Below are positions 1-44,931 of a stretch of DNA of 44,931 nt, one piece after another. Positions within the stretch are counted from its first letter, which is position 1. Every line of letters starts with the position of its first letter. The stretch comes from an uncultured SAR86 cluster bacterium (GTDB lineage: Bacteria; Pseudomonadota; Gammaproteobacteria; Magnimaribacterales; D2472), in contig CABWYS010000002.1 of NCBI GenBank assembly GCA_902509555.1, positions 65,478 through 110,408 on the forward strand, written 5' to 3'. The notes under the pieces were generated by a model. It did not search any database. It had not been told where the DNA came from and saw only the letters and a program-made list of their open reading frames with translations. Position numbers and translations under genes: made by a program.

Positions 1-1302
1 CTTGTAGCCCCAGTCTCCTGTTCGCAACCATCGATCATTGGTGAGAGCAGCAGCAGATGCTTCTGGATTATTGTAATAGCCCAGCATTACCGAGGGACTT
101 TGAACATGTATCTCACCTTCTACGGAATCTACTGTAATTAACTTACCCTCTTCATCCCTTAATTCAATTTTAATGCTTGGCATTGATTGACCTGGTGAAG
201 AAGGTTCTGCTTTGAGTGTTTCACCCCAATTAATAATAGTAATAGCGCCTGATTCAGTAAGCCCGTAACCATAACCAAAACTATACTCAGAATTGGGGAA
301 AACTGCTTTTGTTCTTTCGATTAGTTCAGGAGGCATGGGGGCTCCGCCACCCCCAACAACTAAAACGCTTTCAAGATTTAAATTTTTTGCTTCAGCCTCA
401 TCTAACAATCTCTTAAGAGCTGTTGGCACAGCTCCACCCCAAGAAGTAACGCTAAATTTTTGTATTAATTTAATCACCTTATCTGCTAGAAATCTTCCGT
501 CATAAACCAGGGTTGTAGAGCCTGCAAATAAGCTCGTTACAGCTCCCGCAGATAAACCTGAAACATGAAATAAAGGAGATGTGAGCAAGCTGGTTGGTGT
601 GTTCTCTGACCAATCAATCCCATAGCTTGATGAATGCTGAGAAACAGCAGCGCCTTGAAGCATTTGTAATGTTGAATTAGCAATCATGGATCGATGCGAG
701 GTCATCACACCCTTCGGTGTTCCTGTTGTCCCTGAGGTATATAAAAGACAGGCACACTCATCTTCATCTATACGGATAAAAGACTTAAGTTCTTCGGCGT
801 ATGAAGATAAATCTAAATCTTCAAAAATGAGGGTTGGATGCTTTACTTGATCAGCAATCCTATCAAACCGTTTTTGATCACAAACAATAACATTTGGATC
901 AGCAGCATCTATGGCCTTGATAGCTTCAGAACCTTTCCACCACCCATTCAAACCGCAAGCGATCGCACCAATGCTTACAGTAGCCCAAAAAAATATAATC
1001 CATTCAGGGCGATTAGCAGCATAAATAGCAACCCTGTCTCCAGGTTTGACATTATGTTGTGATTGCAAAATATGAGCTGCTTTTTTTACCAATGTAAGAT
1101 GTTGAATAAAGCTGATAACTTTATCTTGATAGATCAAATAGGGTTTTTCACCATGGCTTGCAGAAAGCTCAATAAAATCTACCAATGATCTAGGTCGATT
1201 TTTAAAAACATCCATCTCCACACCAAGAACATTTTCTTGATGAATCTCAAAAAAAGATTGGCTCTCTACCAAAGCTTGTATGTATTTATCGGAGTGCATC
1301 AT
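1..1302 (-). CDS. Acyl-CoA synthetase (AMP-forming), 3' end cut by window edge
   Basis: Reading leftward from the ATG at 1302 the frame stays open for 434 codons to the window edge, so the C-terminal part lies outside. It belongs to the ANL adenylating family, which activates a carboxylic acid to acyl-AMP and then acyl-CoA. The phosphate-binding P-loop LLYTSGTTGTPKG, a GYGYGLTESG adenine-binding segment and the WLRTGDWGYK motif near the cut end are all visible. A second ATG lies directly after the first. An early NGWW segment resembles the NSWW of the synthetase at 21583-23292, so the two are likely of one subfamily. It is divergent from the SDR pair at 1466-3044. Substrate cannot be read from sequence; a fatty or cyclic acid is a reasonable guess. 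Confidence 0.9.
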   Translation of the reverse strand, partial: MMHSDKYIQALVESQSFFEIHQENVLGVEMDVFKNRPRSLVDFIELSASHGEKPYLIYQDKVISFIQHLTLVKKAAHILQSQHNVKPGDRVAIYAANRPEWIIFFWATVSIGAIACGLNGWWKGSEAIKAIDAADPNVIVCDQKRFDRIADQVKHPTLIFEDLDLSSYAEELKSFIRIDEDECACLLYTSGTTGTPKGVMTSHRSMIANSTLQMLQGAAVSQHSSSYGIDWSENTPTSLLTSPLFHVSGLSAGAVTSLFAGSTTLVYDGRFLADKVIKLIQKFSVTSWGGAVPTALKRLLDEAEAKNLNLESVLVVGGGGAPMPPELIERTKAVFPNSEYSFGYGYGLTESGAITIINWGETLKAEPSSPGQSMPSIKIELRDEEGKLITVDSVEGEIHVQSPSVMLGYYNNPEASAAALTNDRWLRTGDWGYK

Positions 1303-1465
1303 TGAGATTTTACTATCTTACAAATACATTCATCAATCAACGAGTATCAACTGAATTATTTTTTGTCAATAATTGATATAAATATTCCGACATTGTTCGC
1401 AAACTCATGATTCGTTATAGTTGGTTAGATACAATTAAACAACTAAATTTTATATAAAAAAGACT
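1303..1465. promoter_or_regulatory. Divergent intergenic region with a possible rightward promoter
   Basis: This 163-bp AT-rich gap separates the leftward acyl-CoA synthetase from the rightward SDR pair and must hold promoters for both. On the plus strand TTGTTC (1393-1398) and TATAGT (1416-1421) are 17 bp apart and form a weak sigma70-like pair. TACAAT at 1430-1435 is an alternative -10. I see no strong palindrome or terminator. Confidence 0.3.
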
Positions 1466-2230
1466 ATGTCAGATAAAAACAAAAAATCGCTAGCCGTAAT
1501 TACTGGCGGTGCCTCAGGCATTGGATTAAGTACAGTCAAACGTTTTTTAAATGAAGGCTATGAAGTATTGATTTTAGATGCTAATAAAGAAGCAGGAGAG
1601 GTATCATTAAATAACCTTAAATCAGATACTTGTAATGTTAATTTTTTACATTGTGATATTACCAACCACTCTCAAATAGATGCAATTTTTGAAGACTTGC
1701 ATGCAAAAAATTGCCCGGCTCATGTGCTAGTTAATTGTGCTGGTATCAGTCCAGCCTTAAACCCATTACATCAATATTCAGTCGAGGAATGGCATAGAAC
1801 CATTGCTATTAATTTACATGGTACCTTTTATGCTTGTCGAGAATTCTTAAAACTAGCCACAGCATTAAAAATTAATGAAGGATCAATTGTCAATGTTGCA
1901 TCGATTATGGGAGTTAGAGCTAGCGCAGCCCAAGCCCCTTATGCAGCATCTAAGCATGCTGTTGTAGGTTTAACCAAATCAATTGCCCAGGATTATGCCA
2001 CCATGAATATCAGGGCAAATGCTATTGGTCCAGGTGTAATTGATACCCCTATGAATACTGAATTAATGAAAGATGACAACATCATGCAATACATGCTTCA
2101 ACGTATTCCTATGAAGAGAGTTGCAACGTCAGACGAGGTAGCCAACTTAATTTATTTCTTAGCTTCATCTGAGGCATCTTATATAACTGGATCCTACTAC
2201 CCTATTGATGGTGGGTATCTTGCAAGTTGA
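1466..2230 (+). CDS. Short-chain dehydrogenase/reductase (SDR)
   Basis: A 254-residue classical SDR, an NAD(P)(H)-dependent oxidoreductase that interconverts alcohols and ketones. The nucleotide-binding TGGASGIG motif sits at residues 13-20, the structural NCAG motif follows the fourth strand, and the catalytic Ser precedes a YAASK (Tyr-x3-Lys) pair. The C-terminus has the usual ITGSYYPIDGGY segment, so the length is complete. It overlaps the start of the next SDR by about 23 bp, which suggests translational coupling. With the divergent acyl-CoA synthetase it probably belongs to a lipid or alicyclic-compound pathway; the substrate is not readable. Confidence 0.9.
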   Translation: MSDKNKKSLAVITGGASGIGLSTVKRFLNEGYEVLILDANKEAGEVSLNNLKSDTCNVNFLHCDITNHSQIDAIFEDLHAKNCPAHVLVNCAGISPALNPLHQYSVEEWHRTIAINLHGTFYACREFLKLATALKINEGSIVNVASIMGVRASAAQAPYAASKHAVVGLTKSIAQDYATMNIRANAIGPGVIDTPMNTELMKDDNIMQYMLQRIPMKRVATSDEVANLIYFLASSEASYITGSYYPIDGGYLAS

Positions 2231-3044
2231 TATTTTTAAAAATAAAACTGCTCTGATCACTGGCGCTGCCAGCGGAATTGGTAGAGGTCTAGCATTGCAT
2301 GCTGCAAAACTGCAGATGAATGTTGTCTTGATGGATCTCAATAGGGATGCCTTATACGAAACTCATAGCTTGATGCATGATTGTCCCTCCATGGTAATTA
2401 AGTGTGATGTTTCTAACCTTGAAGAATTTACACAAGCTAAAGAAAAAATTAAAGGTGAGTTTGGTATTGTTCATTACCTATTTAATAATGCGGGAATATT
2501 TTTAGAGGGTCGAGCCTGGAAAGCTGATCAGAAAAATTGGAAACGAATTGTTGATGTAAATTTAATGAGTGTAATTTATGGTTTAAATCTCTTTGTTGAT
2601 GAGATGATCGCCAGCCAAGAGCGTTGCCATATTATCAATACATCCTCTATGGCAGGCATCATCGTTGGCCCTGCTCTTGCCCCTTATACAACGACCAAGC
2701 ATGCAGTTGTAGGTTTAACTCGAACCTTGCATGAAGATCTAGCAGACAATGATAACGTTGGAGCATCCGTTCTTTGTCCTGGATTGGTTCAAACCAATAT
2801 CATCGAAAGAGATCACCTTGGCTTAGATATTGATGAATCCTCAATTGACCAGCACGAAAGCGCCAAGAACAACGCTCAGTGGCTTGCTGATGGTGTTAAA
2901 GAAGGCATGACTCCAGAAGACTTAGCTATCATTGTTTTTGAGAAAATTGAAAACGATGAATTTTGGATATTGACTCATCCAGAGTTCATAGAGGTTTACT
3001 CAGGCTACTCAACAGAACTTATTGAATCATCAACTAAAGAATAA
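2208..3044 (+). CDS. Short-chain dehydrogenase/reductase (SDR), second of tandem pair
   Basis: An SDR of about 278 residues with ALITGAASGIG, NNAGIF, a catalytic Ser in INTSS and YTTTK. After the catalytic core it has a longer C-terminal tail with a PEDLA segment, typical of SDRs that lack the common DGG ending. Start choice is uncertain: TTG 2205, ATG 2208, GTG 2211 and TTG 2220 are all in frame. The Rossmann core starts soon after 2220, and GGTGGG at 2210-2214 could serve that TTG as a ribosome site. ATG 2208 is given as the conventional choice. It overlaps the preceding SDR and ends 3 bp from the convergent phytase gene. The two SDRs differ clearly and are not a recent duplication. Confidence 0.88.
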   Translation: MVGILQVDIFKNKTALITGAASGIGRGLALHAAKLQMNVVLMDLNRDALYETHSLMHDCPSMVIKCDVSNLEEFTQAKEKIKGEFGIVHYLFNNAGIFLEGRAWKADQKNWKRIVDVNLMSVIYGLNLFVDEMIASQERCHIINTSSMAGIIVGPALAPYTTTKHAVVGLTRTLHEDLADNDNVGASVLCPGLVQTNIIERDHLGLDIDESSIDQHESAKNNAQWLADGVKEGMTPEDLAIIVFEKIENDEFWILTHPEFIEVYSGYSTELIESSTKE

Positions 3045-3047
3045 AAA

Positions 3048-4094
3048 CTACTTACTTTTATTTATAGATTTAAGAATGGGCTTAAAAGGAACAATTTTAA
3101 AGTTTTGATTCTTCAGCTCTTTCCCATCATAGTTATAACCGTCCTGAGCAACCAATAGGCCTTTAGAAAATTTACCTCTGAGATTGTGATTGGTGACAGC
3201 GATTCCATCAGTTTCTGATGTGCCATCAATCCCTTGTGGATCATCATCAATGGTAAAACTTGAGATAAATTCATGAGGATAAATTCGATTGTAAACGTTG
3301 TATTTATTATCTCCCTGAGATGAAAGAAAAATGTAGCCCTCTTTTTCAGAGGTTTTATAAATTGTAAGTCCCTCTGGATCACCGCCAATATTTCCCTCTC
3401 GAGAATCTACAATAAACGGACTTTCAAATGGAAATTCATTATTTAAGTTATAAGCTTTTAAAACTCCATTCACCTCTTCTTCTGAAATAAAGACCGTTTT
3501 ATTTTCATCATCAAAAACGCAGCCTTCTGATTCGCCTCCATTGCTGAAGGTTCCTATGAGTGTTCGAGTCTGAGGTACCCACAACTCAACGCGAGGACCC
3601 TTATCCTCTGTAATGAAAACAATGGGTACTCCGTCTATTAAGCCAGCACAAATACCATAGACATCTATATTGGTTGGTATGGTTATTGACTGCATGGACA
3701 GATCAAAAAGGTTTTCTGAATGAACAATATTTTTAAAAAATTCTTGTTGATTAAATTCCCAAAACTCAATTGATTGAGCTGTTCTATTTGATGCAGCTAA
3801 ATAAATTTTATTATCAGCCTGTCTTACATCTATATTATTTATTTCGCCTAGCGCAGCATATGATATTTTTTTTCCAGAAAGATCATATAAATAAATCCCT
3901 GCTCGCTTATCAGTTCCAAAGATAAGTGATTGTGTTGGATTGCTGAAATTGACAACTATTGCTGGGTCATCTGCAGCATCGCCACTCGTTGCAACTGGAT
4001 CCGTCTCGGCAATCGCACTGATAAAGTTGTCATTGGAACAACCAACCAATAAGAAAATATTTAATATTATAGATAGTTTTACAAACTTAGACAT
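3048..4094 (-). CDS. Beta-propeller phytase (3-phytase), lipoprotein
   Basis: Predicted calcium-dependent beta-propeller phytase that releases inorganic phosphate from inositol hexakisphosphate. Both family signatures are visible: a DAADDPAI motif near residue 40, with Val where Trp is common, and NNIDVRQ near residue 85. Later acidic loops such as DGTSETDGIAV match calcium and phosphate-site loops. The N-terminus is a lipoprotein signal ending LLVGC, with the lipidated Cys at 19 followed by Ser, so outer-membrane sorting is expected. Length, 348 residues, is normal for the family. It is the last gene of a leftward operon behind PiT and a porin, 38 bp after the porin, which supports a phosphate-scavenging role. 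Confidence 0.88.
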   Translation of the reverse strand: MSKFVKLSIILNIFLLVGCSNDNFISAIAETDPVATSGDAADDPAIVVNFSNPTQSLIFGTDKRAGIYLYDLSGKKISYAALGEINNIDVRQADNKIYLAASNRTAQSIEFWEFNQQEFFKNIVHSENLFDLSMQSITIPTNIDVYGICAGLIDGVPIVFITEDKGPRVELWVPQTRTLIGTFSNGGESEGCVFDDENKTVFISEEEVNGVLKAYNLNNEFPFESPFIVDSREGNIGGDPEGLTIYKTSEKEGYIFLSSQGDNKYNVYNRIYPHEFISSFTIDDDPQGIDGTSETDGIAVTNHNLRGKFSKGLLVAQDGYNYDGKELKNQNFKIVPFKPILKSINKSK

Positions 4095-4132
4095 ATTTGC
4101 ATTGTAACTCCAACGCTCTTGTATTTAAATTT

Positions 4133-5077
4133 TTAGAATTTGTATTCTATGCCAATTGAAAAAATATCTTTAGCTTTTCTTTTATTGGAAGTCTCTAGTT
4201 GAGAATAGAATGCAAAAATCTTGGATGATTTCCTTAACTGATAATCGTAGCCGATTGTTGTATGCTTGCCTGAATCAATTTTCATACTTGATGAGGCGCT
4301 CTGAATATTAAATGTGCCTTTTGGACCAATTCTTCTTGAGAAACTAATAACATGACCATTCTTTGTTATACCCGAAGCAAGATTTTTAGTCTTTTGATTT
4401 AGCAACCCGAGCTTTGATTTGTCTAGTGGAATTAAAATCGCGAGTCTTGAGGCGTCATACCCCTTCATTGAGTCGTCAACCCCAATAGCTGCTTGAAATA
4501 GATCTCCAGAAAAATTAACTGAGTAAGATCTATACTTCTTACCGGAAGATGAGGGATTCTTGATGGAATTAAATGTTGCAGAAATCTTCCCCATATACTT
4601 TGGGGTTGTATAACCAATAAAATCTTCTAAACGATTTTCACCATGCAAAATATTCTTTATATCTGGAGCCAGGTCATTGTATAGATCTATTTTTAATTGA
4701 GATTTTTTGAAAGCGGAATCATGTGTGCCAGCAAAAAGCATGCCTAGATCTGTTTGAATGCCAATAAAGGTATTGCGTTGTTTAAAAGTCCCGTTATCAC
4801 CACTTGCTTTTCCATCAACAGGATCAAATCCATACTCTACTTGATAAACTAGCTTAAGATTGGAATTTTTAGGTAATAAAAAATTACCTTTAATGCCAAA
4901 CTTTGACTCATTGCTTTTGATATCAGTTTCGGTGCCCTTTAAAAAATTATTTGAAATAGATTGAGAGTCAATAGCTATTCTTCCATAATACTTATGCGAA
5001 GCATAAATATTACTGCTAATACCTATAATTAGACAAATAACAAAATAAAAATTTATATTTAAAAATCTAGTATTCAT
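4133..5077 (-). CDS. Outer-membrane porin (general bacterial porin type)
   Basis: A 314-residue protein with a signal peptide (hydrophobic residues about 9-24, cleavage probably after IYA) and a mature part of alternating beta-strand pattern ending in Tyr-Lys-Phe, the usual C-terminal Phe of outer-membrane barrels. The start of the mature part (YYGRIAIDSQS) and motifs such as FIGIQTDLG and YQVEYGFD match Gram-negative trimeric porins. It lies 3 bp after the PiT gene and 38 bp before the phytase gene, so a role in passing phosphate or phosphorylated solutes through the outer membrane is a fair inference. It does not look like an OprP sequence, and selectivity cannot be read. Confidence 0.82.
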   Translation of the reverse strand: MNTRFLNINFYFVICLIIGISSNIYASHKYYGRIAIDSQSISNNFLKGTETDIKSNESKFGIKGNFLLPKNSNLKLVYQVEYGFDPVDGKASGDNGTFKQRNTFIGIQTDLGMLFAGTHDSAFKKSQLKIDLYNDLAPDIKNILHGENRLEDFIGYTTPKYMGKISATFNSIKNPSSSGKKYRSYSVNFSGDLFQAAIGVDDSMKGYDASRLAILIPLDKSKLGLLNQKTKNLASGITKNGHVISFSRRIGPKGTFNIQSASSSMKIDSGKHTTIGYDYQLRKSSKIFAFYSQLETSNKRKAKDIFSIGIEYKF

Positions 5078-5080
5078 TGC

Positions 5081-6331
5081 CTAGACTCCAAATATAATCC
5101 TCAGAAGCACGTAGAATAAAACAGTAAAAGCAGCTCCAGCTGGTATTGTTACAAGCCATGAAGCAATAATTCTTTTGATTGAGGCAAAGTCAAGATGCTC
5201 TGCTCCTTTAGCTAAACCAACACCTATAACTCCACCAACTAAAGTGTGAGTTGTTGAGATTGGAAATCCTAAATAAGATGCAGCTACGACTGTTGATGCT
5301 GTTGCCATTTCTGCTGAGAATCCAAGGCTAGGTGTAAGAGCGGTAATTTTTCTACCAACAGTTTTTATAACTCTTGATCCAAGGGTAGCTAAACCAAAAA
5401 CTATACCAATTCCACCAATAAATAAAACCCAGGGACTAATGGCTGCTTTAGAGCCAATTGCACCAGTATCAACAACGCTTACAATTGCAGCCAATGGGCC
5501 AATTGCATTAGCAACATCATTAGAACCATGAGCAAATGCCATAGCGCTAGCTGAAACAATCATTAACAACCCAAATGCAAATTCAATACCGCCCTCTCGC
5601 ATAATCTGTTGTTTATTGTTTCTTAAGAAAAATGCTGTTGCCAGTCCAACTAGGGAGCTAAATATTGCAATGAATAAATAAACTTCATTATCACTGAACT
5701 CAACTCCAACATGCTTCAAACCCTTCCTTGCCGTAACTAGGGAAATGACTGCAGCAACAAGAAAGCTATAAAAAGGTATATATTTTATTGCCGCTTCGCC
5801 TGGATTTGATCTATCTAAAATAAGCTTTTTAGCAGAAATGTATAAACCAAATGCTAATGTCCCAGAAAATAACGGAGAAGTAACCCAGCTCATAGCAATA
5901 TTGCCTACTTTTCCCCATGAAACTGCATCAACCCCTTTGGTGATTAAAACAAAACCAATAATAGATCCAACAATTGTATGAGTTGTTGAAACAGGCCAGC
6001 CTCTTAAACTTGCGACATACAACCAAGTTCCGCCAGCAAGAAGTGCCGATAGCATACCGATTACAAAGATGTTAGTTTCATCAACATATAACTGAGGATC
6101 TACGATCCCCTTTCTGATTGTCGATGTTACTTCGCCACCAGCAAGAAACGCACCTAGAAATTCAAATATTGCTGCAATAATAATTGCTTGTTTGATAGTG
6201 ATGGCTCTACTGCCTACTGATGTTCCCATGGAATTAGCAACATCGTTTGCCCCGATGCCAAACGCCATAAAAAAGCCGATGAAGCCAGCTATAAGTAATA
6301 TTGTGTAGGGTTCTAAAAATAAAGTTTCCAT
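5081..6331 (-). CDS. pitA: PiT-family inorganic phosphate transporter
   Basis: A 416-residue inner-membrane transporter that moves inorganic phosphate with a cation. The two inverted PiT half-signatures are visible: GANDVANSMGTSVGSRAI near residue 27 and AHGSNDVANAIGPLAAI near residue 267. Each is followed by a PVSTTHTIVG or PISTTHTLVGG segment. About ten to twelve hydrophobic segments cover the chain, with a hydrophilic loop near the middle. Family members take phosphate, some with Na+ in marine bacteria. First of three tightly spaced genes with porin and phytase; no PhoU-like gene accompanies it here. A Pho-box-like repeat lies 125 bp upstream. The symbol is by family and does not imply proven orthology. 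Confidence 0.92.
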   Translation of the reverse strand: METLFLEPYTILLIAGFIGFFMAFGIGANDVANSMGTSVGSRAITIKQAIIIAAIFEFLGAFLAGGEVTSTIRKGIVDPQLYVDETNIFVIGMLSALLAGGTWLYVASLRGWPVSTTHTIVGSIIGFVLITKGVDAVSWGKVGNIAMSWVTSPLFSGTLAFGLYISAKKLILDRSNPGEAAIKYIPFYSFLVAAVISLVTARKGLKHVGVEFSDNEVYLFIAIFSSLVGLATAFFLRNNKQQIMREGGIEFAFGLLMIVSASAMAFAHGSNDVANAIGPLAAIVSVVDTGAIGSKAAISPWVLFIGGIGIVFGLATLGSRVIKTVGRKITALTPSLGFSAEMATASTVVAASYLGFPISTTHTLVGGVIGVGLAKGAEHLDFASIKRIIASWLVTIPAGAAFTVLFYVLLRIIFGV

Positions 6332-6455
6332 ATAAAAAATTTAATTAGTGAGAATATGGAACTAATTAGAATGTATTTATTTGAATATTAAATTACCTTT
6401 AAGTAACAATTTGATTTATTTTGTAACATTTCAACGAAGAGAATGACTTCGAATT

Positions 6456-6473
6456 GTCACAAATAGTTTACAG
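6456..6473 (-). promoter_or_regulatory. Pho-box-like direct repeat upstream of pitA
   Basis: On the minus strand CTGTAAA and TTGTGAC are spaced by four bases, giving the 11-bp period of a PhoB site. The match to the E. coli half-site CTGTCAT is only partial. It shares the style of the better repeat at 6660-6688. No convincing -10 follows at the expected distance, so this is a weak candidate, made more likely by the PhoB gene in the same window. Confidence 0.3.
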
Positions 6474-6515
6474 CTGGGATAGCTGCTAATTATGAGGAGG
6501 AATTATATTATTTTT

Positions 6516-6641
6516 TTATGAGAAATAAATTACAGCAGATAAAACTACCCACATTGATAGAAATCCAAACATTTGCATTTCGTTTGCTTTAGATGTCTTG
6601 GGGATCAAGCCCTGCTGCTTAAGTACTTTTTTTGTGTTCAT
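6516..6641 (-). CDS. 41-residue putative membrane peptide upstream of pitA
   Basis: A complete small reading frame from ATG 6641 to TAA at 6516-6518. It has a basic N-terminus (MNTKKVLKQQGLIPKTSK) followed by a hydrophobic stretch (about residues 24-40, FGFLSMWVVLSAVIYF), which suggests a single membrane segment with a cytoplasmic basic tail. An AAGGAAA ribosome site lies about 8 bases before the ATG. It sits alone in the 426-bp gap between pitA and the TetR gene, in the same direction as pitA, with Pho-box-like repeats directly upstream. I do not recognise the family. Good ribosome site and transmembrane profile argue for a real gene, and position suggests a link to phosphate uptake. Confidence 0.6.
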   Translation of the reverse strand: MNTKKVLKQQGLIPKTSKANEMQMFGFLSMWVVLSAVIYFS

Positions 6642-6659
6642 AATTCTAGTTTCCTTTGC

Positions 6660-6688
6660 GACACAATAATGTCACAGAAATGACACAA
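6660..6688 (-). promoter_or_regulatory. Triple 11-bp-periodic Pho-box-like repeat
   Basis: On the minus strand three 7-base units, TTGTGTC, CTGTGAC and TTGTGTC, are separated by ATTT and ATTA, an exact 11-bp period as in arrays bound by PhoB. On the plus strand the same bases contain GACACAATA twice, 22 bp apart, and an inverted pair TGTCA/TGACA at 6670-6685. A -10-like TATATT at 6694-6699 follows on the plus strand, so the element might instead, or also, be the operator of the TetR gene at 6758. Only 18 bases separate it from the 41-aa peptide start. Confidence 0.45.
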
Positions 6689-6757
6689 TACATTATATTT
6701 TTAATTTTAGCTACATTTATTTGTTTTATTTACAACAAATGTCGATAATAAGAAATC

Positions 6758-7351
6758 ATGCAAAAACCCAAGCAAAAAAGAAGTATAGAGCGGATTAATA
6801 AGATTTTAGATGCGTCTAATGATCTATTGAATGAAGGCAGTGTTGAATCTCTCACGATTGCAAAAATTTCTGAATTTGCAGATTTAAAACGTACCTCTAC
6901 TTATAAATTCTTTGAAACTCCAGATGAAATCAAGCAGGCCTTAATCAAGAGATATATTCAGGATTGCAATACACATCTTGAAAAAAATCTAACCAAAAAT
7001 TCAGAGGGAGATTATTCAGCGTGTTTAAAAGAATGTGCTGTCTCGATAATTGAATTCTTTCAAAGTAATTCAGGCGCACAAAAGCTAATCCTTGAAAACA
7101 CTGTCTCCCCCCCTATCTTGAGTTCAGATCTGCATGAAATAGCAGAAACTATATTGAAACATATAGAAAAATCTGTGGGGCTGCCAAATATGTTTAATAA
7201 ATCAGGAGTTTTTTTAGTAGTGACTCAAATTGTTATCTCTATCCTCTCATTGAACACTAAAGAAAATTCGGGACTTACTGATGTAGGGCTTAACGAAGCA
7301 GTCCGCGCTGCTAATGCCTATCTTTTGAGTTGTATTGCAGCACCTGCTTAG
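6758..7351 (+). CDS. TetR-family transcriptional regulator
   Basis: A 197-residue regulator. The N-terminal TetR helix-turn-helix is clear: ILDASNDLLNEG, then LTIAKISEFADLKRTSTYKFF around residues 37-57, where TetR proteins carry the recognition helix before a Tyr/Phe-Phe pair. The C-terminal two-thirds is helical and unconserved, as expected for a ligand domain. Its stop overlaps by 4 bp the end of the convergent SnoaL-like gene. Repeats at 6660-6690, just upstream, could be its own operator. The target genes are unknown; nearest candidates are the 41-aa peptide, pitA operon and the SnoaL-like gene. Confidence 0.85.
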   Translation: MQKPKQKRSIERINKILDASNDLLNEGSVESLTIAKISEFADLKRTSTYKFFETPDEIKQALIKRYIQDCNTHLEKNLTKNSEGDYSACLKECAVSIIEFFQSNSGAQKLILENTVSPPILSSDLHEIAETILKHIEKSVGLPNMFNKSGVFLVVTQIVISILSLNTKENSGLTDVGLNEAVRAANAYLLSCIAAPA

Positions 7352-7830
7352 GGGCTGCCTGCGAAAATTACCTTTAGTAATTCTTCATCTATTTGTAAGT
7401 TCAAGGATGAGCGACCGGAAAATATGGTTTCTTTGATCAACCACTGATCATCAATTTTTTGATACACATCATGATACTCGCCCTGCAAGGTTATGATTGA
7501 TGAATTTTCTGTATTAATTAAATTGTACGTTAGCGACCAATGACCAGTTGCATGGCTGGCATCGATGATTTTAATAATTGGGTTGTGCGCATGATGAGAT
7601 TCAAGCATGTAGTCATGGCATGCGGCCTCTTGAAAAACTTTTGCTAGATCATCTCTATTTGTAAAAGAGCCCACTGGCCCATAATCAATTTTGCAATCAG
7701 AGATAACAAAGGTTCCAATCATAGCTTTCACATCTTTTGCATCACATGCATTAAGATATGTATGTTTTAAGTGTTGGATAGCCAGAATATCTTCTAGCTC
7801 TTGAACACGTTTTTCTAAATCACCACTCAT
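7348..7830 (-). CDS. SnoaL-like / NTF2-fold protein
   Basis: A 160-residue single-domain protein of the SnoaL-like (NTF2-fold) type: an N-terminal helix (KRVQELEDILAIQHLKHTYLNACDAKD), a segment on loss of activity and cofactor-free fold residues (DCKIDYGPVGSF), a conserved SHHAHNPIIKIID strand, TGHWSLTY, and a closing strand pair with YHDVYQKIDDQWLIKET. Family members are polyketide cyclases, steroid isomerases or dehydratases, or have no known function. It overlaps the convergent TetR gene by 4 bp. The reaction cannot be assigned. Confidence 0.75.
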   Translation of the reverse strand: MSGDLEKRVQELEDILAIQHLKHTYLNACDAKDVKAMIGTFVISDCKIDYGPVGSFTNRDDLAKVFQEAACHDYMLESHHAHNPIIKIIDASHATGHWSLTYNLINTENSSIITLQGEYHDVYQKIDDQWLIKETIFSGRSSLNLQIDEELLKVIFAGSP

Positions 7831-7956
7831 CAGGATATATTAATACTTTTGTGATCTCATGATAAATTTTTTATTATTCTTGGATTCATCAATACAATCT
7901 CAAGATACAATAACCCTCAAATAAACTCTTTATAAATAAGGTCTTTAACAAATTTT

Positions 7957-8793
7957 ATGCTCATTTCGTTTGATCAAAAGGAATATCAAAAACTTAATGA
8001 TAAATCCTATCAACTTGAAAAAAGAAGATTGCAAATTGAACTACTAAAACTCCAAGAAGATGTCATTAAAAACAAACGGAGAATTTGTATTGTATTAGAA
8101 GGAAGAGACACTGCAGGCAAAAGCTCTGCGTATAAATTTTTTACTCAATACTTAATTCCAAAAAACTTTAAGTATGTGAATCTTGGGATTCCTACAAAAT
8201 GGGAATCCTCGCATTGGTTTCGACGGTGGAAAAAAGTAATTCCTAAAAAAGGTGAGATCGCCTTTTTAGATAGATCTTGGTATACCCGAGCTTTAACAGA
8301 GCCAGTTATGGGCTATTGCAGTGAGAAGCAATACAGAGATTTTATGAATCGAGTAATCCCATGGGAGCAAAACCTTATTAATGATGGCGTTGAGATTATT
8401 AAATTCTATTTCTCACTATCGCAAGATCAACAAAAGAAACGAATGAAAGCTCGCAAGCACTCTGAACTAAAGTATTGGAAGCTCTCCGCCAATGATGAAG
8501 GCATCGTGACAAAATGGGATGCTTTTACGCTTTATAAAGAACAAATGTTTGAGAAGACTTCTCCTAACTTCTCTCCTTGGATTGCAATCAATGCAAACAA
8601 TAAAATGATTGCGCGCTTAACCGCATTAAGATTTCTATTGAACCAAACAGATTATGAGGAGAAAAAACTTCTCAAACCTCTGACTTGGTCCAAAAATATT
8701 AATAACTATAAAGTCTTGTTAGAAGGCGTTGAGTTCAACAATTTGGACTATGAACAATACAAGGTTTTAAGCAAATACATGGACGATGAGTAA
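7957..8793 (+). CDS. ppk2: Polyphosphate kinase 2 (PPK2 family)
   Basis: A 278-residue PPK2-type polyphosphate:nucleotide phosphotransferase, which moves phosphate between polyphosphate and nucleoside mono- or diphosphates. The Walker A motif GRDTAGKS is near residue 51 and the Walker B / lid start LDRSWYTRALTEPVMGYC near residue 106. FYFSLSQDQQKKRMKAR matches the following conserved helix. Length is that of a single-domain PPK2. Direction (ADP or GDP formation, or AMP phosphorylation) depends on subclass and is not assigned here. The next gene, an exopolyphosphatase, begins at the base after its stop codon, so the two are co-translated polyphosphate genes. Confidence 0.92.
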   Translation: MLISFDQKEYQKLNDKSYQLEKRRLQIELLKLQEDVIKNKRRICIVLEGRDTAGKSSAYKFFTQYLIPKNFKYVNLGIPTKWESSHWFRRWKKVIPKKGEIAFLDRSWYTRALTEPVMGYCSEKQYRDFMNRVIPWEQNLINDGVEIIKFYFSLSQDQQKKRMKARKHSELKYWKLSANDEGIVTKWDAFTLYKEQMFEKTSPNFSPWIAINANNKMIARLTALRFLLNQTDYEEKKLLKPLTWSKNINNYKVLLEGVEFNNLDYEQYKVLSKYMDDE

Positions 8794-9648
8794 ATGAAAA
8801 TTGCGTCCATTGACATTGGAACCAATGCCATTAAATCTAAGATATTCAAAACAACACCTGCATCAATTGAATTTATTGAAGGAATTAGGTCTCCCATAAG
8901 ACTTGGAAGCGACGTTTTTAAAGAAGGAAATCTCAGTATAGGTAAGTTAGATCAAGTCATTGAAACTATTCGTGAGTATGAGAAAGTATTTAAAGAAAAT
9001 TCTATTAGTCATTATGAGATAGTCGCCACATCTGCTTTCAGGGATACCTCTAACTCTGAAGATGCTAGACGTTACATAGAAACAGCGATCAATCATCCGC
9101 TGAGGGTAATATCTGGATTAGAAGAAGCAAAATTGATTAGATTTCACCCCAAAAGCAATACAGGTAAAAATAAAATTTTTGTAGATTTGGGGGGTGGAAG
9201 CACTGAATTCTTTATTCGCAATGAAGAAGATACGATTATTCGGTCTTTTCAGCTTGGGGCTGTACGGAATATGCTCAAGAGAGATGAGACAGAAGAATGG
9301 CAACGCCTAGAAGAATGGCTGCAATCAATCAAGTCAAAGAAAAAGTTAATTGGCATCGGAGGGAATATTAGATCATTTCTTAATTCCCACGGATCAAAAG
9401 AAATGTCCCTAAATGAATTTATCAAAAAATCTGAAAGACTTTCGAAGCTAGATACCGAAGAAAAAATAAAAAAATATAAATTTTCTCCTGATAGAGCTGA
9501 CGTTATCGATCATGCATTACACATTTTTAAATTTATTGCTGAAAAACTTGAGATTCAAACAATCACATCTACCAAATGGGGAATTTCAGATTCAATCGCT
9601 ATCAAGCTATTCCACGAACTATATTCAAGCAAAGTTACTATTTCATAA
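8794..9648 (+). CDS. ppx: Ppx/GppA-type exopolyphosphatase
   Basis: A 284-residue member of the actin-fold Ppx/GppA family, which removes terminal phosphates from polyphosphate or hydrolyses pppGpp. The phosphate-1 motif SIDIGTNAIKSKI is at residues 5-17 and the phosphate-2 motif VDLGGGSTEFF near residue 130. The protein has only the two actin-like halves and lacks the C-terminal HD domain of E. coli Ppx (about 510 residues), like many short Ppx proteins. Its ATG follows the PPK2 stop codon with no gap. It ends by overlapping the convergent gspM gene by 6 bp. Ppx versus GppA activity cannot be settled by eye, though the PPK2 partner favours Ppx. Confidence 0.85.
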   Translation: MKIASIDIGTNAIKSKIFKTTPASIEFIEGIRSPIRLGSDVFKEGNLSIGKLDQVIETIREYEKVFKENSISHYEIVATSAFRDTSNSEDARRYIETAINHPLRVISGLEEAKLIRFHPKSNTGKNKIFVDLGGGSTEFFIRNEEDTIIRSFQLGAVRNMLKRDETEEWQRLEEWLQSIKSKKKLIGIGGNIRSFLNSHGSKEMSLNEFIKKSERLSKLDTEEKIKKYKFSPDRADVIDHALHIFKFIAEKLEIQTITSTKWGISDSIAIKLFHELYSSKVTIS

Positions 9649-10116
9649 ATTTCTATAAACAGAAATAATTTCATATCGATTTTTTGAAAATTCAACATCA
9701 ATTGAGTCAATCAATATACTTGAATGACTGGCAATGTTTTCTAAAAATTGAGCGCTACCTTCAATACTTTGCTGAGTGAAAGAGAAGAACTTTTTGTCAT
9801 TGTCTTCATATATTTTAAAATTAGAAATTTTGCTTAATTGCGCTTGAGAGATTACAAAATCTTCAACAGAGGATGTCTGCTTAATAAATTGTTGAGTATT
9901 TTGGTAAGTTAAAGCAGTATTAGCTTTCTCAAACACGTAGTAAAAATCATTTTTTGACTTCTCCAGAGCTTTGCTTTGATAAGCAATAGAGCTAGATGCT
10001 TTATTAAAATATGCACCTAATAACACTAGTATAAAAACTGCAAGAACTATTAGAAGTAAGAATCTCTCTCTTCGATCACGAGCATTCCAAAATTCTGCCA
10101 GCATACTAAGTTTCAT
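9643..10116 (-). CDS. gspM: Type II secretion system protein GspM
   Basis: A 157-residue bitopic inner-membrane protein: short cytoplasmic tail (FWNARDRRER), one membrane helix (about residues 19-38, FLLLIVLAVFILVLLGAYF), and a periplasmic domain with ferredoxin-like pattern. This is the expected GspM layout, where it supports GspL in the inner-membrane platform. It overlaps gspL by 11 bp and is the last gene of the gspC-M train. Sequence alone is weakly diagnostic; order gives most of the confidence. Confidence 0.85.
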   Translation of the reverse strand: MKLSMLAEFWNARDRRERFLLLIVLAVFILVLLGAYFNKASSSIAYQSKALEKSKNDFYYVFEKANTALTYQNTQQFIKQTSSVEDFVISQAQLSKISNFKIYEDNDKKFFSFTQQSIEGSAQFLENIASHSSILIDSIDVEFSKNRYEIISVYRNL

Positions 10117-11275
10117 ATTGCACTAGTAAGTTACCAAAGAAACCATCATCTTTTTCTATCAGATCAGACTCTATAAAATTGAGGTCTTCTGATTTCAATA
10201 TTTGCTTTAATAAATTTAATTTGAAGAGTGGCAGCCCCTCTAAATGAATGTTAATTTCTTGCTCTTTGAGATTAATGGCAATCCTTTGAATTGAATCATC
10301 TCTAAATGCATCCAAGTATTTCAAAACACTCAGATCTTGCTTAGAAATATTTTTTTGCTTAGGTATATTTCTTGTTAAATTATCAATCTGAGCGCGCGCA
10401 TTAACCAATCTTTTAAAATTTGGATTTAGTTGTTCAAAGATTTTTATAGTGCTTTGTTTATAGGTATTAACCGATGAGTTTAAATTGTAGGAAATAACTA
10501 ATGGTGCTATCAAAAATATGAGTGCTGAGATATTGAGAGCCCAGAATTCAAAAGAATTAAATTTTAGTTTCTGTTTAATATATTGAAATGAGAGTTTTCT
10601 TTTAAAGAAATTGACATTACTAAACTTAAGACTATTTATAAAATTAATATGAATATCAGAAAATTGTATTTTTTTGAAATTTAAACCTTTGAATTTATTT
10701 AAAAGTACTGGCTCTGACTCACCTAAAACTTGTAATGTTTTTAAATCCAAGCCATCAGATACCAAAATTTGCAGATAATCCTCTAGCAAATCATTAGAGC
10801 CACTAAATCCAGTCAAATCTTCAAATGAACAAATGAAGCTATGCTCAGCAATATAAATAGAATTAATACCCTCTGGCAATAAAAAATGTTCAGGATAAAC
10901 ATAAACATCTCCGTCAAAATCACTAAAATGCTCAGCGATAGAATTATAGGTGCTGTAATTTATCCAAGATGCTAGATTTAAGCTAGGCTGAAAAAAGAAT
11001 TTTAGATCTGAGATATTGCTGATAAGACCATCCTCAGACTCACTAAAAATATTTGCTTTTAAAATATCATCCTTTAATCCAATCTCATTTTTTGTGGCCT
11101 TGAATCCAAACAATGCGGAAGGAAGCATGATGTAAAGATTGTTGCCAGGAAGGAGCCCTTCTTTTGCATCTATTAAATTAAATTTCCCAACTTGATTTTT
11201 ATTACCCTCGTCATACGTAAAAAGCTTAACAGTAGATAGGCTCAGGTCATCAAATTTAATAAAGTAATTAATCAT
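10106..11275 (-). CDS. gspL: Type II secretion system protein GspL
   Basis: A 389-residue protein with a cytoplasmic actin-like domain (about residues 1-240), one membrane helix (about 246-265, ALNISALIFLIAPLVISYNL) and a periplasmic C-terminal domain. GspL couples the GspE ATPase to the inner-membrane platform. It sits between gspK and gspM, 5 bp after gspK and overlapping gspM by 11 bp. Conservation is low, as normal for GspL, so assignment rests on topology, length and gene order. Confidence 0.87.
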   Translation of the reverse strand: MINYFIKFDDLSLSTVKLFTYDEGNKNQVGKFNLIDAKEGLLPGNNLYIMLPSALFGFKATKNEIGLKDDILKANIFSESEDGLISNISDLKFFFQPSLNLASWINYSTYNSIAEHFSDFDGDVYVYPEHFLLPEGINSIYIAEHSFICSFEDLTGFSGSNDLLEDYLQILVSDGLDLKTLQVLGESEPVLLNKFKGLNFKKIQFSDIHINFINSLKFSNVNFFKRKLSFQYIKQKLKFNSFEFWALNISALIFLIAPLVISYNLNSSVNTYKQSTIKIFEQLNPNFKRLVNARAQIDNLTRNIPKQKNISKQDLSVLKYLDAFRDDSIQRIAINLKEQEINIHLEGLPLFKLNLLKQILKSEDLNFIESDLIEKDDGFFGNLLVQYET

Positions 11276-11280
11276 GCACG

Positions 11281-12237
11281 TTAGAAAATAAAATCTCTAT
11301 TCAAAACTTTTGCTGAATTAGATATATCTAATATAACAAGACTATCCAGCTGATTGGAAAAAGTTTGATTGTATATCCTGGTAGAGATGAGAAAAGTATT
11401 TGAGTTAATGCTGAGCACCTGTGATGGCCATGAGGATGATTGGGTGATTTTATTAGCAAATTCATTAGCAGAATCATAGCCATTTTCCGGAGTATCTAAT
11501 ATCTGACTATCAATAAATTCTAAATTTTCTTCATCAAAAAATGATGCTATTAAATTTGTGTGACTATCATTTAATGTGTTGACATTAATTAACTGATTTG
11601 AAATCCCAGGTAAGACACATAAATTATTAGATATTTTTTTAAAACTAATTTGATCTAAAACAGGAAAATTTTTGATTTCTGAAAGGTTAGAAAGCAATCT
11701 TTTTGGAGTATATTGATTAATTGGAGATAAGGGTCCAATGTAAAAATAGTTTTCTGCACCGAAATTTAAGGGCTGATTATCAGGATCAACCCAGTCAATT
11801 AACTGGTCAATAAATGATTCTATCTCTGGAGCATCAAGGCCTTTTAATCTTAATAACCGCTCTAACCATTCTCTGTTGTCTTTTTTAATTTGAACGCCAT
11901 CACCAGTTTTAATAAAAATACTATTTAGGTTAAAACAATTAGAGGCATCGGAAACATCCACTTGAATTGTGGCTAATTCATTTGAAAAGAAATAGCTATG
12001 GTTAAGAACTGGATCATTGTTAATTAACTTTTCATTTAAAGAGATCATTTCTTTTTGGATAGACTTGATAGCTTGTTTCTCTGAGCTCAATAACAGCTGC
12101 AAGCTATGGTTCTTGAAATCTATATATAAATCTCGTTGGAGTGAAAGAAAAAAATTTTTACTGATCTGAATGCTGATAATAGACATGACCATCAAAATTA
12201 ATAATGTTGAAATCAGTACTACGCCTGGCTTATTCAT
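11281..12237 (-). CDS. gspK: Type II secretion minor pseudopilin GspK
   Basis: A 318-residue minor pseudopilin. The prepilin leader is only MNKPG, followed by the hydrophobic helix VVLISTLLILMVMSIISIQI. Position +5 of the mature protein is Ser instead of the Glu found in other pseudopilins, the known hallmark of GspK, which caps the pseudopilus tip. The large extra domain holds the conserved DWVDPDNQP and FNLNS segments seen in this family. It overlaps gspJ by 8 bp. Confidence 0.9.
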   Translation of the reverse strand: MNKPGVVLISTLLILMVMSIISIQISKNFFLSLQRDLYIDFKNHSLQLLLSSEKQAIKSIQKEMISLNEKLINNDPVLNHSYFFSNELATIQVDVSDASNCFNLNSIFIKTGDGVQIKKDNREWLERLLRLKGLDAPEIESFIDQLIDWVDPDNQPLNFGAENYFYIGPLSPINQYTPKRLLSNLSEIKNFPVLDQISFKKISNNLCVLPGISNQLINVNTLNDSHTNLIASFFDEENLEFIDSQILDTPENGYDSANEFANKITQSSSWPSQVLSINSNTFLISTRIYNQTFSNQLDSLVILDISNSAKVLNRDFIF

Positions 12238-12841
12238 AAACAGTATTGATGTTGGGATTTATTATCCATACAAATGATTCATCTTGAATATTGGTTATTG
12301 AAACTTTTATCAAGCTAGGAATTTGTCTTTGCGTGATTGACCCTTGAGGCCACGAATAAAACCATCGTGTTTTGTCAGCAAATTCCAACCGAAAATTATC
12401 TATATCTTCAAATAAAATAGTTTCCATATATTCCAGGGGATTTGCGGGTGAGGCCGCATAAAATTGTCTTCTCACCAATGATTGATTTTCTAAAACATAT
12501 TGAACCCTTACTAGGTCTTTGGACGATATATCTTCAGTAATCGCTTTGGTTGTAAATGAAAAGCTGTCAGTATCAGCTCCACCGATAAAAGTAGCCTTTT
12601 CACTATCACCTCTGAAATTTATTAGAGAAACGTTTACGGCATTGATTAAATCTTCATTTAGGGTACTGGTCAGCAAATTAAATTCATAAATGTATTGAGA
12701 TTTCCCTAATACTAAATCCCTTGATTGAATTGAAGATTTTAAAAAATTGGAGGTGATGACTGCTATGAGGCTCAAAATGACAATAGATATTAATACTTCA
12801 ATCAAAGTAAAACCTTTTTTGAAGTCCTTATTTTTTTTCAA
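12230..12841 (-). CDS. gspJ: Type II secretion minor pseudopilin GspJ
   Basis: A 203-residue pseudopilin with leader MKKNKDFKKG and the mature start FTLIEVLISIVILSLIAV, with Glu at +5 for helix packing. The globular part carries the GspJ-type LVRRQF and W-rich beta segments. Part of the GspH-I-J-K tip complex. Overlaps gspI by 14 bp and gspK by 8 bp, so all four minor pseudopilins are translationally coupled. Confidence 0.9.
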   Translation of the reverse strand: MKKNKDFKKGFTLIEVLISIVILSLIAVITSNFLKSSIQSRDLVLGKSQYIYEFNLLTSTLNEDLINAVNVSLINFRGDSEKATFIGGADTDSFSFTTKAITEDISSKDLVRVQYVLENQSLVRRQFYAASPANPLEYMETILFEDIDNFRLEFADKTRWFYSWPQGSITQRQIPSLIKVSITNIQDESFVWIINPNINTVYE

Positions 12842-13184
12842 TGAAAACTCTCAATTCATATAACGCTACTTGCTGATTTTTACTGACCAAAATTCTAATT
12901 TCATTCATCTGATTAGAGCCTTGAATAATACTTTCTGACCAAAAAAAAGTTTTTCCACCAAAATCTATTTGGCCATCTCTTTCATTGATTCCAATCATTG
13001 GTTCAAGCGTCTGGGCAAGCGCCAATCTATTGTTTGCAATTTGTCTTGCATAAGCTCTTTCCTCTAGATCAAAAGCAGATAATGTAGTGGATGAAATAAA
13101 TTGAAAGATAGAAGTGACTGCCAAGCCAAGAATTAGCAGAGCAGCGCCAACCTCTAGAAGACTAAAGCCCTTTTGAAGCAACAT
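12828..13184 (-). CDS. gspI: Type II secretion minor pseudopilin GspI
   Basis: A 118-residue pseudopilin, the usual short length of GspI. The cleavage motif is QKG followed by FSLLEVGAALLILGLAVTSI with Glu at +5. The AYARQIANNRLALAQ segment matches the conserved GspI helix with the A-x-N-x-L pattern. It overlaps gspH by 23 bp and gspJ by 14 bp. Confidence 0.9.
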   Translation of the reverse strand: MLLQKGFSLLEVGAALLILGLAVTSIFQFISSTTLSAFDLEERAYARQIANNRLALAQTLEPMIGINERDGQIDFGGKTFFWSESIIQGSNQMNEIRILVSKNQQVALYELRVFIEKK

Positions 13185-13671
13185 AATTATTTCTATTGTC
13201 TATTACTTTACCAAAGGCATCTATGGTGAGCACTCTTCCTGAGTTATCTTTATTAAAATGGATTTCGCCACCAGACGATTTACCAGATGGATAAAAAATT
13301 AAAAAAGGTAATTCAGTTTCATTTGAAAATAAAAGTGTCTGACCGCGAGCATCTTTAAAAATAATTTTATTGCTTATATTTGGGTAGTACGAAGAATCAA
13401 AATTCTGTGAATGCCATTCATTTTTTTTTAAAGTATAAATAGATTGGGTATTCTCTCCAATAAACCATGCAAGAGTTTTTTTAGTTAAGGCACTTTCTTC
13501 AGAAAGAAAGTTAAGGAATTCTTTATAGGGTTCCACTTGATCGGATTGGTATCTATCAACAAAGGAGGTATTGGTAACAATGACGGCAGAAATAAGGCCC
13601 ATTAAAATTAAAACAACTAAAAGCTCTAAAAGAGTAAAGCCTGGTGATAAATTTAATTTTCTGAAATCCAA
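13162..13671 (-). CDS. gspH: Type II secretion minor pseudopilin GspH
   Basis: A 169-residue pseudopilin with mature start FTLLELLVVLILMGLISAVI (Glu +5) after a leader ending SPG. The C-terminal part is the variable globular domain; a FYPSGKSSGGEI segment matches the common GspH beta-hairpin. It overlaps gspG by 19 bp and gspI by 23 bp. Confidence 0.9.
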   Translation of the reverse strand: MDFRKLNLSPGFTLLELLVVLILMGLISAVIVTNTSFVDRYQSDQVEPYKEFLNFLSEESALTKKTLAWFIGENTQSIYTLKKNEWHSQNFDSSYYPNISNKIIFKDARGQTLLFSNETELPFLIFYPSGKSSGGEIHFNKDNSGRVLTIDAFGKVIDNRNNYVASKGL

Positions 13672-14087
13672 TTACCTATATCAGCATCGTCTCCAAAGCC
13701 GCCCTCTAAACCATCTGCACCAAGACTATAAATGTCATATTTTTTAGTTTTTTGGCCTGGTTGAATGTACAAATATTCTCGACCCCATGGATCTAAAGGA
13801 GTTGTATTAATATACCCATTCTCAGGATACAAGTAAGGACGTTTAAGCTCATTGTGGGGGCTAATTAATGCTTGAAGCCCTTGATCTGTTGAGGGGTATG
13901 ATCGCTCGTTAAATTTATATAACTCCAGGGCTTTCTCAATTTGAGAGAGATCTGCTCTCATCTTTTCAAGATTAGCTCTTTGCAAAAAAGGTGAGACATT
14001 AACGGCAACGATAGTAGCTAAAATACCTAAGATGACTATCACGGCCATAAGCTCAATTAAGGTAAAACCAGGTTTATTTTTTTTCAT
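13653..14087 (-). CDS. gspG: Type II secretion major pseudopilin GspG
   Basis: A 144-residue major pseudopilin. After leader MKKNKPG comes FTLIELMAVIVILGILATIV with Glu at +5, then the strongly conserved ALELYKFNERSYPSTDQGL and DPWGREY segments, and a C-terminal calcium loop with GADGLEGG and DADIGNW. These make GspG the safest call in the cluster. It forms the piston-like pseudopilus after cleavage by the prepilin peptidase, whose gene is at 32479-33234. Confidence 0.97.
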   Translation of the reverse strand: MKKNKPGFTLIELMAVIVILGILATIVAVNVSPFLQRANLEKMRADLSQIEKALELYKFNERSYPSTDQGLQALISPHNELKRPYLYPENGYINTTPLDPWGREYLYIQPGQKTKKYDIYSLGADGLEGGFGDDADIGNWISEN

Positions 14088-14089
14088 AT

Positions 14090-15286
14090 TTATCCTAAAG
14101 CCATACTATTCATCTGCATGATGGGCAATAAAATTGCTAAAACAATTAACAAAATAATACCGCCACCAAAAATTATAACCAAAGGTTCAAGCAAAGATAA
14201 AACAGTGGACCTTTTGCTTTCTATTTCACCTTTCATGTATTGTGCAACTTTTTCAAACATAAATGTTAAATTTCCAGACTTATACCCACTTGAAAGTAGC
14301 TGTAAAAATAAAGACGGGAAAATATTGGCTTCTCTAAGTGATTGAATGAAATCTTTGCCCTCTACCAACTCAACCCTAGCATCCTCTAAAGATTTGGCGA
14401 TATATTTATTACCTATGACAACATGAGCTTGCTGCATAGCAACATCTAAGTTTAAGCCTGACTTCATCATCAAATGCATCACCCTTGAAAAACGTTCGAC
14501 CTCTGCATTTAAAATAAATGTACCAATAAGAGGAATTTTAAGGAATCTTCTATGAATAGAGATTGCTGTTTGATTATTTTGAATGAGATATCTGTAATAA
14601 AAAAAACAACCCAAGATTAGTAAAAAAGATATTAAAAGAATTAATCCAGAATAATTTGATAAGCCCATTAAGACTGCGGTCAAAGTTGGTAGTTGAGCAC
14701 CTGCACGAACAAACTGCTCAACAACTTGGGGCATAACAAATGTTAAGAGAGCAAAAACCACTCCCACTGAAAATACCATCAAGATCATAGGATAGGCTAA
14801 CGCCGAAATAACTTGCTGCCTGACCAGTGCAAATTCTTCTAGATAATCTGCAAGATTGCTAAAAGCAATATGAAGGTTCCCCGCAGCATCTCCAGCCGAA
14901 ACAAGTGATGTATAGGTTTCATTAAAAATTGATGGATGTGAAGACATTGCTTCAGCAATTCTAGACCCTTGCAGGATTTCATCCCTAACAGAATGCAATG
15001 CCGCAGAAAGAGACTTATCTTCTACTTCAAGAGCAATAGATTTTAAAGTTTCATCAATGGATATGCTCGAATCCAGTAAAGTTGCAATTTGTCTAGTGGC
15101 AAACAGCAGTTGTTTATGGGAAACCCTAGCCTTTAAGAAATGATTTCTATTAGTTTTACCTAATGATAGAGGTGTTAAGTTTGATGCTTTAATTTGCTGT
15201 CTTGCACCGCGTTCAGATTTAGAGTTTAAAACCCCATTAACTTTTTTTCCAGATTCATTGATTGCAATGTATTTATAAGTTGGCAT
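14090..15286 (-). CDS. gspF: Type II secretion inner-membrane protein GspF
   Basis: A 398-residue polytopic protein with two GspF/PilC domains, each followed by membrane helices. N-terminal YKYIAINESGKKVNG and later SLLEPLVIIFGGGIILLIVLAILLPIMQMN near the C-terminus are family hallmarks. It forms the core of the inner-membrane platform. Its start overlaps the end of gspE by 14 bp. Confidence 0.96.
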   Translation of the reverse strand: MPTYKYIAINESGKKVNGVLNSKSERGARQQIKASNLTPLSLGKTNRNHFLKARVSHKQLLFATRQIATLLDSSISIDETLKSIALEVEDKSLSAALHSVRDEILQGSRIAEAMSSHPSIFNETYTSLVSAGDAAGNLHIAFSNLADYLEEFALVRQQVISALAYPMILMVFSVGVVFALLTFVMPQVVEQFVRAGAQLPTLTAVLMGLSNYSGLILLISFLLILGCFFYYRYLIQNNQTAISIHRRFLKIPLIGTFILNAEVERFSRVMHLMMKSGLNLDVAMQQAHVVIGNKYIAKSLEDARVELVEGKDFIQSLREANIFPSLFLQLLSSGYKSGNLTFMFEKVAQYMKGEIESKRSTVLSLLEPLVIIFGGGIILLIVLAILLPIMQMNSMALG

Positions 15287-16769
15287 CTTGATAATTTTGA
15301 ACTCTCAAAAGCTCTTCATATGAGGTTAGACCATCACGCAGAAGTTGTGATGAAGATGAGTCTAAGGATAGATTGTCTTTAAATGCTGATTCAATTAACT
15401 TTGCTTCTGAGGCTTCGTCATGAATTAAAGCTTTTAATTCATCAGAGATAGTAATGCATTCTGCAAGAGCAATCCTACCTTTAAAACCTGTGTGATTGCA
15501 GCTTGCACAACCTTCGGCTTGATAGATGTTATCGTTTTTAGTAATTAGAAATTCTTTTTGAATTATCTCAGACGGCTTAATGGGTGTCTTGCAATCTTCG
15601 CACAGTCTTCTAACAAGTCTTTGGGCAATGACTACTCGCAAACTTGATGACAAAAGATATGACTCAATACCCATGTCCCTTAATCTAGCAATGGCGCCAA
15701 TGGCGCTATTGGTATGAATTGTAGAGAGAACTAAATGCCCTGTTAAGCTTGCTTGAATAGCGATCTTAGCAGTTTCAATATCTCTAATTTCTCCTACCAT
15801 GACTATATCGGGATCTTGTCGCAAGATTGATCTTAGGCCTGAAGCAAAATCATATCCAGCCTTATTATTTACTTGTGTTTGGCCAATTCCTGGCAAAGTG
15901 TACTCAATAGGATCCTCAACAGTAAGGATGTTTTGAGAAGTATCACTTATGTGTCGAAGGCCTGAATACAATGTTGTGGTTTTGCCAGAGCCAGTCGGTC
16001 CAGTAACTAAAATAATACCCTCTGAAAATTGCAAAGCATTTTTATAGGTTCTTAAAATTGAATCTGGTAAACCCAAATCACCAATATTAATTTGCGCCGC
16101 CTGTTTATCTAATAATCTTAAAACAACTCTTTCGCCATATGATGATGGCAAGGTAGAAACTCGAACATCAATTTTTTTTGCGCCTAATGATAGGGATACT
16201 CTTCCATCTTGAGGCTTTCTTCTTTCAGCAATATCCAATCGAGCAATAATTTTTAAGCGTGAAATAATTGGCGCTGAAAGCCTCGAATCATGAGCCAAAA
16301 CTTGTTGCAAAATTCCATCCACTCTATACCTGATAATAAAGTTTTCTTCATATGGCTCAAAATGAATATCTGATGCCCTCTCTTTGATTGCTTGGCTTAT
16401 TACGCCATTAATCAATTTAATGATAGGAGCATCATTTGCTCCGCTTAATAAATCCTCAGTTGGAGCTAATGTATTTGCAAATGATTGCAAATCAAAGTTC
16501 TCTGGAAGGCTTGAATTAAATATTCCATCATCATCACCAGCGGAATAGAACTCTGTTAACAGTTGATCAAATTCGGTGGGGGTACATGTATGAGATTTAA
16601 AATGATTCGCAAGAAAACGATATAGCTCTTGGAATAGTTCCTTTGTCAGTGGTTGCTCTGAAATAACTTGGGCTTTTTGATCTTCTTCAAACGCTATCAC
16701 CCTTTGAGTTTTTGCAAATTCATATGGCAATAAAGGACTCTTTGGGGCAATAACCTGATTCTTCGTCAT
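15273..16769 (-). CDS. gspE: Type II secretion ATPase GspE
   Basis: A 498-residue hexameric secretion ATPase. Walker A GPTGSGKT is at residues 257-264, an Asp box around VEDPIEYTLPGIGQTQVN, Walker B GEIRDIETA and His box TGHLVLSTIHTN follow. A four-Cys zinc site (CEDC and CASC, about 60 residues before the end) is typical of GspE and absent from twitching ATPases. The N-terminal domain that binds GspL is poorly conserved. Starts 3 bp after gspD. Confidence 0.97.
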   Translation of the reverse strand: MTKNQVIAPKSPLLPYEFAKTQRVIAFEEDQKAQVISEQPLTKELFQELYRFLANHFKSHTCTPTEFDQLLTEFYSAGDDDGIFNSSLPENFDLQSFANTLAPTEDLLSGANDAPIIKLINGVISQAIKERASDIHFEPYEENFIIRYRVDGILQQVLAHDSRLSAPIISRLKIIARLDIAERRKPQDGRVSLSLGAKKIDVRVSTLPSSYGERVVLRLLDKQAAQINIGDLGLPDSILRTYKNALQFSEGIILVTGPTGSGKTTTLYSGLRHISDTSQNILTVEDPIEYTLPGIGQTQVNNKAGYDFASGLRSILRQDPDIVMVGEIRDIETAKIAIQASLTGHLVLSTIHTNSAIGAIARLRDMGIESYLLSSSLRVVIAQRLVRRLCEDCKTPIKPSEIIQKEFLITKNDNIYQAEGCASCNHTGFKGRIALAECITISDELKALIHDEASEAKLIESAFKDNLSLDSSSSQLLRDGLTSYEELLRVQNYQDANL

Positions 16770-16772
16770 ATA

Positions 16773-18614
16773 CTATTCAGTGAGATCTAAAATATTTTTA
16801 TTAGATGATCCTATGATTTTTTCTGCATTGATATAATTGTACTTTTCTCCTGAAAGAGAAGTAACGTCAGCTGAATCCATTAATATTGTGGGCCTTAAAA
16901 ATACCATTAGATTTCTTTGCACCCTGGATTCAGCAGATGAACTAAAGAGCCTACCAAAAACTGGAATAGAGCCAAGCAATGGGACTTTGGAGACGCTTTC
17001 CTGGAGATCATCTTCATTTAAACCACCTAAAACTATCATTTGATTGTTATCAACCAAGACGGTTGTTTCAATGCTTCTTTTGTTAGTAATAAGATCTGCT
17101 GTTCCTGTTAAAGGACCAACAACACCAGAAACTTCTTGTTTTATTTCTAAAATTACAGAGTTACCCTCATTAATTTGTGGTGTGATAGAAAGTTTTATAC
17201 CAACTTCTTGGCGAGAAGTTGTGCGAAAAGGATTGGCATTATTTGAACCAAGACTCTCGCCAGTTGTAATGGGTATTTCTTGACCTATCACTAAATTTGC
17301 AGGTTCATTATCCATCGCAATAACTGTATGCGTTGATAGGATATCTGAGTTTTGATCGTCGGCAACCGCGCTTATAATGCCAGCAAAACTATCTCCGCCA
17401 CTTAAATCTCCAAACCCTGAAACCAAACCAGAAGACTGTAACAAAGAAGAGGATGCAACATTGCTTAAAGTAGCATTCTCACCATCTTCAATCAGCGATC
17501 CTGCCAAGGCAATCAAATCAGGATTTGATCCATTCTGGAATCTGGTAATGCCGACGGGAATATTTCCATCTTGAGCACCGGCAAAAATTGTTTCAACCCC
17601 CAGACTCTTTGCAGCCGTTTCAGAAAGTTCAACAATGATTGCTTCAACAAGGACTTGTGCCCTCCTAATATCTAATTTAGATACCAAATTTCGAATAACC
17701 TCAAGATTTGTTTCTTCTGAAGAAACAATTAATGAATTAGTTTCGCGATGGTGGGTAACTATTGGTTTTTCATTCTCATCACCAGCAAACCTAGATGAGA
17801 CAGTGTTAATAATAGTTGCCACTTCTTCTGCTTTTGCATATTTAAGGTATAAAACAGCAATCGAACCACCAGTTAACGCATCTTTATCCAACGCATTCAA
17901 TGTTTCAGTAATATTATTTGTAACTACCTGATCTGCGGAAATAATCACTGAATTTGATGGAGTGAAAGGAACCGCTATAAAGTTGTTTATAGTTGGATTG
18001 TTTTGCGCTTTTAATCGATCAAGAATCCTTACAGCCTCAACTGAAGAAAGATTATTTAACTTAATAATCTTTATCGCGGCGCTATCATTCTGGTCAATTT
18101 TCTTGAGCAGTTGACCAATCCTTTCAATATTTGATTTTTTATCAACCAAAAGGATTGAGTTAATCGATGGGATGCTCGAGAGGTGAGATTGCCTCCCAGT
18201 GATAGGTTTTATTTGACTTAAAATTTCTCCTGCTGCTCTATTGTTTAGAGTAAATATTTTTGTTTCTATGGAGGACTGACTTAAAGATTCATTTGAGTCT
18301 CTGGTTGCCTCATTTTCAGGGACAATTCTAACCACCCCACCATCAGATAAAGCTGCAAAACCATGCACCTGAATCGTTCTCAAATAAACATCCCAAACTT
18401 GTTCAGCCGAGAGAATTGAATCGGAAAAAATTGAAATTCTCCCTTTAACCCTTGGATCAAGTATCAAAGTCTTTTTAGAAAATTTAGAAATATCTTGAGT
18501 AACTTTTGCTATATCTACATCTTGATAATTAAGCAAGAAAGTTTCTTGTGCTTGAGATTGAACAGATATAAAGATAAATAGAATGAAAATTATAGATTTA
18601 ATTTTATTAATCAT
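16773..18614 (-). CDS. gspD: Type II secretion outer-membrane secretin GspD
   Basis: A 613-residue secretin with signal peptide (hydrophobic 8-18, cleavage after SQAQ), then N0 and N1-N3 ring domains (TNNITETLNALD, IVTHHRETNSLIVSS) and the secretin core with IGQEIPI, GIKLSITPQIN and MIVLGGLNED segments. A GLVSGFGDLSGGDS stretch sits in the gate region. Forms the outer-membrane channel. No pilotin or S-domain helper gene is seen nearby, and the C-terminal tail is short. Starts 1 bp after gspC. Confidence 0.96.
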   Translation of the reverse strand: MINKIKSIIFILFIFISVQSQAQETFLLNYQDVDIAKVTQDISKFSKKTLILDPRVKGRISIFSDSILSAEQVWDVYLRTIQVHGFAALSDGGVVRIVPENEATRDSNESLSQSSIETKIFTLNNRAAGEILSQIKPITGRQSHLSSIPSINSILLVDKKSNIERIGQLLKKIDQNDSAAIKIIKLNNLSSVEAVRILDRLKAQNNPTINNFIAVPFTPSNSVIISADQVVTNNITETLNALDKDALTGGSIAVLYLKYAKAEEVATIINTVSSRFAGDENEKPIVTHHRETNSLIVSSEETNLEVIRNLVSKLDIRRAQVLVEAIIVELSETAAKSLGVETIFAGAQDGNIPVGITRFQNGSNPDLIALAGSLIEDGENATLSNVASSSLLQSSGLVSGFGDLSGGDSFAGIISAVADDQNSDILSTHTVIAMDNEPANLVIGQEIPITTGESLGSNNANPFRTTSRQEVGIKLSITPQINEGNSVILEIKQEVSGVVGPLTGTADLITNKRSIETTVLVDNNQMIVLGGLNEDDLQESVSKVPLLGSIPVFGRLFSSSAESRVQRNLMVFLRPTILMDSADVTSLSGEKYNYINAEKIIGSSNKNILDLTE

Positions 18615-18615
18615 T

Positions 18616-19020
18616 TTAATTATCTACTATTAAATTTGTACTTAGTTGGAAAAGATTTCCATTATCTTCAAATGTAGCATATTCACTGTTCACACTGAGT
18701 AATTTGTATTTATTTTCTAATAATGTGCCCTGCTGTACAACAAACGTTTGATTGTTTCTCTTAAGAATTACTGATGCTCTTGTAGAGCCCGCTCTATATC
18801 CTATAACCTTATAATCAAAAGTTGATGATGAGCTCGACTTTATTTGATTTGTCTCAATGCTAGAGCTAAATTGAGCAGATCTCTGAATGGGGCTGAAATT
18901 TATATTCATAGAATCAGGCCTGGAGATAAATGATAAAATCAGTAGATATAAAACATACCCAGCAAAAAGAGTCATAAAACCAATTAAGACTTTTTTGATA
19001 TATATGTAATTAATATTCAT
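18616..19020 (-). CDS. gspC: Type II secretion protein GspC, short form without PDZ domain
   Basis: A 134-residue protein with a single membrane helix (about 13-31) and one periplasmic homology region: YKVIGYRAGSTRASVILKRN followed by FVVQQGTLLENKYKLLSVNSEYATFEDNG. This is the GspC HR domain that contacts the N0 domain of GspD. Classical GspC proteins are near 270 residues and end in a PDZ or coiled-coil domain used in substrate choice; none is present. First gene of the gsp train, 45 bp after phoR. Confidence 0.85.
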   Translation of the reverse strand: MNINYIYIKKVLIGFMTLFAGYVLYLLILSFISRPDSMNINFSPIQRSAQFSSSIETNQIKSSSSSTFDYKVIGYRAGSTRASVILKRNNQTFVVQQGTLLENKYKLLSVNSEYATFEDNGNLFQLSTNLIVDN

Positions 19021-19065
19021 AAGATGCTTTTAACCCTTAGTGTAGCTCATTAATAATTAGATGAA

Positions 19066-20823
19066 CTATGATAATGGGAGAGTAAACCAGAATTCGGACC
19101 CACCTTCCTTTCTTGTCTCCACACCTACATCACCTTGTAAGTTATTTACAAGATTTCGAACTATGGCGAGGCCAAGTCCGCTGCCTTGCTTGGTATTAGC
19201 TCTTGCTTTAGCCGTTCGATAGAATCTCTTGAAAACAAACTTTTGCTCTTCCTCTGGAACACCCTCGCCGGAATCTAAGACTGAAATTCTTAAAAAATTA
19301 GCCTGCTTTCTTGCCTTAATTTCAATTAACGAACTCTCAGGACTATATTTAAATGCATTATCTATTAAGTTATTTAAAACTCTTTCGATGGCTTTAGTGT
19401 CACTTTGAACCTCAATATCAGTTTGGCAATTAAATACTAGATCAATATTTTTTCTTTTAGCTTTGCTTTTGAATGATGAGATAACCGTGTCAATCACTTC
19501 ATTTATGATTATTGGCTCTATTACAAATTTTAAATCTCCATATTCAATGCGTGATAAATCTATCAGCGAAGTTACCATCTCACTTAAGCGATCTGCATTA
19601 TGCAAAATAGCTTTAGAAAATGTTTTAGCATCCTTCGAATTATCTAAGGCACCATCTAATAATGTTTCTGAGTTAGCTTTAATCACACTTACCGGGGTTC
19701 TAAGTTCGTGTGATAAGTTGGAAACAAAATCCCTTCGCATTGAATCCATCTCCCTGAGTTGAGTTGTTTCATGAACTACTAAGATTAATTCTTTTGTTGC
19801 CTTAGCTTTGTTCATGTGCGCTAAGATCCATCTTGTATCATCACCCTCTGTATCAATTTCAAATTCACTATCATGCTTGCCTTTTTTTAAAGCTTTTTTA
19901 TAAAGTTGTTTTAAGGGGGGTATATTCAAATCAATAATTGACTTATTTAAGATTTCATCTAACCCAAGAATTTGCATGATCTGATCATTTCTAAATGTAA
20001 TGATGCCATCTTCATTAAGCACCATAATTCCTTCGCCTAACCCGTCTAGCACCAAACCAAATTGGTCTCTTTGTTTGGCAATTAAAGAAATTTGATCTTT
20101 TAAATTTAGAGAAATAGTTGAAATATTTCTAGCCATAGAACCAATTTCGTCTGAGCGTTTAGTAGGAAGAGACTCTAAGTTTTTTTTCTTATAGCTACCT
20201 GCAGAAATTTCAGCTGCAGCTTTTTCTAACTCAACAAAACTTGCTCTTATGTAATCTCCAGCAAGGACACTTGCTAAAATTGCAACAATAAGTCCAACAA
20301 CAACTATTAGGGTAATCGAGTTCCCCAAAGATGCTAAGAGTTGGTCCAAGTTTTCATAGGGAACTGATATCCTAATTACTCTCTCTTGGTCGTAAGATTT
20401 ATCTAAAAGCGCAAAATAATACATTTCTTTCTTAACTGTTGAACTATACCTTTTGCTTGAACCATAACCATCATTGAATGCGCTTATGATTTCTGGTCTA
20501 TCACTGTGGTTATCAAGGTCATTGATTCTGCTAGTTTCTATATCTGAATCAATAATTACATCACCATTTTTTAAGATAATAGTGATCCTCGAATCAGAGG
20601 CAAAAGCATACTCATCTACCTCAGTTTTTAGGATATCTAAGTCATTAGAATCTATTAAGCCAGATATTGATTTTTTTAAAATTTTTGCTTGTCTTGAAAG
20701 CTCAGTTTCAATTTGAGCTTGCAGCTTCAGAGACAAATCTCTTTCTGCAACAATAAATGAAAGGGAAATACCAATGAATAAACAGGATAGCGTAATAAAA
20801 AAAATTCGGGTTCGAATACCCAT
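19066..20823 (-). CDS. phoR: Phosphate-regulon sensor histidine kinase PhoR
   Basis: A 585-residue sensor kinase. Membrane helix near residues 7-25, a periplasmic domain of about 140 residues, second helix about 170-190, HAMP domain, PAS domain (QRDQFGLVLDGLGEGIMVLNEDG, the typical PhoR segment), then HisKA with NLSHELRTPV where His372 is phosphorylated. HATPase boxes N (LIDNAFKYS), G1 (DSGEGVP), F (FKRFYR) and G2 (GSGLGLAI) are all present. The sizeable periplasmic sensor region differs from E. coli PhoR, which has almost none, and resembles long PhoR/PnpS forms. It is 5 bp behind phoB and 45 bp before gspC. Confidence 0.9.
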   Translation of the reverse strand: MGIRTRIFFITLSCLFIGISLSFIVAERDLSLKLQAQIETELSRQAKILKKSISGLIDSNDLDILKTEVDEYAFASDSRITIILKNGDVIIDSDIETSRINDLDNHSDRPEIISAFNDGYGSSKRYSSTVKKEMYYFALLDKSYDQERVIRISVPYENLDQLLASLGNSITLIVVVGLIVAILASVLAGDYIRASFVELEKAAAEISAGSYKKKNLESLPTKRSDEIGSMARNISTISLNLKDQISLIAKQRDQFGLVLDGLGEGIMVLNEDGIITFRNDQIMQILGLDEILNKSIIDLNIPPLKQLYKKALKKGKHDSEFEIDTEGDDTRWILAHMNKAKATKELILVVHETTQLREMDSMRRDFVSNLSHELRTPVSVIKANSETLLDGALDNSKDAKTFSKAILHNADRLSEMVTSLIDLSRIEYGDLKFVIEPIIINEVIDTVISSFKSKAKRKNIDLVFNCQTDIEVQSDTKAIERVLNNLIDNAFKYSPESSLIEIKARKQANFLRISVLDSGEGVPEEEQKFVFKRFYRTAKARANTKQGSGLGLAIVRNLVNNLQGDVGVETRKEGGSEFWFTLPLS

Positions 20824-20828
20824 TCTAA

Positions 20829-21524
20829 TTAATCTGTCTTTCTAGAAAATCGATAGCCTACTCCGCGAATGGTTTGAATATGATCGCCAACTATGCCAAG
20901 TTTCTCTCTTAAACGTTTGATATGAGTATCGACTGTTCTAGTTGTAACATTAGAACTGTATCCCCAAACATCCTCTAGAAGTTGATCTCTTGTTTGCACT
21001 CTACCCTTTCTATTAATTAAATGCTTAAGCAATTTAAACTCTAGTGCCGTAAGAGAAATTTCTTGATTATTAATGTAGGCTTGATGCTCGTCATAATTTA
21101 TAGTGAGTTCTCCAAATGAATCTTGGACATTATCTGTTGTTATTTCTTTTGAAACACCCCTTTTTAAAATAGCTTTAACCCTTAAGATTAATTCTCTAAC
21201 ACTAAAAGGTTTGGTGACATAATCATCAGCACCTAACTCGAAGCCAACAACTCTATCAACCTCCTCAGTCTTGGCTGTTAATATTATGACGGGAATATCT
21301 TTTGTTTTAGGTTCAGATTTTATATCTCTGCACAGAGTTAAACCAGACCCATCTGGAAGCATAAGGTCTAAGATAACTACATCTATCTTATTTGAAGCCA
21401 GCGCCTTTTCCCCTTCTTGTATGGATGCGGCTTGAACAACCTCAAAGGATTCCTTAGAAAGATTGTAATCAATCGTTTTACGAATATCAGGTTCGTCTTC
21501 TATGATTAAAACGCGAGATGCCAT
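20829..21524 (-). CDS. phoB: Phosphate-regulon response regulator PhoB
   Basis: A 231-residue OmpR-type regulator. The receiver domain has the acidic pair ED at 9-10, phosphoacceptor Asp53 in VVILDLMLPDGSG, and Lys in VTKPFS. The C-terminal winged helix includes LTALEFKLLKHLINRKGRVQTRDQLLEDVWGY and TVDTHIKRLREKLG, close to PhoB. Together with phoR and neighbouring phosphate genes, assignment to PhoB is strong. It would bind 11-bp-repeat Pho boxes such as the candidates at 6456-6473 and 6660-6688. Confidence 0.92.
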   Translation of the reverse strand: MASRVLIIEDEPDIRKTIDYNLSKESFEVVQAASIQEGEKALASNKIDVVILDLMLPDGSGLTLCRDIKSEPKTKDIPVIILTAKTEEVDRVVGFELGADDYVTKPFSVRELILRVKAILKRGVSKEITTDNVQDSFGELTINYDEHQAYINNQEISLTALEFKLLKHLINRKGRVQTRDQLLEDVWGYSSNVTTRTVDTHIKRLREKLGIVGDHIQTIRGVGYRFSRKTD

Positions 21525-21548
21525 AGATATCTAATAATTTAATACCCC

Positions 21549-21577
21549 TTTATACAATAAATTTAATTGAGAGTTAA
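21549..21577 (-). promoter_or_regulatory. Likely sigma70 promoter of phoB
   Basis: On the minus strand TTAACT (21572-21577) and TATAAA (21549-21554) are 17 bp apart, a good sigma70 arrangement, 24 bases before the phoB start. I see no clear Pho box here, so autoregulation as in E. coli is not visible. Confidence 0.4.
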
Positions 21578-21582
21578 TTTTA

Positions 21583-23292
21583 TTATGATTGATTTTCTTC
21601 AATTGAAGTAAAAATATCGCGTAACTGTGTCTTAGAAAATTTTCCTGAAGCTACTCTCGGCAATTCTTTAAAACCAATTTGAACAAATGAAGGTATCTTA
21701 AATGCAGCCAGTTTATCCTTCAAAAAATCATTTAAATCTTGTTCAGTTAATTGCATAGAAGGTTTCAAGCATATAGCTACGCAAAGAGTTTCCCCTAAAC
21801 GCTCTTCAGGTATACCAAACACTGCTGCTTCCTGCACAGAAGGATGGTTATAGATGGCTGTCTCCACTTCAATGCATGAAATATTTTCTCCTCCTCTAAT
21901 CACCATATCTTTTACCCTGTCAACGATATAAACAAAACCATCATCTATATATCCAAGATCTCCAGACCTAAACCAACCATCATCATTAAAAACTTCATCT
22001 GTTGCTTCTTGATTGCCCCAATACCCAACCATATTTGCAGGGCTCTTAATTACAATTTCTCCAACAGCCTTTTCCTCATCAAGAAAATTCCAATTTTCAT
22101 CAATAACTGCAACATCTGTTACAGGTGGTACCGCCTTGCCACAGCTTCCAGGGTGAGAAAGATAATCTTTGCCTAAATTTAACGTTCCAGCTGCATTAGT
22201 TTCAGTTAACCCATATCCTATAGATGGTTCGCTATCTTTAAACCCATCTTTCAATTTTTTAACATGTTCAGGAGGTCTTGGCGCGCCGCCGCCACTTAAT
22301 TCCTTGAATGAGGATAAATCATACTTATCTCTGTCAGGATGAGTTAAAAGATCCCAAGTTTGCGTTGGAACGCCTGTTATGGCTCCTATCTTTTCGTCCT
22401 GAATTAATTGAAGTGCCGCGCCTGGATCCCACTTAGGCATCATGACCATTTTTCTTCCTGCAATGATGCTCATAAGAAATCCTGAATGGCTTCCTGTGAC
22501 ATGAAATAATGGTACACAATGCAAAATTGCTGCTTGTAGTTTAGGAGCCTCATCAACAGACTGAGATTCTGAATTATCATCTGTATCTTCAACCTCTCTT
22601 TTTAGAGTTGTTACTAAAGCCCAGCTAAACAATGTTGAAAGTATATTTCTATGAGTTGATAGCACTCCTTTAGGAAAGCCAGTTGAACCAGATGTATAAA
22701 AGATTGTCGCATTGTCATGGGTATTTAAACTGGGCTCAGTAAAGTTTTCTGATTGGCTACCTATAAACTCATTAAAATCCTCATAGTTATTTGATTTATT
22801 AACTGGCCTGACAACAATCTTCTTGAGTTCTGTAAATTTTTCTAAACCTAACAATCTTTTCTCATCACCAATTAATACGGTGGCTCCAGAGTTTTCTAGC
22901 CCATAAGTAATTTCATCAGGAACCCACCATGAATTCAGTAAAACACAGACAGCGCCCATCGAGGTCACCGCCATGAATGAGATAATGTATTCAGGATTAT
23001 TGGCCATGCAAATTGCAACTCTGTCCCCTTTTTTAACGCCAGCATTTTTTAGAGCGTTAGCTGTTTGAGCTGCCTTATTATGAATATCTTGATAACTATA
23101 TCTCTCGTCATTGAAAACAATAAATTCCCATTCTGGAAATAAAAGGCCAAACTCAAAAAAGTTTGCTAATGTTTTAGGGGTATTTTTAAATTCACGGTAA
23201 GTGATTCCTGAGGAATGAGTAACTTCTTCGAAGGCATAAATTTGATCTTCGGCTGTTAGATTTGCTAAAACTTCGTTATATTTATCAGACAT
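21583..23292 (-). CDS. Acyl-CoA synthetase (AMP-forming)
   Basis: A 569-residue ANL-family acyl-CoA ligase. P-loop YTSGSTGFPKG at residues 199-209, GYGLTETNAAGT, WFRSGDLGYID, VDRVKDMVIRGGENI and a final PRVASGKFSK with the catalytic Lys are all visible, so both domains are complete. The NSWW segment near residue 120 is shared in type with the edge gene at 1-1302. An insertion of acidic character (REVEDTDDNSESQS) after the P-loop domain is unusual. It is divergent from the autotransporter protease with only 39 bp between starts. Substrate is unknown, likely a medium or long-chain or cyclic carboxylate. Confidence 0.92.
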   Translation of the reverse strand: MSDKYNEVLANLTAEDQIYAFEEVTHSSGITYREFKNTPKTLANFFEFGLLFPEWEFIVFNDERYSYQDIHNKAAQTANALKNAGVKKGDRVAICMANNPEYIISFMAVTSMGAVCVLLNSWWVPDEITYGLENSGATVLIGDEKRLLGLEKFTELKKIVVRPVNKSNNYEDFNEFIGSQSENFTEPSLNTHDNATIFYTSGSTGFPKGVLSTHRNILSTLFSWALVTTLKREVEDTDDNSESQSVDEAPKLQAAILHCVPLFHVTGSHSGFLMSIIAGRKMVMMPKWDPGAALQLIQDEKIGAITGVPTQTWDLLTHPDRDKYDLSSFKELSGGGAPRPPEHVKKLKDGFKDSEPSIGYGLTETNAAGTLNLGKDYLSHPGSCGKAVPPVTDVAVIDENWNFLDEEKAVGEIVIKSPANMVGYWGNQEATDEVFNDDGWFRSGDLGYIDDGFVYIVDRVKDMVIRGGENISCIEVETAIYNHPSVQEAAVFGIPEERLGETLCVAICLKPSMQLTEQDLNDFLKDKLAAFKIPSFVQIGFKELPRVASGKFSKTQLRDIFTSIEENQS

Positions 23293-23331
23293 ATTTTTAA
23301 TTTAATTACAGTCAAAGAATCCTAAACCATT

Positions 23332-25822
23332 ATGAAGCAAAACAGAACTCTGGCATTGGTTTTATTTACTCTAATTTCTTGTGGTGGAGGTGGCGGTGGT
23401 GGCTCCAATAACTCACCTGTAGTTGCCCAGACTCCTACCCCGCCCGCAACTCCTCCAACCCTCTCTTTTGATGAGCTGAAGGATCAATACGAGGGTTACT
23501 ATGAGTATCAAAGCCAATGGGGTTTAAAGATGATTAATGCATCATCTGCTTATGCTAGAGGTGGAACTGGAGCAGGTATTACAATTGGAATTACTGACTC
23601 TGGTCTAGATAATACGCATGTTGAGATTAGTGCTACAAGGCTATCGAATGATAGCGCTCTCAATTACTCAAATTACACCCCAAATACAAAACAAAAAAGA
23701 CATGGAACCATGGTAGCTTCTGTGGCAGCTGGTAAACAAGACAAAACAGATATCACACCAATGCACGGCGTGGCTTTTGAAGCAGATGTTCTATTTGTAG
23801 CCATTCAACTTGCTGAACCAGATCCAGACTATGATCCTGTTGATATCGGTGACGATGATGGATCAGGCAATGTATCTGGAGCACCTGATTTTACTGGAAT
23901 AGATAATTTTTTTAGCCAGCTTTTTGAAATTTATAATGACTATGATGTGGACATAGTTAATAACAGTTATGGCTATTCAGGCAATATCATTGATTATACT
24001 GAGGCACAAGTTAGATATGCTTTTCCTAATACTATCGCTGAGATGTCTCAGGTTGGAACTCCTGATTCAGAAAAAACTATCTATGTATGGGCTGCAGGGA
24101 ATGCGGGAGGTTACGCAGATCAAGGTGTTGACTATTCAAGCCCAGAACTATTGCCCGGAATGGCTCATTACATCCCAGAAATTCAAGGTCATTCCATTGC
24201 AGTTGCCTCCGTTGATGAAAATGGTCAGATCAGCGACTTTTCGAGCAGGTGTGGTGTTGCTCAGGATTATTGTATTTCTGCACCCGGGGGAAGAATAACC
24301 GCTGCATATCCCACCTCAACATCGGATACTGGGATATATATTGGCAATACCAATGATGATAATTACAACAACTGCATTACAGATAACTCCTGTTACGCCG
24401 TTACCAGCGGCACGTCATTTGCAGCTCCGTTTGTATCTGGGGGTTTGGCTGTCATAGCCGATCATTTTGAGGGTCAGCTTGGAAGCCAGGAGATTGTTTC
24501 TAGGTTATTTGCTACCGCAAATAAAAAATGGTGTCTATGCTGATAAAGCAATTTATGGTCAGGGGCTTATGGATCTAAATGCTGCTACAGAGCCAGTCGG
24601 TCAAGTTAGCGCAATGATGTCGCTCAATTTATCTGGACCAATGGCACCAGCAATATTTTCTAACATACAATTAACCAGCCCTTCATTTGGAGATGCTATT
24701 AGTAATGGCATTGGCAATCATTCAGTGATATTTTTTGATGAATTAGATGCGCCTTTTAGAAGATCTCTTGGGAGTTTAGCCTCTGATTATAGAAATCAAA
24801 TAATAAACATGGATGGGTTTGAAAGCATGCAAACCCCTATTTCTTACATAGTAACTTCTAGAGAGACTGAATTAGAGATTGGTGGACTTCAAACTCATAA
24901 CTTTTCTCAAGAACTTTTTACTCCATATCACTTGCTCAACGCAAGAGCAGATAAAAATCATTTTTTTTCCTATTATGACCATTCTAATAACTCATTTTTA
25001 AGTCATGGGCTAAATGGAAGTTGGGCAATGGGAGTGTTTCAAGATTCTGAATTACGATCTAAAAAAAGTCTTAGATCTCAGTTTAGCAATCCCTGGTTAA
25101 ATTTTAGTGCTACGGGAACAACTTTTGGCTCAACTTTTCAAGGCTTACAAGGGTTTGATATTGCAGTTGCACTTTCATCTGGTAGAAATAAGTTTAAAGC
25201 AAATGAAATTTTTGGTGAAAGAAATTCCAGCACCGTTGCTCTTTTAGAAATTCAACCAAAATCTAGCATACCATCATTCCAACTTGGAATAATGAAAGAA
25301 AATGATGCTAGCTTGGGCTTAAGTGGATCAGGAGCTTTTAATGGTAGCAATAATCAGCTAACTTCATTTGCAGGGCTATCCAATTCAATGAATTTAATAG
25401 GAGGTAAATTGTTTGGATCATTTTACTGGGGTAAATCAAATGGCATTTCTAATGAGCTTGGCATGATTAAGTCTCTTTCAAACCTCTACTCGTCTGCTTT
25501 TGGAGTTGGATTTTTAAAATCTTCAATTTTTAACAACGTAGACTCATTTATAGTAACCATTGATCAACCCATTCGAATAGAATCTGGTGCTCTTCAGCTA
25601 AATGTTCCAACCTATAGAACAAAAGAAAAAAATGTTCTCTTTCATTCTATGAGTTTGGATCTTGATCCAAGCGGAAGAGAAGTTCATACAAAAGCTCAGT
25701 ATTTTTCTTCATATAAAAACGTCGGCTTTGGCCTAACTTTAGGTTACAAATCTGATCCATATCACATAAAATTTATGGATGACTATTTGTATATGTCATT
25801 AGGTTTTAATATAGGTTTCTAA
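23332..25822 (+). pseudogene. Lipoprotein S8 subtilisin autotransporter (NalP-like), split by +1-base frameshift
   Basis: Two frames together encode one protein of about 829 residues. The first (23332-24543) has a lipoprotein signal (LISC, Cys17, then seven Gly, as in Neisseria NalP), and an S8 protease domain with Asp89 (GITDSGLD), His124 (HGTMVAS) and Ser362 (SGTSFAAP). It ends in an aberrant WCLC tail. The second frame continues with NGVYADKAIYGQGLMDLNAA, the normal end of such protease domains, then a linker and a C-terminal beta-barrel ending in Phe. Removing one A from the A6 run at 24523-24528 restores the reading. The cause may be an assembly error, a recent mutation or phase variation. 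Function if intact: secreted surface protease; targets unknown. Confidence 0.85.
24523..24528 (+). other. A6 homopolymer at the frameshift point
   Basis: Six A bases where five would keep the autotransporter in frame. As given, the reading AAT-AAA-AAA-TGG leads to a stop at 24541-24543; with one A fewer it continues AAT-AAA-AAT-GGT into the downstream frame. The tract is short for a typical contingency locus. Confidence 0.85.
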
Positions 25823-25840
25823 ATTTTTCATTGGGGGGAT

Positions 25841-26608
25841 ATGAAAAATATACTTGAAAACGAAGTTATATACATCACAGGTGCTAGTGCTGGCATAGGC
25901 TATGCAACTGCTGAGTTATGCCTATCATATGGAGCAACAGTAGTAATAACAGGAAGAAATATAGACAACCTAGATAAAGCAAATCAGGAGCTATTAAAAA
26001 TTTCTTCAAAGGTAATTTCACATAATGTCGATGTCAGCAATGAATCAGAGATCGTTGATTCTTTGCAAGAAATTCATACTTCATTTGGAAAAGTAGATGG
26101 ATTGATAAACAATGCCCCATCCATTCACACAGGCAAAATCATTGATCTTGATCTTGATGCTTGGAGAACAAATTTTAAAGCAAACCTAGATGCGGTATTC
26201 CTTGCAACTAAAACAGTTTTACCTTGGATGCAAGACGCGAAAAAAGGTGCAATTGTAAACGTAGCATCTGTTGTTGGTTTAAAAGGAGTAGCTTATATGT
26301 CAGCTTATGGGGCTGCAAAAGCTGGCTTAATCAATTTTACTAGAGCAACTGCTGTTGAAGCAGCGCCTCATGTGAGAGTAAATTGTATTATTCCAGGTGC
26401 TGTTCTAACGCCTGCAACTAAGAGAGCTATTCCAGATGACAAATTGATGGAGGCTACCATTAATACCATCCCCCTTAAAAGAATTGCAAAACCAATCGAG
26501 CTTGCAAAACCAATAACTTTTTTACTGAGCTCGGATGCATCATTTATAACTGGAGCCAGTTTGGTGGTAGATGGAGGCAAAACTGCGGACTTAAATGCTG
26601 GCAACTGA
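25841..26608 (+). CDS. Short-chain dehydrogenase/reductase (SDR)
   Basis: A 255-residue SDR: YITGASAGIG cofactor motif at residues 11-20, catalytic Ser in VNVASVVG and YGAAK. The usual NNAG is NNAPS here, a Gly to Pro change in a structural motif that may shift cofactor or substrate handling. C-terminal ITGASLVVDGGKT is standard. A strong GGGGGG ribosome site (25831-25838 region) precedes the ATG. It starts a rightward operon and overlaps the flavoprotein gene by 14 bp. Confidence 0.9.
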   Translation: MKNILENEVIYITGASAGIGYATAELCLSYGATVVITGRNIDNLDKANQELLKISSKVISHNVDVSNESEIVDSLQEIHTSFGKVDGLINNAPSIHTGKIIDLDLDAWRTNFKANLDAVFLATKTVLPWMQDAKKGAIVNVASVVGLKGVAYMSAYGAAKAGLINFTRATAVEAAPHVRVNCIIPGAVLTPATKRAIPDDKLMEATINTIPLKRIAKPIELAKPITFLLSSDASFITGASLVVDGGKTADLNAGN

Positions 26609-28301
26609 AATTAATCCAAATGATGAACTATGGCTCTCTGAGGTTGAAGCGCCACAAATAATCACTGATCCAAACTTATTTGCATGGGACGATGAAGCTG
26701 ATCTGGTTATTGCAGGTTTGGGGGGCGCTGGAATTGCTGCTGCCAATGAAGCCCTCGATCAAAATCTAACAGTTATTGGGGTCGATAAAACAAGTGGTGG
26801 TGGCGCTACTGCTAAAAGTGGCGGTGTGTTTTATGCAGGTGGCGGAACACCTATTCAGCTTGCTGCGGGCGTCACAGACTCCCCAGAAAATATGTTTAAT
26901 TACCTTATTCAAGAAACAGGAGATATTGTAAAAGAATCTACCTTAAGAAAATTTTGTGATACTTCAGCTGAAAATACACAATGGCTTATGGACAATGGGG
27001 TTCAATTTGATCCCTCTTATTACAAGATTAAAACTAGCTATCCTGGAGCTGGGTATTTTTTATACCATTCAGATAACTCTATGGTGCCAAGCTACATGGA
27101 AAATGCGGAGCCTGCTCCTAGGGGGCATAGGGGTTATGAAGAAGGTCCATTTAGACCTATTGGCGTCGGGGGAACAATTTATTATCCCTTAAAGAAATCA
27201 GCAATTAAAAAAGGTTTAAAAATCTTTCCTCAAACTGAGGCGCGATCACTTGTTATTACCTCCGAGGGAAGAGTTGTTGGGATCAAAATTCTCATGCTAC
27301 CCTCAGGAAAATTAGCCCAAAAACATAAATCATTAACTTCGCGAGGGGAAATGCTGCAGATGCTTCTTCCGCCTTCTTACCCAGGTTCAAATTTATTGCA
27401 AATAATTGGTGGTCTCTTCATCAAAAGAGCTCAAAAAATTGAGCAAAACCACAGGCAGGTTAAATATATCAAAGCTAAAATGGGAGTCTGTCTCTCCACA
27501 GGCGGGTTTATTTTTAATCGCTCTATGGTTAAAGAATATGCACCAAAATATTATGATGGAATGCCTCTAGGCACTCCCAATGATCAAGGTTCTGGAATTA
27601 GACTTGGGCAAAGCGTTGGCGGCAAGACCGATCATATGGATCGAGTAACAGCATGGCGGTTCTTAAACCCTCCATTAGCATTTGCGCAGGGAATAGTGGT
27701 AAATAAGAGTGGGCAAAGATTTTGCAATGAGATGGTTTATGGAGCAACCCTAGGGGATGCTATGTGTGAGCATAATGATGGTAAAGCATATTTGATATTG
27801 GACGAAAGCTTGTTAGATGATGCGAAAAAACAATCCAAGGAAGCTCTGCCCTTTCAAAGAGATATGGCAAGAATGCTGATGTATTTTAATGCTAAGAAGA
27901 AAAGCAATTTAGTAGATTTAGCGAAAGTTTATGGCCTGCCAGCAGATATGCTTACTGAAGAGGTTGAGAAATATAATCAAGCAGCTCGATCACAATCATC
28001 TTGTGAATTTGGCAAGGCCGCTAGTGATGTAAAGGAGCTTAAAGGCCCCTTTCATATTATGGATATTTCAATTGACTCAAAACTTGCTCCGCTAACAACA
28101 CTAACCCTTGGTGGACTTGTAGTGAATGAGGAAACTGGAGAGGTTTTAAATCAAGATAACCAAGAAATTAAAGGACTATATGCCGCTGGAAGAACAGCCG
28201 TTGGAATTTGCTCAAATATTTATGTATCTGGGCTCTCAATAGCTGATTGTATTTTTTCTGGAAGAAGAATAGGACAAAACTTAAGAAAAGGAGATAAGTA
28301 A
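26595..28301 (+). CDS. KstD-like FAD-dependent dehydrogenase
   Basis: A 568-residue flavoprotein of the fumarate reductase / 3-ketosteroid-delta1-dehydrogenase superfamily. FAD dinucleotide motif GLGGAG at residues 41-46 follows DLVIA, and ATAKSGGVFYAGGG matches the flavin-contacting loop. The C-terminus has GGLVVNEETG, GLYAAGRTAVG and a SNIYVSGLSIADCIFSGRR segment typical of this subgroup, with a Tyr near the KstD active-site position. It probably introduces a double bond next to a carbonyl of a steroid-like or cyclic ketone; the true substrate is not readable. Overlaps both neighbours (14 bp upstream, 1 bp downstream). Confidence 0.85.
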   Translation: MLATEINPNDELWLSEVEAPQIITDPNLFAWDDEADLVIAGLGGAGIAAANEALDQNLTVIGVDKTSGGGATAKSGGVFYAGGGTPIQLAAGVTDSPENMFNYLIQETGDIVKESTLRKFCDTSAENTQWLMDNGVQFDPSYYKIKTSYPGAGYFLYHSDNSMVPSYMENAEPAPRGHRGYEEGPFRPIGVGGTIYYPLKKSAIKKGLKIFPQTEARSLVITSEGRVVGIKILMLPSGKLAQKHKSLTSRGEMLQMLLPPSYPGSNLLQIIGGLFIKRAQKIEQNHRQVKYIKAKMGVCLSTGGFIFNRSMVKEYAPKYYDGMPLGTPNDQGSGIRLGQSVGGKTDHMDRVTAWRFLNPPLAFAQGIVVNKSGQRFCNEMVYGATLGDAMCEHNDGKAYLILDESLLDDAKKQSKEALPFQRDMARMLMYFNAKKKSNLVDLAKVYGLPADMLTEEVEKYNQAARSQSSCEFGKAASDVKELKGPFHIMDISIDSKLAPLTTLTLGGLVVNEETGEVLNQDNQEIKGLYAAGRTAVGICSNIYVSGLSIADCIFSGRRIGQNLRKGDK

Positions 28302-29920
28302 TGAATTTAGATTTTGCTTCAGTATGGGAAACAGTTGCAGATTTAGTGCCTGAGAATGATGCACTAATTTGCGGAGAAGACATTGTTTCTTGGAAAGACT
28401 ATGACCTGCTATCAAGTAAGATTGCTGCCGCGCTATCAAGCAAAGGCTTAGGTCCAAACTCTAAAGCAGGACTGTATTTAAATAACAGTAATGAATACCT
28501 CATTGGTCAAAATGCAATTTTTAAAATTGGCGGTGTTCCAATTAATGTAAATTATCGGTATGTGGAAGAAGAGCTAATTTATTTATTGGATAATTCTGAT
28601 GCTGAAGCAGTGTTCTACCATGCATGCTACAGCTCAAGAATTAATGAAATTGCAAAATCTCTACCCAATGTAAAAGCATGGATTGAAGTTCCAGATGGAA
28701 GCAAATCTAATTTTGATCAGGGTATGAAATATGAAGAAATTTTACAAGATTACTCTCCAATGGATAGGATCACTAGAGATCCTGAAACTGTTTATATGCT
28801 TTATACCGGCGGAACAACCGGTATGCCAAAAGGGGTAATGTACAAACAAGGAGAATTTCTAGCGTTTTTGTTTAGAACCCTCAAAGCCATGGGATACGAT
28901 GTTCCGGAAGATCTCAACAATTTAGAAGAATCCATCATGGCATCTAAAGCTAATGATCAATTTATTAAAAGCTTGGTTGGCTGTCCTTTAATGCATGGAA
29001 CAGGGATGTGGTTAGGTGCTTTTCTCCCCTTGCTTCTAGGAGGAACAGTAATTACCACATCCAACCTTGGTTTTGATCCTGACCAACTATGGAGGCAAGT
29101 GCAAGACAAGAATGTTACAAATATTGTGATTGTGGGTGATGCTTTTGCAAGACCGATGCTTGATGCTTTGGATAGAGCAGAAGCTTCTAATAATGCATAT
29201 GATATTAGCTCCGTACAAGCCATTATTTCAAGCGGTGTTATGTGGAGCACCGAGGTAAAAAATGGTTTGCTTAAACATCATGATATGAAGTTAATGGATA
29301 CCATGGGCTCTACTGAGGGTGGGATTGGAAGCTCTATTGCAACAAGAGATAACCCCTCAGAAACAGCAAAATTTTCAATAAATCCTGGGGTAATAGTTCT
29401 TGCAGATGATGGAGAGATATTAGAGCCAGGATCAGAGAAAATTGGACTGCTTGGAACTTCGGGTCTAGTCCCAGTTGGATATTACAAGGATGAAAAAAAA
29501 TCTGCGGAAACTTTTAAAGAAGTAAATGGTGTTAGGTATAGTTTTCCTGGAGACTACGCGAAGCTTGAAAGTGATGGAAGTATCACCCTTCTAGGCCGCG
29601 GAAGTAATTGCATCAACTCAGCAGGCGAAAAAATTTACCCTGAAGAAGTAGAAGAAGCATTAAAGAAAAACATTGATGTTTTTGACTGCCTTGTTGTTGG
29701 AATGCCCGATGAAAGGTTTGGACAAAAAATTGTTGCAGTGGTATCTACGGTTGATAATAAGACCTTAAAAGAAGAACAATTGATTGATGATACGCGTAGC
29801 ATCATAGCTGCATATAAATTACCCAAAAAGGTAATTTTTACTGATGAGGTGCAAAGAGCCCCAAATGGAAAGGCTAACTACAAATGGGCAAAATCTTTCG
29901 CTGAAGAGCAATTATCATAA
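28301..29920 (+). CDS. Acyl-CoA synthetase (AMP-forming), operon member
   Basis: A 539-residue ANL-family ligase. P-loop YTGGTTGMPKG at residues 168-178, GSTEGGIGS in the A5 region, SFPGDYAKLE, LGRGSNCINSAGEKIYPEEVEEAL hinge and C-terminal QRAPNGKANYKWAK with catalytic Lys are visible. Its ATG overlaps the flavoprotein stop (TAATG), a classic coupling. It is clearly different from the other two synthetases in the window. In this operon it likely activates a cyclic or steroid-derived acid for beta-oxidation-like steps. Confidence 0.92.
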   Translation: MNLDFASVWETVADLVPENDALICGEDIVSWKDYDLLSSKIAAALSSKGLGPNSKAGLYLNNSNEYLIGQNAIFKIGGVPINVNYRYVEEELIYLLDNSDAEAVFYHACYSSRINEIAKSLPNVKAWIEVPDGSKSNFDQGMKYEEILQDYSPMDRITRDPETVYMLYTGGTTGMPKGVMYKQGEFLAFLFRTLKAMGYDVPEDLNNLEESIMASKANDQFIKSLVGCPLMHGTGMWLGAFLPLLLGGTVITTSNLGFDPDQLWRQVQDKNVTNIVIVGDAFARPMLDALDRAEASNNAYDISSVQAIISSGVMWSTEVKNGLLKHHDMKLMDTMGSTEGGIGSSIATRDNPSETAKFSINPGVIVLADDGEILEPGSEKIGLLGTSGLVPVGYYKDEKKSAETFKEVNGVRYSFPGDYAKLESDGSITLLGRGSNCINSAGEKIYPEEVEEALKKNIDVFDCLVVGMPDERFGQKIVAVVSTVDNKTLKEEQLIDDTRSIIAAYKLPKKVIFTDEVQRAPNGKANYKWAKSFAEEQLS

Positions 29921-29934
29921 AGAAAATCTAAATC

Positions 29935-30681
29935 ATGGAAAGATTTAAAAATAAAATCGTAGTTATAACTGGTGCAGGATCAGGCATTGGGAGGTCAACT
30001 GCCTTGAGGTTAGACTCTGAAGGCGCTGATCTTTTAATGATAGATAGAAATCAAGAAGACCTTGATGCAACAAAAAATATGCTAAAAAATAAAAATTCCT
30101 CCGCCCATGTTGTGGATATCTCTTCAATTAATAGCACTGAAAATTTTTTTAAAGATTTAGAAAAGAATTATAAAAGACTCGATGCGCTCATTAATATTGC
30201 AGGCATTCTTCGCTTTGACAATTCCCATGAAGTTGAACTAGAAAATTGGAATCAAATTCTAGAGATAAATTTAACAGGTACTTTTTTTATGTGCAGGCAT
30301 GCTCTCCCGCTGTTACTAAAATCAAAGGGTGCTATTGTGAATGTATCCTCAACAGCAGCACTAGGAGCTCATGCATGGACAGCAGCATATAGCGCTTCAA
30401 AAGGAGGAATTAGTGCGTTTTCAAAAACGCTTGCTGTTGAATATGGAATGAAGGGTTTGAATATCAATTGCGTCTGCCCAGCCTCAATCGAAACCCCTAT
30501 GTCATCTAATCCAATTATGCCAAAAGATATTGATACTCGCTTATTAAAGAAAATTATGCCTCTTGATGGTGTGAATAGATCGCCAGATGATATAGCAAGT
30601 ACAATTGCTTTTTTAGCATCAGATGATGCGATACATATCAATGGAATTGATTTGAGGGTTGATGGAGGCCTGCTCACATAA
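29935..30681 (+). CDS. Short-chain dehydrogenase/reductase (SDR), fourth in window
   Basis: A 248-residue SDR with VVITGAGSGIG at residues 10-20, NIAGIL, VNVSSTAALG and YSASK. The C-terminus ends in INGIDLRVDGGLLT. It is 14 bp after the acyl-CoA synthetase and 2 bp before the gamma-glutamyltransferase. In context it could oxidise the hydroxyacyl or hydroxy-ketone intermediate of the same pathway as the flavoprotein. Confidence 0.9.
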   Translation: MERFKNKIVVITGAGSGIGRSTALRLDSEGADLLMIDRNQEDLDATKNMLKNKNSSAHVVDISSINSTENFFKDLEKNYKRLDALINIAGILRFDNSHEVELENWNQILEINLTGTFFMCRHALPLLLKSKGAIVNVSSTAALGAHAWTAAYSASKGGISAFSKTLAVEYGMKGLNINCVCPASIETPMSSNPIMPKDIDTRLLKKIMPLDGVNRSPDDIASTIAFLASDDAIHINGIDLRVDGGLLT

Positions 30682-30683
30682 AC

Positions 30684-32375
30684 ATGAAATTCTTAGCATT
30701 ACTAGTGATGGCTTTTGCATTAAATACAGAGGCTACAATTTATAATTCCAAAGCAATTGTTCATCCTGAGGTTGGCAAAAATGGCATGGTTGTTTCTCAG
30801 CATTATCTTGCTACAAATGCAGGTCACTCGATCCTTGCAGAAGGAGGCAATGCCTATGATGCATCTATAGCAGTTGCATTTGCTTTGGCGGTGGTATTGC
30901 CGAGAGCTGGCAATATTGGTGGAGGTGGATTCATGGTCATGTTCGATGAAGCTTCACAAGAAAGCTACAGCATTGATTATAGAGAGATAGCACCTGAAGC
31001 TGCAACGAAAAATATGTTTCTTGCATCAGATGGATCTGTAGATAAAAAGAGGGCTACGCAAGGAGTCTTATCAATTGGGGTTCCAGGAACAGTTTATGGG
31101 ATGTGGGAAGTGCACAAGAAATTCGGTAGCTTGCCTTGGTCTACATTACTGGCTCCTGCAATTGAATTAGCTGAAGAAGGTTTTCTTATTTCTCCATTCA
31201 TGGCTGATGCGCTTAATAAGCGATATAAAAAACTTGGAAAGTATAAAAATTTTAAAGATATTTTTTACTCAAATTATCCTGTGCAAATGCACCAGAGATT
31301 AAAGCAACCCAATCTAGCCAATACGCTGAAAACAATCTCTACAAATGGAGTTAAGGGCTTTTATGAAGGTGAGGTAGCGACAAAGATAGATGCTTTTATG
31401 AGAGAAAATGGCGGACTGATTACTAAGAAAGATTTAAAAAATTATCGTCCAATTTGGCGTGAAACTCTTCATGGTAATTTTAATGAGCATAAAATAATTA
31501 CCATGGGGCCGCCCTCCTCTGGCGGTGTTCATATCATCCAGATGCTAAATATTCTAGAAAATTATGACTTAGTCATGATGGGCCATAACTCCCCAACCTA
31601 TACAGCATTACTTACAGAATCAATGAAGTATGCATATGCTGATAGATCAAAATACTTGGGTGATCCAGAATTTTTTGATGTTCCGGTTCAATCACTGATC
31701 AGCAAAGAATATGCTAAAAAAATCAATAATAAGATTAAGCTTAATTCGATCACGCCTTCTGAAAAAATTCTTCCAGGATCTGAGTTGAAAAATGAAAGTC
31801 TAGATACTACTCATTTTTCAGTTGCTGATAAAAATGGAAACATTGTTTCAAATACCTACACATTAAATTCAGGCTTTGGATCTGGCGTGGTGGTTGATGG
31901 AACTGGAATTTTAATGAACAACGAGATGGATGACTTTGTTTCAGCTCCTGGGGTACCCAATCAATTTGGATTGATTGGTGGAGAAGCAAATAAAATTGAG
32001 CCATTTAAAAGACCCTTAAGCTCCATGACACCAACAATAGTCCTGAAGGATGGTAAGCCTATTTATGCAACTGGATCACCGGGTGGCTCTAGAATTATTA
32101 CAACCGTTCTTCAATTTCTTTTAAATACTCTAGTTTTTAAAATGGAAATCTCCGATGCAACTGTTGCTCCTAGAATACATCATCAATGGAAACCAGATGT
32201 TCTCATGCTAGAAACTGGTTTTGATGTTCAGCATGCCGCAAAAATTGAATCTTTAGGTCAGAAAATTTATTTGTCTGGGCCTGGCACAGCATTAGAAAGT
32301 ATAGAAATAAAAAATGGATTGTTTTATGGCTTCGGGGATACAAGACGCCCAGACTCAAGCGCCAAAGGACTCTAA
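30684..32375 (+). CDS. ggt: Gamma-glutamyltransferase
   Basis: A 563-residue periplasmic gamma-glutamyl hydrolase/transferase made as a self-cleaving precursor. Signal peptide MKFLALLVMAFALNTEA, then large-subunit features AGNIGGGGFM and GPPSSGGVH. The cleavage site is at TTHFSVADKNGN, giving nucleophile Thr375. Small-subunit motifs NNEMDDF and ITTVLQF follow, with PGGSR in place of the common PGGSxIPT-type oxyanion segment. It acts on glutathione and other gamma-glutamyl peptides. Tightly linked (2 bp) to the SDR; a use in removing glutathione from conjugated catabolites is one possible reason. Confidence 0.93.
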   Translation: MKFLALLVMAFALNTEATIYNSKAIVHPEVGKNGMVVSQHYLATNAGHSILAEGGNAYDASIAVAFALAVVLPRAGNIGGGGFMVMFDEASQESYSIDYREIAPEAATKNMFLASDGSVDKKRATQGVLSIGVPGTVYGMWEVHKKFGSLPWSTLLAPAIELAEEGFLISPFMADALNKRYKKLGKYKNFKDIFYSNYPVQMHQRLKQPNLANTLKTISTNGVKGFYEGEVATKIDAFMRENGGLITKKDLKNYRPIWRETLHGNFNEHKIITMGPPSSGGVHIIQMLNILENYDLVMMGHNSPTYTALLTESMKYAYADRSKYLGDPEFFDVPVQSLISKEYAKKINNKIKLNSITPSEKILPGSELKNESLDTTHFSVADKNGNIVSNTYTLNSGFGSGVVVDGTGILMNNEMDDFVSAPGVPNQFGLIGGEANKIEPFKRPLSSMTPTIVLKDGKPIYATGSPGGSRIITTVLQFLLNTLVFKMEISDATVAPRIHHQWKPDVLMLETGFDVQHAAKIESLGQKIYLSGPGTALESIEIKNGLFYGFGDTRRPDSSAKGL

Positions 32376-32378
32376 TTA

Positions 32379-32468
32379 ATGCTGGATAAACTTTTAATAA
32401 TTACTCTTTATGCTATACCAACGGTCGGTCTATTGATCGTATGCTTCTTAATTTCTCGCAAAAAATAA
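32379..32468 (+). CDS. 29-residue putative membrane peptide
   Basis: A complete short frame from ATG 32379 to TAA 32466-32468, encoding MLDKLLIITLYAIPTVG followed by a hydrophobic run and an ISRKK end. The pattern is a single membrane helix with a positive C-terminus. An AAGGA ribosome site lies 9 bases upstream, inside the end of ggt. It sits between ggt and the prepilin peptidase, 3 bp after ggt and 10 bp before the next ATG. Family unknown; it may be chance, but tight spacing favours a real gene. Confidence 0.4.
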   Translation: MLDKLLIITLYAIPTVGLLIVCFLISRKK

Positions 32469-32478
32469 TTAATTGATA

Positions 32479-33234
32479 ATGGAATTAGTTTTGACTAATT
32501 TATCATTGATTGCACTGGGTGGTTGCCTTGGAAGTTTCGCTTCAATGTTAATTTACAGGCTCCCATTGGAAGATGTTGGAATTACAATTTTTAAACCTAG
32601 ATCATTTTGTCCTCTATGTAAAAATAAGCTCACTATTCTCCAACTTATACCTTTTGTAGGATATGTTTATAGTCAAGGAATTTGTAAGACATGCAATGCC
32701 AAGATCAACTCTAGCTACTTGATCAATGAAGTATTAATTGCTGCATTCGTTTTATTAATATTTAATAAAATGGAATTAACCAATCCTGTGGCATGGTCAG
32801 TCGTCTTGATTGTAATGTGCTTATACATTCAATCATTAATAGATATGCAAACCATGCATTTATTTCAGCCACTTAGCCTTATTTTAGTTGTATCTGGATT
32901 AACTCTGAATATCTCAACTAGTTTTTTTACTATTCCACTAGACTCTATGCTGGGATTAATTTTTGGCTATGGAATATTGTTCTGCATCAACGAAGTCTAC
33001 AAAATGATCAGATCAAGAGATGGGATTGGATCTGGTGATTTCTTGTTGTTAGGTGGAATTGGGTCTATTTTTGGTGCTTCAGCACTTGGACCAATTCTCT
33101 TAATTGGATCAAGCATTACTTTATGCCTATACGCTGTAAATAAAAATAAAGATGGGGAACTTCCGCTGGGGTTTGGTATAGGTATTGGGGCTATATTTTA
33201 TTGCTTATTATTTTTATTTCTTTCCATTAAATAG
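32479..33234 (+). CDS. gspO: Prepilin peptidase (type IV leader peptidase)
   Basis: A membrane aspartyl protease and methylase of about 251 residues that cleaves type IV prepilin and pseudopilin leaders. Cytoplasmic zinc motif CPLCKN ... CKTCN near residues 48-74 and catalytic segments SLIDMQTMHL (Asp118 area) and GIGSGDFLLLGGIG (GxGD Asp) are visible, with eight or so membrane segments. A TTG at 32473 is an upstream alternative start; ATG 32479 is preferred. No other pilin-type genes surround it, so it most likely processes the five pseudopilins encoded at 11281-14087 and perhaps type IV pilins elsewhere. Confidence 0.92.
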   Translation: MELVLTNLSLIALGGCLGSFASMLIYRLPLEDVGITIFKPRSFCPLCKNKLTILQLIPFVGYVYSQGICKTCNAKINSSYLINEVLIAAFVLLIFNKMELTNPVAWSVVLIVMCLYIQSLIDMQTMHLFQPLSLILVVSGLTLNISTSFFTIPLDSMLGLIFGYGILFCINEVYKMIRSRDGIGSGDFLLLGGIGSIFGASALGPILLIGSSITLCLYAVNKNKDGELPLGFGIGIGAIFYCLLFLFLSIK

Positions 33235-33365
33235 AAACATTATGAACTTTCCTTCAATAAGGTTGTCATATAAATAAGTTGGTTAAAAATTTTCCTCTAA
33301 AATTTTTTCCCTAAGACCAATTAGAGCGGGTTAGCCATGCCCGCTTGCTCCTTTCAAATAATGCC
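33235..33365. other. Convergent intergenic gap with hairpin
   Basis: AT-rich 131-bp gap between the prepilin peptidase and the leftward 62-aa gene. It holds an AGCGGG/CCCGCT 6-bp stem at 33325-33345 with a 9-base loop, possibly a weak bidirectional terminator without a good T tract. Nothing else recognised. Confidence 0.5.
33325..33345. terminator. Possible bidirectional terminator hairpin
   Basis: Perfect 6-bp GC-rich stem, AGCGGG at 33325-33330 and CCCGCT at 33340-33345, between two genes that face each other. No U run directly follows on either strand, so this could also be an RNA stability hairpin. Confidence 0.4.
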
Positions 33366-33554
33366 CTATTGAAGCTTTGGATTAGCGCTAATATTTTGTA
33401 TCTCTTTGATGACACCCTCCCAAATAAGCCACTCCTCAGTGTTTAGATTGGCTGCGTATTCAGCAGCTCTCAACATGGCTATAGATTCAGCATCTTCACC
33501 ATATTGAGAAATAAGATCCATGGCAATTTGATGATTAGAGTTTTGAACATTCAT
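33366..33554 (-). CDS. Small conserved-type acidic protein, 62 residues
   Basis: A 62-residue soluble protein with two predicted helices: IAMDLISQYGEDAESIAMLRAAEYAANL, then TEEWLIWEGVIKEIQNI. The pattern of GEDA..AM.RA.E followed by an acidic W-I/V helix resembles small uncharacterised proteins found in many proteobacteria, recalled from pattern, not from a search. It has no signal or membrane segment. It is isolated on the minus strand between the prepilin peptidase and the divergent ELM1-family gene. Function not known. Confidence 0.6.
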   Translation of the reverse strand: MNVQNSNHQIAMDLISQYGEDAESIAMLRAAEYAANLNTEEWLIWEGVIKEIQNISANPKLQ

Positions 33555-33640
33555 TTTAAGAGAATTTTATAGATGTATTACCTTCACAAGACTTCATAGA
33601 CAGGGTATTTTAAACATAACAAATTATAAGTAAAAATTTA

Positions 33641-34600
33641 ATGAACGTTTACTGGTTTCAAGATTCAAAGACTGGACATCTAAAACAAGTGCAGGCTCTT
33701 TTAGATCAGCTTAAAAAAGAGATAGAACTCTCGATCACTTCCATCAATTACTCCAATTATGAAGGTTTTTCAGATATGTTAGCTAATGAGAATCAATTAG
33801 ATGGGCCATCAATACTTATAGGCGCAGGTCATGATGTCTATTCAAAAATTCTTCAGGCAAAGAAATACTTAAAAAAAAATACTACCAAGGATGTATTTTC
33901 AATAGCTGTACTTCGTCCTAGCTATAAACTTAATTCTTTTGATTTGATTATAGCTCCAGAACATGATTTTCGTAGAAGACGTCTTCCTAAAAATGTTACC
34001 CCATTTCAAGGCTCTCTAGCAGCAATATCTCACCATCCAGTTGATGAAAATAAGGCGATAATAGCTATTGGAGGCCCAAGCAAGCATTACAAATTTGATG
34101 AAGAAATTTTAATGAAGCAACTTCATTATATTTTAAGCGTGCATCCAAAGCATGAGTTTAAAATTTATAATTCTCGCAGAACACCTGATGCCCTCAACCT
34201 AAAATTAATAGGTGGGCTGAATAATTATCCTAATATACAGTTCATTGATTTGAATTCAGCTGAGTCTGATACATTTCAAGATAGCCTAAATAAATCTTCA
34301 TTAAAGTTTGTGACCCCCGATAGTTCAAATCTTGTGTTTGAGGCACTATCTGCAAAGGGTCAAACCTATTTAATACAAATAGAGAGTCCAAAATATAGAC
34401 GGATTTTTGGAGCTAAAAAAATAAGAGAATCGATGAATCAATTGGTTAATACTAAGCGAGTCGGTGTAGTCAGCATATTTAACAAAAAGGGAGGGATAGA
34501 TATTTCAAAAATTGAATCTCCTTCTCCATATTTTGAACCTTTAGCAGAAGTTGAAAAGATATCGTTTTCTATTCTTAAATTCATCAATCAACAAAAATGA
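33641..34600 (+). CDS. ELM1-family (mitochondrial fission ELM1-like) protein
   Basis: A 319-residue protein whose start, YWFQDSKTGHLKQVQALLDQL, matches the conserved GHxxQ opening of the ELM1/DUF1022 family; RPSYKLNSFDLIIAPEHD and AIIAIGGPSKHY are further hallmarks. The fold is a GT-B type, and bacterial members are usually next to lipopolysaccharide or glycosyltransferase genes. It overlaps the next glycosyltransferase by 4 bp, consistent with work on cell-surface sugars. Biochemical function is unsettled for the family. Confidence 0.82.
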   Translation: MNVYWFQDSKTGHLKQVQALLDQLKKEIELSITSINYSNYEGFSDMLANENQLDGPSILIGAGHDVYSKILQAKKYLKKNTTKDVFSIAVLRPSYKLNSFDLIIAPEHDFRRRRLPKNVTPFQGSLAAISHHPVDENKAIIAIGGPSKHYKFDEEILMKQLHYILSVHPKHEFKIYNSRRTPDALNLKLIGGLNNYPNIQFIDLNSAESDTFQDSLNKSSLKFVTPDSSNLVFEALSAKGQTYLIQIESPKYRRIFGAKKIRESMNQLVNTKRVGVVSIFNKKGGIDISKIESPSPYFEPLAEVEKISFSILKFINQQK

Positions 34601-35571
34601 AAATTGCTCATTTGGTATCAAGTCAAATCTTTGCGGGGATTGAACAGCATGTATATGAACTGTCCTCATTCATGTCTGATGTATCGGATCAAGTGATTAT
34701 CTGCGATGAATCTATCCACCATCATATGGGTCGAATGAAAACTCAATCATTAGACATAGGCTCAAGATATTCTCCACTCAACACATACAAATTAATTAAG
34801 TTTCTCAATCAAAACAATGTCTCTATTTTGCATTGCCATGGCGCCAAAGCCAGCACCATTGGCAAAGGAGTAAAAATTTTTAGCAATATTAAAGTCGTGT
34901 CGACAATCCATGGTCATAAAAAAAATAATAATGCATTCACCAATCTTGATGCTGTCATAGGCGTTAATAAGTTGCTGATTGAAAATATCCCTAAGGGCAC
35001 TTATATCCCTAATTGGTTCAATCCATCGCATGCAGGAGAACGATCTTCGCGCACCGGACCCATAATTGCCATTGGCAGACTAGAACCAGTTAAAGGCTTT
35101 AATCAGCTGATCAAAAGCTGGATTAATATTCAGGAAGATCTTGAAATTATTGGCTCCGGTCCTGAGGAAAAAAACCTTCATCAGCTCATCCATGACTTAA
35201 ATCTATCTGATCGGATTAAAATTGTAACGAATTGTGATTACAGCTCCATTGAGAAAAAATATAAAACTACCAGTGGGCTGATTGTATCCAGCCATAGAGA
35301 AGGAGGCCCAAGGGTTGTGTTGGAGGCCATAAATCATGAAATACCAGTTCTTGGATCTAAAGTGGGAATAATTCCTGATTTAATTCCTAACGAATGCTTG
35401 TCTGAGCCTGGCAATCAAGAAAGCTTACAAGCTTTACTGGAAGAAATGGTCCCTTTGTTAGCTCAATTAAACATGGAAGGAATAAAGGCAGCTCTAATTG
35501 AAAATTACTCAATTACCAGTGCTGCCAAGAAAACAAAAGAAATTTATGAGGCTTTGCTGATAGCCAACTGA
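34597..35571 (+). CDS. GT4-type glycosyltransferase
   Basis: A 324-residue retaining glycosyltransferase of family GT4. N-terminal ASSQIF-like opening (HLVSSQIFAGIEQHVYEL), the middle hinge AIGRLEPVKGFNQLIKSW and the donor site SSHREGGPRVVLEAINHEIPV are visible. Acts probably in the cytoplasm on lipid-linked sugars. ATGA-type 4-bp overlap with the ELM1 gene. Its 3' end overlaps by 28 bp the end of the leftward glycosyltransferase. Confidence 0.88.
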   Translation: MKIAHLVSSQIFAGIEQHVYELSSFMSDVSDQVIICDESIHHHMGRMKTQSLDIGSRYSPLNTYKLIKFLNQNNVSILHCHGAKASTIGKGVKIFSNIKVVSTIHGHKKNNNAFTNLDAVIGVNKLLIENIPKGTYIPNWFNPSHAGERSSRTGPIIAIGRLEPVKGFNQLIKSWINIQEDLEIIGSGPEEKNLHQLIHDLNLSDRIKIVTNCDYSSIEKKYKTTSGLIVSSHREGGPRVVLEAINHEIPVLGSKVGIIPDLIPNECLSEPGNQESLQALLEEMVPLLAQLNMEGIKAALIENYSITSAAKKTKEIYEALLIAN

Positions 35572-36638
35572 TAAACATTTATCGTTGCATTGACTAAGCA
35601 CTCTTTTGTAAATTGATCGGGTATAGATTCAGGCGGTGAAGTTGCTAAAACTTGATCGATTTTTTTTGCAAGCCTATCCACCTTTCCATACTTTACCAAG
35701 CCAACAGGATTAATAGCATTAATAGATTCCTTAACACCACCCCTATCCCAACCCATGACATGACTCCCACAGGCAGCTGCTTCAATGATTGTTCTGCCAA
35801 ATGGTTCGGGTTTGGATGATAAGTTCATGACAACATCTGATATTTTATAGACATTGGCAATATCTGATCGAGCACCACAAAAAGTAATATGTTCAGAGAG
35901 GTGTTTTTGCCTAATCAGTTTGTTTAAAGAATTAAAATAGTTTCTTTTATTATCAGCAATGGGTCCTGGAATAATGCCATGAAACCTTGATGTATCTAGA
36001 TAAGAAAAAAGATCAATAAAGCTCTCAATACCTTTCCAGCTCGTTACTCTGCCAGGAAGATTAAGAATAGTTTTATTTTTAGTCTGTGGAAACTCCTTAA
36101 ACCATGCTTCTTGCCATTCTTGGCTTGGTGCTATGGTATTAAATTCTTGTAGGTCACATCCACGATAAATCAGATGTAGATTAGATTTATTGACCAAATA
36201 GTTTTCCTGAACATAGTCTTGAACCGTTTGAGAAATAGCAATAATCTCATCTGCATAAGACATAGATTTACTGTAAAAAGGTTTGCTGTATAAGCCATGA
36301 AATGTAGAGATGACAATAGGTTTTTTGCCCTGAAAATTTTTTAGGGCAAAGTAATTTATCCATGCTGGAAATCTTGATCGGACGTGAACTATGTCGGGCT
36401 GAAACTCTGAATAAATTTTTTTTAAATTACTTATCTGCGATAAGGCTCTTATATTTTTCTTTGCTATAGGAAGTTCATAATGCTTCGCGCCATGTTCATT
36501 CAATAAATCTACCAGTTGTCCTCCCGCAGAAATGACGGCAGAATCATGACCTAGTTTTATAAGATGATCAGAAAGATCTACTGTGCCACGCTCAACACCA
36601 CCGACTTTGAGTTCGGGTAGCAGTTGAATGATTCTCAT
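35544..36638 (-). CDS. GT4-type glycosyltransferase
   Basis: A 364-residue GT4 transferase with N-terminal LPELKVGGVERGTVDL, acceptor loop VISTFHGLY, hinge LPGRVTSWKGIESFIDLF and the E-x7-E donor motif in EPFGRTIIEAAACGS. Likely in lipopolysaccharide core or other glycan assembly, as it opposes another GT4 and an ELM1 gene. It starts 3 bp after the MacB-like permease, so it is also the last gene of the exporter operon. Confidence 0.88.
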   Translation of the reverse strand: MRIIQLLPELKVGGVERGTVDLSDHLIKLGHDSAVISAGGQLVDLLNEHGAKHYELPIAKKNIRALSQISNLKKIYSEFQPDIVHVRSRFPAWINYFALKNFQGKKPIVISTFHGLYSKPFYSKSMSYADEIIAISQTVQDYVQENYLVNKSNLHLIYRGCDLQEFNTIAPSQEWQEAWFKEFPQTKNKTILNLPGRVTSWKGIESFIDLFSYLDTSRFHGIIPGPIADNKRNYFNSLNKLIRQKHLSEHITFCGARSDIANVYKISDVVMNLSSKPEPFGRTIIEAAACGSHVMGWDRGGVKESINAINPVGLVKYGKVDRLAKKIDQVLATSPPESIPDQFTKECLVNATINVYQLAISKAS

Positions 36639-36641
36639 GGA

Positions 36642-37847
36642 TTATTCGTATCGTAGGGCTACAGCTGGCTCTAATTGTGCTGCTTTCTTTGCAGGCCAAA
36701 TACCAAAAAATAACCCAACACATGCTGAAAACATGACAGAGCCCAATATCGCTGAAAAAGGTATGGTGAAGACCCAATCTTGAAAGACTGTTACTAAGAA
36801 ATATAAACTGGAACCAAAAATGACGCCGATGATGCCACCGATAATGCAAAGAGTTACAGCCTCAATAATAAACTGCAAAAGTATTGCCTGCTGAGTTGCT
36901 CCTAAAGCTTTTCTTAGGCCTATTTCTCTTGTTCTTTCGGTTACAGACACTAGCATAATATTCATCACCCCAATGCCACCAACCATCAGGCTGATGCCAG
37001 CAATGCCAATTAATAAAGCTGAAAAAATTGCAGTGGCCTGTTTTTGCAAATCAGTGAACTGTGACCAGTCATTGATTCTGAAGTTATTTTCTTCCCCTGG
37101 ACCTATGTCATGCTCTCTTCGAAGAACTCTTTCAATAGAAATCATGGCTTCTTCAGGCGTATAAGTATTCGGTACTTCAACGCGAATTGAATCCACTCTA
37201 TCTCTACCAAACACTCTATCTGATGCAGTTAACAATGGTATATAAATTTGTTCATCAGGATTAGACCAACCTGAGGATCCCTCAGATTTAGTAACACCTA
37301 TAATCTTGAAAGTCACACCACCTAGATCGATATCCTGTCCCACCAAAGCCTTTGAAGATGTTTTGAGCTCAGTACCTACACTTGAACCAATAATTGCAAC
37401 TCTTTTTCTGGCCAGATCATCTCTTTCGGTAAAAAAGGCACCTTGGTCAATTTCATAGCCTTGAATACCCAAATAACTTTCTCTGGCACCAATAACAGAG
37501 ATGCTAATGCTTTCATTTTTATATTTTAAAGATTTGCTACCTCTAATTTCTGGGGATACTCTCCAGTTTATTTCTTTGTCTTTGATCAATGCGTCCGCAT
37601 CAGAGATTGAAAGAGGTGCTGCACTAACTTTTTGACTACCCCTGCCACGCGATGGGTATACAGATAATGTTCGTGCAGATAAATTAGTAATTGAATCGTC
37701 AATTGCTCTTTGAGCGCTTGACCCAATCCCCACCATGGCAATCACTGAAGCTGTGCCTATAACAATCGCAATGGTTGTTAAAAGGGACCTTAGTAAATTA
37801 GCTCTAATAGAATCTACTGCGGTAGAAATTGATTCTTGTAACACCAT
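36642..37847 (-). CDS. MacB-type ABC transporter permease (FtsX domain)
   Basis: A 401-residue permease with one N-terminal membrane helix (LLRSLLTTIAIVIGTASVIAMVGI), a large periplasmic MacB_PCD domain and three C-terminal helices (FtsX domain) including GGIGVMNIMLVSVTERTREIGLRKALGA, the MacB family signature. Its ATPase is a separate gene. Together with the adaptor it forms a mechanotransmission-type exporter for a peptide, lipid or lipoprotein cargo. Three bp separate it from the adaptor. Confidence 0.93.
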   Translation of the reverse strand: MVLQESISTAVDSIRANLLRSLLTTIAIVIGTASVIAMVGIGSSAQRAIDDSITNLSARTLSVYPSRGRGSQKVSAAPLSISDADALIKDKEINWRVSPEIRGSKSLKYKNESISISVIGARESYLGIQGYEIDQGAFFTERDDLARKRVAIIGSSVGTELKTSSKALVGQDIDLGGVTFKIIGVTKSEGSSGWSNPDEQIYIPLLTASDRVFGRDRVDSIRVEVPNTYTPEEAMISIERVLRREHDIGPGEENNFRINDWSQFTDLQKQATAIFSALLIGIAGISLMVGGIGVMNIMLVSVTERTREIGLRKALGATQQAILLQFIIEAVTLCIIGGIIGVIFGSSLYFLVTVFQDWVFTIPFSAILGSVMFSACVGLFFGIWPAKKAAQLEPAVALRYE

Positions 37848-37850
37848 AAG

Positions 37851-39047
37851 TTAACCGAACCTACCTTTTACTCTTTCAGAAAATTTTTGTTGATATTTAA
37901 TGAGGCCTTCGCTAGGCAAAACATATACAACCTCGTCATACTCTATGCCTTGTTTGACCTCAACATAATTAAGATCAGTTTTTCCAACTTTTACCCAAGT
38001 AGGTATTGCCCCCTTCTTAGTTTTTTTAAGAACTATGTAGGCATCAAAATTTTCACCTTCAACTCTTTTGGTTAAAAAATTATTTAGCTCATCTTCTTTA
38101 ATACCAAGCAATGGAGCAACAGAACGTATATCTTTGCGCGTTCTCAAAGAGCCTGCTGGTAATGCTAAAGCCACTTCTTCATTTAAAATTTCAATCTCAA
38201 CATCAGTGTTCATGCCTATAAGTAATAAATTATCTTGATTCTCGATATCTATTAGCACTGGAAATGTCGTAACATTTTGATCAATTTTTGACATAGGTTC
38301 GATCTTGGAAACAACTCCTACAAATTTTTTGTCTCTATACGCTGAAACCTTTAATGTAACTTCTTGACCAATAGTAATCTTGCCAATATCTATCTCATCG
38401 ATTAATGCTCTAACCCGAACTTTATTAAGATCTGCCATTTCCATTAATAATGTACCGCCACCCACAGCAGAGGTTGGTGAGGTGATCACTTGCCCTACTT
38501 CAGCAGGTCTGCTGATGACAGTTCCAGCAATTGGCGATCTTACACTTGTATCATCTAAAGCTATTCGAGCATTTTCTAAAAATACTTCTGCTCTTACTAA
38601 CTGAGCTCTTGCTGAGGAAAATGATTCTTGAGCATCCTCAAATGATTTATCAGAAATATTACCTTCATCATGCAATCTTTTGGAACGCTCAAATTGATTC
38701 TGGGCATTGCTTAAACGAACTTTAGCAACCTCGAGATCGGCGTTAGCTTGAGCAAGAGTGTTTGTTGGCGTTCTTTGATCTATTCTTGCAAGAACCACAC
38801 CCTCATCTACATAATCTCCAATTTCAGCTCCTAAAAAAAGAATTTGTCCAGATGCTTTTGATTTAATCTCAATAGAAGAGATAGCCTCAACAGTGCCAGA
38901 CGCCTCAACAGTAAGTTCTAGCTGCTGAGATGCTGCTTCTTTTAGAGCATAGAATTTAAATTCCTCTTCCTCTTTGCCGCCACCGCAACTTACAACTAAT
39001 ACCGCTGATAAAATGATGCTGAACGTTTTAATGATTGAGCTATTCAT
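37851..39047 (-). CDS. MacA/HlyD-type periplasmic adaptor, lipoprotein
   Basis: A 398-residue membrane fusion protein. Lipobox LVVSC with Cys21 followed by GGGKEEEEF; then barrel-sandwich halves (ASGQILFLGAEIGDYVDEGVVLARID and SPIAGTVISRPAEVGQVI) flanking a coiled-coil hairpin, and a beta-barrel domain with IGQEVTLKVSAYRDKKFVGVVSKIEP. It links the inner-membrane MacB complex to an outer-membrane channel. No TolC gene is in the window. Overlaps the ATPase gene by 4 bp. Confidence 0.92.
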   Translation of the reverse strand: MNSSIIKTFSIILSAVLVVSCGGGKEEEEFKFYALKEAASQQLELTVEASGTVEAISSIEIKSKASGQILFLGAEIGDYVDEGVVLARIDQRTPTNTLAQANADLEVAKVRLSNAQNQFERSKRLHDEGNISDKSFEDAQESFSSARAQLVRAEVFLENARIALDDTSVRSPIAGTVISRPAEVGQVITSPTSAVGGGTLLMEMADLNKVRVRALIDEIDIGKITIGQEVTLKVSAYRDKKFVGVVSKIEPMSKIDQNVTTFPVLIDIENQDNLLLIGMNTDVEIEILNEEVALALPAGSLRTRKDIRSVAPLLGIKEDELNNFLTKRVEGENFDAYIVLKKTKKGAIPTWVKVGKTDLNYVEVKQGIEYDEVVYVLPSEGLIKYQQKFSERVKGRFG

Positions 39048-39733
39048 AGTTTTTCCTTTCTAATGTCTGATTCTATCAAACCATCCTTAATAAATATTGT
39101 TCTTTGGGCTTCTGCAGCTACCTCATTCTCGTGAGTAATTAAAATAATTGTTTGGCCTTGCTGATGCAGATTATGAAAAAGTTGCATGACATCGTGCCCC
39201 GTTTGGCTGTCTAAGTTTCCAGTTGGCTCATCGGCAAATAAAATAGACGGGTTATTCACCAATGCTCTAGCTATAGCAACTCTTTGCTGCTGCCCTCCTG
39301 AAAGTTCAGATGGCTGATGATCCATTCTTGAATCAAGCCCAACTTGAGAGAGAGCATCCTTACCTCTTTTAAGTTGATCTGCCTTATCAACTCCAGCATA
39401 TTTTAAGGGCAACATAACATTATCAAGCGCACTGTTACGTGCCAATAGATGAAAATTTTGAAAAACAAAACCTATCTCTTTATTTCGTATGCCTGCCAGC
39501 TCATCCCCCTCTAAAGTGCTGACTTCTTGGTTGTTCAGGTGATATGTTCCATCTGTCGGGCTATCTAGACATCCAATAATATTCATGAGCGTAGATTTAC
39601 CAGATCCTGAGGGACCCATAATTGCTAAAAATTCACCTTGCTCTATACCAAAGCTCACGCCTCTTAGGGCCTCTACTGTTTGCGTGCCAAGCAAATAATG
39701 TTTGGTAATATTTTTAACGTCTATAACATTCAT
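39044..39733 (-). CDS. MacB/LolD-type ABC transporter ATPase
   Basis: A 229-residue ATPase of the export/lipoprotein class. Walker A GPSGSGKST is near residue 40, Q-loop at FQNFHLLAR, signature LSGGQQQRVAIARALVNNP, Walker B ILFADEPTGNLD and H-loop LITHE. LDSPTDGTYHLNNQEV is typical of MacB and LolD. Partner of the permease at 36642-37847. Overlaps both adjacent genes by 4 bp. Confidence 0.95.
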   Translation of the reverse strand: MNVIDVKNITKHYLLGTQTVEALRGVSFGIEQGEFLAIMGPSGSGKSTLMNIIGCLDSPTDGTYHLNNQEVSTLEGDELAGIRNKEIGFVFQNFHLLARNSALDNVMLPLKYAGVDKADQLKRGKDALSQVGLDSRMDHQPSELSGGQQQRVAIARALVNNPSILFADEPTGNLDSQTGHDVMQLFHNLHQQGQTIILITHENEVAAEAQRTIFIKDGLIESDIRKEKL

Positions 39734-40188
39734 GCTGGTTTACACAAAAATACAGGTATCTCTCGAGCGGTGTTACTCTGATAAGTTTCATAGTCGGGGT
39801 AAAATGAACAAATTAATGGCCATAACTCATCCTTTTTTTCTTTAGACACCTCTTCTGCTAAATAGTTCCCATGCCCTTCAATCGTTGAGATCTTAACTGT
39901 TGGATGCGCCTTAACGTTGTAATACCAATTAGGGTTCTTTGGCATCCCTCCTAAAGAGGCAACCAGTATTGGCATGCCCTCTTGATGCACATAGATCAGG
40001 GGTATGTTTCTTATTTTATTAGACTTTGCACCCTTGGTTTCTACAACCATAATTGGAAAACCTCCTGGCCACTTATTCCACAGTTTTCCTTTGCTTATTA
40101 AAAAAATACTAGCCTGAAATTTAGCAAAGTACTTAATAATTCGTTTTGCTGTTTTAGCTTGTTTTAAAGTATATTTTTCAGAGCTCAT
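39730..40188 (-). CDS. Deazaflavin (F420)-dependent reductase-family protein
   Basis: A 152-residue protein of the Ddn-type family (F420-dependent nitroreductase/quinone reductase fold). The segment IMVVETKGAKSNKIRNIPLIY corresponds to the conserved T-x-G-R-K-S-G-x-x-R-x-x-P strand, and VASLGGMPKNPNWYYNVKAHPTVKI matches the signature of that family (G..KNP.WY.N..A.P). In Actinobacteria the family uses F420; some relatives elsewhere may use flavin. Four-bp overlap with the exporter ATPase, so it is the first gene of that operon. The substrate is unknown. Confidence 0.82.
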   Translation of the reverse strand: MSSEKYTLKQAKTAKRIIKYFAKFQASIFLISKGKLWNKWPGGFPIMVVETKGAKSNKIRNIPLIYVHQEGMPILVASLGGMPKNPNWYYNVKAHPTVKISTIEGHGNYLAEEVSKEKKDELWPLICSFYPDYETYQSNTAREIPVFLCKPA

Positions 40189-40218
40189 GGATTTTTAATG
40201 GTATGTATAGATAAATTA

Positions 40219-40240
40219 AATGTCAAGTTTACTTGACATT
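40219..40240. promoter_or_regulatory. 22-bp perfect inverted repeat, likely operator with -35 box
   Basis: AATGTCAAGT and its exact reverse complement flank a 2-base centre between gcdH and the reductase-exporter operon. On the minus strand its second half holds a consensus TTGACA (40221-40226) with TACCAT 17 bp further at 40198-40203, so it overlaps the -35 of the leftward operon. A 2-base centre is a poor RNA loop, so a DNA operator is favoured over a terminator. Confidence 0.6.
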
Positions 40241-40245
40241 AAGCA

Positions 40246-41412
40246 CTACTCGAAAGCTGCTATATTTGTCTGAAGATTGCCAAGAATTAAAGCATGTATA
40301 TCATGGGTGCCTTCGTAGGTGTTAACTGCTTCTAAATTCATTGAGTGTCTGACGACATGGTATTCATCAATCACTCCGTTACCACCATGCATGTCTCGCG
40401 CCATTCTGGCAACCTCTAAAGCCTTACCACAGTTGTTTCGTTTAATAAGAGAGATCATTTCTGGAATCATTTGCTCATCGTCAATTAGTCTTCCTACTCG
40501 CAAGGCTGCTTGCAAACCTAATGTAATTTCTGTTTGCATATCTGCTAATTTTTTCTGAACCAGTTGTTTTGCAGCAAGAGGTGTACCGAACTGAGTTCTA
40601 TCTAGCGTATATTGGCGAGCAGCATGCCAACAAAATTCAGCCGCGCCCATAGCACCCCATGCAATGCCATATCTGGCCATGTTTAAACAAGAAAATGGGC
40701 CTCTAAAACTTTGTGCTAATGGAAGAACATGGTCATCTGGAATAAAGACATCCGACATAAAAATTTGACCAGTAATCGATGCTCTGAGTGCAAACTTGCC
40801 TTCTAATACCTTAGTATCAAGACCTTTGAAATCTTTTCTAGCTATAAAACCTCTTAGTACTCCCTGCTCATCTTTTGCCCATATGACAAACACATCAGCT
40901 ACCGGTGCATTTGTTATCCATGTCTTGGACCCATTTAGTTTATAGCCTCCTTCAACTTTTTTTGCATTTGAGGCCATGCTGCCAGGATCAGAACCAGCAT
41001 CAGGCTCAGTCAAGCCAAAACAACCAATTAAATTTCCAGCAGCCATCTCTGGCAATAAATCTTCTTTCTGTTCCTCTGATCCAAACTGATAAATAGCATA
41101 CATTGCCAATGAAGATTGAACGCTAAATGCAGAGCGATAACTGGAGTCCACTCTCTCTATTTCACGGGTAATTAGTCCATATGAAACATAACCAACCCCG
41201 GCACATCCATACCCTTTAATAGAAGCACCCAGAATACCAAGCTCACCCATTTCTTTGTAGATTTCAGGATGGAAGGTCTCATTCCTGTTAGCATCTAAAA
41301 TACGAGGCATTAAAGATTTATTGCAATACTCGCGAACGTTATCGCGGATCATCCTTTCTTCTTCAGTTAATTGGCCATCAAGCCTTAAAATGTCTTCCCA
41401 GTTGTTATCCAT
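40246..41412 (-). CDS. gcdH: Glutaryl-CoA dehydrogenase
   Basis: A 388-residue acyl-CoA dehydrogenase-fold flavoprotein that oxidises and decarboxylates glutaryl-CoA to crotonyl-CoA in lysine, tryptophan and aromatic breakdown. The GcdH hallmarks are visible: [64 protein letters not shown] and the catalytic Glu in [15 protein letters not shown]. Length is standard. ATG 41412 fits the family start ([16 protein letters not shown]). There is almost no leader between it and the terminator of the TonB receptor gene, and no ribosome site is clear. Confidence 0.94.
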
Positions 41413-41426
41413 AATTTTTACAAAAA

Positions 41427-41452
41427 AAAGCCTCGGGAAATACCGAGGCTTT
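41427..41452 (-). terminator. Rho-independent terminator of the TonB receptor gene
   Basis: Perfect 10-bp stem: AAAGCCTCGG at 41427-41436 pairs with CCGAGGCTTT at 41443-41452, with a 6-base loop. On the minus strand a run of T continues after the stem to 41422. It lies 16 bases after the receptor stop codon, leftward. Confidence 0.9.
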
Positions 41453-41453
41453 C

Positions 41454-41482
41454 ATTATATTCTAATATTAGAATTTGTAGTG
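41454..41482 (-). promoter_or_regulatory. Candidate gcdH promoter overlapping receptor stop codon, with palindrome
   Basis: On the minus strand a perfect -10 box TATAAT lies at 41454-41459, between the receptor stop and the terminator stem; the -35 is weak (ACTACA-like, 41476-41481). The spacer holds a perfect 16-bp palindrome, ATTCTAATATTAGAAT, at 41459-41474. Transcription from here would start inside the terminator hairpin at about 41447. Confidence 0.4.
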
Positions 41483-43648
41483 TATATCCATACCAATTGT
41501 TCTTGGAGCATTAAAGTAGCTCAAAGTTAATTGGCCAAACGCTGGTCCAAATGGAATAGCACTCATTCTGTGATAATCATTGTTAAGATTTTTGATCCAG
41601 AAGTTTAACTGCATATTTTCCATTGGCTCAGTTAGAAGCCTAAAATCAGTAGTTCCTCTAGAGGCTAGATTAGTAAGTGCAGCTCTAGGATCTTTTGAAT
41701 TATACGGGAAAGTTGGATGCTCTCCTATTCTGCTGTGATCCAAGCGCATGCGATAATTACCATAATCTTTTTCTAGAGATAAATACAAGGTTGTCTCAGG
41801 TGAATATGGTACTTGCTCAAGAAGAAACCCATCACTTGCAACTTTATTACCAGTAAACTCAGAATCCAAAGTACTCAAGTTAACCATGAGTCTTGTTGAA
41901 TCATTAAGGATGGTTGTTGTTTCGATCTCAAGACCTGATATGTCTGCAGAATTATTAATAACTTCTGAGGCTGCTGCAGCATTAGCAGTAAAATATGAAA
42001 TCTGCATATCCTCATGCTCATTATCAAAATAAGCAACATTCATCATCATTCTATTATTAAAATATTTACCCTTTAGACCAAACTCAGTTGATGAGATTGT
42101 TTCAGGTGCATATGGAGTGGCTGCAGCAAATGGATTGGAGCTTTCAGCATTAAATCCGCCAGCCTTAAACCCATCAGCTACTTTGAAATAAAGATTGGTA
42201 TTTTCACTATAATCATGAGAAAGAATGAATGTACCTGTGGTGTCATCGAAGCTTCCACTGCCATTAGCTGAAATTATGCCAACATACTCTTTAAATCCAA
42301 CTTTATCTTCTTCTGTTGTTCTGGCACCAATAGTGACATCCCACTTATCAGCAATAGCCCAGGTAACCTGACCAAAAAATGCTTCGGAGTCTCCACTACC
42401 TGAGTAATTTTGAGCAAAAACCTGTCCACCACCAAAGAATGATTGAGGGTTTGCTGTGAAGGCATTATCTTGAAGACTATAATAACCAAAAACATATTCC
42501 ATATTATCTGTAGAGCCGCTTAATTGAACTTCAAGAGTCTCAGCATCATAGTTGGTGTGCCTTTCTGTATCTGCAATGGGGAACGGTCCACCGTCAAGAT
42601 CAAGCCTATCATCCCAGTCAGTTTTTCTTTTCGACCAAATAACTTTTAATGTACCAAGACTCATATCACGAGCAATGGTTAAACTGGTTCCTTCAACAAC
42701 TGAAAGTTCATAAGTTGGGGTGTTGATGTGAGCAACACCTTGACGCGAGCCATTGGTAAACATCTCAATAGGCCATAATTTCAAACCGGCGGTTAAAGCT
42801 GAAGCACCAACACCAAATGCGGTACTCCAATTCGGAATGGTATTAGTTAATTGAGCAAATGGAGGAATATTGTCTTGATCAGTTTTATCAATCGAAAGGT
42901 TAACGCTCGTTTTATCACCTTCATATGCAAGGGTTAATTTATAGCCTTTTGAATCAATTGTGTCCAATTCAAAATGATCAGCAACAGTATTAGGAACCAC
43001 TCCCTGACCTGCTTGATATGGTGAGTCAGTATTATTTACATAACCACCTCTTTTTTTAGAATTTAGTACCACTTTGGTAAAAATATTTTCACCAATCTCA
43101 TAATCAGCTATAAGTTGGTTTTGCTTCAAACCATAATTTCCAATGGTAACTTTTGCAGACATACCTTCTCCAGAAGGTTTTTTACTTATTAGGTTAATTG
43201 CGCCGCCAAGAGTATTTCTACCGTAAAGAGTTCCTTGAGGCCCTCTTAGAATTTCTACCCTTTCTAAATCTACTACATCAAAAATTGAACCTTGGCCTTT
43301 CCCTAAATACACGCCATCTAGGTACATCCCAACAGTAGGTTCCCATGTAATAGCTGGGTTAATTGTAGTTCCGCCACGCATAGCAATGGTAGCAGCTGTA
43401 TTATTTGAAGGAGTATTAATTATATGGACATTGGGAGCCATTCCAGCCAAATCCACAACATTAGCAAGATCCAAGTCATCAATTGTAGACTCAGTAATTG
43501 CAGTAATAGCTATTGGTGTTTCTTGAAGATTTTCTTCTTTCTTTTGCGCGGTTACAACAACCTCTTCGAGCACTCCAACAGACTGAGAATTAATATTCAG
43601 CGCAAATACCAAAGGCAACGCCATAAAAATAAATCTAAAGTTACTCAT
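41468..43648 (-). CDS. TonB-dependent outer-membrane receptor
   Basis: A 726-residue TonB-dependent receptor. Signal peptide (MSNFRFIFMALPLVFALNINSQS), TonB box EEVVVTAQKKEENL, plug domain with ILRGPQGTLYGRNTLGGAINLISKKP, and a beta-barrel ending in a Tyr-Lys-Phe terminus. Substrate is not readable; receptors of this subfamily in marine bacteria take up varied organic compounds and not only iron siderophores. Ribosome site GGGGA about 8 bases before the ATG. Followed by a strong terminator. Confidence 0.94.
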   Translation of the reverse strand: MSNFRFIFMALPLVFALNINSQSVGVLEEVVVTAQKKEENLQETPIAITAITESTIDDLDLANVVDLAGMAPNVHIINTPSNNTAATIAMRGGTTINPAITWEPTVGMYLDGVYLGKGQGSIFDVVDLERVEILRGPQGTLYGRNTLGGAINLISKKPSGEGMSAKVTIGNYGLKQNQLIADYEIGENIFTKVVLNSKKRGGYVNNTDSPYQAGQGVVPNTVADHFELDTIDSKGYKLTLAYEGDKTSVNLSIDKTDQDNIPPFAQLTNTIPNWSTAFGVGASALTAGLKLWPIEMFTNGSRQGVAHINTPTYELSVVEGTSLTIARDMSLGTLKVIWSKRKTDWDDRLDLDGGPFPIADTERHTNYDAETLEVQLSGSTDNMEYVFGYYSLQDNAFTANPQSFFGGGQVFAQNYSGSGDSEAFFGQVTWAIADKWDVTIGARTTEEDKVGFKEYVGIISANGSGSFDDTTGTFILSHDYSENTNLYFKVADGFKAGGFNAESSNPFAAATPYAPETISSTEFGLKGKYFNNRMMMNVAYFDNEHEDMQISYFTANAAAASEVINNSADISGLEIETTTILNDSTRLMVNLSTLDSEFTGNKVASDGFLLEQVPYSPETTLYLSLEKDYGNYRMRLDHSRIGEHPTFPYNSKDPRAALTNLASRGTTDFRLLTEPMENMQLNFWIKNLNNDYHRMSAIPFGPAFGQLTLSYFNAPRTIGMDIHYKF

Positions 43649-43760
43649 AAAAATTTCCCCACTAGTAATAAGTAAATGTTCCTAATTATTGCAAAAAAGG
43701 CATGAATTTGCACCTTTGATGCATTTAATACGAAAAAAAAACTTGCAAAAGTCATTAAAT
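43649..43760. other. Leader region of the TonB receptor gene
   Basis: AT-rich 112-bp stretch with runs of A and T between the Smr-like gene and the TonB receptor, same strand. On the minus strand TTGCAA-type words and TATTAA occur but without a clean 17-bp pair. No regulator palindrome (Fur-like) is clear. Confidence 0.35.
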
Positions 43761-43997
43761 TCAGTCAATACCCTCCACTCTGATGATTCCAAATCTTGGT
43801 GATGAATAGGATATATTTGAGGAATTTAGGGTTTTAGATACAATATCGATCATTTTATTGCTGTTACCACAAATAATAATCAATGGGAGTAAATCCTGAT
43901 ATTGATAGATAAAATTGATGATCTCTGGCTCTACATCTAGATGCTTAACACCATGTAAATCTAGGTGCGTAATACCTCTTTCTTCAAAGACATTCAT
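43761..43997 (-). CDS. Minimal Smr-like domain protein, 78 residues
   Basis: A 78-residue protein with HLDLHGVKHLDVEPEIINFI at residues 10-29, which fits the opening of the Smr domain (LDLHG then a long helix). In place of the usual GKG after the second strand it has IIICGNSN, followed by an SKTLNSSNISYSS helix-strand and a hydrophobic last strand. Smr domains act as nucleases or nucleic-acid-binding modules in MutS2 and others. It is one domain without fusion. 40 bp follow the P450 stop, on the same strand. Confidence 0.55.
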   Translation of the reverse strand: MNVFEERGITHLDLHGVKHLDVEPEIINFIYQYQDLLPLIIICGNSNKMIDIVSKTLNSSNISYSSPRFGIIRVEGID

Positions 43998-44037
43998 TGC
44001 TTTTTATAAAATTGAATACGCAGTTAAATTAGAGTGA

Positions 44038-44931
44038 TTAATCGAGATTGGTTTTTACCGTCATCACATCCATTCGCCTTGCATTATGATGATTGTAGTC
44101 ATACACAATTTCGTCTCCAAGACTAAGATTAGGAAATCGTTTGAATAACTCTTTTAACATAACTTCTGTTTGAGAGCGCACTAATGTAACTCCAATACAA
44201 TAATGTGGTCCCTGGCCAAAAGATATGCTTTTATCATGATCTCTTTGAATGTCAAATTTCCGGGGATCATTATAGATTGATGAGTCCATGCCAGCTGTAC
44301 TAGTGATGAGTTGAACCATTTGACCTTTTTTTACATGATTGCCATTAATTTCTAAATCTTCTGAAGCATATCTTGCTAGGCCTGTTTTACCGGACGATTC
44401 ATATCTCAAAGTTTCAGATATGGCTCCTTGAACAAGACCTGGATCTGATTTTAGTGATTCAAATTCCTCAGGGTGTTGTAATAAATTTTTAATTAAATAG
44501 CTGTGCAGATCAACCGCTGTATCTGAACCAGCTCCAAGGACTGCTCCAACCAATGCACACATTTCTAGGTTTGCTAGTTTTGATCCCTGATCTTCTGCAA
44601 GAATTAAAGTAGATAAAAAATCATCGCCAGGGTTGGCTCTTCTCTCATCAATCAGATCATTAAGGAGCGCTAAACCCTCTGGCACTCCCTTGATTGCATC
44701 CTTTCTTTCTTCAGGAGTAAGCATGGGATTAATTCCTCTAACAACCCCATAAGCCAAAGAATCAAAAATAGGAAATTTATCTCTGGGAATTCCAACTAGA
44801 CTTGCTATTGCCTGAGTTGGAACGATTTCTGCAATTTCCGCAGCAAAGTTGAAAGAATCAGGTGTACCTATCTCATCAAATCTTTCTTTTACTAAAACCG
44901 AGAATCTTGCTTTCATTTGCTCCATGATTCT
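44038..44931 (-). CDS. Cytochrome P450, 5' end cut by window edge
   Basis: C-terminal 297 or so residues of a bacterial P450 monooxygenase; the frame is open to the window edge, and the ATG at 44925 is internal, since a full protein would be near 400 residues. I-helix LGAGSDTAVDL (oxygen-activating Asp-Thr), ExxR motif ETLRYESS, and the heme-binding FGQGPHYCIG with the axial Cys (about 243 residues after that ATG) are present. It hydroxylates a small hydrophobic compound using a ferredoxin partner not seen here. Fits the lipid or terpenoid/steroid breakdown theme of the window. Confidence 0.95.
   Translation of the reverse strand, partial: RIMEQMKARFSVLVKERFDEIGTPDSFNFAAEIAEIVPTQAIASLVGIPRDKFPIFDSLAYGVVRGINPMLTPEERKDAIKGVPEGLALLNDLIDERRANPGDDFLSTLILAEDQGSKLANLEMCALVGAVLGAGSDTAVDLHSYLIKNLLQHPEEFESLKSDPGLVQGAISETLRYESSGKTGLARYASEDLEINGNHVKKGQMVQLITSTAGMDSSIYNDPRKFDIQRDHDKSISFGQGPHYCIGVTLVRSQTEVMLKELFKRFPNLSLGDEIVYDYNHHNARRMDVMTVKTNLD

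What the first reader, a model, noticed from the sequence alone, without database searches (positions are those of the whole stretch)
3048..21524. Phosphorus-acquisition island combining phytase, porin, PiT, PPK2-Ppx, a full T2SS and PhoBR
Within 18.5 kb are a lipoprotein beta-propeller phytase, a porin and PiT in one operon, a polyphosphate pair, eleven gsp genes and phoB-phoR. The phoBR and gspC-M genes run in one direction with gaps of 45 bp or less, so they may form one transcript. In Pseudomonas aeruginosa the Hxc type II system is Pho-controlled and exports an alkaline phosphatase, a precedent for T2SS in phosphorus scavenging. Here the whole set is linked, which suggests a T2SS devoted to it.
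Basis: partly seen in the sequence, partly recalled or inferred. Interest (0 to 1): 0.7.

Follow-up and report, generated by a model that had tools for sequence, protein, structure and literature searches.

The report
SAR86 phosphorus island with secretion system
In a small-genomed ocean bacterium of the SAR86 group, genes for sensing and gathering phosphorus sit together with a protein-export machine; relatives suggest that the machine is an old but often lost part of the phosphorus programme and is not needed for the phosphorus-releasing enzyme next to it.

Summary
The island is real and belongs to a SAR86 genome. phoB and gspD lie within 20 kb in 28 of 29 SAR86 genomes with both on one contig; of 40 T2SS loci from elsewhere in the class, none has a convincing phoB beside it. 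In relatives the gsp operon often follows phoBR plus a two-gene unit, a large lipoprotein and a TonB-dependent receptor, and 28 of 38 stretches upstream of the lipoprotein hold a Pho-box-like site (p <= 0.05). The unit has the gene order of Caulobacter's elpS-receptor-T2SS cluster, whose T2SS is reported in the PhoB regulon.

The window is a derived form: the unit and its box are missing and gspC starts 45 bp after phoR, so read-through from phoBR is likely (inferred). Its best Pho boxes precede PiT-porin-phytase. Nine of 16 same-genus stretches lack gsp beside phoR; seven of these keep the lipoprotein phytase. The single prepilin peptidase tends to vanish with gsp. So the T2SS probably belongs to the Pho programme, but the phytase is not its obligate cargo; the cargo is unknown.

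SAR86 runs PhoBR without PhoU (0 of 60 genomes) and rarely with Pst (2 of 60).

The parts
3048..4094 (-). beta-propeller phytase, lipoprotein (lipobox LLVGC by eye)
   Evidence: PF02333 E 3.6e-53; residues 25-343 align with phytase 1poo, E 5.3e-41; kept in gsp-lacking relatives
4133..5077 (-). porin, 3 bp behind PiT
   Evidence: PF13609 E 4.1e-12; a TonB-dependent receptor stands beside phytase instead in G018 and nine stretches of other genera
5081..6331 (-). PiT phosphate transporter
   Evidence: PF01384 E 3.3e-112
6516..6641 (-). 41-aa hydrophobic small ORF heading the PiT operon
   Evidence: tblastn finds it in 15 of 31 relative stretches; in 14 it ends 159-181 bp before PiT, in G006 the contig ends before PiT
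6454..6471 (.). secondary Pho-box-like site between the small ORF and PiT
   Evidence: 13.6 bits with the SAR86 matrix
6658..6686 (.). main Pho-box array, 11-bp repeats, upstream of small ORF-PiT-porin-phytase
   Evidence: best site of the 44.9-kb window (16.5 bits at 6669; 13.1 at 6658) with a matrix trained on other promoters; similar sites before PiT in same-genus genomes
7957..8793 (+). PPK2 polyphosphate kinase
   Evidence: PF03976 E 2.9e-63
8794..9648 (+). Ppx exopolyphosphatase
   Evidence: PF02541 E 5.2e-28
9643..10116 (-). gspM
   Evidence: PF04612 E 3e-8
10106..11275 (-). gspL
   Evidence: position; weak GspL_C E 0.0054, below cut-off
11281..12237 (-). gspK
   Evidence: PF21687 E 2.6e-15
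12230..12841 (-). gspJ
   Evidence: PF11612 E 1.5e-13
12828..13184 (-). gspI
   Evidence: PF02501 E 1e-11
13162..13671 (-). gspH
   Evidence: N_methyl motif and position; GspH model only E 0.06
13653..14087 (-). gspG major pseudopilin
   Evidence: PF08334 E 1.4e-32
14090..15286 (-). gspF
   Evidence: PF00482 E 5.3e-48
15273..16769 (-). gspE ATPase
   Evidence: PF00437 E 3.2e-141
16773..18614 (-). gspD secretin
   Evidence: TIGR02517 428 bits, above its 351.35 cut-off
18616..19020 (-). short gspC (134 aa), 45 bp behind phoR
   Evidence: position and homologues upstream of gspD in 16 relative stretches; no T2SS Pfam hit
19066..20823 (-). PhoR-type sensor kinase with an N-terminal extracytoplasmic region
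   Evidence: best NCBIfam PnpS 296.8 bits, phoR_proteo 227.5 bits, all below cut-off; HisKA, HATPase and PAS above cut-off, HAMP below; hydrophobic stretches at about 1-28 and 161-197
20829..21524 (-). PhoB response regulator
   Evidence: best NCBIfam model TIGR02154, 247.7 bits, below cut-off 296.2
32473..33234 (+). prepilin peptidase (GspO/PilD), presumed to serve the T2SS
   Evidence: PF06750 and PF01478; the only PF06750 match in this genome, and PF06750 co-occurs with gspD in relatives

Best explanation
This is the phosphate-acquisition island of a SAR86 bacterium, run by PhoB and PhoR. PhoB drives the small ORF-PiT-porin-phytase operon through a Pho box (site shown by sequence; binding inferred). 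In the SAR86 order a T2SS is an old part of the same programme: in many relatives it stands downstream of phoBR in an operon headed by a lipoprotein and a TonB-dependent receptor, under a Pho-box-like site. That arrangement has the gene order of the elpS-receptor-T2SS cluster of Caulobacter. In the window's lineage the lipoprotein-receptor pair and its Pho box are missing and gspC lies 45 bp behind phoR, so the T2SS is probably made by read-through from phoBR (inferred). It probably exports proteins encoded elsewhere that free phosphate from organic matter outside the cell (inferred). The neighbouring lipoprotein phytase is not its obligate cargo, because genomes without gsp at this locus keep that phytase.
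For: Gene order in 31 stretches of 30 relatives. phoB-gspD distance under 20 kb in 28 of 29 same-contig genomes against 0 of 40 class loci with a convincing phoB. In 42 named loci, found by the lipoprotein itself, the receptor follows in 38 (4 contig ends), then gspC in 27 (9 contig ends, 6 other), and phoR is the left neighbour in 22. Pho-box-like sites with a matrix not trained on lipoprotein promoters: 28 of 38 lipoprotein upstream stretches at shuffle p <= 0.05 and 18 at p <= 0.01, against 2 and 0 of 24 for AMPb1 and 0 of 12 for GGT. G030 and G033, where the lipoprotein was not found, have a strong box upstream of gspC. In the window the three best sites all lie upstream of PiT. Same lipoprotein-receptor-gsp order in Indioceanicola and Sphingomonas; phoB-phoR two genes from the lipoprotein-receptor pair in Alteromonas macleodii. 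Passages of PMC2996285 and of PMC11208175, which puts the Caulobacter T2SS and a phytase in the PhoB regulon. gsp absent but phytase kept, lipobox kept. Prepilin peptidase in 33 of 35 gsp+ and 6 of 24 gsp- relatives, Fisher p 3e-8.
Against: No Pho box precedes gspC or phoB in the window, so phosphate control of this gsp copy is not shown. No cargo is identified. The lipoprotein is not found in 18 of 35 gsp+ relatives (many genomes are incomplete), so the pair is not the T2SS's only reason to exist. phytase and gspD are not associated (p 0.27), which fits a separate role but also weakens the idea of one functional set. PhoB and PhoR miss their NCBIfam cut-offs, and PhoR's best model is PnpS, not proteobacterial PhoR. 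Control promoters are not all blank: at p <= 0.01 gspD 3 of 25, TBDT880 4 of 37, phoR 2 of 20, phoB 1 of 20, pilD 1 of 15. A plain consensus scan found no excess of sites in the window.
Confidence: 0.6

Rival explanations
1. The T2SS of the window is dedicated to putting the lipoprotein phytase on the cell surface, the strong form of the first reader's suggestion.
For: Linkage with phoBR and phytase; the phytase has a lipobox, and T2SSs that carry lipoproteins to the surface are known (pullulanase, recalled).
Against: Seven of nine same-genus stretches without gsp keep the PiT-porin-phytase operon, six of them with 87-91% identical phytase (68% in G014), lipobox kept in all seven. Phytase and gspD presence are not associated over 59 relatives (p 0.27). 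The phytase operon has its own Pho box.
Confidence: 0.1
2. The T2SS is a general one that stays beside phoBR by history; in the window it is no longer under phosphate control and exports unrelated degradative enzymes.
For: No Pho box at gspC or phoB in the window; lipoprotein not found in 18 of 35 gsp+ relatives.
Against: Order-wide linkage to phoBR with Pho-box-like sites on the operon in relatives; only 45 bp between phoR and gspC in the window; Caulobacter precedent.
Confidence: 0.25
3. The regulator pair is not a true PhoBR but another OmpR-type system, so the phosphorus reading of the T2SS is wrong.
For: Both proteins miss NCBIfam cut-offs and the kinase fits PnpS and WalK models better than phoR_proteo; no PstC match in this genus and no PhoU in 60 genomes.
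Against: TIGR02154 is the best of 106 families for the regulator, 26.6 bits above the next; the genes sit with PiT, PPK2 and Ppx across the order; Pho-box-like repeats with 11-bp period precede PiT, TBDT-phytase and lipoprotein operons.
Confidence: 0.05

Closest known systems
Caulobacter crescentus elpS (cc0170)-TonB receptor (cc0171)-gspC-N cluster (PMC2996285; T2SS in PhoB regulon per PMC11208175; passages seen)
   Same: In SAR86 relatives: large lipoprotein, then TonB-dependent receptor, then gspC onward. In Caulobacter ElpS is made under phosphate starvation and the T2SS is reported in the PhoB regulon, which also holds a phytase.
   Different: SAR86 places phoB-phoR in front and PiT, phytase, PPK2 and Ppx beside it; the window lacks lipoprotein and receptor. 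The Caulobacter ElpS sequence itself was not compared.
Pseudomonas aeruginosa Hxc T2SS
   Same: A T2SS tied to phosphate starvation.
   Different: Hxc is known with an alkaline phosphatase cargo (recalled); no such cargo is recognised next to the SAR86 gsp operon, and phoBR is part of the SAR86 locus.
Alteromonas macleodii plasmid pBGP9 phoB-phoR-lipoprotein-receptor locus
   Same: PhoBR close to a homologue of the lipoprotein and a TonB-dependent receptor.
   Different: The receptor is followed by DUF3450-ExbB-ExbD-TonB genes, not by gsp.

Membership tests
Type II secretion system | Secretin, ATPase, platform protein, pseudopilins and prepilin peptidase present | tested here: met
   GspD above TIGR02517 cut-off; GspD, E, F, G, I, J, K, M above Pfam cut-offs; prepilin peptidase at 32473; C, H and L assigned by position
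Pho-controlled T2SS | Pho box at the promoter of the gsp operon | tested here: not met
   In the window none at gspC or phoB; in relatives 28 of 38 lipoprotein upstream stretches at p <= 0.05
Pho-controlled T2SS | Expression rises under phosphate limitation | not testable with these tools
   Needs transcript data
elpS-receptor-T2SS cluster of Caulobacter type | Lipoprotein and TonB receptor directly upstream of gspC | tested here: not met
   In the window gspC follows phoR by 45 bp and the held, 70% complete genome has no lipoprotein match; present at 27 of 42 named loci, mostly SAR86, found by the lipoprotein itself
elpS-receptor-T2SS cluster of Caulobacter type | SAR86 lipoprotein homologous to Caulobacter ElpS | tested here: inconclusive
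   Same gene order in named alphaproteobacteria and in the paper's description; the ElpS sequence was not compared
Canonical PhoB-PhoR | Scores above curated PhoB and PhoR models | tested here: not met
   TIGR02154 247.7 against 296.2 (best family for the regulator); TIGR02966 227.5 against 334.2, behind PnpS and WalK
Canonical PhoB-PhoR | Pst-PhoU signalling partners | tested here: not met
   PstC above cut-off in 2 of 60 SAR86 genomes (12 more have weak matches), no match in this genus; PhoU 0 of 60, control 13 of 14
Beta-propeller phytase | Full-length homology to the phytase fold | tested here: met
   PF02333 E 3.6e-53; residues 25-343 align with 1poo; catalytic residues not checked one by one

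The most novel reading that the evidence does not exclude
SAR86 has rebuilt the Pho response as a compact, self-contained island: a PhoR with its own extracytoplasmic sensor region replaces Pst-PhoU signalling, and a T2SS with its lipoprotein-receptor partner is a plug-in module of that island. The module has come and gone many times (at least five changes on the flank tree, all inside one genus), also by recombination or as a moved cassette. In the window it has been rewired so that the regulator operon itself carries the secretion genes, making T2SS level a direct read-out of PhoBR level.
Probability: 0.3. Interest if true: 0.65.

Novelty: new variant of a known kind. Interest (0 to 1): 0.5.

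Why it matters
[quoted passage not shown] The presence or absence of gsp and its prepilin peptidase between otherwise similar islands is a natural experiment that ocean metagenomes and metatranscriptomes could use to ask when extracellular phosphorus scavenging pays. It also raises the question of how PhoR senses phosphate without PhoU and, in this genus, without a detectable Pst.

Tried and rejected
A Pho-box scan with a plain consensus matrix gave no excess over shuffles for the whole window (10 sites of 9 bits or more against a mean of 15.65); only position and conservation made sites meaningful. The class-wide PhoB search at E 1e-60 was too strict (2 of 274 genomes, both SAR86), so the background was measured on 40 gsp loci fetched from the gspD-positive class genomes (157 positives, two of them SAR86). 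They were taken mostly from the top of that list where contigs left room, not by neighbours; 115 further positives outside SAR86 were not examined. Four of the 40 also hold a weak histidine-kinase hit (45-111 bits) and one a weak regulator hit (31%, 64 bits). PhoX as a standing T2SS cargo was rejected: 5 of 60 genomes. The S8 peptidase at 23332 as T2SS cargo was set aside: it is kept in gsp-lacking genomes, and G020's full-length form has a lipobox and a C-terminal half without a Pfam match. The lipoprotein model (best of five mean pLDDT 75.5, the others 51-60) gave only weak beta-helix matches (best E 5e-4; TM under 0.4 in the 50 rows shown), so no activity is claimed; no solved structure matched by sequence. 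A short stretch like the 3' end of gspM after ppx in G009, G006, G025 and G012 (0 of 1000 shuffles as good) favours deletion of gsp in those; G021 and G004 show none (p 0.98 and 0.70), so the direction of change is not claimed for all. An earlier reading that the gsp block of G024 had been exchanged was dropped: its phoR, phoB and AMPb1 are also diverged (77-81%), so the step at ppx may reflect its other side. Literature searches on SAR86 with type II secretion, phytase, PhoU, PhoB and phosphate transporter listed no paper whose title or passages seen describe this island; only passages of a few were read, and only open-licence papers are held.
Full report
What is there. The window is part of a 1.05-Mb, 70% complete genome. 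PiT, porin and phytase have gaps of 3 and 38 bp; phoB through gspM have gaps between -23 and +45 bp. A 41-aa small ORF heads the PiT operon; it is found in 15 of 31 relative stretches, in 14 of them 159-181 bp before PiT (in G006 the contig ends).

Conservation. In 60 SAR86 genomes (own included) gspD is found in 36, a phoB match (E <= 1e-20, a few of them low-identity paralogues) in 49 and this phytase in 39. Where phoB and gspD are on one contig (29 genomes), they are under 20 kb apart in 28; the exception is G032 at 59.5 kb. Of 40 gsp loci from other families of the class (20 kb each or up to the contig end), none has a convincing phoB beside gsp; one has a weak regulator hit (L170, 31%, 64 bits) and four a weak kinase hit. 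Against 18 of 29 SAR86 genomes within 9 kb this gives Fisher p 2e-9; the SAR86 genomes are related, so the true evidence is weaker than this number.

The missing pair. In G018, G032, G026, G027, G029, G031 (cut by the contig end), G037, G039 and, in a short form, G046, a lipoprotein of 955-1010 aa (475 aa in G046) and a TonB-dependent receptor of 833-888 aa lie in the island; in G018, G032, G027, G029, G031 and G039 they stand directly upstream of gspC. The one scan of named genomes, made with this lipoprotein, gave 42 loci, most titled SAR86: the receptor follows in 38 (4 end at the contig edge), gspC follows the receptor in 27 (9 edges, 6 other), and phoR is the left neighbour in 22. This set was found by the lipoprotein, so it says nothing of loci without it: in 59 relatives 17 of 35 gsp+ genomes have the lipoprotein and 3 of 24 gsp- genomes do. 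In the wider phylum the family was found in 50 of 398 genomes; in 10 of 20 such loci fetched, gspD lies within one ORF of the pair. Named examples are Indioceanicola profundi and Sphingomonas parapaucimobilis. This is the order described for elpS, its TonB receptor and the T2SS in Caulobacter (passages of PMC2996285), where the T2SS and a phytase are in the PhoB regulon (passage of PMC11208175). In Alteromonas macleodii the pair sits two genes from phoB-phoR with no gsp in the stretch. The window lacks the pair at this locus and the held genome has no lipoprotein match; eight of ten gsp-bearing same-genus relatives have none either.

Pho boxes. PhoB sites were taken as tandem CTGTCAT-type repeats 11 bp apart (PMC3511308 passage). 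A first matrix showed no excess over the window but high scores before PiT, the TBDT-phytase operon, some lipoprotein genes and gspC of G030 and G033. With a matrix built from 12 sites of relatives, none a PiT site, the three best places in the window (16.5, 13.6, 13.1 bits) all fall in the 426-bp stretch before PiT; shuffles give a mean of 1.45 sites of 12 bits or more per window. With a matrix that left out lipoprotein promoters, 28 of 38 distinct lipoprotein upstream stretches score at shuffle p <= 0.05 and 18 at p <= 0.01. For comparison (p <= 0.05, p <= 0.01): AMPb1 2 and 0 of 24, GGT 0 and 0 of 12, pilD 1 and 1 of 15, phoR 3 and 2 of 20, TBDT880 6 and 4 of 37, gspD 4 and 3 of 25, phoB 5 and 1 of 20; TBDT850 8 and 8 of 9, but some of these sites were in the training set. 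The training sites were picked for likeness to the consensus, so only the held-out sets count. In the window neither gspC (45-bp gap) nor phoB (58-bp gap) has a box.

Loss of the T2SS. I fetched same-genus stretches from 16 of 25 relatives, those with phoB on a long enough contig. Seven carry gsp between ppx and phoR and nine have none beside phoR (in G018 of the seven the lipoprotein-receptor pair lies between gsp and phoR). In eight of the nine, ppx and phoR converge with 31-85 bp between them; G014 lacks ppk2-ppx too. gspD has no match anywhere in these nine genomes. Seven of the nine keep phytase (the contigs of G006 and G012 end before its place and their genomes have no match). In six the phytase is 87-91% identical to the window's (68% in G014), and the lipobox is kept in all seven by eye. 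On a quick tree of flanking proteins the presence of gsp needs at least five changes, all inside this genus. The prepilin peptidase, never more than one per genome, is present in 33 of 35 gsp+ and 6 of 24 gsp- relatives, and in this genus in 10 of 10 and 4 of 15; G006 is a clear exception that lacks gsp but keeps it. In G009, G021, G004, G025 and G012 the GGT-Elm1 junction is continuous without it. Incomplete genomes can inflate such counts; the continuous junctions cannot be explained that way. In G018 ppk2, ppx and gsp are 75-97% identical to the window while phoR is 68%, PiT 69% and phytase 63%, which suggests exchange of the ppk2-gsp block between lineages.

Sensing. PstC passes its cut-off in 2 of 60 genomes, both in one other genus; 12 more have weak matches below it and none is in this genus. 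This agrees with PMC11582366 (passage: pit is core, Pst in a subset of RedeBAC7D11 and in Magnimaribacter mokuoloeensis). PhoU has no match in 60 genomes while 13 of 14 control genomes ring. Against this, PMC12981677 (passages) lists SAR86 among taxa transcribing pst and phoBRU genes in a phosphorus experiment; it also names SAR86 as a main source of pit transcripts, which responded to phosphorus. PhoR of the window has hydrophobic stretches at about residues 1-28 and 161-197 with some 130-140 residues between them, before HAMP, PAS and the kinase, with only a sub-threshold Cache-like match.

How it most likely works. Shown: gene content, conserved linkage, Pho-box-like arrays before PiT and before relatives' lipoprotein-receptor-gsp operons, independence of phytase from gsp, co-occurrence of the prepilin peptidase. 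Inferred: PhoB binding, co-transcription of phoBR with gsp in the window, phosphate induction, and cargo.

Noticed in passing
SAR86 order, 60 genomes: phoB is widespread while PhoU has no match in 60 genomes and PstC passes its cut-off in 2, and the window's PhoR has an extracytoplasmic region; how it senses phosphate is open.
   Followed up: partly
window 23332-25822 (+): The S8 peptidase is split into two overlapping ORFs (403 and 451 aa), whereas 15 relative stretches have one ORF of 777-843 aa (G020's begins with a lipobox); a frameshift in the window or an assembly error.
   Followed up: partly
window 6516-6641 (-): Conserved 41-aa hydrophobic small ORF at the head of the PiT operon; not run against family libraries.
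   Followed up: partly
G032 C1:477954-494343 (L062): A block of gspM-C, receptor, lipoprotein, a phoB fragment and pilD lies about 60 kb from the intact phoB; its GspD is 94% identical to the window's while the genome's own PhoR is 53%: a moved or transferred cassette.
   Followed up: partly
G018 (L041, L042): ppk2, ppx and gsp are 75-97% identical to the window but phoR 68%, PiT 69% and phytase 63%, as if the ppk2-gsp block had been exchanged.
   Followed up: no
G030 and G033, upstream of gspC (L066, L072): A strong Pho-box array is followed by a similar 28-aa leader ORF (64% identical) before gspC in two genera where the lipoprotein was not found.
   Followed up: no
L039, G010 C1:896265-897283: The phytase of G010 is broken into two ORFs, with two TGA codons inside one of the matches.
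   Followed up: no
next to phytase in relatives (L041, L069, L079): A TonB-dependent receptor of about 840-850 aa stands beside phytase in place of the porin in G018 and in nine stretches of other genera.
   Followed up: partly
L084, L091, L066, L069: Aquaglyceroporin-like genes, and in G037 an ArsC-like small protein, sit in the island of several relatives, suggesting arsenate handling beside phosphate uptake (named by eye).
   Followed up: no
G037 (L084): Its PiT is 88% identical to the window's although it belongs to another family and its phytase is 50%, as if PiT had been transferred.
   Followed up: no
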